64,000 nucleotides of DNA. Source: Allacma fusca (taxonomy: Eukaryota; Arthropoda; Collembola; Symphypleona; Sminthuridae). Both the position numbers and the translations under genes were made by a program. Numbering within the stretch: the first letter of the stretch is position 1; each line of letters starts with the position of its first letter. The notes beneath the pieces are model-generated. The model saw only the letters and a list, made by a program, of their open reading frames with translations, did no database searches and had not been told where the DNA came from. The stretch spans positions 42,136,801 through 42,200,800 of the forward strand of contig OX359247.1 in assembly GCA_947179485.1 (NCBI GenBank), read 5' to 3'. Below are positions 1 through 64,000 of the stretch, piece by piece.

Positions 1-600
1 TTCTTTACTCCCGATATCCATGAAAATTACGATTAAGTAGGTTATTTCAAAAGATACTAATGAAGGAAACAGTGATTGCGCACTCTTCTCGAGGATAAAA
101 TTTTCTTTCTTGTATTCTGGAAGGGTTTCTTTACTTTTTAGTTTTCCTTTAGAAAAAATAAATTGTGCGTTAAATTCCTTTAATTTACAACAGTCAAATT
201 ATTAACATTTAGAATACTACATAATTATTTAGTAATTACCAGATGCAAATTTCAAGTGAAACGTTGTGTAAAGATTGTATGCAGTTGGGAAATCTTTAAG
301 AACGCTGTAGATCATGGCATAAATAATAACTGCGTCTGTAGACAGGATCAGATAAATAATTTGTGCAGACCTTCTGCTGATCGTATAATTTGGATCATTT
401 AAGCTGACGACAAAGTTGAATATGAAATGAATTGTTTTCACGACCACCATTGACACATTAATTTTCCAAAATCGTACTCTGAATCGGCTACCATTTTTGA
501 GCAAATGACTTCCTCGGTCCCAGTCGTAAGGAAGCAAGCAGTACTTACACCCAAAGGTCATGAAATCACTCAAAGCTTTTAAACAGACTTTTGAGAACAT
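1..600 (-). CDS. 7TM receptor-like gene (gustatory-receptor-like?), 5' part, runs off window
   Basis: Two exons are visible. Exon 1 runs 600 to 240 (361 nt) and starts with ATG. Its donor is CATCTG|GTAATT, followed by a 93-bp intron. Exon 2 starts at 146 after TTCTAAAG and stays open to the window edge. Exon 1 has exactly the same length and phase as exon 1 of the intact paralogue at 15236-17327. Shared landmarks are the opening MFSK, an RFW-KxNV block, two hydrophobic segments (about residues 50-70 and 85-105), F-S/A-SG at the splice junction, and SKETLxxYKxEN after it. This is a more diverged third member of the family. The function is inferred only from multi-pass topology and tandem arrangement, which suit arthropod gustatory or odorant receptors, but no diagnostic motif is visible. 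The coding frame is intact as far as it can be read. Confidence 0.6.
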
Positions 601-2706
601 GATCGCTTAATATCAAGGTAAGGAATTCGTCTTCAAATCTATGAAATAGATCCGTTACAGGTGAAATGATGTCAGAAATACAAAAAAGGAAGACTGTAAT
701 AGTACCTGAAGCTTCTCTTACTGTATGCGTTTTACGAGTAATTAAGTAACTCGAAATATTGATAATCCTCTCGTTTGTTACAAACTACACAATATTGTTT
801 ATGTAGCTTGCACTTAACCGTACAAGTTAGATTACTCCATTGACTAAATAATTGTTGTATAAGTGCTGCCTTCACGAGCATTTATTTATTTAAGTTATTA
901 CAAATGGATGGACGCACGTTTGCAAAATCGAACTGTTGTTGAAAATATTCTGTGGAACCATCAATTATTATCACGTTTATATTTTGGATTTGCAAACTGG
1001 CTTGTTAAAGCTGGTGTGCTAAATCATAACGTATGGAATTAAATTATTGACCTCTTTTGATTTTAACTATAGATGAGACTTTAGTGCAATACTGTTTGTT
1101 GTGTTCCAATAGTAATTACATAAATACCGTATGTCATGAAAAGCTTTGAGCTTCGAAGTATATCCGATTGATTTTAATCATTTTGCAAATGAAAACTTCC
1201 ACAGTAAATTGGTTTTATTCCAAATTTAATCAATTAAAACTTTATCTCACTAATCGGAATCAATTTCTTTGAATTAGTGGAAAATTATTGGCAAGCTTTA
1301 TTTATTTGCGAGCTTTTGAGAGGAAATTGTTATTTTTACCACTTTTATTTAATGATTTCGGGACGTTAGCGCTGAGGAGAGAAAGCAGTTCTTGCGTAAC
1401 TTAGATGAGTATACATACACATTGAATTCAGGAAAGTCACTTTGGTGCTTTGCGCTTCGCCTGATGAAACCAAATAATTCTTAACAGACAATTGAGTATC
1501 TTACTCACATATATGGAACAAACTTTATTGCATATTGCATTACTACGCATCGGCACGATGTTGTAGTCTGAATATAAGCTACTATTTAGTATTGTCTTTT
1601 GGAATTACAAATTCATTTTTAAAAAAATTGTATTAACTTCGTAATAAAAGTTTCTACAGCACACTTTCTTGAATGCTTCAAATCTTAAGATCTATGGTAG
1701 ATTCGGATAAACCGGTGAATCAGTTTAAGACAAATCAGCATACAAATCCTGAAAATATGTTTGGTAGAAAGTATGCAATTGAACTTTTGTTGGAAAACTG
1801 GATTAAGGAGTTTATGATTTTCATGTGTTTAAGCTTAAGCTTGTTTTGTTCCTGTTACAATTCAGAATATGGGCTTATACCGTTTTATATTTAGTCTCAT
1901 CAAATGTTATTGTCGGAATCTATCTAAATGCTAAATGTTCTAGCCAAACAGTTAGATGACTAATAATTATTTATCACCCAGTACTATATTGCGCTTAATT
2001 TGAATTACATTCCCCATTACGGCAAGTTTTCCTTGAAATCTCTAGGGAATGGAATTGATTGTCCCTTCTGCGATTGCATTCCTATGTAAAAATGATGATT
2101 TTCTTCAGTCGATTTAGCATAAACCAGTATAGGCAGTTCTTTGGATTATATCATACATAAGACGAAAAAAAGAATGGACCAAAGCAGTATTGAATAATTA
2201 AATAATTAAATGCAGCCCACTCAATAAAGATAATCAAAAGATTTTCTTATCACCATTTTTATTGACAAAAAAAGGCAATATTGATTTCCGCCGGTAAATT
2301 TCATACCTCTAACATAACTAACGTTACTAATTAGAATTAAATGGTATAGCTATGTCACAGAAACGTGACTGTATGAACCAAAGTGGTAGACAAGGCAAAA
2401 TATGTACTTAAAACAAAATTGATTAATGGGTTGATTGATAGAATATTTTCCAGGATTGTAACCCACCAAGTCGAATACATAGTCCGATACATCCATGCAT
2501 ACTTGAACAATTAAATGCTTTGCCAGATAATAGACGATATTTTTATTTCATTTGTACGTGTCTAATAGTACGTGCCTCAAGTACGAACACAATCTGAACG
2601 AGTCTTTAAAGTTATATAAAATACTTTTTAAATATCGGCATATGTAGATACATATCTGTACTTCCTGCAGGCTTAGTTTGTGCAGTTTGAGTAATTTATC
2701 TTGACA
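601..2706. other. Intergenic, no supported gene
   Basis: About 2.1 kb of AT-rich sequence lies between the left-edge receptor gene and the dienelactone hydrolase. The only longer open frame (about 1673-1894, plus) has no family features, no splice context and ordinary AT-rich composition. I see no repeat array or element ends here. Confidence 0.5.
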
Positions 2707-3797
2707 TTATCTTGAAGTTAAGTTCTTTTCATAAAATTGTTTCAACATGCCCAACACTTGCTCAACTCTCTCTCTATTTAACGAGTCCTGGAAATTGCCT
2801 CGGGCAGACGCAAACCCATGATGCATATCATTGAATCTCATATGGCCGCAACTTAATCCGAACTTCTTTTGGAGGTCAGTGTAGAATGGAATCTATGAAT
2901 ACATGTAAGGTGCAGTAATTATTGCCTACTCTTTACAGAAGTAACTACTCAATTTTAGGAACACATAGATAGTTTACGAGATCAGGTTCATCCATGGATG
3001 GAAGAAGTAACAAAGGAGACATGCAAAGGGAGGCGTTCCATGCGTGCATATCATCCCACGCCGGATGTACCAGTCCTGCAGCTTTTATGTCTACCAGCTC
3101 TACTGATGCTTTCAAGGCAATTTTTCCACCCCAGCAAAAACCCAGTATGCCAAAATAGGTAGTTTTATAACATTCCTTGTAATATTTAATCACATTAAGA
3201 ACATCGTTCTTAATATTTATATCCCACGAACCACGCATTTGAATAAATGATTGGAGCTCCATCAGGCTGAAAATTGACAATTGTAATCGATTCTTGAATT
3301 AATTTTAACTAATTTACACTAATTTAATATTTTATTATTAGCCATATCAAGATCGTTCTGTTGAATTACTAATCCAATGTAACAAAATATTTTACATACC
3401 TTTGTGGTGGCCTCTCAAAGCTGAAATGTGATCCTCTGAAGAAATCTGGCATCACGATCTGGAATTTACTATCATAAGCAAGCCTATCGGCAAAATATAA
3501 CGTATTAGGATGGAAGCCAAAGATATCGTAAACAATAATTATTACAGTCCTTTTGCTCGTAGTCGTCGACTGCGTTTCGTAGATTTTTAGGTCGCTAAGA
3601 TCTATCTCAAAGCCTTGTGGAGAGTAGACTGATTGTACGGGAAGCAAATTTACACAAGGAGCACTGCTGGGGCCAAAGGATATTGATGGGAAAATCCCCG
3701 GGGTTGTATTTTGGTGTGAATTATCATTTAAGATGCAATGTACTAAACTGATTGAAATTAGTTCGGTGAAAATAAAATACACGACAATGTGATTCAT
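2707..3797 (-). CDS. Secreted dienelactone hydrolase family protein
   Basis: Three exons: 3797-3400, 3266-2978 and 2892-2707. All junctions are GT-AG, the phases agree, and the total of 873 nt encodes 290 aa. Residues 1-21 form a signal peptide (hydrophobic, ending VHC), so the product probably enters the secretory pathway. The alpha/beta-hydrolase fold of the DLH family shows as IIVYDIFGF, then VMPDFFRG, then the nucleophile elbow GFCWGG with Cys177. Asp225 lies in LLLLPSMDEPD and His254 in NDMHHGFASARG. Cys-Asp-His is the known triad of this family, which hydrolyses dienelactone-type and related ester bonds. The true substrate is unknown. The N-terminal extension of roughly 50 residues before the hydrolase core is longer than in compact bacterial enzymes. 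No frame damage is seen. A TATA-like box lies about 170 bp upstream of the ATG. Confidence 0.87.
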
Positions 3798-3968
3798 TCT
3801 GCTGTAGATGAATTTTCAATGTTGATATTTTAGTGACCCAAATCTATTATGAGGAAGGTATGAAATCCTGCCGTTACGACGTGCTGCTTTGTTGACAAAA
3901 TATTTGAAAAGGTCTGACTAACAATAAGCGCAAATTTACAACTAAATAGACTGACAAATTTACTGCGG

Positions 3969-3977
3969 CTTTTTATA
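3969..3977 (-). promoter_or_regulatory. TATA-like box upstream of the dienelactone hydrolase
   Basis: On the minus strand the sequence reads TATAAAAAG, about 170 bp upstream of the hydrolase start codon. It would predict a transcription start near 3940-3945 and a 5' UTR of about 145 bp. This is composition and position only. Confidence 0.4.
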
Positions 3978-4868
3978 CATCCGACCCAAAAGGATTTTTC
4001 CATTCATAATGCAGATGCTTATCGAAGATTTAAACTGCGAACTTTATGTGTTGTCTACAAAAGTCTGCAATCCTTTGTACATTTTTTTAACGTTTCTAAC
4101 AAGATTATACACGTGTTTCGACCGGAAGGCTTGAACTTATTATATTGCTTAAAATTCACTGTAATCCAATTTATTGATTTGATATTTCAAAAAATATTCA
4201 AGAACCGAAACAAAAATTAAGTCAGTAAAGTAATATTATTAAATAAAATCCTTTATGAGGTAATTGCAGACTGTGTGAAGAATTATCAACTACAGGTGTC
4301 GTCAATGTTACAATTGCGGAATTTGAGGGATTGGAAAGTTCAAATGCATTGTTGGAATCTTCAACAAAGCAAGGTGGCATATTCACCAGAGGTATTTTCA
4401 AATTGGTTATAGATATAACGCATAAACACTATTAACCCCAAGTACCCAACTGGTGTTCCACTTTTTGTTATGCCGACTTATTAAATTTCTTCTCTCCAAT
4501 TTATTTAAATCCTATGTATCAAAACTTAACTGTGCTCTTACAAAATATAATGTGCTCACTGTATGTAATCGAACAAACTTTTAGGACACCGTTTGTTTGC
4601 ATAGTGTAATGTAAATGCTTTATTGTCAAGTAAGCTTTGCGCTAAGCACTCAATTTCAGTTAAACACTTTTGCATTTAGATATACAAACCAAATTAAATA
4701 TGTGTTACAATTTGCTTATCCTAATCACAATAAATGTGGAGTAGTCCCTTGAAAATCCTCAGACAAGTTTGGTAAGCTCAACTGGGCATAATCTAGCCTT
4801 TACCTGTAGTTGGAAGCAGGTGCTTACCACTGGACCGTCTTGTCTGCTCAATTATTGTACGAGTGTCG

Positions 4869-5443
4869 TTTTTAGGGTGGCGTCAGCCCCGTAGTAAAAT
4901 AACCATGTCCGTGTGTTCTTCATCACGATTACTCAAAAACTACTGGTCCGATTTCAATAAAATTTTGTATGGATATTACTAGTGTTCAACGTAAGGCTGA
5001 GTTCGTATTTGGTTGAAATCGGCCGGATAGTTTTGGAGAAACAAATTCTTGAAATTCTGGGCTTCAAGTCAAATGGCAGTTATCTCCAAAACTACTAAAT
5101 GTATTTCAATGAAATGTTTTGTGAATATTGCTTAAGTACATAGCAATAGTTATTGGTTATGTTGTTGAAATAGGCCTTATAGTTATTTCGAAAAAAAATC
5201 TTGAAATTTTGAAGTTCAAGTCAAATGACAGCTATCGCTAAAACTACTGAATCGATTTCAACGAATTGTTTTGTGAATATTGCTTATGTAAATCGGAATG
5301 GTTATCGCGTATGTAGTTAAAATCGGCCCGGTATTTTTTTTGAAAAAATTCTGGAATTTTGGAAAAAGTTAAAAATTCTTTGACGGCAGTGGCTGACGCC
5401 ACCCTAAGCGATGCCTCAAATGATCGCGCAGCGATGTTTTTTA
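4869..5443 (+). mobile_element. Helentron-like non-autonomous element, full copy
   Basis: The element begins TTTTTAGGGTGGCGTCAGCC, and the inverse of that block, GGCTGACGCCACCCTAA, lies near the right end (5390-5406), so it forms subterminal inverted repeats. The right end carries a hairpin ATCGC-GCA-GCGAT (5423-5435) and then a T run. Internal text includes AAAACTACTGGTCCGATTTC. The paralogous position in unit 2 (about 15225-15240) is an unoccupied site between T-rich flanks. Subterminal inverted repeats, a 3' hairpin and insertion into T-rich sequence are known traits of Helentron-associated elements, so that assignment is inference. Related copies lie at 44532-44752, 58797-59760 and, as a fragment, about 47325-47662. 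There is no coding capacity. Confidence 0.6.
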
Positions 5444-7475
5444 TTTGTGAAAGGCTAACAATAGGTGCCTAGCAATCTTGACCCCTGATGCAACCAAGAA
5501 TACAACTCTGGCTTTTGTTAAAACAAACCCAACGTTAAAGTTAATTATGGGAAGCTGCATTCTGTTTCGTTGCTCGAATTGAAACTGATTTCTCCAAGAA
5601 TTAAGAATTTCCTTTGAATTAACCAAAGTCATGGCCATTCTGTGAAAGAGAAGAGCTTCAAACAACGGATATATGACAACGGAATGCATACCAGCTACCG
5701 TTGCCATAACTGGCATTTCTTTGTAACAGTTACAAAAGTGCACATGGCATGGTATATTACAGTGACGGCGATTTGGTTTTTAAATATAGTTGATGTAAAT
5801 ATATCCCTAACCCAGTTATTCAAAACGTATACTTGTTTGTACGAAGCTATGTTTTCTATTACCTCGCTTTGTTGTTCATAATAATGAGTTACGCGGGATT
5901 TGTTACTTGATGAGTTTGTCTTCATTGCGTTAATAATCCTACAAATTGTAAAAGTATACAGCACAATGAGGGCACAGGAAATGAGAAAATTAAAACCCAC
6001 GAATAAATTCGCTTGTTGCTCAAAAACGAAAAAGTATAAACCGAAAGTGATGTAGCAACGAAGGGTTGGTGGAAGAAAATGGTAAATACTTTATTTTCGT
6101 TTCACATCTATTCCAATGAATACAATATAATATATTTGAAATAAAATCAGTAACGGGAAAAAAGTCTTCGCAATCTTCTCCAAGATGTAGTTTTCCGTCA
6201 TGTATTTACTTAAAGTTTCCTTGCTTGCTAGTATTCCTAAACATAAATTATAAAAAGGTAAAGTTTAAGTTTGCAATTCGGTTTTCAATTAGTATGCACT
6301 GGCGGCTGACAAAATGTCAAATGACTGCCAGATTTAATGAGATAAAATTTAAACACAAAAATTAATGTATGCCTAAAATCAGTACAGATAAAGACAATAT
6401 CCCGACAGAAAAACTATTCTTCCAGTCAAATACATACTAACAAAGAAGCTAACTGCAGTTGTCCGATTTTATTAGTCACGAGAATTTATATTTCTTAATA
6501 TTTTTAAATATATCAATAAACTATAATAATTAACTGCACAGAAATAATATAGAATTTATACTAAGCATAATTTATTTGCGCAACCGAAAATAATTTACTT
6601 GCAAAAGGACTCCCCTCATATTCAAAATAAATATTTTAAAACATATCCTTTTTACTAAACCAACAAAGAACGTCCTGAAAGTTAAATTATACAAGTGAGA
6701 TATTACACGGCTTGTAAAAAAATTCTTTTTGCTACTGTTAGAGTAATTATGTTAAGGGTACGAGTACACAAATGCTTGCAAAAACAGTTCTGTATAAAAT
6801 ATGTATTTTAAAAATAACCAACAACTTTAACGACATAAAGGATAAAGTTTCACTCGTTTCTATTTGTGCCAGCTCAGCTATTATTATAATGTGGAATAAT
6901 CAACTTCGCTTGTCATTTGTTCCGACAGTCAATGTATTAATTTTGTCGGTATTAGTTTATCTGTCCATGAATTTATTTATCCGACGGTTCGTTGTTTTTA
7001 CGTGGGACTTTTTTATCTGATGTTTAATTCAATGCACATAATCTGAACGGGGTGTTTATTTTCTAACGGGATTATAATTTAATAATAAGGATTTAATCTA
7101 AGGATATTTCGTACCAGATTTAAAACGTAAATGGAATGTGGTGAAGAGATTGAATCCTGAAGGAAAATCATCAATAACTGTGTATATCAAGGCGCAAACA
7201 ATAACACCATTTATAAAAACAATTGTGTAAAGCATCTGCATTGCCTTCGTACTGTTAGTGCGATCAACGTCATGCACACTCAACAGCAGTATAAGAACCC
7301 TGTGCAATAATTTCACCACTAATATGCATACGTTTATCTTCCAAAATCGAACTGTTGTTTTACTGCCCTTCTTAAAAAGTAAATTTTCTGCGCCCCACTC
7401 AAAAGGGAGCAAATAAAATTTGCATCCAAAGCACACGAAGTCGCTAAAAACTTTCCAGAAACCTTTAGAAAATAT
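5441..7475 (-). pseudogene. Receptor-like pseudogene, paralogue of 15236-17327
   Basis: The exon structure matches the intact copy: exon 1 ends at 7115 with the same TCTG|GTACGA donor, and exon 2 starts at 6236 after GTTTAG. Three independent lesions are visible. The start codon is ATA at 7475-7473 instead of ATG. An in-frame TAA lies at 6093-6091, where the intact gene has a glutamate codon after VKRQ. A 7-bp deletion near 5720 shifts the frame between the TVT and PVMATV segments. Downstream of the deletion the C-terminal 100 codons remain open and very similar to the intact paralogue. The high similarity outside the lesions suggests recent loss of function. Confidence 0.85.
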
Positions 7476-7639
7476 TTTAGCTCCCGTTTAGGACATTACT
7501 TGTGTTCAAACTAAAATAAATAAATCAAACGCAGAATTCGATTATATGTAACACTTGATACAAGTAAGTATTATTATTACAAATAGTATTCATTTTTAAT
7601 TTGGGAATTATAAAAAAGATTGCGTAATAAAGTATTTAC

Positions 7640-7731
7640 GACCTTACATTGACTGGCAGGTTAGCACACAAAGAAAAGTAACCAAAGCAAATGAAGTCGC
7701 TCAAAGTTTTCCAGAAACCATTAGGGAACAT
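7640..7731 (-). pseudogene. Fragment of another receptor exon 1
   Basis: From the ATG at 7731-7729 the minus strand encodes about 25 residues that match the exon 1 opening of the two neighbouring paralogues (MFPNGFWKTLSDFICFG), then the similarity fades. It lies just upstream of the receptor pseudogene, so a further exon 1 copy once sat here. No downstream exon is attached. Confidence 0.6.
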
Positions 7732-9230
7732 TCTAGCTACTACTTTGGAAATGACTGGTGGTAAAACTCATTGTTAAAGCGAGACACATACCAAAGATAA
7801 ACCAAATGTGGAAGTCGATTACATGAAACCCTTGACATAAACCCAAAAATACAAATTCCAATAAGAAGTATTTATCTTTAACTTGAAAAATTAAAAAAAC
7901 TATTGCTGACTGAAATGTTTACTTGCTTATAATGTCGAAAATTATGTATTTTGTGAAGATTTGCCAGCAAAAGATTACCGCTTGAGACTATCCAGACAGC
8001 TTTTCATATTAATTTAATTTATCTTACGTAATGGTATCGTTCTCAAAATTAAGTGGCAAGTTTAGCAATTTACGGACGTCAAATTGTGTTAAATAAGCGG
8101 ACAAGCGATTTAACTTGTATCAAAGCTGTTGTTATGTTCAAAGGCCACTAAATAATTCCGTCTTTAATGGCTTGGATAACATATCAATTTATCATATTGA
8201 ATATGTTGGACAATATTACCATAATCATTTTTTGGTCATTAATTATTTGATAGATTTCAGTTGCTGTAGTATTTAATGTATTTAATTGTCGTTTCCATTC
8301 GATGTTCTAATTATTTCATTTCCAATTGAGAAGCGTTTGATGGTCTTATAAATCAGCCATCAGCCTTATAATTTCATGAAGGTTTTGGTGTTGTAAAATG
8401 TTTGATTTGATGGCGGGGAAACTTACTAATACTGGAGAACTCTCTGGCAGATGAGTACGGATCAAATAAGTAATTTCAGGTGAGAGATGAGTCAAAGACT
8501 CATCTTATATTTCACAGTAGGCACGAGTACACTTATTGAAAGAAGAAAAATATTTAACTTCAGCTCTTAATTTACACATAATTCAACAGTTGTATCGTTC
8601 TGCAGTTGTAATTCCCCTAGTGAAAGTGTTTTAATAAAGTGTATGAAATAACCAGATGTGTTACTGACATTAAATTTGTTAATTTATCCAGCTATATTTG
8701 CATAAATGTATACATATATGTACGTACACGCATTGAAATCACCCAATCGTTCACTATTCGAGTTGTTACGCACCGTTCAAAAACGTAAAGCTACATATAC
8801 GAGAATGAGAAGCAGATCAAAATAATTGTGAGCTATGGTGTGTGGTAGTAAGCATTAATTTGTAAAGTATACTAGCTCAAATAGCAGTTTCTTTCCTTAT
8901 GAGTTTATATCCTAAGCAATGTTTATTGTAATTCAGGGTAAATTACATTTTCGCTGCAATTACATATAACGCTGAGAATGAGTATATCGTCACTGAATAG
9001 ACAAACTAGCTTTTGTGCTGTACAAGAGCATAGGCGCGTTGACCATTTTGCTTCTGCAGCAACGACATGTAGACGGCGTGGTTGACGACAATGAAGGAAG
9101 CCAATTTGCGCTCGCCTTTGAATTAGACGTTAATCCTGTGTTCGCGATTTGCGCGTCGAAGTAAATGGCTATTATGTTTTTAAAAAAATGAAAACGACAC
9201 AGTGATTGCTGCATTATTTTGCTTTTACAA
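7732..9230. other. Non-coding flank of tandem unit 1
   Basis: The region is AT-rich and recognisably similar to about 17340-18560 in unit 2 without the SINE-like insertion found there. I see no gene in it. The part from about 8990 to 9230 includes a second, inverted-looking copy of the text that follows 9500 (CCTGTGTTCGCGATT), so it has been internally rearranged. Confidence 0.5.
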
Positions 9231-9276
9231 AAAAAATGGTTTGTTTGATGCTCACTTTTCGGGACTGTGTGATGTT

Positions 9277-9484
9277 GTATTTTGCGTAAATTTTGTGTCT
9301 GGTTTCGGTTCGAGTTCGAGTCGGTTTCGGGTATAACATTTCTTGACGGTCTCGGTTTCGGGTACAAAAAAATTTCCCGACTCGAATGTCCCGAGTTTGA
9401 GTTCCAGCCCAAAAGTGAAATTTACACCGGGTTTTTGTTTCGAGTCGAGTCGAGCCCAACTATTTGTTACCGATAGAAACACAA
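9277..9484 (+). mobile_element. Right-end remnant of TCGAG-word hAT-like element
   Basis: This is dense TTCGAGT/CGGTTTCGGGT text ending AGAAACACAA and followed by ATATGTAC, the same end and flank as the complete element at 18874-19771. A left end with matching flank is not found in this unit, so the copy looks truncated or rearranged. Several overlapping open frames here are by-products of the repeated word and are not genes. Confidence 0.55.
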
Positions 9485-10608
9485 ATATGTACATTACTAT
9501 TGGCGTTGCATTGGACATTAATCCTGTGTTCGCGATTTTTGGCTGTTGATGTAAATGTGTATAATGTTTTTGTATTTTTACGTGCTTTTGTTTCGATTAA
9601 ATAGGCTATTTTCGATTTCCCAAACATCTTTGGAATCCTTCATCCTGTCATTATAAATTTATATGGTATGTTTGAGTATAAAAACGTATGATAAAATTTT
9701 TTAGATAAAACACCACTGTAATTTGGTAGGCAAAAATCAATACCCGTTCCATCATCTCATGCAGCCATAAAATTCCTACCTTCCCTTCCTTCAGTCATTA
9801 TAAATTTATATAGTATGTTTTTGGAACGTTTCTTCTAAAACTCAGAATGTAGTCAAAATATATATACACGTGTATCGACCGAAAGGCTTTAACTTATTGT
9901 GTTGCTTCATTTTCGCCATAATCAAATATATTGATTTGATATTTCAAAAAATGTTATAAAGGCCTAAACAAGACGGCGGAAAGAATGTATCAACTAAAGG
10001 TGCCGTTTGTCACAAGCGTTAATTTGAAAAGTTCAAATATATTATTGGAAACTTCAGCAAAATATTTCACAAATCTTCTTTTATTGTTCATTTTTCGGGG
10101 ACCATTTCATTTTAAGAACCTATTGCAAATGCCGTGTGTTAGTTTGATGATTCCCGGATTGGTGTTTTTTTTGCAGGATCTGCAAGCTTGGATCGTTTTT
10201 TTGGTTTTGTGGTTTGGTCGGTTTGGAAAATAATAGGACCCGTTAGTTTTGGATAGTAATACCAACCTGTCCTAATCATACCCTCTGTCCTGTATACTGC
10301 AAACTGTTATTCTATAACGCTGACATTATTGTATGTTTAGTATTACTTATCACCCCTACCAAATGATATATAGATTCAAATAGTAGTTGCTTTTTTACCC
10401 TGTCGAATTTTAACTTAGTATGTGTACCACATGATACACCCTTATATTGTTCGACTCAAAAAGGGGGAGCTTAGCCAGCCTGGACCGGGACCAATTTTGC
10501 AACGACATCCGTTGAATTCTGGGAATATCCAACACTTGGGCCGAATCAAAGGACTTGTTACTCATGTTTACACACCGACCAACTCACTTACCACACCATT
10601 AATATGTA

Positions 10609-10985
10609 ATTTTGGCTTATTAAGTATTAAGTATTAAGTATTAATAAGATTTTGGCTTATTAAGTATTAAGTATTAATAAGATTTTGGCTTATTAAGTAT
10701 TAAGTATTAATAAGATTTTGGCTTATTAAGTATTAAGTATTAATAAGATTTTGGCTTATTAAGTATTAAGTATTAATAAGATTTTGGCTTATTAAGTATT
10801 AAGTATTAATAAGATTTTGGCTTATTAAGTATTAAGTATTAATAAGATTTTGGCTTATTAAGTATTAAGTATTAATAAGATTTCGCTTATTAAGTATTAA
10901 GTATTAATAAGATTTCGCTTATTAAGTATTAAGTATTAATAAGATTTCGCTTATTAAGTATTAAGTATTAATAAGATTTTGGCTT
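10609..10985 (+). repeat. 33-bp minisatellite, about 11 units
   Basis: The unit contains GGCTTATTAAGTATTAAG followed by TATTAATAAGATTTT. Eight units of the TTGGCTT type are followed by three shorter TTCGCTT units. Each unit holds an inverted pair, CTTATTAA and TTAATAAG, around a 10-nt centre, so every repeat can form its own small hairpin. The spacers are not unique sequences, so this is not a CRISPR array. Confidence 0.9.
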
Positions 10986-11136
10986 TTAGTTATAAATACA
11001 ATAAACAAAAGTCAGCTTATAACATATTATAATGAGAGAAGAAACCGTGTTTGGCAAAATATTTAATATATATAAACAATTTTAGAATTGAAATTTCTTT
11101 TGTTTTGCACATCAGGTATCCTCAAAAATGAAATTA

Positions 11137-12814
11137 GGGAGTGTGTACATATTACGTTTCATTTTTGGGGGAGGGATGTGGTCTTGAAGCTGATGATTTT
11201 ATGTATACCAAGAGGGGATGGGGGTAACCTTGCTGATGATGTTTCACCTTTTCTCGCAAAAATGTAAGGAATGAACAGGGATAATTGTTAGACTCAGTGT
11301 TTTTCGTAGCAATCGTTTATTGCTGAAAGACCACTGATACATTTTATAAACATACGTAAGTGATACATTAGTTCAAATCTGACAACAGTGAGCATCTCGA
11401 AAACTCTTGGCTTACGCAGGAATGGCTACAAAATCATGTCTGTCAATCTGTTTGTTTTGAAAATAAGTCGTTCTCACGATCCCAGTTACGTCGCCTTTGT
11501 CCTAACAATACTACAAGCACAAGCGCTGACAGTGTTAACTGTGAACAAGCTCGTGACATTACAGGAAGTGTTGAAATAAAAGAACCCAGCCAGCATGTGT
11601 CATATATTTTAGAATTATTCCTGTAAGCACCACAATCATACCAAACTTGTGATCCTAAAAATCCTCAAAAAATTAGTCAAGAATGGCGCCAAAATATATT
11701 TTAGACAAACTGTGGGCCAAAATAATTTTGGTGTGCCTAAAGTACAAAATCTCAGTATGTTTTGCAAATAACTTGTTGTCATCCCAGTTCCAGTTACTGT
11801 AGTCCCTGGCGAGGAACATCTACTGAAATTTCTCCCGGCTCATGTGGTCTTTAAGCAGGATGTTACTGGAATTCTAATTTGTAATTATCGATTCATCTGC
11901 CTACTTTGGCTGTTTGTCATACTAAATGTCTTAAAACTATCCTTTATGTCTACTACTACCCGAGCATTCAAGACAACCTTGAAAGCCAAACCTTCCCTAT
12001 ATGCAATCACTATGTTTATATCAAAATACTCTCTACTAATTTGAGAGAGTTGATAGTGAAAGTGATGGTAAAAATCAAATATTCGCACGCTGTATTTGTA
12101 TCGGCGACCATATGTGCAGCTAGATATTGCATACAACTATTTACTGCCTTCCCTATTTACATTTGCCTTTCTGAGCCAGCAAATGCTGGCTGTGCAGTGC
12201 TCATTGCATATGAATCCCATAAAACAGATGGTCATAGAAGTTCGTTAGAAAGCATCTCGGAAAGCATTGAATATGTTACTCAAGTTATCAAATGTAGACT
12301 TAGACATCATGTGTAGCGGAGTATACGTCGGACTCACCGGTGGAAGTAATTGGAAATGTTGCTGACTGGAATCACATCGAATTTTCCCATATAGCTGACA
12401 TTAAAAGTTCATTTAAAAAAAATAATAATAAGACTTTGCAAAAACAGCAATAAATTGCTATTTTGCGTTTGTCCGCTAAAGGGAAACTAAAATAATATGG
12501 CCGCGATCTCAAGTTTCCCCACCTGTAATCATTTATTATTCTTTTTTATTATTTCCCTTTTTCTTCCTTCAAAATTTATTTTTTTCGCACGAGCACGCTG
12601 ACCGATTTCAATCAATAACTAACTACAAGTTTTTGGCACAAACAAAGATAAAAATTTTGAACGAAATCGGTCATGTAGTTTTTGTCTATGTTTTTGCTTT
12701 GATAACGTTTACAGGGGAGGGGGGGTCAAGGAAAAATGACTTTAGGGTGACGATAGGGGGGTGTAGGGTCCAAAAATCGAGAAAAAAAATGAAACGTAAT
12801 ATGTGCACACTCCC
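11137..12814 (+). mobile_element. PIF/Harbinger-like element, 1.68 kb
   Basis: The termini are GGGAGTGTGTACATATTACG at the left and the inverse of GGGAGTGTGCACATATTACG at the right, with similarity continuing for about 30 bp. Both sides are flanked by TTA (11134-11136 and 12815-12817). A 3-bp TTA/TAA duplication with GGG-starting termini is typical of PIF/Harbinger. The interior (about 11380-12420) has stretches of open frame without ATG and interrupted by stops, possibly a decayed coding region, but no transposase motif could be recognised. Long G-runs occur near both ends. Confidence 0.65.
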
Positions 12815-12825
12815 TTAGTGGAAAT

Positions 12826-13657
12826 CAAAGGTGTCCAAATGACTCGGCCTATCCTATATCTTTCCTATTTATAAAATTGGAACCGAGCCTACATATATGC
12901 CTACATTTTAACCGCCGAATAGGTCAGCCTTTCCTACATCCTTCCTATATGGGGAGCACCAAGCCTACATACAGTATTAGCCTACATTTCATTGACAAAT
13001 CGGGTCAACCAATTTTACACCCTTCCTACATTTTATACCCTTTTCGTTACTGACAGACTATTTAAGGGCATTCCACTCTAATTAAAAACAATAACTCAAG
13101 TCAATGGAATCGGAATAAAATAGTTCAGTCACCTTGGCCAAAGTCCCCTAAGAGCGGAACAGTGTCGATATCGCTTGGGATTGCGCAGGAAATAGTGCCC
13201 AAATTTTACAACGTTGGTCAAAAGGAATGTCATACTTAAGATTTCACAAATTAAATACCATAAGAAAATTTCCAGTCAGCTGAACAATAAGACAATTATG
13301 ACAACGGGAATCTATAAGCTGACTGACAACATATCTCAGTAAATCCTGTTTGAAATTTAAATTGTGTTCAAATGCAATTTTTCATTTCAGTGGTATACAA
13401 TCTCCAAGTCCCAGTCGCGGATTATTCTTTAATTTTCATTTTGCCTGTTCGATATACCATTAAATCAAAATGACTTGCTTCAATAGCCTACATATATGCC
13501 TATAATTCTTCGACGGCTGAGCCTACCTATTTTGTAGGCTAGGTTTTAAGTGTATATTCTTGCACCCTATTTTGCCTACAAGCCTCTTTAATAAAATCCT
13601 CGCACCCTATAAATAGCCTACAAATAGGCCTATATGTAGGATAGGCGGACACCTTTG
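12826..13657 (+). mobile_element. hAT-like word-array element (CCTACATA word), copy 1
   Basis: The termini are CAAAGGTGTCC and GGACACCTTTG. The flanking 8-mers are GTGGAAAT (12818-12825) and GTGGAAAG (13658-13665). The body is filled with CCTACATATATGCC, CCTATCCTA and TAGGC words in both orientations around a more complex core. A second copy in inverse orientation at 51870-52984 has the same ends and exact 8-bp flanks. There is no coding potential. It sits 11 bp from the end of the Harbinger-like element. Confidence 0.8.
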
Positions 13658-13734
13658 GTGGAAAGCATTAACAAATTGAAACCTATAAGAAAAGGTAGCT
13701 AAATAAGCAGCTGAATTTCAAAACGTGTCTGAAT

Positions 13735-14670
13735 CAGAGGTGTGGAATATTTAGAAATATTGTATTTGAAATAATATTTGAAATAAATTTCGTATTTAGT
13801 ATTTTTCTCACCGTAAATTTTTGAGGTATTCCGTATTTTTTCAGGATCATAATCTCTATTGTATTTTGTATTTCGTATTTTGAAGATATATGTATATGAT
13901 GTTATTTTCTATTTATTTATCTTGTTACTTTTGCCCACCCCGTATTTCAAATACAAATTACAATTTCAAAATACATAGCTCTGGCCACTGTCCAGGTCGG
14001 CTGTGACATACATATGCCAGAATAAGCACTTTCAAAGGTAAAATATCAATTTGAAACATTTAGTCACAAATTCTCTAACGTTTTTGACTGGTTTGTAGTT
14101 TGTAGTACTTCCTTATTGGATATTCAACGTGTATTATATTTTAATGTGTGCTGGATATTAAATGCCATTCAATGTGAGGGTTATCAATTTAGTTAAATTA
14201 GTGACGCGACCGCCATAAATTACCCAGGTATTTTATAATTATATAATTTTTAAGGAAAATTATTCTGTATCTAGGATGACTTTGATGTGCACAAATGAAG
14301 GACTAAACTCTACTCATTTGCATCTTACCTTAAGTTTGCGAAATAATTTGTGGTTATTTGTTATCCAAGAGACTTTTACTTTCCTCTGACTTATTTAAAG
14401 ATCCTGGAATGATCCATATATGTATTTACCCATTTTGATAATGTTTTCAATATGTATTTTGTATTTCAAGTACGTATTTTCATTTCGTATTTTAGGTTTT
14501 TTAGGAAGCAAAGTATTTTATTTTTCAAAAACTAGTCCAGATATTTGTATTTGTTTTCTATCTTGACCAAGTTACACCTAGAATTTTATTTTATGGATAC
14601 TTGTATTTTAAGGTTTCTGAAATTGTTTTTGTATTTCAATAATAAACTTCATGTATTTTCAACACCTCTG
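13735..14670 (+). mobile_element. hAT-like word-array element (GTATTT word)
   Basis: It starts CAGAGGTGTGGAATATTT and ends AACACCTCTG. The 8-bp duplication GTCTGAAT is perfect on both sides (13727-13734 and 14671-14678). Both subterminal thirds consist of GTATTTTGTATTTCG-type words, with a less repetitive centre. A truncated relative lies at about 62302-62475 on the minus strand. Confidence 0.8.
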
Positions 14671-15149
14671 GTCTGAATTTCTGATCAAAACGTACATATG
14701 TACTTGATGAATTGTTTGTATTCGTGAGTTTTGATTCGCTACAAAAGCTGCTTATACATGGGGTCATCTAACCAAGGTAAGTCTTAATGTAAAAATTTTT
14801 ATCGGCCGATTTTACGATCAATATCCAAATCCAAGTTTTTGTGAAGATTCTTTAATATGTCAACACACTTTGGTTGGGTTCTATAATTTTTAAGGGTAAT
14901 TATTTCCGCAAATACCCTATTTAAGCCTTTCTTGAGACCTGAATGCCGCATTTTTTTGGAATCAAAAATATATCGCATTCAGATAGCTTCAGCAAACCAA
15001 ATGCTTGTCAGAAGGTTTATAATTCACTATACATTTAGATATATTTACCAGATTAAATATGTTACAATTTGCTTATCGAATTTACGCTAACTGTGAAGTG
15101 GTTCTTGGAAAATCCTCTTCAAGACAGAAAAGTTTGCAAGCTCATTGTC

Positions 15150-15225
15150 AGCTAGGCTCAATCTAGTCTTTCCCTGTAGGTCGAAGCAGGTGTTTACCAC
15201 TGGACCGTCTTGTCTGCTCAACTAT
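15150..15225 (-). other. tRNA-like segment just 3' of the receptor gene
   Basis: On the minus strand GGTCCAGTGGTAAACACC resembles a tRNA D-arm/A-box. It is followed about 30 nt later by a weak B-box-like GATTGAGCC. The equivalent segment follows the receptor pseudogene at about 4793-4856. It does not complete a cloverleaf and is probably a tRNA-derived SINE remnant duplicated with its unit. Confidence 0.25.
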
Positions 15226-15235
15226 CGTTTCATCT

Positions 15236-17327
15236 TTATTTGTGAAATGCTAACAATAGGTGTCTTGCAATCTTGACCCCTGATGCAACCAAGAATACAA
15301 CTCTGGCTTTTGTAAAAACAAACCCAACGTTGAAGTTAATTAGGGGAAGCTGCATTCTGTTTCGTTGTTCGAATTGAAACTGATTTCTCCAAGAATTAAG
15401 AATTTCCTTCGAATTAACCAAAGTCATGGCCATTTTGTGAAAGAGAAGAGCTTCAAACAACGGATATATAACAACAGAATGCATACCAGTTACAGTTGCC
15501 ATGACTGGTATTTCTTGGAAAAAGGTAACAGTTGCAAAAATACACAAGGCATGGTATATAACGATGACGGCGATTTGGTTTTTAAATATAGTTGATGTGA
15601 ATATGTCACTAACCCAGTTATTCGAAACGTAGGCTTGTTTGTACGAAACTATGTTTTCGATTATCTCGCTTTGTTGCTTAAAACATTGAGTTGCACGAGA
15701 TTTGGTACGTGATGAGTTTGTCTTCATTGCATTAATAATCCTACAAATTGTAAAAGTGTATAGCACAAGGACGGCACAGGAAATGAAAAAATTAAAACAC
15801 AGGAATAAATTCGCATGTTGTTCAAGAACGAAAAAGTATAAACCGAAAGTGATGAAGCAACGAAAGATTGGTGGAAGAAAATGGTAAATACTTTCTTGTC
15901 GTTTCACATCTATTCCAATGAGTACAATATAACATATTTGAAATGAAATTAGCAACGGAAAAAAAGTCTCCGCAATCTTCTCCAAGATGTAGTTTTCCAT
16001 CTTGTATTTGCCTAAAGTTTCCTTGCTCGCTAGCGTTCCTAAAAATAAGTTTAAAAAGATTAAATGAAGTTTCCTATTTATATTTCAATGTATTCAATAT
16101 GTAATTTCAAAGTAATTCTTCTACTTAGATACTGTTTGCGGTAATTACCAATTAATTATTATAATCACTCGTGTAATTACGGAACAAGTACATAAACGTT
16201 TCTAAAACCCTTTTATATAAAAAATATGTAAAATACAGGACAATCAGAATTTATTTTTTAATATCTTTCCAAAAGTTGATCTTTCCAATAACTTAACCTA
16301 AATTTAACGAGATAAAGGGTGCCCAATCAACTGCTCTCTAAAGTTTCTACAAAAACACCTTATTTTTTCAATTTCAAACTTTGCTTTAATTTACGTAGAA
16401 GGTAATTTCTTACATACAAACGAATCAAACACCCGTTTTTCGTTCCATGAACTAGAGGAGGATAATGTTTTCAGGCACCCTGGCATTAAACGTAAAAATT
16501 AAAGAAAAATGTTTTTTAAACAACATTTTCTTACAGAAACTTTGGTTTCAGATATAACTGGAAATTTGAAATCGCTGCTCTTTATACAAGCCAAGAATTC
16601 CTAAGTAGTGATATTTTCTAATTTTGATTAAGGAATTCCTTCTGTGTAGACTAGATCGTCTTTTGAAGAAAATTTGCCCGAACAGACTTGGAACAAAGTT
16701 TCACTCGTTCCTATTTGTGCCAACTCAGCTATTATTAGAATGTGGAATAATCAACTTCGCTTGTCGGTTGTTTCGACAGTCAATGTATTAATTTTGTCGG
16801 TATTCATTTATCTGTCCATGGATTTGTTTATCCACCGGTTCGCTTTGTTTTATGCAGGACTTTTTTATCTGATGTTTAATTCAATGCACAAAATCTGAAC
16901 CGGGTGTTTATTTTCTAACGGGATTTTAATCTCATAATAAGGATTTAATCTAAGGATAGTTCGTACCAGATTTAAAGCGTAAATGGAATGTGGTGAAGAG
17001 ATTGAATCCTGAAGGAAAATCTTCAATAACTGTGTATATCAAGGCGCAAACAATAACACCATTTATAAAAACAATTGTGTAAAGCATCTGCATTGCCTTC
17101 GTACTGTTAGTGCAATCAACGTCATGTACACTCAACAGCAGTATAAGAACCCTGTGCAATAATTTCACCACTAATATGCATACGTTTAACTTCCAAAATC
17201 GAACTGTTGTTTGACTGCCCTTCTTGAAAAGTAACTTTTCTGCGTCCCACTCAAAAGGGAGCAAAGAAATTTTGCAACCAAAGCAAATGAAGTCGCTCAA
17301 AGCTTTCCAGAAACCTTTAGAAAACAT
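15236..17327 (-). CDS. 7TM receptor-like protein (gustatory-receptor-like?), intact
   Basis: Two exons: 17327-16967 and 16038-15236. The donor TCTG|GTACGA and acceptor TATTTTTAG|GA rejoin a glycine codon in phase, and 1164 nt encode 387 aa. The predicted membrane segments lie at about residues 48-67, 83-103, 146-165, 178-192, 200-222, 272-290 and 295-315, giving a seven-pass topology. The C-terminal region has NSWRNQF, RNRMQLPLINFN and KARVVFLV blocks. About 390 aa, seven segments and a tandem family fit arthropod gustatory or odorant receptors. I cannot see the usual TYxxxxxQ-like ending, so the family is inference. AATAAA overlaps the stop codon. The 928-bp intron holds no element I can recognise. 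Compared with its tandem paralogue at 5441-7475 this copy has none of the inactivating changes. Confidence 0.6.
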
Positions 17328-17561
17328 TCTAGTTTCTTCTTTGGAAATGACTGATGCTAAAAGTCACTGTTAAATCAAGACGCTTACCATGTGTGATGAT
17401 GTAATGTTTGTGAATATGAACCAAACGCTGAAATCGATGACACACCCTTAATTGTTATAAACCCGGAAATATAAATTCCATTAAGAGATTCCCAAGTACA
17501 ATTTATCTTTAATTTGGAAACTAAAAAGATACTGTATGCTGAAGTATTTAAGAGCGTACAG

Positions 17562-17957
17562 GACACAGGAGTAGTCCAGCACTGAATGTACTCAACTACC
17601 ATCGTTGAGGAATGGCTTCGAAGCCCAGTGCCCCTGTGTCGCGGAGGTGAGAGAAAGAGAGAGATAGATGATGGGTTCTGTGGGATGTACTGCTAGTTAG
17701 CTTGCACCCAACGCTCACTTCAACGTGAGTGGATTTACTGAGAGATTCGGGATAGGTGTGCCTCTTGTCTTAGCTAGACAGTGCACCCTCAGTTCGTCGT
17801 GGGATATTATCTCCTTCTATGTTACCTTGCTCTCTCTCCTCCATAGATTAAGCAAATTAGGTTAAGATTAGGGCTGCGTCCCAAAACGTTAAAATACGTG
17901 CAATGTAAAAACTGAATTGTTATAGTCTAAGACTGATAAACAATAAACGATTTTTTT
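17562..17957 (+). mobile_element. SINE-like retroposed insertion with structured head
   Basis: The insertion is bracketed by a perfect 19-bp duplication, AGTATTTAAGAGCGTACAG (17543-17561 and 17958-17976). Unit 1 of the tandem duplication retains the unoccupied site near 7925. Long variable duplications indicate LINE-type target-primed insertion. The first 79 nt can pair end to end: GACACAGG with CCTGTGTC, GCACTG with CAGTGC, CTCAAC with GTTGAG, and the self-complementary GGCTTCGAAGCC, which resembles a Pol III B-box. The 3' end is AATAAACGATTTTTTT. It is not a recognisable tRNA, 5S or 7SL head. Confidence 0.65.
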
Positions 17958-18873
17958 AGTATTTAAGAGCGTACAGCGACGAAAACAATGTATTTTATGA
18001 ATATTTGCCATTTGATTACCATGTGAGACTTTCCAGGCAGCTTTGTATATTTATTTACTTTATCTTGGTTAATGGCATCGTTCCCAGATTAAGCAGCTAG
18101 CAGTGAAGTAAGCAATTAATGGACGTCAAATTGTGGTAAATAAGCGGACAAACCTTTTAACTTGAATCAAAGCTCTTGTTGTGTTCAAGGGCCACAAAAT
18201 TATTCCATCTTTAATTGCTTAAATAACATATTAATTTTATTATTGAATACGTTGGACAATTTTACTGGAACCATTTTTGACCAATAATTATTTGGTAGAT
18301 TTCGGTTGCTGTAGTATTTAATGTATTTAATTGTTCTTCCCATTCTAATTATTTCATTTCCAAATGAGAAACATTTGGTTGTGTAGTAAGTCAGCCGTCA
18401 GCGTTATAGTTGCACAAAGGTTTTGGTGTTATAAAATGTTTGATTTAATGGGGCGGGGAAATGACTAGTTTTGGGGAACTAAATGGCAGATGAGTACGGG
18501 ATTAAATAAGTACCTTGAGGTGAGAGATGAGTCGAAGATTAATCTTCACAGTATTTGTTTTCATCTGAATGTGTTCCCTGCACTGTCAACCAGGGATTGG
18601 ATTCTGCAAGTTCACTATAATTTATATACCAGTACAATAATTCAGTCAGCATATAATTTTACAGTGTGATAGTATTATTGCACAATAATAAAACATTAGC
18701 TCATATCACTGATTTTAAATATTCTCGTTACAATTAATATCTAATTAGTTTTAACATTCTTACAATATTACTTCAGATCGCTTCAACTAAGAAAGTATGT
18801 GCGTCAATACTGACAATAACATTATGCAGTAACAGTTGGCAGGGATTTCACGATTTAATTGTTGTATATGTAC

Positions 18874-19771
18874 TAGTGTTTCTGATCGAGTTCGGGAAAC
18901 TCGAGGTTTCGAGTTCCAGACGGGTTCGAGTCGAGTTCGAGCCTAATATTTTTGGTACCTTTCGAGTCGGTTTCGGGTATCAAGTTTTCGACCCGAAAAA
19001 ATTGGGTCGAGTTTGCAAAATCTACCGGTCCCTACCAAAACTTGAAAGTAAAAACTTATTTTGGAATTATTGATTCATGTTACCTTAACAATAAAAATTG
19101 GCCTTCCTGCCACCTCTGATTAAAAAAAATCAAAGAAAACAAAACAGTCTCTGTACGCAGCAAGTATATTTACATGACCGTATAACACTCCTCTTACCTA
19201 AGTTATATTAGCGTACGAAGCTAAGTACCCTAATATGGATGGAGCGTGAATTCTTGGGTATTCCTGGCATTCCTATCGAGCGTGCTTTTTCGTTGGCTCC
19301 GACATTTTAACACTGAAATGTTTGGCTACTCAAGAAGATACGATATGGAAGTTACCGCTTTTAATATCGTGGTTAAAGTTGGCATATAACAAGTTTATCG
19401 AAGCAATAATGAAGTGCATTACGGGGGGATAGCCGGTTATACCAAATTATAATGAAAATTCGAAATTATATTGAAAAAAATGAAAACGACACATTGCTGC
19501 ATTATTTTGCTTTTACAAATAAAATTGTTTGTTTGATGCTCATTTTTCGGGACTGTGTGATGTTGTATTTTACGTAAATTTTGTGTCTGGTTTCGGTTCG
19601 AGTTCGAGTCGGTTTCGGGTATAACATTTCTTAACGGTCTCGGTTTCGGGTACAAACAATTTCCCGACTCGAATGTCCCGAGTTCGAGTTCCAGCCCAAA
19701 AGTGGAATTTACACCGGGTTTTTGTTTCGAGTCGAGTCGAGCCCAACTATTTGTTACCGATAGAAACACTA
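18874..19771 (+). mobile_element. hAT-like word-array element (TCGAGTTCGG word)
   Basis: It starts TAGTGTTTCTGATCG and ends in the near inverse, CGATAGAAACACTA. A perfect 8-bp duplication ATATGTAC flanks it (18866-18873 and 19772-19779). Both ends carry arrays of TTCGAG and CGGGTTTCGGG words. The middle is ordinary AT-rich sequence. The open frames in this interval are low-complexity artefacts. Confidence 0.78.
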
Positions 19772-20071
19772 ATATGTACATTAATATTGGCGTTGCATTG
19801 GACAGTAATCCTGTGTTCGCGATTTTTGGCTGTTGATGTAAATGTCTATAATGTTTTTGTATTTTTACTTGCTTTTGTTTCGATTAAATAGACTATTTTT
19901 GATTTCCCAAACATCTTTGGAATCCTTCATCCTGTCATTATAAATTTATATGGTATGTTTGAGTATAATAACGTATGATACATTTGTTTTTAGACAAAAC
20001 AGTACTGTAATTTGGTAGGCAAAAATCAATACCCGTTCCATCACCTCATGCAGCCATAAAATTCCTGGGTT

Positions 20072-20600
20072 CTATAGCACCATTACTTCCTGCATATAAG
20101 CCTTACAATTAGTTTGACAAGGGCTTCTTCGTTTTATTACAATTCACAGCACAAAACCCTAGGTTTACTCGGTTAACGTTTTACACTGCAAAATGCATGA
20201 TTTCCCCAGAGATATATGAACAATCTGTATGCACCAATTTCGCGTAAGCATCTGGCATGAATTTAAAAACATACATAGATATAAATTATTCGGATGCGAA
20301 CTCGAAAAACATTCGACAATAATTAATAACGACAACCAACAGATCTTGGCCGTTGGGAAATCAATTCGCTTGTAATGAATTAGAGACCATTCAAAATAAA
20401 TTGTAGTGGATGTGAACTTAAAGTTTTTCTGACTTTGCTGTGAAGATCAAAATTTAATATCATTTAAGAATACAAAAATAATCCTAGCACCTTCCACAAC
20501 TTTTAGGAGCGGAAGCATGAGAAAGTAGTATTAATATTATTAACAATTTGTGTAAGGAAAAAGAAAAGAGACACAAGTTTTGCGATTTAACGGAAAGTTA
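20072..20600. other. Intergenic 3' of the acid phosphatase
   Basis: Roughly 530 bp of AT-rich sequence lie between the end of the tandem duplication and the acid phosphatase stop codon. I see no gene or element end. Confidence 0.5.
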
Positions 20601-22531
20601 TTAGATCTTATCATATATTCTAGACTTAGACTTAGTCATACACAAGACCATTCCAAATACTACAACGATCATGACAGCCCCAACCCAAAGAAGTAGCCAC
20701 GAGTTTTGCGAATTTGCTAGCATCAAACCAATCAGTCACAATCAGAATCCCAAACTTTTAGTATGCATATCCACAAAACATAAGAATAAATTGTTCCAGT
20801 TACCAATTTCAGGCTGTGAAGGTGTATTTAGGCATTCGGATTCAAAATTAAGTGGAATCACTTCCTTCTTCATGTCTTTCACTTTTGAAAAATAGCAGGG
20901 TTTACCGCATTCAGGAATAGTCAAATGATAGGGTTCAGAACTAGTGCTATTCCTGTACCAAATCTTTCCAAGAATATTCATAATAATTATATACTCCAAT
21001 TATCAATTATAAACAAAATGCCAGTATAATAAGACAGCGTTCTTTAAATCTTATACCTCCAGATAAGGTTCGCCTCCCTCAACGCTAGTCAGATTTTGGT
21101 GCAACTCAATCATCAAGACAGAGGCAGTGGGTGGCAACAGCATGACCTGCTTATCCTCAATACCCAAAGTTACCATCAAAGTAAACAAAGTTTTATCATG
21201 TCCACAGTACAGTGTCATTTTTTTCTGATGAATTTCCTCAAAATTATTAAATAAAGCTTTGAGCAGGGGGCCATTATAATATCTTTGTTTTTCGGTAGTA
21301 TCCACAGTAGCTCGGTAATAGCTTGTCTTAATACCAAAGAAATTCGGAATATTTATCAGCTCCAGAGCCCAGTCTTCTACGGGGCTACCATGTGTCATCT
21401 GAAAAAATATATATTTAGTTAGGGTTAGTTAAACATTCAACTTTTTTTGGATACATTCATATACATACATATATAATTACATATAACTTTATACAACACA
21501 ATATACATATAAACTTCCTTGTTGGTGCAACGAATCATACATTGTACAAAATTTCATCCTGAAAGGCTATCAGTGGGTCGATCCTTGAAGTAATACTCCT
21601 ATGTGGGTCAAACAGTGATACGTTATCTTTGCGTGTAGTGTAAATTTCAATCACATCCGGATTTTCCACAATGAAATCGTATGTGAATTTCCCAACAGCT
21701 TCCTGATAGAGTTGATCCCACCTTGGGCAACTTTTCCCATATTGCAAGTACTGAAAAGTTTTTTTAATTGTGAAAACCTCTATAGGTATCCTGTCTATAA
21801 GTAGTGTCGATGTAATTTTATGAATTTACAAATTTCAGAGGAAGAATCTTCAGGAAATGGAATATTATAGACATCAAAGATATTTGCGTAAATTAAATAA
21901 GTAATACTTTGTCTTCTTGCTTGGGTATATGTCTAACTGGAATTGGATCATACTGAACTTGCTCAGGGTCAGCCCAAGTTGCTGCAAGGTTGAAGTTTCT
22001 ATACAAACCGTAAGCAACTAATGAGGCACTTTGAATGGTTCTGTCAGAGTCGGAACTGATCAATGTAATATCGTCCGGACTGTATTCCAGCGGTAGAAAG
22101 TCGTTGTAGCGGTCACGAAGAAACAATCCTAGGTCAAAAGCTTCCTTCTTTCCTTTCTGCAATGGAATTAATGGGTATAGTTTTATATAGTAACAATGTC
22201 ATAAATTTCAGAGAGTATTTTATTCTTTTTGTAGGAGGGAATTCAATACGTCAGTTATTCTTCCCAATCCTATCATGTCACCAATGTCCGGTGTACGATC
22301 CCCATGTCGGAAGAGCTGCCGAAAGAAAATCATTGGATAAATACAATTTTAAAAATTATAAAGCTTATGCTATTACACTAAGATTATTTAAATATTAATG
22401 CAAGTCATAGATAGACTTACGATCTGAACTGCCTTCAGTGTTTCTCGATTGGCCCCAGTATATCCATTAGAAGGAAGTAATATGAATTGTATGGAGAGAT
22501 ACAAAACCAGGAGTAATTCCAAATTCTTCAT
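20601..22531 (-). CDS. Histidine acid phosphatase, membrane-anchored
   Basis: Seven exons: 22531-22421, 22315-22250, 22156-21908, 21750-21541, 21398-21057, 20963-20804 and 20716-20601. All junctions are GT-AG, the phases agree throughout, and the product is 417 aa. Residues 1-23 are a signal peptide. RHGDRTP (40-46, His41 the expected phospho-acceptor), SSDSDRTIQSA and the GHD pair (His279-Asp280) are the hallmarks of the branch-2 histidine phosphatases that include prostatic, lysosomal and venom acid phosphatases. They hydrolyse phosphomonoesters in the lumen or outside the cell. Exon 7 encodes one hydrophobic segment (about 386-405) and a short basic tail, so the enzyme is a type I membrane protein. 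Between RHGDRTP and GKKEAFDLG it is some 10-16 residues shorter than usual (no YPxDP stretch). The exon 6 acceptor is the least certain junction, since an in-frame alternative about 30 nt upstream exists. Confidence 0.88.
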
Positions 22532-24724
22532 GATTTCCAAAAAAACTGGAGATGCGATGTTCAATAAATTGTATGTCACTGCGTAAAGTTGTAGAATAAG
22601 TATACGCCTAGGAAATTGCTAGATTCCGACTGAACTCCCGGTACCCCGGAATCGTCATGTGTGGGAAAGATGATATTCTCTAATTATCAATGCCGAGGTT
22701 AACCCAAGGTAATTTGTTCAGATCAGCTCACGGTCATAATGTTTACCTTTTCCTGGTCGGTGATACGAATATGGACTTTGGTTGTGCAATTGAGTTAATT
22801 GAATATAATTTCTAAAAGTAAGGGGAGTTATTAGATTTTGAAGAGTATGATGCTGTATTTAGTCACAATAAATGTTATCTGATTGTGAAACTTCGTCACT
22901 GTAAATATTCATAAAGAGGGTTTAGGTGATTTAATATTGAGATTGCGTAATTACAATAATAATTATTCTGAAGGGAGGTCAACTGCAATTTTGTAATGCA
23001 CCATGTAGCTCTGTAGGCGTATCGCACAATTTAAAGGATCAAAGTATCAGAGGTGATAAGAGACAATGCACCGCTGTTGTGTCATTGCATCGTCAAGTAA
23101 TGCAATAAGTGTGGTCAGTCAATGGGATTGCTGATATCAAGTCAAACAGAGACATTGAATTAGCTTGAATAAATCTTGCGAAAGCAAGAGTAAATATTCT
23201 ACAAGAAAAGGGCATAATAGTGGACAGATTTTTTCCCACTTATTGTCAGTTTTGTTAATTGTGCCATCAGCAAGTTCGTTAAGCTCAAAACATAAATGGT
23301 CATTTCTTGAGCATGCTGCTCTTGACGATCTTTTTCGATCAAGTTAAATGATCAAACGCATTATTCGAAATTATATGAAGCAAGGAAACTGAATCTGCGC
23401 TGTAGAAAATTGCAGCTGTTGTTTTACCAATGCAATGAATAAGAAACGAATCAGTAACGCGCTACAATTAATAGCTAATTAATTGTAAAGAGTAGTAAAT
23501 ATTGATCCCCCCTCTAGGACGCACATGGGAGTTACCTGTAAAATGTTTCCGTATTGATGAATCCACCAATACGTAAAAAATGTATTACAGATTTTCTGAA
23601 AATTATCTTGACGACTTCGGTTAAAATTGATTTGATGTTAGCAATGTAAAGAAATTCTACAGCAAGCAGCAATAAACATAAGGGTTTAGCAGTTTGGGGC
23701 AGGTTGTGTACCCCAAATTTACTGTCATAATTATCGAACATCGTCACTTCGCAACAAATTTTCCGAAGGGGCAGCGCTAGCCCTGTGTAACCTTAAACCC
23801 TTGGCCGATTAAGTTCATCTATGAATTCTTCCAAGATTTCAAACGAAATACCCGGGTAACTCCGAAACGGTTTGATAAATTGAACTTATTTTATAACTGT
23901 GGAAACTTTGTATTAATACTAAGTATAGGAAGTCAGAACAAAATCGAATAACTTGTTGCGTTTACATTATACCCGGGTAGTTCAGGACTAATCCACAATC
24001 ATCAACCAAATTCCACCCACCACTGGCGTACAGTAGTACAACAATGACAAAAAATAACAACAATCTAGTAAGAGTTTTATAAAATAAAATATTAAATTTA
24101 TTTTTCTCAAAAAAGTACTACAATAGTAACAACAAAAGGGCAACAATTAATCTAAAAACGATCAAGGCATGGGACACACTGACTGATACAAATAACGATT
24201 TTTATCCCACCCCAATGGGTGGTCAATTTGAAGGATTACTTAAGCGCTAAAAATTGTTTCTGATGTTTGTTTTAAATAATATAACTTCAGTAATAACAGA
24301 TTGTGGTTTGAGACTATAGTAGTAATTTCTAAGGGAAGGGATTATTTTTTCGGAACTGGAATTTTTAAATTCGTTGGCGTGTTTTAGGGATTTTTTTAAT
24401 GTAAAAAGGGATGTTTAGATTGGTTGACCTTATTTGGCAGGGATTTGACATCTTGTAGGGAAATTATTTTCGCCAACAGGGATTTTGAAAATCGTTGAAC
24501 CTTTTTTCAACAATGATTTTTTAAATCGCTAAGGACCTCCCTGTAGGGACATTCAGAAATGATCTTCCAGTGAAATTTACAACAATCCAACCCCTCCTGT
24601 AACCTTCGTTCCTATTAAAATATAGGGGAATATGTAGCGCAGAAACGCTAAAAATTAAGTCATTATATTTATATTAAAGTCAACACGGCTGTCATGACTC
24701 GGATAATACACAATAATACTTAAC
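22532..24724. other. Intergenic, no supported gene
   Basis: About 2.2 kb between the acid phosphatase and the start of the second tandem duplication. Short open frames at 23165-23347 and 23532-23747 lack any family signature or splice support. No element termini were recognised. Confidence 0.5.
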
Positions 24725-27179
24725 ATCATCAATCCTACAAATCACAATTACCATTGTTTAAATAGTCAACAAACCATTGAGCGAGAAAAAAGGATACAAC
24801 AAATGAATTACCATGAACCTGCTGCTTTGCGAGAGCACAGGTCATGCTAATCTAAGGAATATAAAATTTTATACAAAAGAACATCAAAAGAAATTCTAAC
24901 AAAATTTTGACCCTAGAACAAAAATTTCAGCCAATAATCCTCAGAACATCTTGACTTTGCACCACGTTCTTGACATTGTGACCTGGTCTAAAATAATAAT
25001 GAAACAAATTTTGAGAAAATTGAAAAACAATTTTGCTTCAAAATTGCGGAATCGTATATGTTCTATCTTCTATCGTTGTCCTTTATCTGGGTTTGGGTGG
25101 GAGAAATAGGATGTACATAGGACACCCTGAAATATTTTCTTTGGGAGCTACAGATAGCTCCTAAATTCTTGGATTTTATGGGAAAAAATTAATTTTGAAA
25201 TTGGAATTACAAGTGAATTTTAACGTGAGCAGCAACCCAAAAATCAGATAAACTCTTGACTTTTTTTTGCAGTTTGTATTGACATCTCTCGTGAGATGTC
25301 TCCCCGCTAAATCGCATGTTTAAGCAATTTATCTGTGTTTACGAAGGATTCGAGAGAAACATTTGAACTAATTATAGCAAAAGTATTAAGCAAAAAAAAT
25401 ATTTTCAAGACGCCATTTCAGAAAATAATTTCAAAAAATTTATTACAACTCCAAATTTGAGTTCAAAAACGATGTTTTGCTTTTCAGGCACTTTGGACAA
25501 ATATTCACTGAAAATTTCGTAGATTATTGCCAAATAGTTTTTGTCTTAGGTATGTCATTTTTTTAAACTTTTATGCCAAACCCCTTTAAAATTTGAATTA
25601 TTGGTGCAAATTTAAGTGACATTTAATAAAAACAAAAGAGTATTTTTCAGCTGGTAAATACATTTTTGTACTTTGATACAATTTTGACAATTTTGAGTTG
25701 AGTGGGCATCCGAAGTAACTTTTGTGCTTTCTAACAGGCTAGCCCTATTTCCATTTAAACAGGAGTCACCCAACATCAAGGTAAAATATAGATTTATTTT
25801 TATGACGTTTTATTATCAAGTGTTTTCATGAGTAAAAGCAACTTGGAAAATAATTTTTGAAAAATCAGTGACAGTTTCATGGTGGTTGTATATAGGGACT
25901 GCAAGTAGTCCTGAAACATATATTTCAAAATTTTCATTATTTCATAATGTATGGCCTTCCGAATTAATTACAAAATACTAATACCACGATATGTGTTGAA
26001 TAGCGGTAGCAATTAGTACTGAAGATAGCAAAATTAGTAACTTATGTATGTACATATAATTCGGAACTATTAGCATTGAATATTGACGGATGGATGTCAA
26101 ATTGAATGTATCTCATAACTAACATTAAGTAAGCCATTTTCAATCGAGTTCAACTAATATAGTTTTTTATTACCAAAAAAGTCCTAATTACTTATGAATT
26201 CTACTGATATTAATTCATTATTTCTCGTCATAATATATTTATTCAAACTTAATTTTAGTACATCTCGGAACATTATGGACTTAAACAATAATTTACTAAA
26301 ATTGATATATTTAACATCGACCTTCCTATGTTTTATTATTGGTTGGAGGTTCATTTTTCTAAAATTTGGTAGTAGCTACCTTTTATGTAGTATACCTATT
26401 TGTAATGGATATTCTTCTTTCTTCAAGTAATTTTGAGCTTGCCAAAATATTAATGAGATAATTAATTAGCCGTATAATAAGCATAGAGAAGCCAAAATGG
26501 AACAAAATATTACCCAATTGCGTTTTTGAACCTTTTCCCTTGGTGTTCCAAAATTATCTGCAGTTGGCAACAACCTTGTAGAACTCCCGTCAAAAACTGC
26601 GAACTGAAAAGCACTTTACTGGGTCTGCATTGGTTGCCTGAGAACATTTTGACACCCGCAATCATTGGAGATCAAAGCTGGGCAAAAAGATTGCTTTCAT
26701 CGTATCCTAAATCCTACATACATTTTATAGTTTACGAACAGCGTACATTTTGCATACATAAATTTGTCCAGAAATGCAATCATACATATATGCATACATA
26801 AATTTGTCCCGAAATGTAATCATACATATATTCATCATATAAATAAATTTATGCATAAAAATATGTACACGTGCCTATATAAGTGCATTTAGAACGTTCT
26901 GAACCTTTATATAAACTAATGAAGCATGGCTTCGCGCGTGTACATTGTTAATTAGTTAAGTTTAAAATTATTAATTTCTAGTTTCGTAGGTTTCAGTCAC
27001 AACGTATAGAAATCGTTTGCATTGCAGCAGGAAATAATAATTGCGAATACACTAATAAACACAGACCGTGCCAAGCAAATACAGATGGAGCTCGCTGAAC
27101 ATACACGGCGCATACATAATACATACCTAAATCTCCCCGGCCTTTTAAACATACATACTCGTAAATACAGTATTCATAC

Positions 27180-28286
27180 TGTCGGGTATAATTATACGCG
27201 TAGGCGTATATATGTGTATATTTGCCTCATTTGAGGCAATCTTTGTTTGGAGCCTAAGAGCTCCAGGGTTTTGAATATAGGAGCCGGTAGGCTCATTAGG
27301 TAAATTGAGGACTCGGATGAGTCTCACCTGTGTTGTTTACTGGCCAGGGTTTTTTTAGAGGCTGGCCAGGTAAATTATAATCTATTTATAGAAGTGAGGC
27401 TACCTGTCCTGACCCACTTAAATGAATTTAGTTTGTTAGTTATAAGTATTTTTTTGATGCTCCAAGTGAACACTACATATTTATAAAGGTACTCCCGTAA
27501 GTACCTGTCCCGATACATATATAGTGTATAAAGTGTAGTGTCAACTGTGAAGTGTAGTGTTTTTCCTCTGACCTGAGCCTGGTTTTGAGGTCGTCAAGAG
27601 CAGGAGGTCAAGGAGTGTCTTCTTTGTGTAGTGCCTGGTCCCGCGAAAGCTGAGGGCTATATTAGCAAGAGGCCTTCCCTGGATCAGGACTCAGTCAATT
27701 CATTATTTTCGACCCAGTTCTTTGATTTATTTGTGGAATACACTTTTGAGTTTTTGTTAGAGTAGTTACTTATTATTTTTGAGTCAATGTAGTTAAAAGG
27801 GCCTGTAGCAGGCATAATTATTATTGTAGTAATTATTATTTGAAGAGTTCCAAGTGGAGCTATTTTGTGTTGTTCTGTAATATACATTTTTTTGAAGTTA
27901 TTATCATTTTTTTGGTTGTTGTTAAATAAATAGTAACATATCAGTTACTAAAGTTAAACTTTATTTCTGAGTCTAAGTCTTCGGTCTTGATTAATTTTTT
28001 TTTGAAGACAGGCTCCTGAAATTATTTCCTCTCCTTTATCCTGTTCTTTATGTTTTTGGACTTTTCCTCAAAAGTCCGACCCTACCGCCTTTAGTGGAGT
28101 TTCTCTCCGCGAAGAGGACAATAATTATTATTGTTGGGGACCGCCACTGCGAGAACCGATCCTCCTAATCCTATTGAGTCCTGACTTTTAGAGAGGAGTC
28201 ATCGATAGAAATAATTATTAGAGTCAGGCCTGCAGTTTACATTAGCGAACATCCCTTGGATCCATTTCTCTGAAGTCTTGCCGACA
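27180..28286 (+). repeat. 5' LTR of the Ty3/gypsy element
   Basis: The LTR is 1107 bp, starts TGTCGG and ends CCGACA, with the 4-bp target duplication ATAC before it (27176-27179). It differs from the 3' LTR at about four positions by eye, which indicates a very recent insertion. It contains AATAAA within GTTAAATAAATAG, a TATA-like ATTTATAAAGG, and several short hairpins such as GCCTCA-TT-TGAGGC near the left end. U3/R/U5 limits cannot be set from sequence alone. Confidence 0.95.
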
Positions 28287-31169
28287 TTATAATTTAAGGC
28301 GCCGGGTAGTGTCCTGATATCCGTAGACCCGTGTGTGTTGGCCAAGTCTTTCTGGGAATTTCCAGCCGTTCCAGAAGTCATCCGTTTGAGTTGAGGCCAT
28401 CGTGCCACCAAGTGGTTTTTTGTGCCTTGAACTTTTGCTTTGAACTAACAATATACTTTTGAGCCTTCCCCTATGAGACTTTTTGTGTTATTTTGAAGAC
28501 TTATTTTGCGGGGTTCCTTAAACCCAGATCTATTTTCTGAACTTATTAGTGAAGTCCTATTTTGAAGTCTTGAGTACTCCGTTGATGTCTCGCAAGCTAT
28601 TTGGATCAAAAGACCAGGTAAGTAAAAGACTTAAGTATTAATTTTCTCTCCCTGTCCTTTATCTGATTTCCTGTATTTTCAGAACTGTAGAGTTCTAATT
28701 CGGATAATATTGTAGGAGTTCATTTCAAACTCATGTGAATCAGTCAGGTTATATTTTTGAAAGAATTTGGTCGTCTTTCTGTAGCTGATTGTGAGTCATC
28801 GTCGTTGGAGTGCATTTGATTTCATAATTAGTGAAGCTGTATGAATTACTTCAATTTTTTTTGTGTCATCTTTCGAAGTAAAATCTATTTTTTTGAATTT
28901 TGACAATTTAAAAAAAAAATATAAGTCCATTCGTAATTACTTGTGAAAGCCATGAGTTCTTTCCCCCTGAATTTGTAGTCAGTCTTTTTGTAAACAATTT
29001 TTTTTTGAATCGTGATTTGTAAGTCCGTTTATATTTTCTGAAATATCTGTAACTAGTTAGTTACCTGGAAGTAATTATTAATTTTTTTTTGAGTTTTGAG
29101 AGATTTGCCAATTGGAAGTCTTTACTTGTGATTACTATAAGAGTCATGAGCTTTTCTTCTGATTTGTTTTGAATTCCATTTTTCATAATAGTATTGAGCC
29201 ATAAGTTGTAAGTCTTTACTTGTGTTTAACTATATGAGATTCATGAAAGTTTCTTTTTGTCTCTGAATTTGAAGTCCATTACTAGTAATATTACCGAGTC
29301 CTAAATTGTAAGTCTCAGTTATTATTTGGAGAGATATTTCTGAAAGTCATGTCAGTTTCTTTTGACTCGGATTTGGTTTGACAATTTTTTTTACATAAAG
29401 TGCGAGTCTCAGTGTCGATTTTTCTGAAAGTCATGACATTTTTTTAAACGTTTGTTCAGTTTCTGGTAATTAGTGAATTGCCAGTCCTTGTCATCATTTT
29501 GAAATACCTGTAAAAGTCATGTTAGTAGTTTTTTAAATTGTCTTTGATCTCAAAAAAAAATTATTGAATCCTGTGTTGTAAGTCCTGGTTCTCATTAATT
29601 AGAATAACTGTAATTCATAATAGTTATTTTGGAGCTTGCATTGAGCTTTTCTTTCGACTTATAATGTTATGGAGTCGTGGTTGAGTAAAGTCTGTGGCTG
29701 ATTGTGAATACAGTTTTTTTTACTTGAAGTCTATTATGCTGTACTAAAAGTTCACTTTCATAATCTTGAGAAATCTCCCGAGTCCCGATTATTTTTGTCT
29801 TGATCAAATCCTATGCTAATTAAGATTTATTTCGAGTCATGAACTTTTGCTAGACCTCCGAGAGTAATTTATTTACATTTTTGGCTGTTTTTGGACATTT
29901 ATTTACAATTAGAGGGAATTGATCCCTGTGCGCCAATTGGGCTTGGCAAAGTTACATACGGTTGAATATTCATGATCAATCAGTGTTGACAAGTCATTGA
30001 ATTTCTTATTTGTTTGCATATTATTGCAGTCTTGAGACCCCAGAGTTGTGCAATTATAATTTTAGTGCATAATTGTACCCATTAAGCATTATATTTTGCA
30101 TTATTTTGGATTTTCATAATTTGGGCTACTAATTAGTACAGATTTTACTAATAGTAATTTGCATTAGTGAGTCCTGATCTGGAGCACACATATCATATAG
30201 ATTTAAGTGGTGTCCCTCTACTCTAATTGGGTTCTGTTTTTGTATGCTGATTTTGTTGAGAGTTGAAGTGAATATATGTACCTTCCCTTCCCATTCCTGG
30301 ATATTCAATAGATAGTCTTGATAACTATATCGACGTCGCTCACGATTGGGATTGGCGGACCACTACTGAACGGGGAACTCTGGTTTTTCCGGATAGCCGT
30401 TCGCGCGACAAGGAACGAAAGTCGACGACTGTATTGGTAATGTCAAAACGCGTGTAGTAAACGTGAACAAGTTTTCTTGACGAGACCCCGGAGGCGGCTA
30501 GCTAAATAGCTAGTGTTGCGCAGTCGGAGCTATTGATTGTTCTCCTTACCCCTACCTGTATGAATGTTGATGTGTATGTTTGATTGTGTATGAGTGTAAG
30601 CGGTTTGTATAATTTTGTGTTAATGTAGCGGCTTGCTCATATTTGGCTTCATATTGCATAGAAGGTAGTAGTAGTAGCTTGTAGCTACTAAGGGTAGTTC
30701 ATTTGGTTGTATTGCACGTGCAGTAGTAACGATCTGCATATATTCCGATTTATTTTGTGGTCCTTCGAACCGGGCTATTTTTGTGTAGTAGTGGTTTATA
30801 GCCATTTACAGTATAGCTAGGTGCTTGCTTGTGTCTACAGTTGGTTCCTTGTATCCTTATCTGCTAATATAACTATTTTTGAACCATTTTTATTTGAATA
30901 GTAGATTTTTGTGAGGAATTGCTCACAGCTTGCTTGTTTATTTGAATTTTTAGTACTTCTAATTTGTGGGAATACTCGCAAGAGTAGCTTACTGCCCTCA
31001 TTCAATTTGAATTAGATTGCAAGGTATTGTTTAAGTTTTATTAATTTAAATTTAAATCATTCCTGGTCACATTCAAACGTTAGGGTGGTTACTACTGGTG
31101 GTAGTTACCGAAGTTCTACGGTTCCTCTTTCACATCCTTCCGAGTTTGTCCGTCCCTTATACTATTCCC
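28287..31169 (+). other. Long leader of the LTR element, with tandem repeats and a splice donor
   Basis: There are almost 2.9 kb between the LTR and the first gag ATG with no long ORF. At 28585 an ATG opens 11 codons that end exactly at a consensus donor, CAG|GTAAGT (28617/28618). From about 28920 to 29660 there are about eight degenerate repeats of roughly 95 bp, each marked by (G)TAAGTC and an AGTCATGA(G) block. A good acceptor-like tract ending ATTATTGCAG lies near 30030. The leader may be spliced or structured. Confidence 0.6.
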
Positions 31170-32057
31170 ATGGATCAGAACGCAATTAATGCGGCAGTTC
31201 AAGCTGCGCTTCAGTTTTTAGCTGCTAATCCAGTCCCTGGTTTAGGAGGCAATGCCTCTAATGATTTCCATGTCATTCAGAACCTACGTAAGTATGACGG
31301 GTCGTATGTAGCTAGTTCCTGGCTAGATGAGTTCAATAGGGAACGCGGTACGTATAACCTTTCTACTACATGGGCTCTACGAAATTTAGACAGGGTATTG
31401 TTAGGTACGCCTGCTATCTGGTGGAGGTCTCAACGTGGACCTTACTTCACCGCTATTGATAGGGATCCTGCTACAGCTGATGCTACGTGGCAAGATGCAT
31501 CCCAGGCCTTTATAGGGTTCTTCAGCAATGCTAATATTAAGGAGCGTGCTAGGTCAGAGCTCGAGTCAATTAGGTTTAGAGTTGGTGATGACGCCATGAC
31601 TTATGTAACCAAGAAGGTTGACTGCATGACTAGGATGAATCCGAATATGCCTATCGATGACCAGGTCCGGTATTTGATTACTGGTTTACCTGAGGATATC
31701 AGACCATTTATAGCTGCTCGCGATGTAGATACGGTCGACCAGTTCTTTCGTAAGCTTAATAGGCACATTTCTTTGGGTATGCCTAAACATAAGAACAATA
31801 ATGGCGAGAATAGCCAGAGTCCTCAAGTGAGGAAATTTGAGTCTAAGGGCAATGAGCCTAAGAAGGGAATTGAGGGGTTGAAAGTGCCCCGATATTCCAT
31901 TGACCATATTAAGAGTTGTGTAGACCAAGAAGGGAGAAGATTATGTCTTGAATGTAAGGCTCCCGGTCATGCTGTTCGCAACTGTTTTAAGCTTGCACAA
32001 GCCCAGGGAATTACTATTCCAGCCTGGGGCAAGAAGAAAGATGAGTCAAAAAACTAG
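31170..32057 (+). CDS. gag: Gag protein of the Ty3/gypsy element
   Basis: The product is 295 aa from the first in-frame ATG at 31170 (CCCATGG context). The reading frame is open further upstream without an ATG. It is the structural polyprotein expected to form the particle and bind element RNA. The middle of the protein has the Trp-rich capsid-like region (SSWLDEF, TPAIWWRS, FIGFF). A CCHC zinc knuckle C-x2-C-x4-H-x4-C lies near the C-terminus (CLECKAPGHAVRNC). The frame ends TCA AAA AAC TAG, so the stop codon directly follows a slippery heptamer. The pol frame lies at -1 relative to gag. Confidence 0.92.
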   Translation: MDQNAINAAVQAALQFLAANPVPGLGGNASNDFHVIQNLRKYDGSYVASSWLDEFNRERGTYNLSTTWALRNLDRVLLGTPAIWWRSQRGPYFTAIDRDPATADATWQDASQAFIGFFSNANIKERARSELESIRFRVGDDAMTYVTKKVDCMTRMNPNMPIDDQVRYLITGLPEDIRPFIAARDVDTVDQFFRKLNRHISLGMPKHKNNNGENSQSPQVRKFESKGNEPKKGIEGLKVPRYSIDHIKSCVDQEGRRLCLECKAPGHAVRNCFKLAQAQGITIPAWGKKKDESKN

Positions 32058-32086
32058 GAAGCCCTGGTATGCGGGTACACAGGGCT
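32048..32086 (+). promoter_or_regulatory. Programmed -1 ribosomal frameshift signal between gag and pol
   Basis: The heptamer A-AAA-AAC (32048-32054) lies in the gag frame directly before the UAG. A 5-nt spacer follows, then a perfect 7-bp stem, AGCCCTG (32060-32066) with CAGGGCT (32080-32086), with a 13-nt loop. The pol frame is open from 32045, so slippage by -1 at the heptamer enters pol. Heptamer type, spacing and stem match the established design. Confidence 0.8.
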
Positions 32087-35000
32087 GATACTAGTTTGAC
32101 CGGTATCCAGAAGGACGACTTGTGTCAATCATGGATTGATAAGTACAGTTGTACAAACCGTTTTTCAGCTCTAGAAATAGAGGATTTACCATGCAATAAT
32201 GGTATTAGATTATGTGACCTTAAGTCGTTTGGCATAGAAGCTTGTAACGTCATTAGGTTACGGAATTTTTCTATAGTAGATGACGTAATATGGGCTGTCA
32301 CTATAGCGGGCAATCCTGATTTAAAGATCAAGAGCTTCGTAGATACAGGGGCAGATATTAGTATGGTGCATCCCGACATGCTTAGAAGGCTCGGTAATTG
32401 CTATACTAGGTACTCATGTCCTAATATTTATGCAACTCTGTCTGTTGGTAGTGAGAAAGCATGCGTCATTAATGAATACGTATTATTTGATTTAGAAGCT
32501 AGTCGCTTTGGCAGTTGCCAATGGAAGTTCGTTGTAGTACCAAATGTAACTTCAGCGCTTACCATTGGTAAGGATTTTATGTCGCATTTTGGCGCATTAG
32601 TAGATATGCGTGTTTTAAGATTGTTCTTTATGAGTCAACCCGATGATGAGGAAGACTATTTGCATTTTAATGTTAAAAATTTAAGAAGTACTACTACTCA
32701 GAACCGTCCTATACCTAAAGAGGATCCTGTTTATCCTAGTTCGACCTTTCCAACTCCTGGTTTTAAGCACCCAGTTGTTGCAGCGCCTGCTAGGCAGGCG
32801 AATTATATCAAAGCCTCAGTTAAGGGGGTATCCCATATTAAAGCTTCGAAAGAAGTACCTGTTGTTAAAGCCTCTCCTACAGGGGTACCTTATCCTAAAG
32901 CTTTGAAAGAAGTACCCTATATTAACGCTTCACGAGAAGTACCATTATTTGAAGCTTCCGCTGAAGTACCTATACCTAAAGCCTCTAAGAAAGGGGTACC
33001 ATTTATTAAAGCCTCGCCTGAGGTACCTATTTTTAAAGCCTCTATGAAAGAGGAAGTTTTTGTCAAGTCACCTGATAGGGTGAAATTATATTATGAGAAA
33101 GACGATTCTGTCAGCTCATTTCCTGATTCCGTTAAAGACTTTAAATTTTTCGATGCTAAGTCAAAAGATGCCGATTTCTATGGCCAAATAAAGGGTGAAA
33201 CTCCTATCCTTAATATATTCCCCAAGCTTGCCAAGACTAAAAGTAATTCTGTTAGTATTAAAATACCTTTCCGTATCCAACCTAAATGTATGCATAAGAT
33301 TATGGTGCAAGTAGGTGGGCGCTATACAGGGGATATCATTGTTAACCGTAACGAGGAATTATTACATAGTGAAGGTATTCTGACTGTCTCCAGCGTTACG
33401 TCCTGTGTAAATGGTAGCGCTTGCGTATGGGTTATTAATACTAATAATTGTCCAATTTTATTGCGCCCTTGTAGTGAATTCACTACTTTTGATTTATGTT
33501 TGAATACAGATAAAGTAATTTCTTTGAACACTTTAGCAGTAGGTAAAGATGAGGAAATCTCATCTAAACCTAGTAATTTTCATTTTTCTGCAGATCAGTT
33601 AGCAGAATTTAATTTTGGCCCCACGTTAAGCAATGATATGCAGGGGAAATTAATTAGCATCCTAGAAAGGAACAGAGAAGTTTTTGCCTTTACGGACGAA
33701 GAGATTCAATGTATTATAGATGGGGAAGGAAATCCTATAAAAGCCCAATTTAATTTACGTGATAATATTCCTGTAATATGCAACCCATTTAGGCACTCGC
33801 CTGAGGCTGAGCGAATTATAGAGGAGCAGTTTGACAGAGAAGTCAAACTTGGTTGGGCGGAGGACTGCAATGGTCCATATGCAGCTCCCTGTTTATTGGT
33901 AGTACGCGGAGACAAGAAGAGGGCAGTTATAGATTACCGTTTGGTTAACAAACAGATTGTCCCTTTTAGCTTCCCTGTTCCCAATCTGCATACGGTCCTT
34001 GATTCCTTTGCCGGTTCCTGTTGGTTCTCTAAAGTAGACTCTCCTGATGCATTTAAACAGATTGAGTTAGCCGAGGAGTGTCGGGATGCATTAGCTTTTA
34101 TAACGAGTAAGCGTAAGTTAAGACCTACTCGTGTCCCATTTGGATCTATTAACAGCTTAGCGATTTTTCAGTCGGTATTGAACCGTATACTGTCAGTCTA
34201 TAATTTACAAGGATTAGCCAATTATGTAGATGATAATGCTATTCACGGTCCTACATTTGATGCTCATTGTGAGAGACTCGATAAGTTTCTCGCCGTTCTT
34301 ATGAAACACCATGTTAAGTTGAGACCTAAGAAATGTTCCTTCGGCTACGAAGAACTCAGTTATTTAGGTCATATTGTAAATCGTAATGGTATTCGTATAG
34401 ATCCTGATCGCATTAAGGCGGTTATGGATTGGCCTGTTCCCAAGAATACTACGGAAATAAGGTCATTTATTGGTTTTTGTGGATTCTTCCGACGTCATGT
34501 ATGCCAATTTTCTAAGATCGCTGCACCTTTGCATAATTTAACTAAAGATGCTGTAGAATATGTATGGTCGCCTGAATGTCAGAATGCTTTTGACACTTTG
34601 AAGCAGGTTTTGACTAGAGCTCCAGTTTTAGATTTCCCTAATTCTGACGGTAAACTTGAGATTTTCTGTGACGCCTCACATAAGGCGATTGGAGCTGTAC
34701 TCATTCAGAATACTAATGGTATTCGAAGACCAATCGCGTTCTTTTCCAAATCTTTGACTAAACACACTCTGAATTGGCAAATTATGGAGAAGGAGTGCTT
34801 CGCCATAATTTCTGCTGCAGAGAAATTTAGACCCTATATTTGGGGTAGACGAGTAGATGTCTACACTGACAATAGCTCTTTACAATGGTTAATCAATTTA
34901 CGTGACCCTAGTGGTCGATTATTCAGGTGGACTGCAAAGTTAGCACCTTATTGTTTTGATATTTATCATATTCCTGGTAAGACTAATGTTGTAGCGGACG

Positions 35001-37048
35001 CATTATCTAGATTAAATTTGAGTAAATTTTCTGTCACTCTCAATGCTTTTAAGGCAAGAGAACCTTCTCTTCGGTTAAGGTCTACACATGTTAATCCTAG
35101 CGACCTGGCTGACGAGAGGGAACTCTTTGACTTTTGCATGGAAACTGAAAGAGAGAATTTTATAGCTATACAGAGGAAAGATCCTGCTCTGTATAAGATA
35201 ATTTACGCTCTAAGAAGTAATGAAGTTGATAGCGCTAACATATCAGGAAAGTATAATGCAGATTATGGTATTATTAATGATGTCTTGTATCGTGCAAATT
35301 ATGATCCTGATGGTGTTTTATGGTTGCTTGTTTTACCTGAAGTCTTACGATATAAAGTATTCAATGATTACCACTGTAAAGAGTTGTCTCATTTAGGACT
35401 CGGTAAGACTTATTTAGCTTTGCAAAGACGTTATTATTGGCCTGGCATGTATAAGGATGTCAGACGTTGGATCCAGGCATGTAAGACATGCAAATTTTTC
35501 AATGTTGCCCATACGAAGAGATCTGGTCCTATGATCTCAATGTTAACTCCCGTGGAACCTTTTGTGAGAATTTCCCTAGATTTTATAGGCCCTCTGGCTG
35601 AAACTAGAGGAGGTAATAGACACGCGTTAGTAGTTATTGATCAAGCCACCAGATGGGCTGAAGTTATCCCTACTCCTGATCAGACTGCAGAGTCCTTGCT
35701 CAGAGCATATAGAGATAGATATGCAGTTAGGTATACTCACGCCAAAGTCCAGGTACTTGACAACGCTGCTAATTTTACTTCTGGATCCTATATGGATTAC
35801 TGTCGAGAGAAGGGTATCACCCTCAAATTTATTAGTCCTCATCATCCTGCTTCTAACGCTTTTGTAGAGAGGCAGAATGGAACATTCAAGAACATCTTAG
35901 CTAAATTAGTTAACGAGGAACATGACAATTGGGACGAGGTACTCCCTCGTGCGGTGAAGAGTTACAATTGTTCTGTTCATTCGGTAACTGGTTTTAGCCC
36001 TTTTTACTTGTTATATGGTGTTCACCCTAAGTTTGATATGGACAATAAATTACCCGTTTTTGAGGAGAAGTTGGAAGACCAAACGCCTGAAGAACGGCGT
36101 TTCCAACTTTTCAAGGATAGATATCTAGCTAACGAGAATACGTGTCGTCATCAGTTGAGAGAGAAGATCAAGTTTGATCAGGCCCATCCTAATGTTATTT
36201 TTAATATAGGTGATTTAGTTCTTCATAAGAACTACGAACGTAAGAAGGGAACTACTGCTAAGTTTGTGGTTAAGTATAAAGGCCCTTATGTAGTCGCAGA
36301 ACGTCCACGCCATCTTACGTATTTTCTGAAAGACCCTAATTGTGAACCTGATGATTTCTCTATGTTGATGGCACATGTGCATAACCTGAAAGAGTATGTT
36401 CCTGATATTCCTATTCCTGAGCATCCAGTTGTAGAACTGGATTATAGCTTAAGTTGGTTAGATAATTTTGTCCCTCAACCTGATTACCCTGAATTCTGTG
36501 ATGATTATAATTTTTCACATGTCGGTGATGTCGCACATGAGCTTGCTGCGGAGCAAGGAGACGCTTTAAATAATGTTGTTTTTCCGCAACCTAATGAGGT
36601 TGTAATACCTGTAGAACCTGTAATGGTTAATATACCTATACCTGTAGAACCCGAAGTGGTTAATGTTAATATACCTTTAGAGCGTAATGCTAATGATCCT
36701 GTTCTTATACCTGTAGAGCCTCTTGTGGCTAATCGTTTTGTTCCTGTACCTATAGAGCCTACTACGGCTAGTCGATCTATACCCGTAACTGTAGAGCCTC
36801 ATGTGGCGAATCGATCTATTCCTATACCTGTAGTACCTATAGAACCACCTGTGGTTAATGTTAACGTACCTATAGAGCCTATTCCGGCTAATATTCCTGT
36901 TCCCATACCTGCCGTAGTACCAGTACCAGCACCAGTAGCGCGTAGTTCGCCACCTAGGAATGCTCCTAGAGTACCTGTTTCGTCGAAGGGAAGTATTTCT
37001 TCCCGTACTAGCGGTAGAGTACGTACTCAGACGAAACATGAATGTTGA
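32069..37048 (+). CDS. pol: Pol polyprotein of the Ty3/gypsy element
   Basis: The product is 1659 aa from the first ATG. It is probably made as a gag-pol fusion, entering from 32048. The aspartic protease has DTGA at 92-95. The reverse transcriptase has VPFG and YVDD (719-722). RNase H has FCDAS (Asp868) and YTDNSSLQWL. The integrase has an HH-CC zinc finger (HLG to CKTC), then Asp1171, Asp1231 and Glu1267, with exactly 35 residues between the last two, and a GPY/F-like GPYVVAER module. Two low-complexity linkers are unusual: a Lys-Ala-Ser/Val-Pro repeat at about 245-330 between protease and RT, and a Val-Glu-Pro/Ile-Pro repeat at about 1511-1625. There are no internal stops. It copies element RNA and inserts the DNA. 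Confidence 0.96.
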   Translation: MRVHRADTSLTGIQKDDLCQSWIDKYSCTNRFSALEIEDLPCNNGIRLCDLKSFGIEACNVIRLRNFSIVDDVIWAVTIAGNPDLKIKSFVDTGADISMVHPDMLRRLGNCYTRYSCPNIYATLSVGSEKACVINEYVLFDLEASRFGSCQWKFVVVPNVTSALTIGKDFMSHFGALVDMRVLRLFFMSQPDDEEDYLHFNVKNLRSTTTQNRPIPKEDPVYPSSTFPTPGFKHPVVAAPARQANYIKASVKGVSHIKASKEVPVVKASPTGVPYPKALKEVPYINASREVPLFEASAEVPIPKASKKGVPFIKASPEVPIFKASMKEEVFVKSPDRVKLYYEKDDSVSSFPDSVKDFKFFDAKSKDADFYGQIKGETPILNIFPKLAKTKSNSVSIKIPFRIQPKCMHKIMVQVGGRYTGDIIVNRNEELLHSEGILTVSSVTSCVNGSACVWVINTNNCPILLRPCSEFTTFDLCLNTDKVISLNTLAVGKDEEISSKPSNFHFSADQLAEFNFGPTLSNDMQGKLISILERNREVFAFTDEEIQCIIDGEGNPIKAQFNLRDNIPVICNPFRHSPEAERIIEEQFDREVKLGWAEDCNGPYAAPCLLVVRGDKKRAVIDYRLVNKQIVPFSFPVPNLHTVLDSFAGSCWFSKVDSPDAFKQIELAEECRDALAFITSKRKLRPTRVPFGSINSLAIFQSVLNRILSVYNLQGLANYVDDNAIHGPTFDAHCERLDKFLAVLMKHHVKLRPKKCSFGYEELSYLGHIVNRNGIRIDPDRIKAVMDWPVPKNTTEIRSFIGFCGFFRRHVCQFSKIAAPLHNLTKDAVEYVWSPECQNAFDTLKQVLTRAPVLDFPNSDGKLEIFCDASHKAIGAVLIQNTNGIRRPIAFFSKSLTKHTLNWQIMEKECFAIISAAEKFRPYIWGRRVDVYTDNSSLQWLINLRDPSGRLFRWTAKLAPYCFDIYHIPGKTNVVADALSRLNLSKFSVTLNAFKAREPSLRLRSTHVNPSDLADERELFDFCMETERENFIAIQRKDPALYKIIYALRSNEVDSANISGKYNADYGIINDVLYRANYDPDGVLWLLVLPEVLRYKVFNDYHCKELSHLGLGKTYLALQRRYYWPGMYKDVRRWIQACKTCKFFNVAHTKRSGPMISMLTPVEPFVRISLDFIGPLAETRGGNRHALVVIDQATRWAEVIPTPDQTAESLLRAYRDRYAVRYTHAKVQVLDNAANFTSGSYMDYCREKGITLKFISPHHPASNAFVERQNGTFKNILAKLVNEEHDNWDEVLPRAVKSYNCSVHSVTGFSPFYLLYGVHPKFDMDNKLPVFEEKLEDQTPEERRFQLFKDRYLANENTCRHQLREKIKFDQAHPNVIFNIGDLVLHKNYERKKGTTAKFVVKYKGPYVVAERPRHLTYFLKDPNCEPDDFSMLMAHVHNLKEYVPDIPIPEHPVVELDYSLSWLDNFVPQPDYPEFCDDYNFSHVGDVAHELAAEQGDALNNVVFPQPNEVVIPVEPVMVNIPIPVEPEVVNVNIPLERNANDPVLIPVEPLVANRFVPVPIEPTTASRSIPVTVEPHVANRSIPIPVVPIEPPVVNVNVPIEPIPANIPVPIPAVVPVPAPVARSSPPRNAPRVPVSSKGSISSRTSGRVRTQTKHEC

Positions 37049-37150
37049 CCCTTCTAAAGCTTCATATGATATGAAGAAACTTGAGATTGTAGCGAATGCT
37101 TTGAAAACGCTACAAATGGCTATAAAGTTGTTGTTTTGCTTGTTTTTCGC

Positions 37151-37282
37151 ATGCAGATGGATGCGTGTATTGATTTTTCGGATGATTCCATGGACGACGT
37201 CATGGACATCGACTCTTTATATGACGAGTCAGTACTAGGATCACCTGATTTGGACCCTAGTATATCAGACAGTTACCTGTAG
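37151..37282 (+). CDS. Short acidic ORF between pol and ORF3
   Basis: 43 codons rich in Asp and Ser with almost no basic residues. Its second ATG (37157) immediately follows a strong acceptor-like tract, TGCTTGTTTTTCGCATGCAG, and is in phase with the 11-codon leader ORF that ends at the donor at 28617. It could therefore be the 3' exon of a spliced message, or simply chance. No homology is recognised. Confidence 0.35.
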   Translation: MQMDACIDFSDDSMDDVMDIDSLYDESVLGSPDLDPSISDSYL

Positions 37283-37315
37283 GTTACCAGGTAGTTACCT
37301 GGACTATCCTCTAAC

Positions 37316-38143
37316 ATGGTGGTTCAGCCGGCCGATCATGAGACCGGCGTAGATAATGTCCCTACTAATCAATGTTTTAGTTTGCCAGATCAATCTGATA
37401 AGATTTCAGATTATACGCCTCCAAGGACTGGAGCTGAAGCTCCTATCATTAATCTGAAGATGCCTGAGATTTCCCCTGATGCGAAGTCTGATTCCATTCC
37501 TGAGGGACCAAATTGGTTCAATTTCGGCGCGCCGTTTGCTGGTCCGCCAAAGGATTATGCGCAGTGGTGGAAAGATGTACATTTGCCTCCACGCCAATGC
37601 ATTAACATCTGTCATGCTTACGAACATTACGTGAAGCCTGAAGGTGTTGAGGTGTTCTATCGTCGATTTCCGCTGCTATATTTCGGAGATGTCCGGTTAG
37701 TGAAAGATTACCCTCCAATCCGATTTCCAAAGTCAAGGTATCTGAATGTCCCGGAGAGGATGCCTTCTGCTGAGGAAATGATCGATGGTCGAGTACCCAA
37801 CGAACAGGTCCATTACTGGCATACGATGATGAAGTATATCTTCGAGAACCAGATCAAGCGTCAATTTTTAGCCGTTGTTACACCTGGAACGATTCGTAAG
37901 CCTTATCACCCTCGACGAAGATACGGAAAGATTGGACGAGACGGGAGTCGACCTGCCCAACCCGATCCTGACTTCCGTGCGAGGACTGGTGCTTCGAATC
38001 CGGTGTCCAGTGTACCAGTGATTAAGTGTGATCCTAAGCCCATTACTAAGCCTCGAATCAATAAGCCCATGAAGTGTCGTAAGTGTATGAGCGCCGGACG
38101 CACGGCGGATATTCGGCATTTTATTGAGAAGTGTCCTTACTAA
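37316..38143 (+). CDS. ORF3 of the Ty3/gypsy element, unknown function
   Basis: 275 aa on the coding strand after pol, intact, with codon use like gag and pol. The protein is proline- and tyrosine-rich with an aromatic central region (GPNWFNFGAPF, YAQWWKDV, YRRFPLLYFGD) and a basic C-terminal third. It ends in C-x2-C-x9-H-x4-C (near residues 253-272), which resembles a widened zinc knuckle. It has no signal peptide or membrane segment, so it is not an envelope-type gene. A second nucleic-acid-binding or capsid accessory protein is possible. I do not recognise the family. Confidence 0.75.
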   Translation: MVVQPADHETGVDNVPTNQCFSLPDQSDKISDYTPPRTGAEAPIINLKMPEISPDAKSDSIPEGPNWFNFGAPFAGPPKDYAQWWKDVHLPPRQCINICHAYEHYVKPEGVEVFYRRFPLLYFGDVRLVKDYPPIRFPKSRYLNVPERMPSAEEMIDGRVPNEQVHYWHTMMKYIFENQIKRQFLAVVTPGTIRKPYHPRRRYGKIGRDGSRPAQPDPDFRARTGASNPVSSVPVIKCDPKPITKPRINKPMKCRKCMSAGRTADIRHFIEKCPY

Positions 38144-38295
38144 TTCACGATATGGTTTATTGATGTCTTGTTGATGGATGATATGTGTTAAAGGCATAAC
38201 AAATTTTTGATTGTAAAGGTTTGTTTAAGTATAATTATTTTTGTGTTCTGTATTTGTCTTCCCTTTGAGGACAAAGGTCGATGAGACCGGCGTAC

Positions 38296-39402
38296 TGTCG
38301 GGTATAATTATACGCGTAGGCGTATATATGTGTATATTTGCCTCATTTGAGGTAATCTTTGTTTGGAGCCTAAGAGCTCCAGGGTTTTGAATATAGGAGC
38401 CGGTAGGCTCATTAGGTAAATTGAGGACTCGGATGAGTCTCACCTGTGTTGTTTACTGGCCAGGGTTTTTTTAGAGGCTGGCCAGGTAAATTATAATCTA
38501 TTTATAGAAGTGAGGCTACCTGTCCTGACCCACTTAAATGTATTTAGTTTGTTAGTTATAAGTATTTTTTTGATGCTCCAAGTGAACACTACATATTTAT
38601 AAAGGTACTCCCGTAAGTACCTGTCCCGATACATATATAGTGTATAAAGTGTAGTGTCAACTGTGAAGTGTAGTGTTTTTCCTCTGACCTGAGCCTGGTT
38701 TTGAGGTCGTCAAGAGCAGGAGGTCAAGGAGTGTCTTCTTTGTGTAGTGCCTGGTCCCGCGAAAGCTGAGGGCTATATTAGCAAGAGGCCTTCCCTGGAT
38801 CAGGACTCAGTCAATTCATTATTTTCGACCCAGTTCTTTGATTTATTTGTGGAATACACTTTTGAGTTTTTGTTAGAGTAGTTACTTATTATTTTTGAGT
38901 CAATGTAGTTAAAAGGGCCTGTAGCAGGCATAATTATTATTGTAGTAATTATTATTTGAAGAGTTCCAAGTGGAGCTATTTTGTGTTGTTCTGTAATATA
39001 CATTTTTTTGAAGTTATTATCATTTTTTTGGTTGTTGTTAAATAAATAGTAACATATCAGTTACTAAAGTTAAACTTTATTTCTGAGTCTAAGTCTTCGA
39101 TCTTGATTAATTTTTTTTTGAAGACAGGCTCCTGAAATTATTTCCTCTCCTTTATCCTGTTCTTTATGTTTTTGGACTTTTCCTCAAAAGTCCGACCCTA
39201 CCGCCTTTAGTGGAGTTTCTCTCCGCGAAGAGGACAATAATTATTATTGTTGGGGACCGCCACTGCGAGAACCGATCCTCCTAATCCTATTGAGTCCTGA
39301 CTTTTAGAGAGGAGTCATCGATAGAAATAATTATTAGAGTCAGGCCTGCAGTTTACATTAGCGAACATCCCTTGGATCCATCTCTCTGAAGTCTTGCCGA
39401 CA
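38296..39402 (+). repeat. 3' LTR of the Ty3/gypsy element
   Basis: 1107 bp, TGTCGG to CCGACA, followed by the target duplication ATAC (39403-39406). It is nearly identical to the 5' LTR. One of the few differences breaks the terminal base pair of the GCCTCA/TGAGGC hairpin. Confidence 0.95.
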
Positions 39403-39552
39403 ATACCATACATATATCATACATTTTGTTTAGTGGAAACACGCAGCCTACATAAAATACATACAAATATTCGGAAAATGTGCGAACATACAAAAACAAA
39501 CTGCGTATATTTATGCATAAATGTAGGATATGTGCCCAGCTTTGTTGGAGAT

Positions 39553-40620
39553 ACATATGTAGATAGTCTATTTGATGTGTTAGGTGGTCATAAATTTTTC
39601 ACTTCATTTATGATTGTCGTTCGTACTATCAAAGTATATTAGAATAAAGGGAGTGCATGTAACAATTGCTTGAAGCTATTCTTGCTAAAGAATGGCCTCG
39701 TTTTAATTTAAACAGTATATAGCTTCTATGCTATTTGTAGAAATTAAAACTACTCACTTATCAAATTCAAGTATTTTGCAGTTACTTGATTTGTGACACC
39801 TCACAAGTATCGATCCATTGCTGTCCAGCTGCACTCGATCATGATTGATTTGGTTGTTTACGGTACTTCATACTAAAACATTTAAACCTGTGTTGTACTT
39901 ATATTAATTTTCAAGCCAGAAGCATTAGGATTCTTAAATCTAAGAAAATACGGAAAATTATTAGCCTTCATATGCTTTTATTTTTTTACTTGACTAGTCT
40001 TGATTTGCAATCAGGCTAATCGTCTACAGAATAGGCTGTTCCCAACCTGATTAATATGGATATTGCTTATTATATATCCTATTAATTACAAATACCTCGT
40101 CATGTATGCATACAAGATAAAGGTAACTTACAGTAATCGCATTTGCGCGACTATCACCTTAGCATAAATCTAGGACTTTTTAGGAATTGCCATAAAAATA
40201 ACATGACGTCTACTTTCCAGGGAAATTGACTCTTTACAATGGAATTTCAGGGTTCGGGCAATTTAATTTAAACAGGCGATGTCGTGCTTGCTAAAATTGA
40301 TTTCATGATTTCATTTACATAATAATTGACGAATTAAAAGTTCTGCAGCAGATAGAGCGTGTCCCCTACATATCTGTCTCTCACCCTTTATATACATACA
40401 TAATTCTGAATAATACTTACAATTTAGAGGAAAACTTTGGAAGCATATCTTGTTTCAGTATTATCAAGTTGTCACTTCATGTCATGATACGTGTAGTTTA
40501 TGCGATGTATGTTATGTTTAAATCACATACGTCCATTTAACTTTACCTCAAATTACTATCCTCACAAGGTTTGCCAACATAAACAGAAATGTATCTATAT
40601 TAATCTGTAAGCCCCCACTC
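39553..40620. other. Upstream flank of esterase 1, unit A
   Basis: This AT-rich sequence is closely similar to 54477-55440 in unit B and has no supported ORF. The duplicated part probably includes whatever distal regulation the two esterase genes share. I see no discrete element in it. Confidence 0.5.
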
Positions 40621-40634
40621 GGACAGACTCCCAC

Positions 40635-40642
40635 TTTAAAAG
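40635..40642 (+). promoter_or_regulatory. TATA-like box of esterase 1
   Basis: TTTAAAAG followed by GAGAGAAGG, 64 bp before the ATG at 40706. The same block precedes the paralogue (55453-55460). Confidence 0.4.
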
Positions 40643-40705
40643 GAGAGAAGGAATTCCAGTTGAATAATAGTGGGTTCTGGAATTCGTGCAGAGTACACTG
40701 ACGAT

Positions 40706-41492
40706 ATGATTGCTAAGGTTCTTTTTTGTCTCTCCCTTATCGGGGCACTTCAAGGTAATGTACACAAGCAAAAATTCTGCAAACATTGCAAAGGTTTTGA
40801 AAATTAGTCTTTCTATCAAATTACTTAATTAATTTTAAACGCATTTCCCCCCTATAGCTCTTCCATGGGAGCCAGAACCGAGGGATGCAAACTGGTTAAG
40901 AATACATGAGGGGTTTGTGAACAACACCAAGTCTAAACGGGATGAAATTAACGTTGTTTTCTTTGGAGATTCAATCACTGCAGGTTGGAACGGGGCTGGT
41001 AAACCTGTCTACGATAAAGAGTATGCCCCTCTTGGAACTGCCAACTACGGAATCAGTGGGGACAGAACAGAACATGTTCTCTGGAGGATAATAAACGGAG
41101 AGGTTGAAGGTCTTCATCCGAAAGTGATCGTCCTGAAAATAGGAACTAACAACGGTGGAGATACAGCGGATAACATTGTGAGAGGAATCACTACTATTGT
41201 TCAAGAACTACGCACGAGACTGCCCAATTCCAAGATTTTACTTCAAGGAATCTTACCTCGATCCGACACTACTGCCTGGTTCACCAAAATTAGTGACATC
41301 AATATTAAAATTGCTCATTTGGACGATGGAGCCAACATCCATTTCATGGATATGTTCAATCAGTTCTCCGTGGGATGGGCTCAAGTGGACCAATCCTTGT
41401 TCAATCCTGACAAGCTTCACTTGATTCTAGCGGGTTACCAAAAATGGGCTGATACGCAAAGGAAGTTATTTGACCGGTTATTGAATGCTTAG
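40706..41492 (+). CDS. Secreted SGNH esterase, PAF-acetylhydrolase Ib-like (copy 1)
   Basis: Two exons: 40706-40754 and 40858-41492 (103-bp intron, phase 1), encoding 227 aa. Residues 1-16 form a short signal peptide and the cleavage region falls at the exon junction. SGNH blocks are clear: GDSI with Ser55, the glycine of ISGDRTEH (Gly84), Asn114 in GTNN, and Asp201/His204 in DKLHL. The spacing and the HVLWRIINGE segment resemble the catalytic subunit of type Ib PAF-acetylhydrolase and related bacterial GDSL enzymes. It probably removes acetyl or other short acyl groups outside the cell; the substrate is unknown. AATAAA lies at 41567. Nearly identical to the gene at 55523-56342, including signal peptide and promoter, so the pair arose by the tandem duplication. 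No damage is seen. Confidence 0.9.
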
Positions 41493-41962
41493 TTTTATTA
41501 TATTTTAGACATTTAAATCTTTCAATCAAAATCCAAATTCCTACAAGTATTTAATAGTTTAAAAATAATAAAATTGTCTGATTGCAACTCTCAAGTCTAA
41601 TTGTAAGCTTCCATAATTCTTGTAAAAGTATACACACATAAATGCATGCACAATCTTAAGCTCTGCGAAGATGCGTAGATTTTTGCATGAATGTACAAAT
41701 ATTGCATAACTTCTTGTGGTCTTTTAATAATGTAGTCGAAAATTACAAGGCACAATTATTGCAGTGTTGAATTTAGTTGCAAAATGCTGAAAAAAATCAC
41801 CCGATTATTTTGCATTGAAAGTTGAAAGTGGCATTAAGACGGATTTCATGTTTCAAGTAGTTATTTTTCATCTTTGCAACATTGTATCAACAATAATTAG
41901 GTTTCACGCTTAGCTAACTACATTCCACTATCTTTGAAATGATCCATTCCGTTTTTATGTAA

Positions 41963-42384
41963 GGGAGCGTTCACAAATGACGTCATCAAATTAGTGGGTG
42001 GGTGCTAACGGGAGATGATGATGTTGATGACGCAGTGGTAGGGTGGATTTGACCAAATGATGATGTCATCAACCGACGAATGTTACCAACGATTTTTTTG
42101 CTTAACCGTTAACAGTTTTGGTAGTTTGATTCAACCTGCTTCGACTTGCTTACTTGCCGAAAATGCCCAAAATGCCAGGCATTTTCAAATTAAGACATTT
42201 TCAGGGCATTTTTAGGTACGCAGGTATAAAACCCAGGGAATTTTCAATTGTGCAGCCCTGGTGATGATGACGTCATTACACGGGGTGGGTGCGTCGTTTT
42301 ATCACATGATGATGTCTGATGACAAGTGTGTGACTGGGTGCCTAAAAACCAGTATTTTGGATGACGTCATTTGTGAACGCTCCC
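41963..42384 (+). mobile_element. PIF/Harbinger-like MITE, 422 bp, with hAT end piece inside
   Basis: Perfect terminal inverted repeats of about 25 bp begin GGGAGCGTTCACAAATGACG. TAA flanks both sides (41960-41962 and 42385-42387). Inside, about 42155-42247 is the right-end piece of the GGCATTTT-word element (it ends AATTGTGCAGCCCTG, compare 60973-62112). Confidence 0.8.
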
Positions 42385-42680
42385 TAATTAGGATGGGTGT
42401 CATGTCATGGGAATGCACTGCTGCCCGCCAAGTTTTAATTCTATTCTATTCTATTCTGTTTACAAATTACAACTAAGTCTTGTATATTCAAGTCCTATTA
42501 TATTCTGCTAAAGGTTTGGCGAGGCTATTCAAGTCTATTCCTATTCCAACAAAATTAGATAATCTCTATATTATAACCGCCACTTTCTGTATGTGGCTAT
42601 TAAAATTTCGCGCTCTACTGTTAAAGTAAGAGCGCAAGATTTAGCCATACAATAAGTCTCCACAACTGGGATTTATTCGT

Positions 42681-42956
42681 GCTCATTTCACTATATAGCA
42701 AGCCGCCATGTAGTATACTATTTCACTATATAGCCAAGAAAGCCGGTGGTAAATGCAGCAATTGAATCAAGCCGAGAAGCAAAGCGAGCAGCGAGCTGAA
42801 ACTCTGTCGCAGAGGAGAGCTTTTTCAGCTCGCTGTCAGTGCTTCGTGCTTCCTCGGCTTGCTTCCTTGCTTGCTGCATATACCACCGGCTTGCTTCGAT
42901 ATAGAGTAGAGTCGTATACTACATAGAGCGGCTTGCTATATACTAGTGGAATGAGC
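42681..42956. mobile_element. Foldback/long-palindrome element, 276 bp
   Basis: The left arm begins GCTCATTTCACTATATAGCA and the right arm is its imperfect inverse ending GTGGAATGAGC. Pairing continues through GCAAGCCGC, GTAGTATAC, ACCACCGGC and GCTCGCTG almost to the centre. The transcript or single strand would fold into one long hairpin. No coding potential. Confidence 0.7.
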
Positions 42957-43196
42957 GGAGCAATGAGAAAGCTTTAAATTACCACTCTCCTGCATTCTTT
43001 ACCATTCGCAATATTACGCAATTTTCGATTAGCAGTTAAAAGCGCTAATCATAATTATTATAAACATTAGACATAAATCATCAAAGGATTAAATTAAGTC
43101 TGATAGTGATAAAAACTACGTTCGGTTACAGCACTGACGGACTTGAGGAGAGAATTTTAATGACTGAACTTTGTACACATAAGTGTGAGATTCTTA

Positions 43197-43662
43197 GGGA
43201 ACGTCCATCAATGATGTCATGCTAAAACAGGGGATTTATGGACCCAATGCCATAGGTGTCATCAAGTGTCATCACTGACAAAAACTGATGGACCCACCCC
43301 AATAGGTGACATCACCTATGCTATGCTGTAAGACCGGCAAATCCACGATTTTAGCGTATACATAACACAATTTAAAAACGTAGTCGCATCGTTGTCATTC
43401 CTTAAATTCCTTCACTTCAAGGTTCGCAATTAGTATGTAACAGACGGGGATAGTATTTGGAGCTTCAGCCGCGGATTCAAAGGATTCTTTTTCAAAATCA
43501 TTTTTCGGCTAAACTTCTGTTATGAATTGTGAGTAGTGAGCGCTTGAATTGAGGGTGATATCACCTAGTTCTGCAGAGACCCACTGACTCTGTCATACTT
43601 CGTCATCCAAGTCAAAACTGACTCACCCACATAGAGGATGACATCATTGATGGACGTTCCCT
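43197..43662 (+). mobile_element. PIF/Harbinger-like MITE, 466 bp
   Basis: Perfect inverted termini of about 24 bp begin GGGAACGTCCATCAATGATG. TTA flanks both sides (43194-43196 and 43663-43665). It is a different family from the elements at 11137 and 41963 but has the same architecture. Confidence 0.8.
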
Positions 43663-44531
43663 TATTAGGAAAAAGCAAATGGAATTGAAAGTACTTATTG
43701 TAACAGTTTTTATATATAATGTCAGATAAATTCTCAGAATTTGTATTGCTAAAGTTATTTGCTCACTATTTTTTAATTACAATCCTTTACATCCATACAC
43801 TTGATCTTTATATCCCCTAAAATTATCATTAGGAATTAAGGATTGATTTGTAGGAACCATGGACTTTAGTAACAATATCAATTAGAAGTGTTGCGCTAAT
43901 ATGAATTCCTTTCACTTTTCCTATTTTAAATTATCAGTGCGTCCAGTGTCTAATATTGCGTTTGGGAGAGAACTTTAGTGGGCTGGAGCGTTGTACCATA
44001 ATATTTTGATGATGAATTGCCAACTAGCTATTTGAAACGAATTGTTAATCTTACAATTAATAGTTCATATGTCTTATATGAGATTACTTTGCCCAGCGAA
44101 GCTGGCTATTATTATTAAGCCTTCTCGACATGCCATGTATACGGGATCTATAGCAATTTACGGTTTTGTGTATATTCTCACAATTCTCAAGTAATTGCCC
44201 CTGGGCTGAGCACAGGGCTTTTACTAGTTCTTATTCTATTCCTATTCAAATTCTATTCATCAGCAATTAAAAACCGCGCGCTGAAAACTAGTGGATAAAG
44301 CGCGCTGTATAAATATAACTACATTTTCTTTCACTATTCCAATTTTCAGGTCCTTGAATTATAACTTGCTATTGACAATGATAATAAAATAACTGATAAT
44401 TACCAAATTTACGAGTCACTTCCAGGCAGAAGAGAATTAAACGGGCGTATAAATAATTATTTGTACTCAATAATTGGCAGTTAACAGGCCAGAATTAATA
44501 AAGTAATGCTTACCCTCAAAATATATTTCTA

Positions 44532-44752
44532 GTTTTTAGCCGCTTAGTAAAAAAACCTTGTCTGTACGTCCGTGTGTGTGTCTTCCGCACGATATCTCAA
44601 AAACCGCTGCACCGATTTCAATGAAATTTATATTACAATTTTTTGAAAGAAATTAGGAAATTTAAAAAAAACTCAAAATTCGTCCTACTTTGACGGCGGT
44701 AACTGACGCCACCGTACTCGAAGCCTCAAATTATCGCGTATCGATGATTTTT
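44532..44752 (+). mobile_element. Helentron-like element, internally deleted copy
   Basis: It begins GTTTTTAG and ends GCCTCAAATTATCGCGTATC followed by GATG and a T run. It shares CCGATTTCAATGAAAT and the TGACGCCACC inverted block with the copy at 4869-5443. Most of the interior is missing, and one base of the terminal hairpin is changed. Confidence 0.55.
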
Positions 44753-45024
44753 ACACATGCAATCAAAGGGGATTAGTTATTTTTTTTGTTTATGACATTC
44801 TCAGAGGCTCAGATTTGAATAAGAATTTCTCTGTTTTTACTATTCAATTCTAATCTTGGCATCAGGTGCATAATCTATTCTATTCTAGTCTGGGAGTTTC
44901 AAAAATCGAGCTCTTCAATTCTATTCGATTTATTTCTGTATAAATGTCGGCAATTCTATTCAAATTCCTATTTTCCTATTCAAGTCGGAATAGAATAGGG
45001 CAGCAGTGTGGGAATGTACGTATC

Positions 45025-46128
45025 GAGTCTGTTTTTTTGAAAACGGCCACCGTGAAAATCACTATTTTTTGAAACACTTTTAGAGGTGCCCAACGGATGC
45101 ACAATAGGATGAAAAAAATTCCAAGAAATTTTTTCCCTCTAAATCTCAATAGGAAGGTCAAAAACCCGAAAAAAACCCGAAAAATACTCTAATTTATTAC
45201 AGCCTTACCAATTTGAATATTCAAAAACGGGCTATCTCGAATATGTTGCACAACTAACTCCTACACTCTTGATTTTTTTCCGCATCGTAGCATCAAAATT
45301 TCGATTTTTTTTGAAAAATCGCATGGACATTTTTGAAATTTCGGAATTTTTTTTGACTGCCGGCAGACGCAAAAAAACGCTTTTTTAAAACTCTAAACTC
45401 AAGAAAAGCATAATAACAGTAGTGCAAAATTCTGAAAAAGCGTTTTTTTGCGTCTGCCGGCAGTCAAAACGGGGAAAATCCGAAGCGGGTAATTTATATA
45501 CATATCTGCTTAAGGCGTCGTGCACGTAATCGCGTTCCCAAATATGACTGTAACCCTGCGCAATCTCAATGGATTTATGTACAAATAAATCAGTATGACC
45601 CATGCGGTGAACAATGGTGTTACAAAGGTCAATGTCAGCCCCCACTAAAATGGGTGGGGTACAACCATGTAATGTGTACCCCCCTGAATTGTGTAAAGCA
45701 ACAACAAATAATTTTTTAATAAAACAGCGAGGAAAAAATAAGCCGCTAACCGACAGCCTACTACAATAAATGAGAGTGGCAGGCAGAATGCTCGTCTAGA
45801 TCCATAGCGCATGGATTGTATGCGTATACATACAGCCAGCATTGCTTGCTGTAGTAGACGAGGAGAGGAGGTTCCTCCCTACGTAATACACGGGCAGCGC
45901 CTTTCATGTAAATAGAAGGCCACATCACGCTCCATTCTTTGGTGCCGTGCCGCAGCTCAAATAGTCCCATTTTATTTTCTTAATAATTTCGGATTGGTTG
46001 GCTACAGCCCTTTCATATTTGGACTCAATATCATACACATTATTGAAAATGTGTGTATGTACTTTATAAGTACATAGCTAAAAAAAATGCTTCACTATGG
46101 GAATGGCCGTCTTCAAAAAAACAGACTC
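45025..46128 (+). mobile_element. Inverted-repeat element of uncertain superfamily, 1.1 kb
   Basis: Terminal inverted repeats begin GAGTCTGTTTTTTTGAA and extend through ACGGCCA with one mismatch. The 4-bp duplication TATC lies on both sides (45021-45024 and 46129-46132). Unit B has a single uninterrupted TATC at the matching place (about 56729). Inside is a perfect 35-bp inverted repeat (45351-45385 and 45435-45469). Minus-strand open frames at about 45385-45970 show no recognisable motif. Confidence 0.65.
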
Positions 46129-46778
46129 TATCGTAGTTCAGCATATTAATGCATACCCACCAGTCCTCGGCACGGGTATGGGTAATACTCGGGTAAACAG
46201 GTACGGGTCCGGGTATTGGTGCTACCTGGGTACCGATTTTGTGTACCCAATCAAGTTCGGGTACTACCCGGGTACACTTTTGTCGGCTCAAAATTTCGGG
46301 TACGGATGCGGGTATGGGTACTTGTACAACGATTTCAAAATGAGTATATACCTACCGGGTACGGGTATAATTGGGTCATTTACTCGTACCCACGACCATT
46401 GTACCCGATTATTTGGATACGTTGAGAATTGAGACATTTTGATGAATATTTTGCCATCATGCCCGTACGTTGGAAACTTCTGTCCGTATTTGTAGTGTTT
46501 CTGAATACATATAGCTTAGTGTTAATACCCTTTTGAGCTTACAAGATACAGTAAATGTATTTTAGACTGTGTAGCTAAAATATATGCTTTTAGGGCAGCA
46601 TGTTTTAGGAAGTATAAATAAATAAACACAAACGAAGGGTAATAACAAAATAGAAGTGGAGAATAGGATTCAGCGAAATTTTGTACGGTTGGTAATATAT
46701 TGATGAATCTGCAAGTATTCAAGTTATTTTTATTTCCAATAGAAGTTTTTCTACTCTTCAATGAAAATATATAATATC

Positions 46779-48821
46779 CAGAGCATTGGAAAATACTAAT
46801 TTTTTTTCTGAAAATACAAAATAAAATACATTTAAATAAAAGCCAAACTACAAAATACAAAATAAAAATACCTCCGTTAATTTTATGAAAATACAAAGTA
46901 AAAATACATTATATTGTGGGTTATTCAAAATACCAAATACAAAATACTGTATTTCAAATACTTTTCTCAAGGTACAATGCTTTCATTGAACTCGATTTCT
47001 TGAGCACAGTTTTAGAAAAACAAGCATTTTAAAAACACCATCAGAAAGCGGAGCAATTCTGGGACTAAATACAAGACCTGCAAAACTAAATAACCGCTTT
47101 ACAGGGGCTGACGAGGCCCTGGGAGTATTAAAATTAAAAAAAACATTTCTTTGACGTTTGGGTTTGGAGACTTGTCCAAAATAGTCAAGCTTTCATAAGT
47201 ATCCTTCAAATAGTTTAAGCATTCCCATTCAACGATTTCTTCGGTAATTGATGATGAGGGAATTAACTTCATGTAAGCCTTTGCTAAACCGAACAATTTT
47301 AAGGCGTCACCAGCCCCCTTATAAACTAGTGTTGTCCGTGGGCCCGTTTATCCCGCGGGTTTCCTCCGAACCTACCCGACCGATTTCGTTCAAAATTTTT
47401 GTGAACATTTGTTAGGCTACATCCTCGAATGAATTCGTTATTGGTTGAAATCGGTCCACGTATTCGTACGTAAACAAATAAAAACGAACAAAATCTTTGT
47501 TTTCTCACGAACTGTTGCATCGATTTCAATTAAATGTTTTTATACGCACTATTCAGTACTACTAACGCTGTTTTTTAAAAAATATTTCGGAATTTAATTT
47601 TTGATGTTTCAAAAATTTGTAACGCTCGTCAGCCTTAAATAATCGCGGAGCGATGTTTTTTATTGTAAAGTGCGCTCACTCATACCATCTCATACGAGCA
47701 GAGCTGCGCTCAAGTTCAAGTAGTACTTGACAAGTATCAAGTCAGGTCAAGTTCGGATCAAGTTCGGGATAATGAGCGTTTCTAACTTGGTTGAATCGAG
47801 TCAAGTTCAAGTATTTGGTGGATCCGAACTTGGAACTGCAAGTCGGTTCTGGTCCAAGTGCAAGCCCACAGAATTGACTTGAACTAAGGATCAAGTTCAA
47901 GTTCGGGTCTGGACATGGATTTTACTTGAACCCGAACTTGCACTTCAAGTACCGATTCAAGTATCTTAGTTCCAACGTTCGCACTTCTGCAACATGCATT
48001 CTAGAAACAGAAACCATGTCTGCAGAGATATGCACAGAAGCTGGAGCTCACTTTCATTTGGAGTGACTGTTGTGTATTCTGTAAATCGTCGTGCTTAAAA
48101 CTATTCTTCTAATTTTTCATCTTTTTTGAAAAACTGTTGAAGTAAATTGTCCGGTGAGACTGTGACACAAGGAAAAAAACCATGAGTGAACCCGAATCTG
48201 AATTTAATAAAGACGACGGAAATTGAAAATCTTAACTTCACCAGTTTGAATGTTTTTGCGACTTCATAATACAAAGTGCAAGGTTCAAGTATTTACTTGA
48301 AATCCAAGTTCGGGTTCAAGTTAATTCCAAGTTCGGTTCTCAAGATTTATGGACCCGAATTCAAGTAACAGATCAAGTTCGGGTTTAGGAAAGATTACTT
48401 GCAAGATATGACTTGGTATGACAAGTAATTCCTGGGACCCGAAACGCCAAGTTCGGGTACTGACAAATATCTACTTGAAAGTTCAAGTGCAGGTCAAGTT
48501 CAAGTTCGGATCTTCAAAATACTTGACCCGAACGCAGGTCTGCATACGAGTGTTGTTACATGATGGTGACTACAGATGGCATGTACATTGGAAGTTATCA
48601 AATGAAAAGTATTTTGAGCAAAACGCTTTATTTGAAATACATTTGGTATGGCACTGTTAGCAAGAAAATACAAAATACTATCTTATTCAAAAACATGTAA
48701 AATATAAAGTATAAAATACTTATTCAATGCATTAGGGCTACAAAATACTAAATACAAAATACTCGAAGGTCTCAAAATACGTATTTTAAAATACTGTATT
48801 CCCAAATACTCCAATGCTCTG
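46779..48821 (+). mobile_element. hAT-like word-array element (AAATAC word)
   Basis: The termini are CAGAGCATTGGA and TCCAATGCTCTG (perfect). The 8-bp duplication ATAATATC is perfect (46771-46778 and 48822-48829). Both ends are AAATACAAAATAC arrays. Its interior hosts a Helentron-like fragment (about 47325-47662, ending ATCGCGGAGCGATG and a T run) and the hAT-like element at 47699-48542. Confidence 0.8.
47699..48542 (+). mobile_element. hAT-like word-array element (CAAGTTCGGGT word), nested
   Basis: It starts CAGAGCTGCG and ends CGCAGGTCTG, inverse apart from one or two mismatches. The 8-bp duplication CATACGAG is perfect (47691-47698 and 48543-48550). The body is almost wholly CAAGTTCAAGT/TTCGGGT/ACTTGAACCCG words at both ends. 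Confidence 0.8.
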
Positions 48822-49189
48822 ATAATATCAAATACCGCTCTAGCTAGTCAAAATTACACACTAAAATGTCATACATTATAATACATAACCTACTATGTAC
48901 TACATTTGAAGATATCTGGATATAAAGCACCCGAGTACGAGTACGGGTACGGCACTGAGATACCCGAGCATGGGTAAAATCCAGCAGCCTTGCTTCACAC
49001 CACGCGTCATGAATCCTACAAATCGCAAATATGTACCATTATTTAAATAGACAACAAACAAGTGAGCGATAAAAAAGATACAACAAATGAATTACCATGA
49101 ACCTACTGGTTTGCGAGAGCTCAGGTCATGCTGATCTAAGAAATATAAAATTTTATACAAACGAGCATCAAAAGAAATTCCAGAAAAAT

Positions 49190-51020
49190 TGTCGTCACAG
49201 AACAACAAATTCAAATAATTCCGTTACAGATGGAGTTAGTAATGAGCATGGTAAGATAGCTGGCATTCACAGCTTAGATTTTCAGAAAACGACAGAGTTA
49301 AGAGAGGGAGCCAATGACGAAGCAGTACCAACGGACAAGGAAGAAGGTGCAACTGGAAATAAATTGTGCAATGCCTCTGGCTATGGCGTTCATAACTTCA
49401 GTCGCAACTCTCGAGTTACTATAGTTGGGATTCTCAAAAAAAATTTAAAATCGCAAGTTCTCATAAAATCGCAAAAGTTTTCGCAACTTTACGACAACTA
49501 AAAAGCAGTCGTAGGTACTTACGATCAAGCATTCTTTTTAGGGCGGGGTTTATTTAAAAACCGTTCTGTCATTACAAAAAATTTTATTTTTTACTTGGGC
49601 CCTAGTGGCAGGGTTAATTGTAACGATGGAGTTATTAGCTGTACTCGAAGATGGAAATTGAAGAACTTTTTAAAGACAGAGTTTTTCTTAAAAGTTTCAA
49701 GAACTAATTATGCGCTATTGATTTCCTAAATGTGAGTGAAATGTGTAGTGTTCAACTCCGGCGAGAAACTTAAGGACTTTTAAATATGTCATTCAAAATG
49801 AGTTATGCTTACCATATCGGTTATTGTAGCCCACAGTGCTTCCTTTGTCTGATGACTAATTGAATTTGAAAACTTTCCAAAAACTTTCGAATAATTCGAA
49901 ACTGGTGACTAAAGCATCACGCTCTCCCTCGCTCCAATTCGGTGAGCGTTTTGAATTCTTTGATAAATTCGTTTTTATATTTTTTGTCATTTTCACTCCT
50001 TACAATTAACGTTAAATTGTTGTGTAGAGAAAATCAATAAGTAAAACTGATAGAAAAGACAAATGGGATGACCGGGACGGCTAAGAGCATCGGTACGGAA
50101 AAAGTCACACATAATTTATGTCATCGGAACTCGGAATTATTCTGTTCCGTTCCGATCCCGGTACGATTTCTGACGTGCGGTTCTAAGCAGTAAAACTAGC
50201 TGTTTCAATTAATGGTTGCCATTCTATGTTTAGAATAAAATCAGTACTATTTTAAAATACACAAAAAAACTACTAATAATCAAATAACAAACTTGCACAT
50301 AATTATTTGTGATCCCATGTAGTATAATTGTATATAATGTATATGTATATTGCGAAACATTCCGGGTTGCTTCGGAACGGAACGGGTTCGGAACAGAAAA
50401 GTTAGCATATTCCGGAACAAAACACAAGCTCTGACGGAAAATCAACTTTACGTGTTTATTCCGAACGATTTAGACTAAAATGTTCCGTTGTCCCGACATT
50501 CCAACGGAATCGGGAACAATATAATTTGTAGATGTCGGAACGGAACGGAATTCCTTACGGAACAGAAATTTTGACCACATTGGAAGCTCTAAAATTAATC
50601 ATCAAAAGAATCAAGGTGGACTTGTAAATCTCTCCGCACTTTCCTAATTATTTTCCTTGAAGTTATTGTTTATTTTGACTTGTATTATTTTTGAAAGTAA
50701 ACCTTTTTGGAATTTTGTCAGAGTATGTTATTCTCTTGAGTTAAATTTAAATATAATTTTCCTGTAAAATGAAATAATTTACCTAGGAAATTGACTGAAG
50801 TGTAAATGTCTATTTACTGATTGTGAGGTAGTTCAAGAAGTTGATAATTAAATTAAATACTTTATTTCACAAAACACCTAGTGGATTCTACACCCATTCA
50901 TTGTCCATACAGAGTGGGAGGAAATTGGTAAAATTTTCACTACAGCTGATTTTTGTTCTTTGTCTTACTCTACGTGAGCTTTTGCTGGCCGGGGTTGTTG
51001 TTGCCACCGGGTCAGTCGGC
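49190..51020. other. Stretch present only in unit B, partly coding-like
   Basis: Unit A passes directly from AAAGAAATTC to ACAAAATTTTGACC where unit B has these 1.8 kb. A frame open from about 49097 to 49501 (plus) is hydrophilic, without hydrophobic or repeat bias, and holds a possible donor CATG|GTAAGA. No family is recognised. From about 50090 to 50590 lies a CGGAACGGAAC word island flanked by GAGCATC and GAAGCTC with TAA on both sides, perhaps another element. Confidence 0.35.
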
Positions 51021-51869
51021 GACAAAATTTTGACCTTAGAACAAAAACTTCAGCCGATAATCCTCAGAACATCCCGACTTAGCACCACGTTCTTGAACAT
51101 TGTGACCTGACCTGACCTGATAATGAAACAAATTTTGAGAAAATTGGAAAAGAATTTTGTTTCAAAATTGGTGAATCGTATATGTTCTATCATTGTCCCT
51201 TATCTGGGTTTGGGTGGGAGAAATAGGATGTATGTATATACATAGGACACCCTGAACTGTTTTCTTCGGGAGCTACAAATAGCTCCTAAATTGTTGGATT
51301 TTCTGGGGGAAAAACAGGGTTGAAAATTGGAATCGGAATTGGAATCGGAATCGGAAAAGAATCCGAAAATTTCAAGTATTAGAATCGGAATCGGAATTAA
51401 AAATACTGTAAAATTAGGTATTGGAATTCTAATCGGAATTGGAAAGTAAGTATCGGTATTGGTATTAGAATTTAATGATATTCCAATGAATTCCGATTCC
51501 ATTTCTGATATTGCATTATACAGCCATACAGAGACCTTTATGACCTTTTACATAATTAGTACCTTTACATTTTACACTTCTACATGGGTTTTCGCGCAAA
51601 TAGTTCTTTATCGTAGTAATGAAAATGGAAAGAAAGGCAGAATCATTTGTTTATGATTACTACGTCTACAATAAAAATCTAGAAATACAACAAAAAATGA
51701 AAGACATGTTCCAACGTATTCTGTGGAACAACTATGGACCGCACAAGGGACAAATGTATTAATTTGTTCAAGTGGTGGAATTATTCTCCAATTTTCTGAA
51801 ATTCTCCAGCAAGTAACATTTGTAATCTTGACCATTCCATCAACTTACAATATTAGATTCTGTGGGAAG

Positions 51870-52984
51870 CAAAGTTGTTCGCCTATCCTACATATAGGCC
51901 TATTTGTAGGCTATTAATAGGGTGCGAGGATTTTATTAAAGAGGCTTGTCGGCAAAATAGGGTGCAAAAATATAACCTAGCCGACAAAATAGGTAGGCTC
52001 AGCCGTTGTAGAATTATAGGCATATATTAGAGCTGGGGCCCGGAAGTAGGTTTTTGGATAGTGTATGTATGATGTAAATATAATAAAATATGTAAACAAA
52101 TGTTTCACATCGGATTCAATTGTTACTAAAAATCCGGGTTTTCATCGGGTTTTAAAACCATTTAAAGTTCGGGTTGTAAAAAATTTTGGAGACCGGGTTT
52201 TTCGCGGTTTCGGGCTTCACAAAATTTAAGATGCATAAAACGGGCCGGGTTGAATATCACATATTTAGCCCGTTGGCGGGCCGGGTCGGGCTAATAGAGT
52301 ATTTGTTTGGGTTTCTTCCGGGTTCGGGCCTGAAGTCAAGCCCGAATCCCACCATTAGCATATATGTAGGCTATTGAAACATGTCATCTTCATTTAATGG
52401 CATATTGAATGGACAAAATTAAAATTAAAGAATAATCCGCACCCGGTACTTGCAGATTGTGTTATAGGGGGGTTCAAGTGTAAAAATGTGTGCTATCTTG
52501 CCTTGATATGTGCTGCAACCTCAGTGAAATTAAAACTTCTAAATATTCGGTAAAGTGGGAACTTTACGGAAATCTTAAGTGCGACATCGCTTTTGACCAA
52601 TGTTAAAATTTTGGAACTATTTCCGGCGTAAACCAAATTAATATTCATATTATTTTGCTCTTAGGGCTTTGGCCAAGGTGACTAAACTTAAACTATTTTA
52701 TTTCAACCCAATTTACTTGAAAAAGGATTTTTAATTTATTAGAGTAGAATGCTCTTAAATAGTCTGTCAGTTACGAAAAGTACATAAGATTTAGGATTTG
52801 TGTAGAATTCTTTGATTTAATTTGTCAGTGTAGGCTAATATGTAGGCTTGGTGGTCCCCATATAGGAAGGTTGTAGCATAGGCTGATCTATTCGGCGGTT
52901 AAAATGTATTCATATATGTAGGCTCGGTTCAAAATTTATAGATATGAAGGATATAGGATAGGCTGAATCATTTGGACACCTTTG
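51870..52984 (-). mobile_element. hAT-like word-array element (CCTACATA word), copy 2
   Basis: This is an inverted relative of 12826-13657 with the same CAAAG...CTTTG termini. The 8-bp duplication GTGGGAAG is perfect (51862-51869 and 52985-52992). It is inflated by the 330-bp element at 52028-52357. Confidence 0.82.
52028..52357 (+). mobile_element. hAT-like element (CGGGTTTCGGG word), innermost of three
   Basis: It starts TAGAGCTGGG and ends CCCACCATTA, partial inverses. The 8-bp duplication GCATATAT is perfect (52020-52027 and 52358-52365). The homologous position in the family copy at about 13490 is unoccupied. The body is CGGGTTTTCGGG/CCGGGTCGGGC text. Confidence 0.7.
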
Positions 52985-53279
52985 GTGGGAAGACTTTTCT
53001 CTGCATTACGTTTAATTTAAAACTATAACCTAGGTCGACTATCGGAGTAATCCCTGCAAAACATGTTGTTTGTCGTCGAATGACAAAAATTTTTAATTTG
53101 AATAGAATCGGAATTGGAATCGGAATTATTTAAAAGTATTTGAATTAATTGGTATCGGAATTCAAAATTAATTATTTGGATACATCGGAATCGGAACCTA
53201 AATCGGAAATAAATTTAAGCAGGTATTGTAATTGGAATCGGAATTTTTATTTTTCCGATATTTCATCCCTGGGGAAAAA

Positions 53280-55440
53280 TAACATTGAAATTGGAATTAC
53301 AAGTGCTTTTTAACGTGAGCATTTTCATTAGCAGCCCAAAAATCCTATACAGTCTGAACTTTTTTTGTGGTTTGTATTGACATCACTCGTAAGATGTCTC
53401 CCCGCTGAATCGCAATTTACCTGTGTTTACAAAGGATTCCAGAGAAACATTTGAACTATAGCAAAAGTATTAAGCAAAAAAAAAACATTTTCAAGACGCC
53501 ATTTGAGAAATTAATTTCAAAAAATTTATATAAACCCAAATTTGAGTCGAAAAACGATGTTTTGCTTTTCAGGCACTTTGGACAAATGTTCACTGAAAAT
53601 TTCGTAGATTATTGCCAAATAGTTTTTGTCTTAGGTATGTCATTTTTTTTAAACTTTTATGCCAAACCCCTTTAAAATTTGAATTATTGGTGCAAATTTA
53701 AGTGACATTTAATAAAAACAAAAGAGTATTTTTCAGCTGGTAAATACATTTTTGTACTTTGATACAATTTTGACAATTTTGAGTTGAGTGGGCATCCGAA
53801 GTAACTTTTGTGCTTTCTAACAGGCTAACCCTATTTCCATTTAAACAGGAGTCACCCAACAGCAAGGGAAAATGCAGATTTATTTTTATGACGCTTTGTT
53901 ATCAAGTGTTTTTCATTTATTTTCAGTAGTTTATAGTGGTGTTGTAATTGTAATATCTATTACGTATAATTACATGTGATATCTATTGGTAGTAATTTAT
54001 TATTTCTCATCATTCTATATTTACTCAAACTTAATTTTAGTACATCTCGGAACATTAGGGACTTAAACAATAATTTACTAAAATTGATACATTTAACATC
54101 GACCTTCCCTATGTTTTATTATTGGTTGGAGGTTCATTTTTCTAAAATTTGGTAGTAGCTACCTTTTATGTAGTATACCTATCTTTGATGGATATTCTTC
54201 TTTCTTCAAGTAACTTTGGGCTTGCCAAAATATTAATGAGATAATTAATTAGCCGTATAATAAGCATAGAGAAGCCAAAATGGAACAAAATATTACCCAA
54301 TATGTTTTTGAACCTTTTCCCTTGGTCCTTGGTGTTCCAAAATTTTCTGCAGTTGGTAACAACCTTGTAGAACTCCCGTCAAAAACTGCGAATTGAAAAG
54401 CACGTTACTGGGTCTGCAGTGGTTGCCTGAGAACATTTTGACACCTTTAATCATAGGAGATACATATGTAGATAATCTATTTGATGTGTTAGGTGGTCAT
54501 GAATTTTTCACTTCATTTATGATTGTCGTTCGCACTATCAAAGTACAGTTATATTAGAATAAAGGGAGTGCATGTAACAATTGCTTAAAGCTATTTTTGC
54601 TAAAGAATGGCCTCGTTTTAATTTAAACAGTGTATAGCTTCTGTGCTATTTGTGGAAATTATTACCTTCCATAAATACTACTCACTTATCAAATTCAAGT
54701 ATTTTGCAGTAACTTGATTTGTGATACCTCACAAGTATCGATCCATTGCTGTCTAGCCACACTCGACCATGATTGATTTGGTTGTTTACTCTACTTCTTA
54801 CTAAAACATAAACCTGTTTTGTGCTTATATTAATTTTCAAGTCAGAAGCATTAGGATTCTTAAATCTAAGAAAATATGGAAAAATGATAGCCTTCATATG
54901 CTTTTATTTTTTTATTTGTCTAGTCTTGATTTGCAATCTGGCTAATCGTCTATAGGCTGCATCCAACCATAATAATATATATATTACTTATTGTATATCT
55001 TAGTGATTACAATTTACTTGTTTCCAATAACACTTTTCCAGATATAGGTAACTTATAATCTCATTTGAGCAACTATCACCTTTGTAAAGATCTAGGAAGC
55101 TTTTTAGGAATTGTCATAAAAATAACATGACGTCTACCTTCCAGGGAAATTGGCTCTTGACGATGGAATTTCAGGGTTCGGGCAATTTAATTTAAACAGG
55201 CGGTGTCATGCTTGCTAAAATTGATTTCAAGATTACATTTACATAATAACTGACGGATTAAAAGTTCTGCAGCAGATAGAGCATGTCCCCTACATGTACA
55301 TATGTCTCTCACCCTTTATATACGTAGATACATAATTCTGAATAATACAATTTAGAGGAAAACTTTGCCAGCATATCTTGTTTCAGTGTTATCAAGTTTT
55401 CACGTCATGTCATGATACGTGTAGTTTATGTGATGTATGC
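53280..55440. other. Upstream region of esterase 2, unit B
   Basis: This is the counterpart of 25180-26672 plus 39545-40620 in unit A, without the insertions found there. There is no supported gene. Confidence 0.5.
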
Positions 55441-55452
55441 TCGGACTCCCAG

Positions 55453-55460
55453 TTTAAAAG
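55453..55460 (+). promoter_or_regulatory. TATA-like box of esterase 2
   Basis: TTTAAAAG followed by GAGAGAAGG, 63 bp before the ATG at 55523, conserved from the unit A promoter. Confidence 0.4.
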
Positions 55461-55522
55461 GAGAGAAGGATTCAAGTTGAATAATAGTGGGTTCTGGAAT
55501 TCGTACAGAGTACACTGACGAT

Positions 55523-56342
55523 ATGATTGCTAAGGTTCTTTTTTGTCTCTCCCTTATCGGGGCAATGCAAGGTAATGTACACAAGCAAAACCTCTGCAAA
55601 CATTGCATAGGTTTTGAAAATTAGTCTTTCTATCAAATTACTTAATTAATTTTAAACGCTTTCCCCCCTTTGATAGATACATAATATTACTTTATTTGCA
55701 TATGTAGCTCTTCCATGGGAGCCAGAACCGAGGGATGCGAACTGGTTAAGAACACATGAAGGGTTTGTGAACAACACCAAATCTAAACGGGATGAAATTA
55801 ACGTTCTTTTCTACGGAGATTCAATCACTGCAGGATGGAACGGGGCCGGTAAACCTGTCTACGATAAAGAATATGCCCCTCTTGGAACTGCCAACTACGG
55901 AATCGGTGGGGACAGAACAGAACATGTTCTCTGGAGGATAATAAACGGAGAGGTTGAAGGTCTTCATCCGAAAGTGATCGTCCTGAAAATAGGAACTAAC
56001 AACGGTGGAGATACAGCGGATAACATTGTGAGAGGAATCACTACGATTGTTCAAGAACTACGCACGAGACTGCCCAATTCCAAGATTTTACTTCAAGGAA
56101 TCTTACCTCGATCCGACACTACTGCCTGGTTCACCAAAATTAGTGACATCAATATTAAAATTGCTCATTTGGACGATGGAGCCAACATCAATTTCATGGA
56201 TATGTTCAATCAGTTCTCCGTGGGATGGGCTCAAGTGGACCAATCCTTGTTCAATCCTGACAAGCTTCACTTGATTCTAGCGGGTTACCAAAAGTGGGCT
56301 GATACTCAAAGGAAGTTATTTGACCGGTTATTGAATGCTTAG
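55523..56342 (+). CDS. Secreted SGNH esterase, PAF-acetylhydrolase Ib-like (copy 2)
   Basis: Two exons: 55523-55571 and 55708-56342, encoding 227 aa. The intron is 136 bp, longer than the 103 bp in copy 1 because of extra AT-rich sequence before the acceptor. Only a handful of residues differ from copy 1, among them FYGDS for FFGDS, IGGDRTEH for ISGDRTEH, and Asn for His before FMDMF. All five SGNH residues are retained (Ser55, Gly84, Asn114, Asp201, His204). The signal peptide is preserved with Leu to Met near its end. AATAAA lies at 56419. Intact frames in both copies suggest that both are used or that the duplication is young. Confidence 0.9.
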
Positions 56343-57247
56343 TTTGGTTGTATTTTATTAATTCAAATATTTAAATCAAAATCCAAATTCCTACAAGTAT
56401 TTAATAGTTTCTAAATATAATAAAATTGTCTAATTGCAACTCTCAAGTCTAATTGTAAGCTTCCATAATTCTTGTAAAAGTATACACACATAAATGCATG
56501 TACAGTATTAAGCTTATGCGTAGATTTTTGCATGATTGTACAAATATTGCATAACTTCTTGTGGCCTTTTCATAATGTAGTCGAAAATTACAATGCACTA
56601 TTGTAGGTTGAATTGACTTGCAAAATGCAGAAAAAAATCACCCGATTATTTAAGATCGATAAGTGTCATTAAGCCGGAATTTATGTTTCACGTAGTTATT
56701 TTTCACTACATTACCCTTTCTCTGGGAATGTGTTTATCATAGTTCAGTATGTTCATGCATATACCCAAGCGATTCCGTCGGAGGGTCCATGTTGAGAAAC
56801 AGTACGCCTTAAAACACTACATGATGGCTCCTAAAAATAGTTCCAGGGGCAGGCGGCAGGTACCTAAGAAATAGCTTCCAATATTCACAATGTTCTACAA
56901 ACAAATCTCAATCATCATCAATTTATTCAGATGAGCACATTACGCAGAGTGAAAGTTGCCCAAGACCACATGAGTAACAGCGTCCGCAATACCACTGATA
57001 TTCTGTGAAAAATCGGTTCAATAATTATGTTGCATCCAACAGCCTTGCTTTACACCACACGTGGGTATTCTTATGTGTGCCGTTACATGAAAAGAGCCCC
57101 AAGAGAACTATAATTAACTAAATCCTAAGATATTGCTTAATAAAATGAGAAACATACTCTTGTACTTGTTACTATAGTCATGGTTAAAATTTTCATAATC
57201 GACTGTCAAATCTGAATGCAAATTAGCGCCATATTTGACGTATTATT
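56343..57247. other. Intergenic between esterases 2 and 3
   Basis: The left part is the end of tandem unit B and keeps the unoccupied sites of two unit A insertions (TGGGAATG near 56716 and TATC near 56729). The rest is AT-rich without a gene. Confidence 0.55.
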
Positions 57248-57280
57248 TTTATTGCAATTATATGTATTCAGTAATACTAT

Positions 57281-58042
57281 TTAGTTTGAGTTGAGCAATT
57301 CATTAAAAAGTCTGTCCATAGTGTCAGCCCATTTCTGGTAGCCAGGAGCTTCCAAGTGTAATTGGTCTCCATTGAAAAGCTGCTGATCAACAACGCCAAA
57401 AGCGGTAGCAAATTGGTGCCACATATCTAAGAAGTGAACGCGATTTCCATCGTGGAACTTGGAGATCTTAATGTTGATGTCAGCAACGCGTTGGAACCAG
57501 CCGGCGTCATTTCTGGGAAGGACTCCAAGAAGGAGAAGTTTGCTGTTTGGAAGACGTTGAAGGAGCAAATCAGCAACTGCCTTGATTCCTCTCACGACAT
57601 CATCTACAGCGTCTCCGTTGTTCGTTCCAATTTTAAGTACAATCAATTTAGGATTGAGACCCTTAACCTCGTCATTTTCAATGCGGAAAAGCAAATGCTC
57701 AGTTCGGTCACCACCGATCCCGTAGTTTGCGGTTCCCAAAGGAGCGTATTTACGATCGTAGACCTCTCGACCAGCCCCACCCCATCCTTCGGTGATGGAA
57801 TCTCCGTAGAAAAGAACAGTAATGTTGTTGGCATTTCTGGCGGTGTTTTCAACGAAACTCCTGTGACGATCAAGCCACCATTGATCTCCTCTGGGCTCAG
57901 GTACCCATGGAATGGCTAGAATTTTAATGCGCAAAATTCTGTTTAGTCAAAATCAATCTTAAGTTCATGTAAATTTTTAGCAAATTTATAGAATCTTACC
58001 TTGGGCGACAGCCAAAAATGCGAAAGCTAAAACCAACTTCAT
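57281..58042 (-). CDS. Secreted SGNH esterase, PAF-acetylhydrolase Ib-like (copy 3, diverged)
   Basis: Two exons: 58042-58000 and 57915-57281 (84-bp intron, phase 1), encoding 225 aa. Exon 2 has exactly the same length (635 nt) and phase as in copies 1 and 2. Residues 1-14 are a signal peptide. Motifs are GDSITEGW (Ser54), IGGDRTEH, GTNNGDA and GDQLHL near the end. After the signal peptide, PWVPEPRGDQWWLDRHRSF resembles the lead-in of bacterial GDSL enzymes. The open frame runs back through the intron, so the start was chosen by the signal peptide exon, its GTAAGA donor and the CTAG acceptor. Codon use is more GC-rich at third positions than in copies 1 and 2. It is convergent with copy 2. 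AATAAA lies on the minus strand at 57253-57248. Confidence 0.9.
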
Positions 58043-58120
58043 GTTGAAAATGTAGGCTAGTATTGAGATGTTAAAAAATGAATGTTGAAATTAAAATGAG
58101 TTTCGTGAGTCTGACACCGT

Positions 58121-58127
58121 TTTTATA
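58121..58127 (-). promoter_or_regulatory. TATA box of esterase 3
   Basis: On the minus strand the sequence reads TATAAAA followed by ACGG, about 80 bp before the ATG at 58042. It predicts a start site near 58092 and a 50-nt 5' UTR. Confidence 0.55.
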
Positions 58128-58796
58128 CACTCAAAATCTAGCCAGTCAGAACAATTACATATTGTGTTTGTTATCTCTTTTACAGAGCACAGCAAAATGC
58201 TCAGGTAAAAGCATTACACTCCAGAAACTCCCCTTTTTTGTGATTGATCGGTCCTCTTGAACGAGTCAAAATTAGTCCGCATTGAAGAACTGTAACTAGT
58301 TATCAACTGTTGGATACTTATGTATGTACAATTTACAACGCTCCATGTCATCAATCTTGATTATGACCTCCAAAATAACTCCACAGACATCGTCATTACA
58401 ACATAACCATTAGCTGAATTGTCATTTTTTGACTGAAAGTTTGTACATTAAATTGGTTGGTAAACATACAACTAAACACTAATTTATTTAACTTATTAAC
58501 CTGCGGAAAACTCTCGTTATCGGGGACGTCTTTATTAGAAATATCGAATGCTTGCAAGGGATTGGAATTTGCGGTACCAATTACGCGAATTTTTCCTGCA
58601 GCATCCTGTATCCCTTAAATCAAGAGTAGCATATACAACAAACAGCTAGTACTTACACTCATGGAATAACTAACAAGGGTCAGAAGCTAGTGCTGGTGAA
58701 GAACTAAGAATTTTTAAATAATTAAGTACTTATTTTTTAAGTAATAGAGATATAAAATTCATCTCTTGGTGTGTCACTTTTTCCCCGTTTTTAGGG

Positions 58797-59760
58797 TGGC
58801 GTAAGCCTCCTAGTAAAATAGCCTTGTCCGTACGTCCGTGTGTCCCTCCGCACGATTACTCATCAAATCGAGATTCTCGATATTCTCGATCTTTTTTTAC
58901 CATCGAGATTAATCGAGACATCTCGATAATATATCGAGAATCTTGTTAATTTTTCGTCTCGATAAAATGCACATACACGTCAAAAAAGCGGATACTCTGT
59001 ATAAGAATGCTGAAATCATAGAGTCTGAACAATGGCGGAAAAAAATTACCGAATTCGGATGTTAACTCTTCAATGAAAAAAATATTGCTGCAGTGATTTT
59101 TAAAATAATTCGGTGGAGAAAATAATTTCATATTACATCCAAGAGGATCAGGAGAAAATTATATCGAGAGAACTACATTAATATTATAGTTTTAAATAAG
59201 TTGTGGCTTTAATGATTACGGGGACTTACAAAATTAACCACGATGTACATTATTGTCCCCTTATTCAATAATTTTGGGCTGTCTCGATTGTCTCGATATG
59301 ACTGTGTTCTCGATGTCTCGATTTATGAAATTCTCGATACTTTGTTCTAAAACAAGAACAAGACTATCGAGAATTTTAAATGATTCGAGACACTCATGCC
59401 TACTACCGAACCGATTTCAATGAAATTTTGTATGGACATTACTTGTATCAAAAGTAAGGCTGAATTTGTATTTGGTTGAAATCGGCCGGATAGTTTTTTC
59501 GAAAAGAATTCTTGAAATTTTGGACTTTATATCAAATGACTGTTATCTCTAAAACAACAGAATCGACTTCAATGAAACTTTTTGTGAATATTGCTAATGT
59601 AAAAAGTAATGGTTACTGTCCATGTTGTTGAAATCAGCCCGATAGTTTTTTCGAAAAAAAAACTGAAATGTTGAAAAAAACGACAATTTATCCTACTTTG
59701 ACGGCGGTAGCTCAGGCCACCCTACGTGAAGCCTCAAATTATCGCGTAGCGATGATTTTT
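58797..59760 (+). mobile_element. Helentron-like element interrupted by a TCTCGAT island
   Basis: The left end is GTTTTTAGGGTGGCG and the right end is GCCTCAAATTATCGCGTAGC plus GATG and T run, with the hairpin ATCGC/GCGAT intact. The element text breaks at ATTACTCAT (about 58864) and resumes at CTACTACCGAACCGATTTC (about 59402). Between them lie about 520 bp of TCTCGAT/ATCGAGA words, flanked by ACTCAT on both sides. The insert is probably another word-array element, but its termini are not clearly inverted. Confidence 0.55.
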
Positions 59761-60350
59761 AGATTAACGGATGAGCTACACTGGCTTTAAATAAAAATTA
59801 TTAAAAGGGAAACTATTTCTAATATTATATAATTATATGTCATGATAACAATCAATGTCATTCCCTGCCCTGTCAAGTTCTGAACATGTTAACAACATAT
59901 TATCATAAGCTTGTCAAATATTGTAGGTGGCCCCAATAACATTAAACTAATCTCATAACCATTTGTTAATCATGAAATCATGATTGATTTTGACAGAGTT
60001 TATCCATACAGATTTTCACCAGGATAAGTTTACTTTTTGATACAGACGCGTTTCTTGAAAACCGACATAGCATCCATAGAAATGTGTAGTGTGGCTTTTA
60101 GCATTAGCTGCTCTGACTCCGAAAGTACCTCTCATACACAATCCCACGGGGTCTACAGTAAAACAGAGAAACTGGGCAAGGGATTATTAAAAGTTTCATT
60201 GAATTATTCCATATGTTTCCAATATGAACCCATACACTCATCGGAACTGATTATCAAATGATTTTACCCGTGGGACCTTACAATCTCCCAAGATACTGTA
60301 ACCCCATCCTCTTATAGGATTTTTACTTGCTCATTCTATAGTTGAATCAG
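59761..60350. other. Intergenic, no supported gene
   Basis: AT-rich sequence. An open frame at 60037-60261 has no recognisable features. From about 60355 to 60560 a CCTTC/AGCCTTC word island begins CAGAGATGTCC and looks like a truncated word-array element end. Confidence 0.4.
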
Positions 60351-60972
60351 AGATGTCCGCATGAAATATCCTTCCTTCAAACCTTCGAAGGCAAAAAAAC
60401 GCATTCCTTCATCCTTCTTTGAAATGAAGCCTTTAAAATATATGCCTTCCCTCAGCCTTATTTCGCTTATTAATTTAATGCCTCCTGCCTTCAGCCTTCA
60501 AAAAAAATCAGCCTATCTTCCCACTTCCCACTCAGCCTTCATAACACGAAATACCATAGCAATGCATTTAAACAACCCTTTTGCAGGTTAAACACCTTAA
60601 AATCAGCAATACAACACAAAATTACATGATTCCCAGGTATTTTTCATTAAACAAACGTAGGTACTCAAGTTCGTCCGAATCATAATTCCATGAGTATATC
60701 AATAAGCGGTTACGGTTTCTTATTGCGCATATAACTATGCACATCATGCATTTGCAGTGTTTTCAGTAGATCTATCATTGTTTTATTTTTTGGGTATCTA
60801 TTGTCGTTAATTGTACGCGCGAAGCTTTTTAAATAGCAGAGGGCTTCTTTACAAACGTCCTTCCTTCGCCTACCGTTTTGCGAAGGTCAACTGCTGGAGA
60901 TGAAGTATGACATTTTTGGTTGTCATTTCTTATTTTTTGTAAAAATATTCCAGTTGTTATCTGGGCTCCAAC

Positions 60973-62112
60973 CAGGGTTGCACAATTGAAAATGCCATGG
61001 CATTTTCGGCAATATGCCTGCCCAAAATTCCAGGGCATTTTCATTTCATGGCATTTTGGGCATCTATGGCATTTTGGGCATTTTGGGCATATTCAGCCTA
61101 GAGCAGGCATTTTCGGCATATTCGCTTCAATTTTTTAAATATGTGTCTTTAACTACCTGCTAATTTTGCAAAATAAGTCACAAAACAGTGTGTTGAAAAT
61201 AATTTTAATATTAAACTGGATTACGTGATAAAATTATAGAAACAAACTGCTTCCAAAAAGGTTGAAACCTGGAGCAAGTTGATATAGACATATTTATGAA
61301 ATAATAATAATAATTCTATTTTACTTATTCTATTGTAAAAATTCATTTGTACAACCTGTCTGTAATTATTTAGACTTCAAGAACAAACATATTCGACCAA
61401 AGATGCAACACAAAAAGATAAAATACTTGTTAAAGATTAAAAATATCTTTGTATGTGAGCTTCAAAACTCGTCATCATCTAAATGCATTTATTGTTACAT
61501 TTTACACAACTCCTAGAATTATTACACTGTTTTCCTTTTACTAGGGCTGATTAAATGCAATTTTCAAAGTCGACACAAAATTTGCTACGGAAGCTCCAAA
61601 GTTTTGACATATATTATAACCGCCGCATCTTATGTATCTAATGAAAGTGTAAAATTTTCTATACTCTACAAGCCATTATCAAAATTCGAAATTTATGCTG
61701 GCACTGTGCAAATTGCTCTTTCCAAATCCCAAAGTTTTTTTAATAGTGTACAGCGTTGAATGTTTGCAACTCCGTTGGGGCTTAAATTTTTTTTAAGGAT
61801 TACTAAAATAACCACTGGAAATAAGTAACGAATTAGACGCATTATTTTTTTTAAATCAACTATAACATTTTCTATACCTGGATGGGTTTAATTATGCTAT
61901 GAAAAACTCCCTTATATTTACTAAAGGAGAAATAATGGTCTTAGTGTATAAGTTTCTGTAAAAATGCCCAATATGCCCAAAATGCCTGCCGAAAATGCCG
62001 GGCATTTTCAGATTAAGGCATTTTCAGGGCATTTTCGGCGTTTTGGGAATTTTCAGGGCATTTTTAGGAGGGCAGGCATAAAACCTAGGGCATTTTCATT
62101 TGTGCAACCCTG
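60973..62112 (+). mobile_element. hAT-like word-array element (GGCATTTT word)
   Basis: The termini are CAGGGTTGCACAA and TTGTGCAACCCTG (perfect). The 8-bp duplication GCTCCAAC is perfect (60965-60972 and 62113-62120). The first and last about 150 bp are GGGCATTTTCGGCATTTT/AAAATGCCC arrays. The roughly 800-bp middle is plain AT-rich DNA. It is inserted exactly at the left boundary of the next element. Confidence 0.88.
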
Positions 62113-62119
62113 GCTCCAA

Positions 62120-63008
62120 CATACCTGGGCGCACTCGCACTCATTGAGTGTATGCCTCGCACTCAGCCTCGCACTCAACGCACTCAAATTGAGTGCGAAT
62201 GCGAGTTCCGATTTGAAATTTCTGCGCTCACAGCAATGAGGTAGAGTGATCATTCAAATTATGTGCACTCAAGAGGCAGAGGCTGAGTGCAGTTTTTGCA
62301 CTCACAACTAGGGTATACGAAATAGAAAATACACTAGAAAGTATGGTACTGACAAAATGCCAAATGCAAAATACCTTACAAAAATTTACGACTTGAAAAA
62401 TACTGAACACGAAATACGGAATTCATTTCAAGTACTATTTCAAATACAATATCTCAAAATATTCCACAACCCCTGGACTTTAGGTAATTTTTTCACAGGT
62501 ATCAGCGTCCCGACTTCTAAATTGTAAGATGAGGAAAAAATTGAGCCCCATCAAATACAGCTGCTTTGACTAATTTGTCAAGGAATCATTTAAGAAATAT
62601 TAAAAAATTTCCACAAAATGAAGTATAAATACATATTTAGTATTATCTTGTATTAGCTAAAACGGGGGAACATGATGACACATCAAGTTCATTGAGAGGG
62701 GTGAGATCTATTACAAGTAACCACAAAACTAATTGTGAGACGTTGTTTTCGAAAAAAACGTTGTTGGTAAAGGAGATCCACGTATTCAATCCAGCCATTA
62801 ATTATAACACCCACTCGATGGTGCGAGAGGGCTATGAGGGCACTCAAACTTTGAGTGCGAGTGCAAAAATTTTGGGAGAGTACTTTGAGGCAGGAGTTTG
62901 AGTGCAGCGGGGTGCAAGTCATGAGTGCGAGCGCGAGGGGAGTTTAAAGTTCCACCATTGTAATTGAGTGCGAGGTGAGTGCGAGTGCATACGAAACGCC
63001 CAGGTATG
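62120..63008 (+). mobile_element. hAT-like word-array element (GAGTGCGA word)
   Basis: The termini are CATACCTGGGCG and CGCCCAGGTATG (perfect). The 8-bp duplication is GGCTCCAA; the right copy is 63009-63016 and the left copy is now overlapped by the neighbouring insertion. Both subterminal regions are GAGTGCGAGTGC/CGCACTCGCACTC arrays. A minus-strand partial copy of the GTATTT-word family (about 62302-62475) lies inside. Confidence 0.8.
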
Positions 63009-63016
63009 GGCTCCAA

Positions 63017-63619
63017 CCACCAAATTTACGAAATATTTTGAACCTCTCCTCTCTTTTAGAGACGTCATTGTTGGAAACCCTGCCAGCAGTTGCGCATGCC
63101 TGATATCAACATCCTATGATACCCCAACTTCTGGAATTTTTCTAAAACCCAACTTATAAGATTCTGTTACAAGTTAAATGATGTGTTGAAGGATATCACC
63201 GAGGTCTTACATGATTTTATGGGATTTTCTTGCAGAACACTAGGAATCCCATAGAGTTTGTTTTTACTGAGCCCCCATCCAGCCCATTTAAGGGAGACAC
63301 CAATGACATACAGAAGGTTAAGCTCACCAACTTTGATGTTTTTCAGGTATTTTTGGTTCATTTCATTGGTCTAGATTAATATTTAATAACAGGTTTCAAG
63401 AACGTAAAATAAAAGGTATTTCAGGAAAAACATGTTTGCATGCCGAAATAAATATTATTCCAGCAATATTTGAAGCTTATTTTTAGGTAATCTATCATAG
63501 GATATCTCGTAGTGTTAACTACAAAGGACAAGTACAAATGAACCTGAACCTTGAGCACCTTCTAACTCTGAAGGATACTGAAATTACCATTAATACCATG
63601 GCACGTATGTAAGTGTGTA
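63017..63619. other. Intergenic, no supported gene
   Basis: AT-rich sequence with no recognisable gene or element ends. Confidence 0.4.
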
Positions 63620-64000
63620 TCAGTGTAGACTAGATCTTGTCTCCAAAAATATGTAGCAATGTTTTGCTATGTAATCGAAATAATTGTATATTGTTTTACA
63701 GAAATCATACTTCTTTTTAAGACTATTAAACCAAAAGTACTCGCTGTCCGTTTCGTTCGTATTAGGCCCAAAAAGAGATTCGCGAATGTTTTCTGTTCTA
63801 AGACAGGTGAATATTAGGTGAAAGAAGTTTTCACTTTCACATGGAGATTCTGGCATCTGAATTGACACTGCTCACTTCGGGTGATAGTAGCGTTGTTTAT
63901 ATGGATTACTTTGCTGTTTAGATGAATGCGAGCAATGACGCTAGAAATTTATATAGTTTTCATGACCAAATCTTGTATTAAGATATTTATAATGTGGGAT
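63620..64000 (-). pseudogene. Non-LTR retrotransposon C-terminal remnant
   Basis: In one minus-strand frame, IARIHLNSKVIHINN is followed by a Cys-x3-Cys piece. After a frameshift near 63860 the text continues ESENFFHLIFTC and then KKYDFCKTIYNYFDYI. This order (R-x-LN, cysteines, FHxxFxC, then a short helical tail) is typical of the end of LINE-type reverse transcriptase ORFs. At least one frameshift is needed. It continues beyond the window. Confidence 0.45.

What the first reader, a model, noticed from the sequence alone, without database searches (positions are those of the whole stretch)
12826..63008. A set of hAT-like elements each built from its own short degenerate word
Seen directly: at least nine insertions have CA- or TA-starting inverted termini and exact or near-exact 8-bp direct flanks (GTCTGAAT, ATATGTAC, TTGGAGAT, TGGGAATG, ATAATATC, CATACGAG, GGGAAAAA, GTGGGAAG, GCATATAT, GCTCCAAC, GGCTCCAA). 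In most of them the subterminal hundreds of bases are arrays of one short word that differs by family: CCTACATA, GTATTTTG, TCGAGTTCGG, CTATTC, AAATAC, CAAGTTCGGG, GGAATCGG, CGGGTTTCGGG, GGGCATTTT, GAGTGCGA. Known: hAT transposases bind short subterminal repeats. Inference: each word is the binding site of a different cognate transposase or zinc-finger protein, amplified into an extended array. Such density and diversity of family-specific arrays in one locus is not something I know as described.
Basis: partly seen in the sequence, partly recalled or inferred. Interest (0 to 1): 0.87.

Follow-up and report, generated by a model that had tools for sequence, protein, structure and literature searches.

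The report
Springtail hAT transposons with word-coded ends
A springtail genome holds many families of hAT jumping genes, each of whose two ends is packed with copies of one short DNA word, probably the landing site of that family's own transposase; the kind is known, but so many related word sets beside their enzymes in one genome, mostly running the same way at both ends, makes the enzyme-word match testable.

Summary
Confirmed and extended. The window is from the springtail Allacma fusca or a very close relative. It holds 12 hAT-like elements, 11 with exact 8-bp target duplications, one with 7/8. Four are proved insertions by empty sites. Junctions of 30 further genome copies of three families show exact 8-bp duplications in 28. 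Words learned on one end recur at the other in 11 of 12 elements (10-40 hits; E9 fails); 150 random pseudo-elements gave at most 8. The words are fewer than claimed (about nine for eleven elements). Transposase-bearing hAT elements of the same genome carry such arrays too, and in nine families word similarity follows transposase identity (Mantel r 0.76), partly through plain descent. In 15 of 21 elements a polarity index puts the words on the same strand at both ends although the tips are inverted; one is reversed and five are undecided. That hAT transposases bind family-specific subterminal motifs is established (Ac, Herves, Hermes, CGGBP-type hATs). So: a rich new case of a known kind with an unexplained polarity trend. 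Binding was not tested, and no intact coding element with the same ends as a window family was found.

The parts
12818..13665 (-). E8b: hAT element 12826-13657 (inverted relative of E8), word AGCCTACA at both ends, target duplication 7/8 (GTGGAAAT/GTGGAAAG)
13727..14678 (+). E1: hAT element 13735-14670, 936 bp, TSD GTCTGAAT, tips CAGAGGTGT, word AAATAC (GTATTT) mostly on one strand at both ends
18866..19779 (+). E2: hAT element 18874-19771, TSD ATATGTAC, tips TAGTGTTTCT, word TCGAGT
26665..39552 (+). E3: hAT element of 646 bp (26673-27176 plus 39403-39544) split by an LTR retroelement, TSD TTGGAGAT, word CATACA; empty site in the paralogous stretch near 54454
27177..39402 (+). Ty3-type LTR element inside E3, LTRs 27177-28286 and 38293-39402 (99.6% identical), RT, RNase H and integrase in one ORF
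42408..45016 (+). E4: hAT element 42416-45008, TSD TGGGAATG, tips CACTGCTGCCC, word CTATTC mostly on one strand at both ends
46771..48829 (+). E5: hAT element 46779-48821 (1191 bp without E6), TSD ATAATATC, tips CAGAGCATTGGA, word AAATAC mostly on one strand at both ends; 9 of 10 fetched genome copies have an exact 8-bp TSD, the tenth 7/8
47691..48550 (+). E6: hAT element 47699-48542 inserted in E5, TSD CATACGAG, word CAAGTTCGG; empty site in 4 of 4 fetched E5 copies
51307..53279 (+). E7: hAT element 51315-53271 (834 bp without E8/E9), TSD GGGAAAAA, word GAATCGGA mostly on one strand at both ends; empty site near 25180
51862..52992 (+). E8: hAT element 51870-52984 inserted in E7, TSD GTGGGAAG, tips CAAAG(T/G)TGT, word TAGGCT/AGCCTA
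52020..52365 (+). E9: 330-bp hAT-like element inserted in E8, TSD GCATATAT, imperfect tips; empty site in E8b; word array not established
60965..62120 (+). E10: hAT element 60973-62112, TSD GCTCCAAC, tips CAGGGTTGCACAA, word AAAATGCC; 10 of 10 fetched genome copies with exact 8-bp TSD
62112..63016 (+). E11: hAT element 62120-63008 inserted at the right target copy of E10, TSD GGCTCCAA, tips CATACCTGGGCG, word GAGTGCGA mostly inverted between ends; 9 of 10 fetched genome copies with exact 8-bp TSD

Best explanation
These are non-autonomous hAT transposons of many related families. Shown: the ends, the 8-bp duplications, the arrays of one word per family concentrated in the outer thirds, and the same design in transposase-bearing hAT elements of this genome, where related enzymes have related words. 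Inferred: the word is the binding site of the family's transposase, read by its N-terminal BED-type finger; many copies at each end give a multimeric transposase enough weak contacts to find and hold its own ends, so that short, similar tips can be told apart among many co-resident families, and deletion derivatives stay mobile as long as they keep the arrays. Words spread inside an end by local tandem duplication (spacings of 5, 6, 7 and 12 bp recur), and word and finger drift together. The same-strand arrangement at both ends is measured for most elements; its cause is a guess (copying between two direct arrays, for which direct collinear similarity of the two ends in several elements is a hint, or selection against ends that would fold back on each other).
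For: TSD and tips above control; empty sites; 28 of 30 genome copies of three families with exact 8-bp TSD; hold-out word test positive in 11 of 12 elements with a random control at nominal rate; of 20 fetched loci with a hAT dimerisation domain, 11 have an exact TSD and tips with at most 3 mismatches in 12 around it (no shuffle control for that scan), and 22 of 24 hold-out tests on 12 elements reach p<=0.01 (L036 and L040 are near-duplicates of L033 and L039, and L038b is an outer element whose own transposase was not shown); word profile similarity against transposase identity, Mantel r=0.76, p=0.0001, nine families; BED-type fingers CxxC..N(F/Y)(K/Y)(K/R)HL in L031, L033/34/36/48, L035, L042, L049 and a different one in L045; polarity index. 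Literature, passages only: Ac AAACGG repeats bind transposase cooperatively (PMC3260210), Herves CGATTCAT at both ends (PMC3143072), motifs of hAT-encoded CGGBPs match subterminal regions of their own element (PMC8097297).
Against: No binding data. No intact transposase-bearing element with the same ends was found for any window family; only sibling families by word profile (E8 and L032 53; E11 and L042/L046 45/44; E2 and L046 42), and some such links are weak: E4 resembles L033 (33) no more than it resembles E8 (34). One decayed E5-like left end lies 1.8 kb from a hAT domain. Pfam named no BED domain in 20 transposase fragments. Residual collinear DNA similarity explains part of the word-enzyme correlation: 3 of 12 end pairs tested, L037/L038, L032/L039 and L038/L039, at the lowest possible p. 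Two of 36 identity values in the Mantel test were filled in by hand. In Hermes, mutating putative inner sites of the left end did not dramatically reduce transposition (PMC10368747, section 17 part 1), so long arrays need not all serve transposase.
Confidence: 0.8

Rival explanations
1. The arrays are docking sites for an element-encoded or host protein that works against silencing or controls transcription, as VANC proteins do on VANDAL elements, rather than for the transposase.
For: VANC target motifs are short, family specific, densely arrayed in the same orientation and arise by tandem-repeat formation (PMC5735166, passages), which resembles the same-strand arrays here.
Against: VANC motifs lie in noncoding regions such as introns and upstream regions; here the words hug both ends and are rare in the middle. 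hAT transposases are already known to bind such end repeats. A second gene of that kind was not looked for.
Confidence: 0.12
2. The arrays are by-products: slippage and copying between ends made low-complexity ends that hitchhike with the tips and do nothing.
For: Short recurrent spacings suggest slippage. Left and right ends of E4, E7 and E10 align in direct order better than any of 100 block shuffles, and E2, E5, E6, E8b and E11 at p 0.02-0.05, which suggests copying from end to end; in E10 the stretch is about 105 bp.
Against: Words are shared by families whose ends no longer align in order, such as E11/L042, E11/L046 and L042/L046, recur at both ends of transposase-bearing elements, and are at or below background in the middle and elsewhere in the window.
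Confidence: 0.08

Closest known systems
Maize Ac/Ds (hAT)
   Same: Short tips, 8-bp duplications (recalled), repeated hexamer AAACGG in about 200 bp at each end bound cooperatively by transposase; many non-autonomous derivatives (PMC3260210, passages).
   Different: One family and one word; here about nine words in one window and more in the genome.
Herves and Hermes (insect hAT)
   Same: Short motif at both ends (Herves CGATTCAT, PMC3143072, passages); the Hermes BED domain reads AAG(T/C), with 17 and 14 copies in left and right end, unevenly arranged (PMC10368747, section 8 and section 17 part 1).
   Different: Longer words here. Hermes sites are said to be antisense in the left end and sense in the right; the frame of that statement was not clear to me, so Hermes may or may not share the same-strand trend.
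hAT-derived CGG-binding proteins and their hAT relatives
   Same: Related BED/Hermes-type domains bind diverse motifs, and motifs of four hAT-encoded proteins match the subterminal region of their own element (PMC8097297, passages).
   Different: There the binding was measured; here the arrays were measured and binding was not.
Kat1 of Kluyveromyces
   Same: hAT transposase with a repeated hexamer inside the tips (PMC4763223, passages).
   Different: Its repeats are reported with differing polarity at the two ends; here most elements have the same polarity.
VANDAL elements and VANC proteins of Arabidopsis
   Same: Family-specific short motifs in dense same-orientation arrays that spread by tandem repeats and diverge with their protein (PMC5735166, passages).
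   Different: Mutator-type elements (recalled), anti-silencing protein, motifs in introns and upstream regions and not only at the ends.

Membership tests
hAT superfamily | 8-bp target site duplication | tested here: met
   11 of 12 window elements exact, one 7/8; 28 of 30 genome copies exact
hAT superfamily | short terminal inverted repeats starting CA or TA | tested here: met
   E9 is imperfect
hAT superfamily | transposase with hAT dimerisation domain in elements with such ends | tested here: met
   11 of 20 fetched loci; peptides of the 20 loci have no match inside the window elements, only a remnant at 46166-46414, so only siblings meet it
hAT superfamily | autonomous element with identical ends for a window family | tested here: inconclusive
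   only a decayed E5-like left end near a hAT domain; copies beyond the best 40 per search were not scored
hAT subterminal repeats as transposase binding sites | repeats clustered at both ends, family specific | tested here: met
   11 of 12 window elements, 11 of 12 elements from transposase loci, control
hAT subterminal repeats as transposase binding sites | transposase binds the repeat | not testable with these tools
   needs a binding assay
BED zinc finger transposases | N-terminal BED finger | tested here: inconclusive
   pattern seen in 9 of 20 loci, a tenth match in L037 dropped as not credible, intron likely just after it; a stricter pattern found none credible; Pfam found none in 20 fragments
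VANC-type anti-silencing targets | arrays in introns and other inner noncoding parts of the element | tested here: not met
   words concentrated in outer thirds

The most novel reading that the evidence does not exclude
One springtail genome carries at least ten co-resident hAT families whose ends act as orthogonal address codes: each family is marked by a polarised, same-strand array of its own word, read by its own BED finger, and word and finger diverge step by step (CCTTCA, CCTTGCC, CCTACA; GAACTCA, CGCTCA, GCACTCA). The same-strand polarity at two mirror-image ends is a real design rule, clearly reversed only in E11 among 21 elements, and reflects how arrays are copied from end to end or how an asymmetric transposase ring grips both ends.
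Probability: 0.35. Interest if true: 0.75.

Novelty: new variant of a known kind. Interest (0 to 1): 0.55.

Why it matters
How a zinc-finger domain changes its DNA target while its transposon stays mobile is an open question. Here one genome offers a graded series of transposases (about 20 to 97% alike) next to their candidate target words in many copies, so that the recognition code of BED fingers and the co-drift of enzyme and site can be read and tested. The same-strand trend, if it holds, is a concrete constraint on models of the hAT transpososome.

Tried and rejected
Rejected: arrays as independent simple repeats (clusters outside the elements only at two remnants); long inverted repeats as the general reason for shared words (inverted collinear alignment above the block-shuffled null only in E6, E10 and E11 of 12); one word per element (E1/E5 and E8/E8b share). 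A first EM motif search with 10-bp windows gave blurred motifs and was not used for counts; the cross table there is trained on the same sequences. The shuffler gave odd outliers, so one search used a corrected one. Pfam scan of 20 transposase fragments for BED: none. A strict BED pattern gave one spurious match. A scan of the 30 loci of 3.2 kb gave one spurious pair of ends, so longer stretches were fetched. Relaxed search for ends of the nine other transposase loci gave nothing credible. A fine alignment of the E2 paralogue gave no output. Rfam at gathering threshold: none. Protein search with the L033 fragment: 2 proteins, both A. fusca. Paper searches: (listings); passages of seven papers, and of PMC10368747 passages and two sections. 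In what I saw none describes hAT word arrays in springtails or states a same-strand rule; two papers asked for, on Tol2 and Tag1, were not held.

Limits: the Mantel test used identities typed, the two directions merged by eye; two of 36 pairs without a BLAST hit were set to 20 by hand (L032-L050, L046-L050). Twenty of 150 scored hAT-domain places (860 candidates) were read in full. Genome copy searches scored the best 40 candidates each; E1, E2, E3, E4, E6, E8 and E9 were not searched genome-wide. Two of the ten E11 junction copies are mirror duplicates of one another. The polarity index left out E9, L036 and L040, counts related elements apart, and its control was 300 random 1200-bp pieces of five transposase loci; simple strand counts disagree with it for L038 (5 same, 7 opposite) and L050 (15, 14), and for L042 are same-strand (4, 1) where the index is undecided. 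The random word control tested one direction with 100 shuffles.
Full report
Where it is. A GDSL esterase in the window is 97% identical to an Allacma fusca protein, and a transposase fragment from the same genome is 99% identical, over 45% of its length, to an A. fusca protein. The assembly held has 392.7 Mb in 91 contigs and the window lies at C10:42136801-42200800. The species name rests on these hits.

The observation. With termini of at most 2 mismatches in 12 bases there are 14 pairs, nine of them elements and five not, against 0-6 in 20 Markov controls. Eleven elements have exact duplications: E1 13735-14670, E2 18874-19771, E3 26673-39544, E4 42416-45008, E5 46779-48821, E6 47699-48542, E7 51315-53271, E8 51870-52984, E9 52028-52357, E10 60973-62112, E11 62120-63008. 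A twelfth, E8b 12826-13657, is an inverted relative of E8 with a 7/8 duplication. They are nested: E6 in E5, E9 in E8 in E7, an LTR element with 99.6% identical LTRs in E3, and E11 in the right target copy of E10.

Proof of insertion. Duplicated stretches of the window supply empty sites: E3 (single TAGGAGAT, one base off TTGGAGAT), E7 (single GGGAAAAA) and E9 (single GCATATAT in E8b). E5 copies elsewhere supply the empty site of E6, a single CATACGAG, in 4 of 4 fetched; by coordinates, 12 of 12 E5 copies that hold the adjoining left piece run on into the right piece without a gap, one of them aligned from its second base. E2 seems older than the duplication: its right half and right flank recur at 9179-9777.

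Genome copies. E11: 40 scored of 667 candidates, the window's own included; 37 span the whole query 1-889; 93-100% identity. E10: 40 scored of 1946, the window's own included; 34 span the whole query, the other 33 of these at 85-88%. E5 left part: 40 scored of 992; 13 other copies reach from query base 1 or 2 to about 840 at 90-96%, and further groups match roughly 1-447 or 519-846 at 80-88%; right part: 40 scored of 566. E7 left part: 40 scored of 384, the window's own included, at 90-100%. Junctions of ten copies each of E11, E10 and E5 were read: exact 8/8 duplications in 9, 10 and 9 of 10; the two others have 2/8 and 7/8.

The words. Taking the five best 6-mers of one end (tips left out) and counting them at the other end gives 10-40 hits against 0.8-4.4 in dinucleotide shuffles, p=0.002 in 22 of 22 tests on 11 elements; the middle has none or background numbers (E1 scaled 4-5, about the shuffle level); E9 gives 2 and 1 hits. 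Random 900-bp pieces outside the elements (150) never give more than 8. Words: AAATAC (E1, E5), TCGAGT (E2), CATACA (E3), CTATTC (E4), CAAGTT (E6), ATCGGA (E7), AGCCTA (E8, E8b), AATGCC (E10), GAGTGC (E11). Outside the elements, clusters of four or more of these core words occur only at the E2 half copy near 9231 and at an E10 remnant near 42050. Repeated spacings of 7 bp (E1, E5), 5 bp (E4), 6 and 12 bp (E7) and 6 bp (E11) point to local tandem duplication.

Polarity. The words mostly lie on the same strand at both ends, although the tips are inverted. Core word counts (left +/-, right +/-): E1 2/8, 0/10; E3 5/0, 7/0; E5 12/1, 10/2; E7 6/1, 8/1; E11 is the exception with 2/7, 7/1. Strand-specific hold-out from left to right gives more same-strand than opposite hits in 11 of 12 elements, all but E11, with E10 nearly even at 5 to 4; 5 of the 12 reach p<0.05 alone. 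A polarity index over 21 elements is clearly direct (z above 2.5) in 15, undecided in 5 (E10, L032, L042, L046, L038b) and inverted in E11. E11 shares CATA tips and CTCA words with L042 and L046, both undecided by the index; simple counts for L042 lean to same strand, so a lineage-wide exception is not shown. For L038 and L050 simple counts are nearly even or opposite although the index is direct. [quoted passage not shown] inverted order exceeds the null in E6, E10 and E11. Kat1 repeats are reported with differing polarity at the two ends (PMC4763223, passages); VANC target motifs are in one orientation (PMC5735166, passages); for Hermes the statement is open to two readings (PMC10368747, section 8).

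The enzymes. The hAT dimerisation domain gives 150 scored matches of 860 candidates. Of 20 stretches fetched, 11 have exact duplications and tips with at most 3 mismatches in 12 around the domain, and arrays appear by the same hold-out test: 22 of 24 tests at p<=0.01 over 12 elements (11 with the domain, and the outer element L038b), L032 being the weak one. Words include CTCTAC/CTATTC (L033, L036), CCTTCA (L037, L038), CCTTGCC (L039, L040), CGCTCA/CCCTCA (L042), GAACTCA (L046), CGTTAC (L049) and CGGATA (L050). The 20 loci fall into 14 or 15 transposase families, depending on whether L037 and L038 (67% alike) are split. Across nine families with ends, word profile similarity follows transposase identity, Spearman r=0.76, Mantel p=0.0001. 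Part of this is plain descent, as L037/L038, L032/L039 and L038/L039 ends still align in order (p=0.016, the lowest possible); but L042/L046, E11/L042, E11/L046, E8/L032 and L037/L039 share words without significant collinear similarity (p 0.12 to 0.93; 12 pairs tested). BED-type fingers (CxxC, then for example FNFKKHL just before the frame breaks, probably at an intron) can be read in L031, the four L033-family loci, L035, L042 and L049, and another form in L045: 9 of 20 loci. Pfam did not name them, so this is my reading.

Link to the window families. By word profile (cosine x100) E8 is nearest L032 (53), E11 nearest L042 and L046 (45, 44), E2 nearest L046 (42); E4 and L033 (33) and E7 and L050 (22) are weak, as E4 is equally near E8 (34); E10 has no clear partner (22 at best). 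The tips of E11 (CATACCTGGGCG) and L046 (CATACCTCGGCG, CATACCCCGGCA) are close. Peptides of the 20 loci find no transposase inside the window elements, only a remnant at 46166-46414. An E5-like left end with decayed tip lies 1.8 kb from a hAT domain on C5. No intact partner with the same ends was found.

How it works, most likely. A multimeric transposase with weak single-finger binding is targeted by many copies of its word at each end; the tips are cut; derivatives that keep the arrays keep moving. Binding of such repeats by hAT transposases is published for Ac, Herves and Hermes (passages and sections); for these families it is inference. Why the arrays are polarised is unknown.

Novelty. 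The elements are hAT transposons and the principle is known. What I did not see in the papers searched is this many family words in one genome set beside their enzymes, or the same-strand trend. Many relevant papers are not in that library.

Noticed in passing
4106-9777 vs 9863-20066; 24726-26672 and 39547-41870 vs 49007-56705: Large paralogous duplications in the window, including two near-identical GDSL esterase genes (40917-41492, 55767-56342) and a diverged third on the other strand (57281-57934).
   Followed up: partly
27177-39402: Young Ty3-type LTR element (LTRs 99.6% identical, ATAC flanks) inserted in E3, with a long open frame for RT, RNase H and integrase.
   Followed up: partly
41963-42385: Harbinger-like short element by eye (TAA flanks, tips GGGAGCGTTCACAAATGACGTCAT) carrying an E10-family remnant with a right end inside.
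   Followed up: partly
46166-46414: Remnant of a hAT transposase similar to a peptide of L041, upstream of E5.
   Followed up: no
10625-10985: Eleven copies of a 33-bp unit, 98% matches.
   Followed up: no
G000 C8:28181777, 28191590, 28201403: Three hAT domain matches spaced exactly 9,813 bases apart, suggesting a tandem repeat unit that contains a transposase.
   Followed up: no
G000 C1:54717614, 54720369, 54723124: Three E7-family copies spaced exactly 2,755 bases apart.
   Followed up: no
L091, G000 C5:45204772-45205200: E5-like left end with a decayed tip 1.8 kb from a hAT dimerisation domain; candidate coding relative of E5.
   Followed up: partly
L038 2118-9723: A transposase-bearing hAT (2554-6775) nested inside another hAT-like element whose word GGTCTGG array is nearly balanced between strands.
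   Followed up: partly
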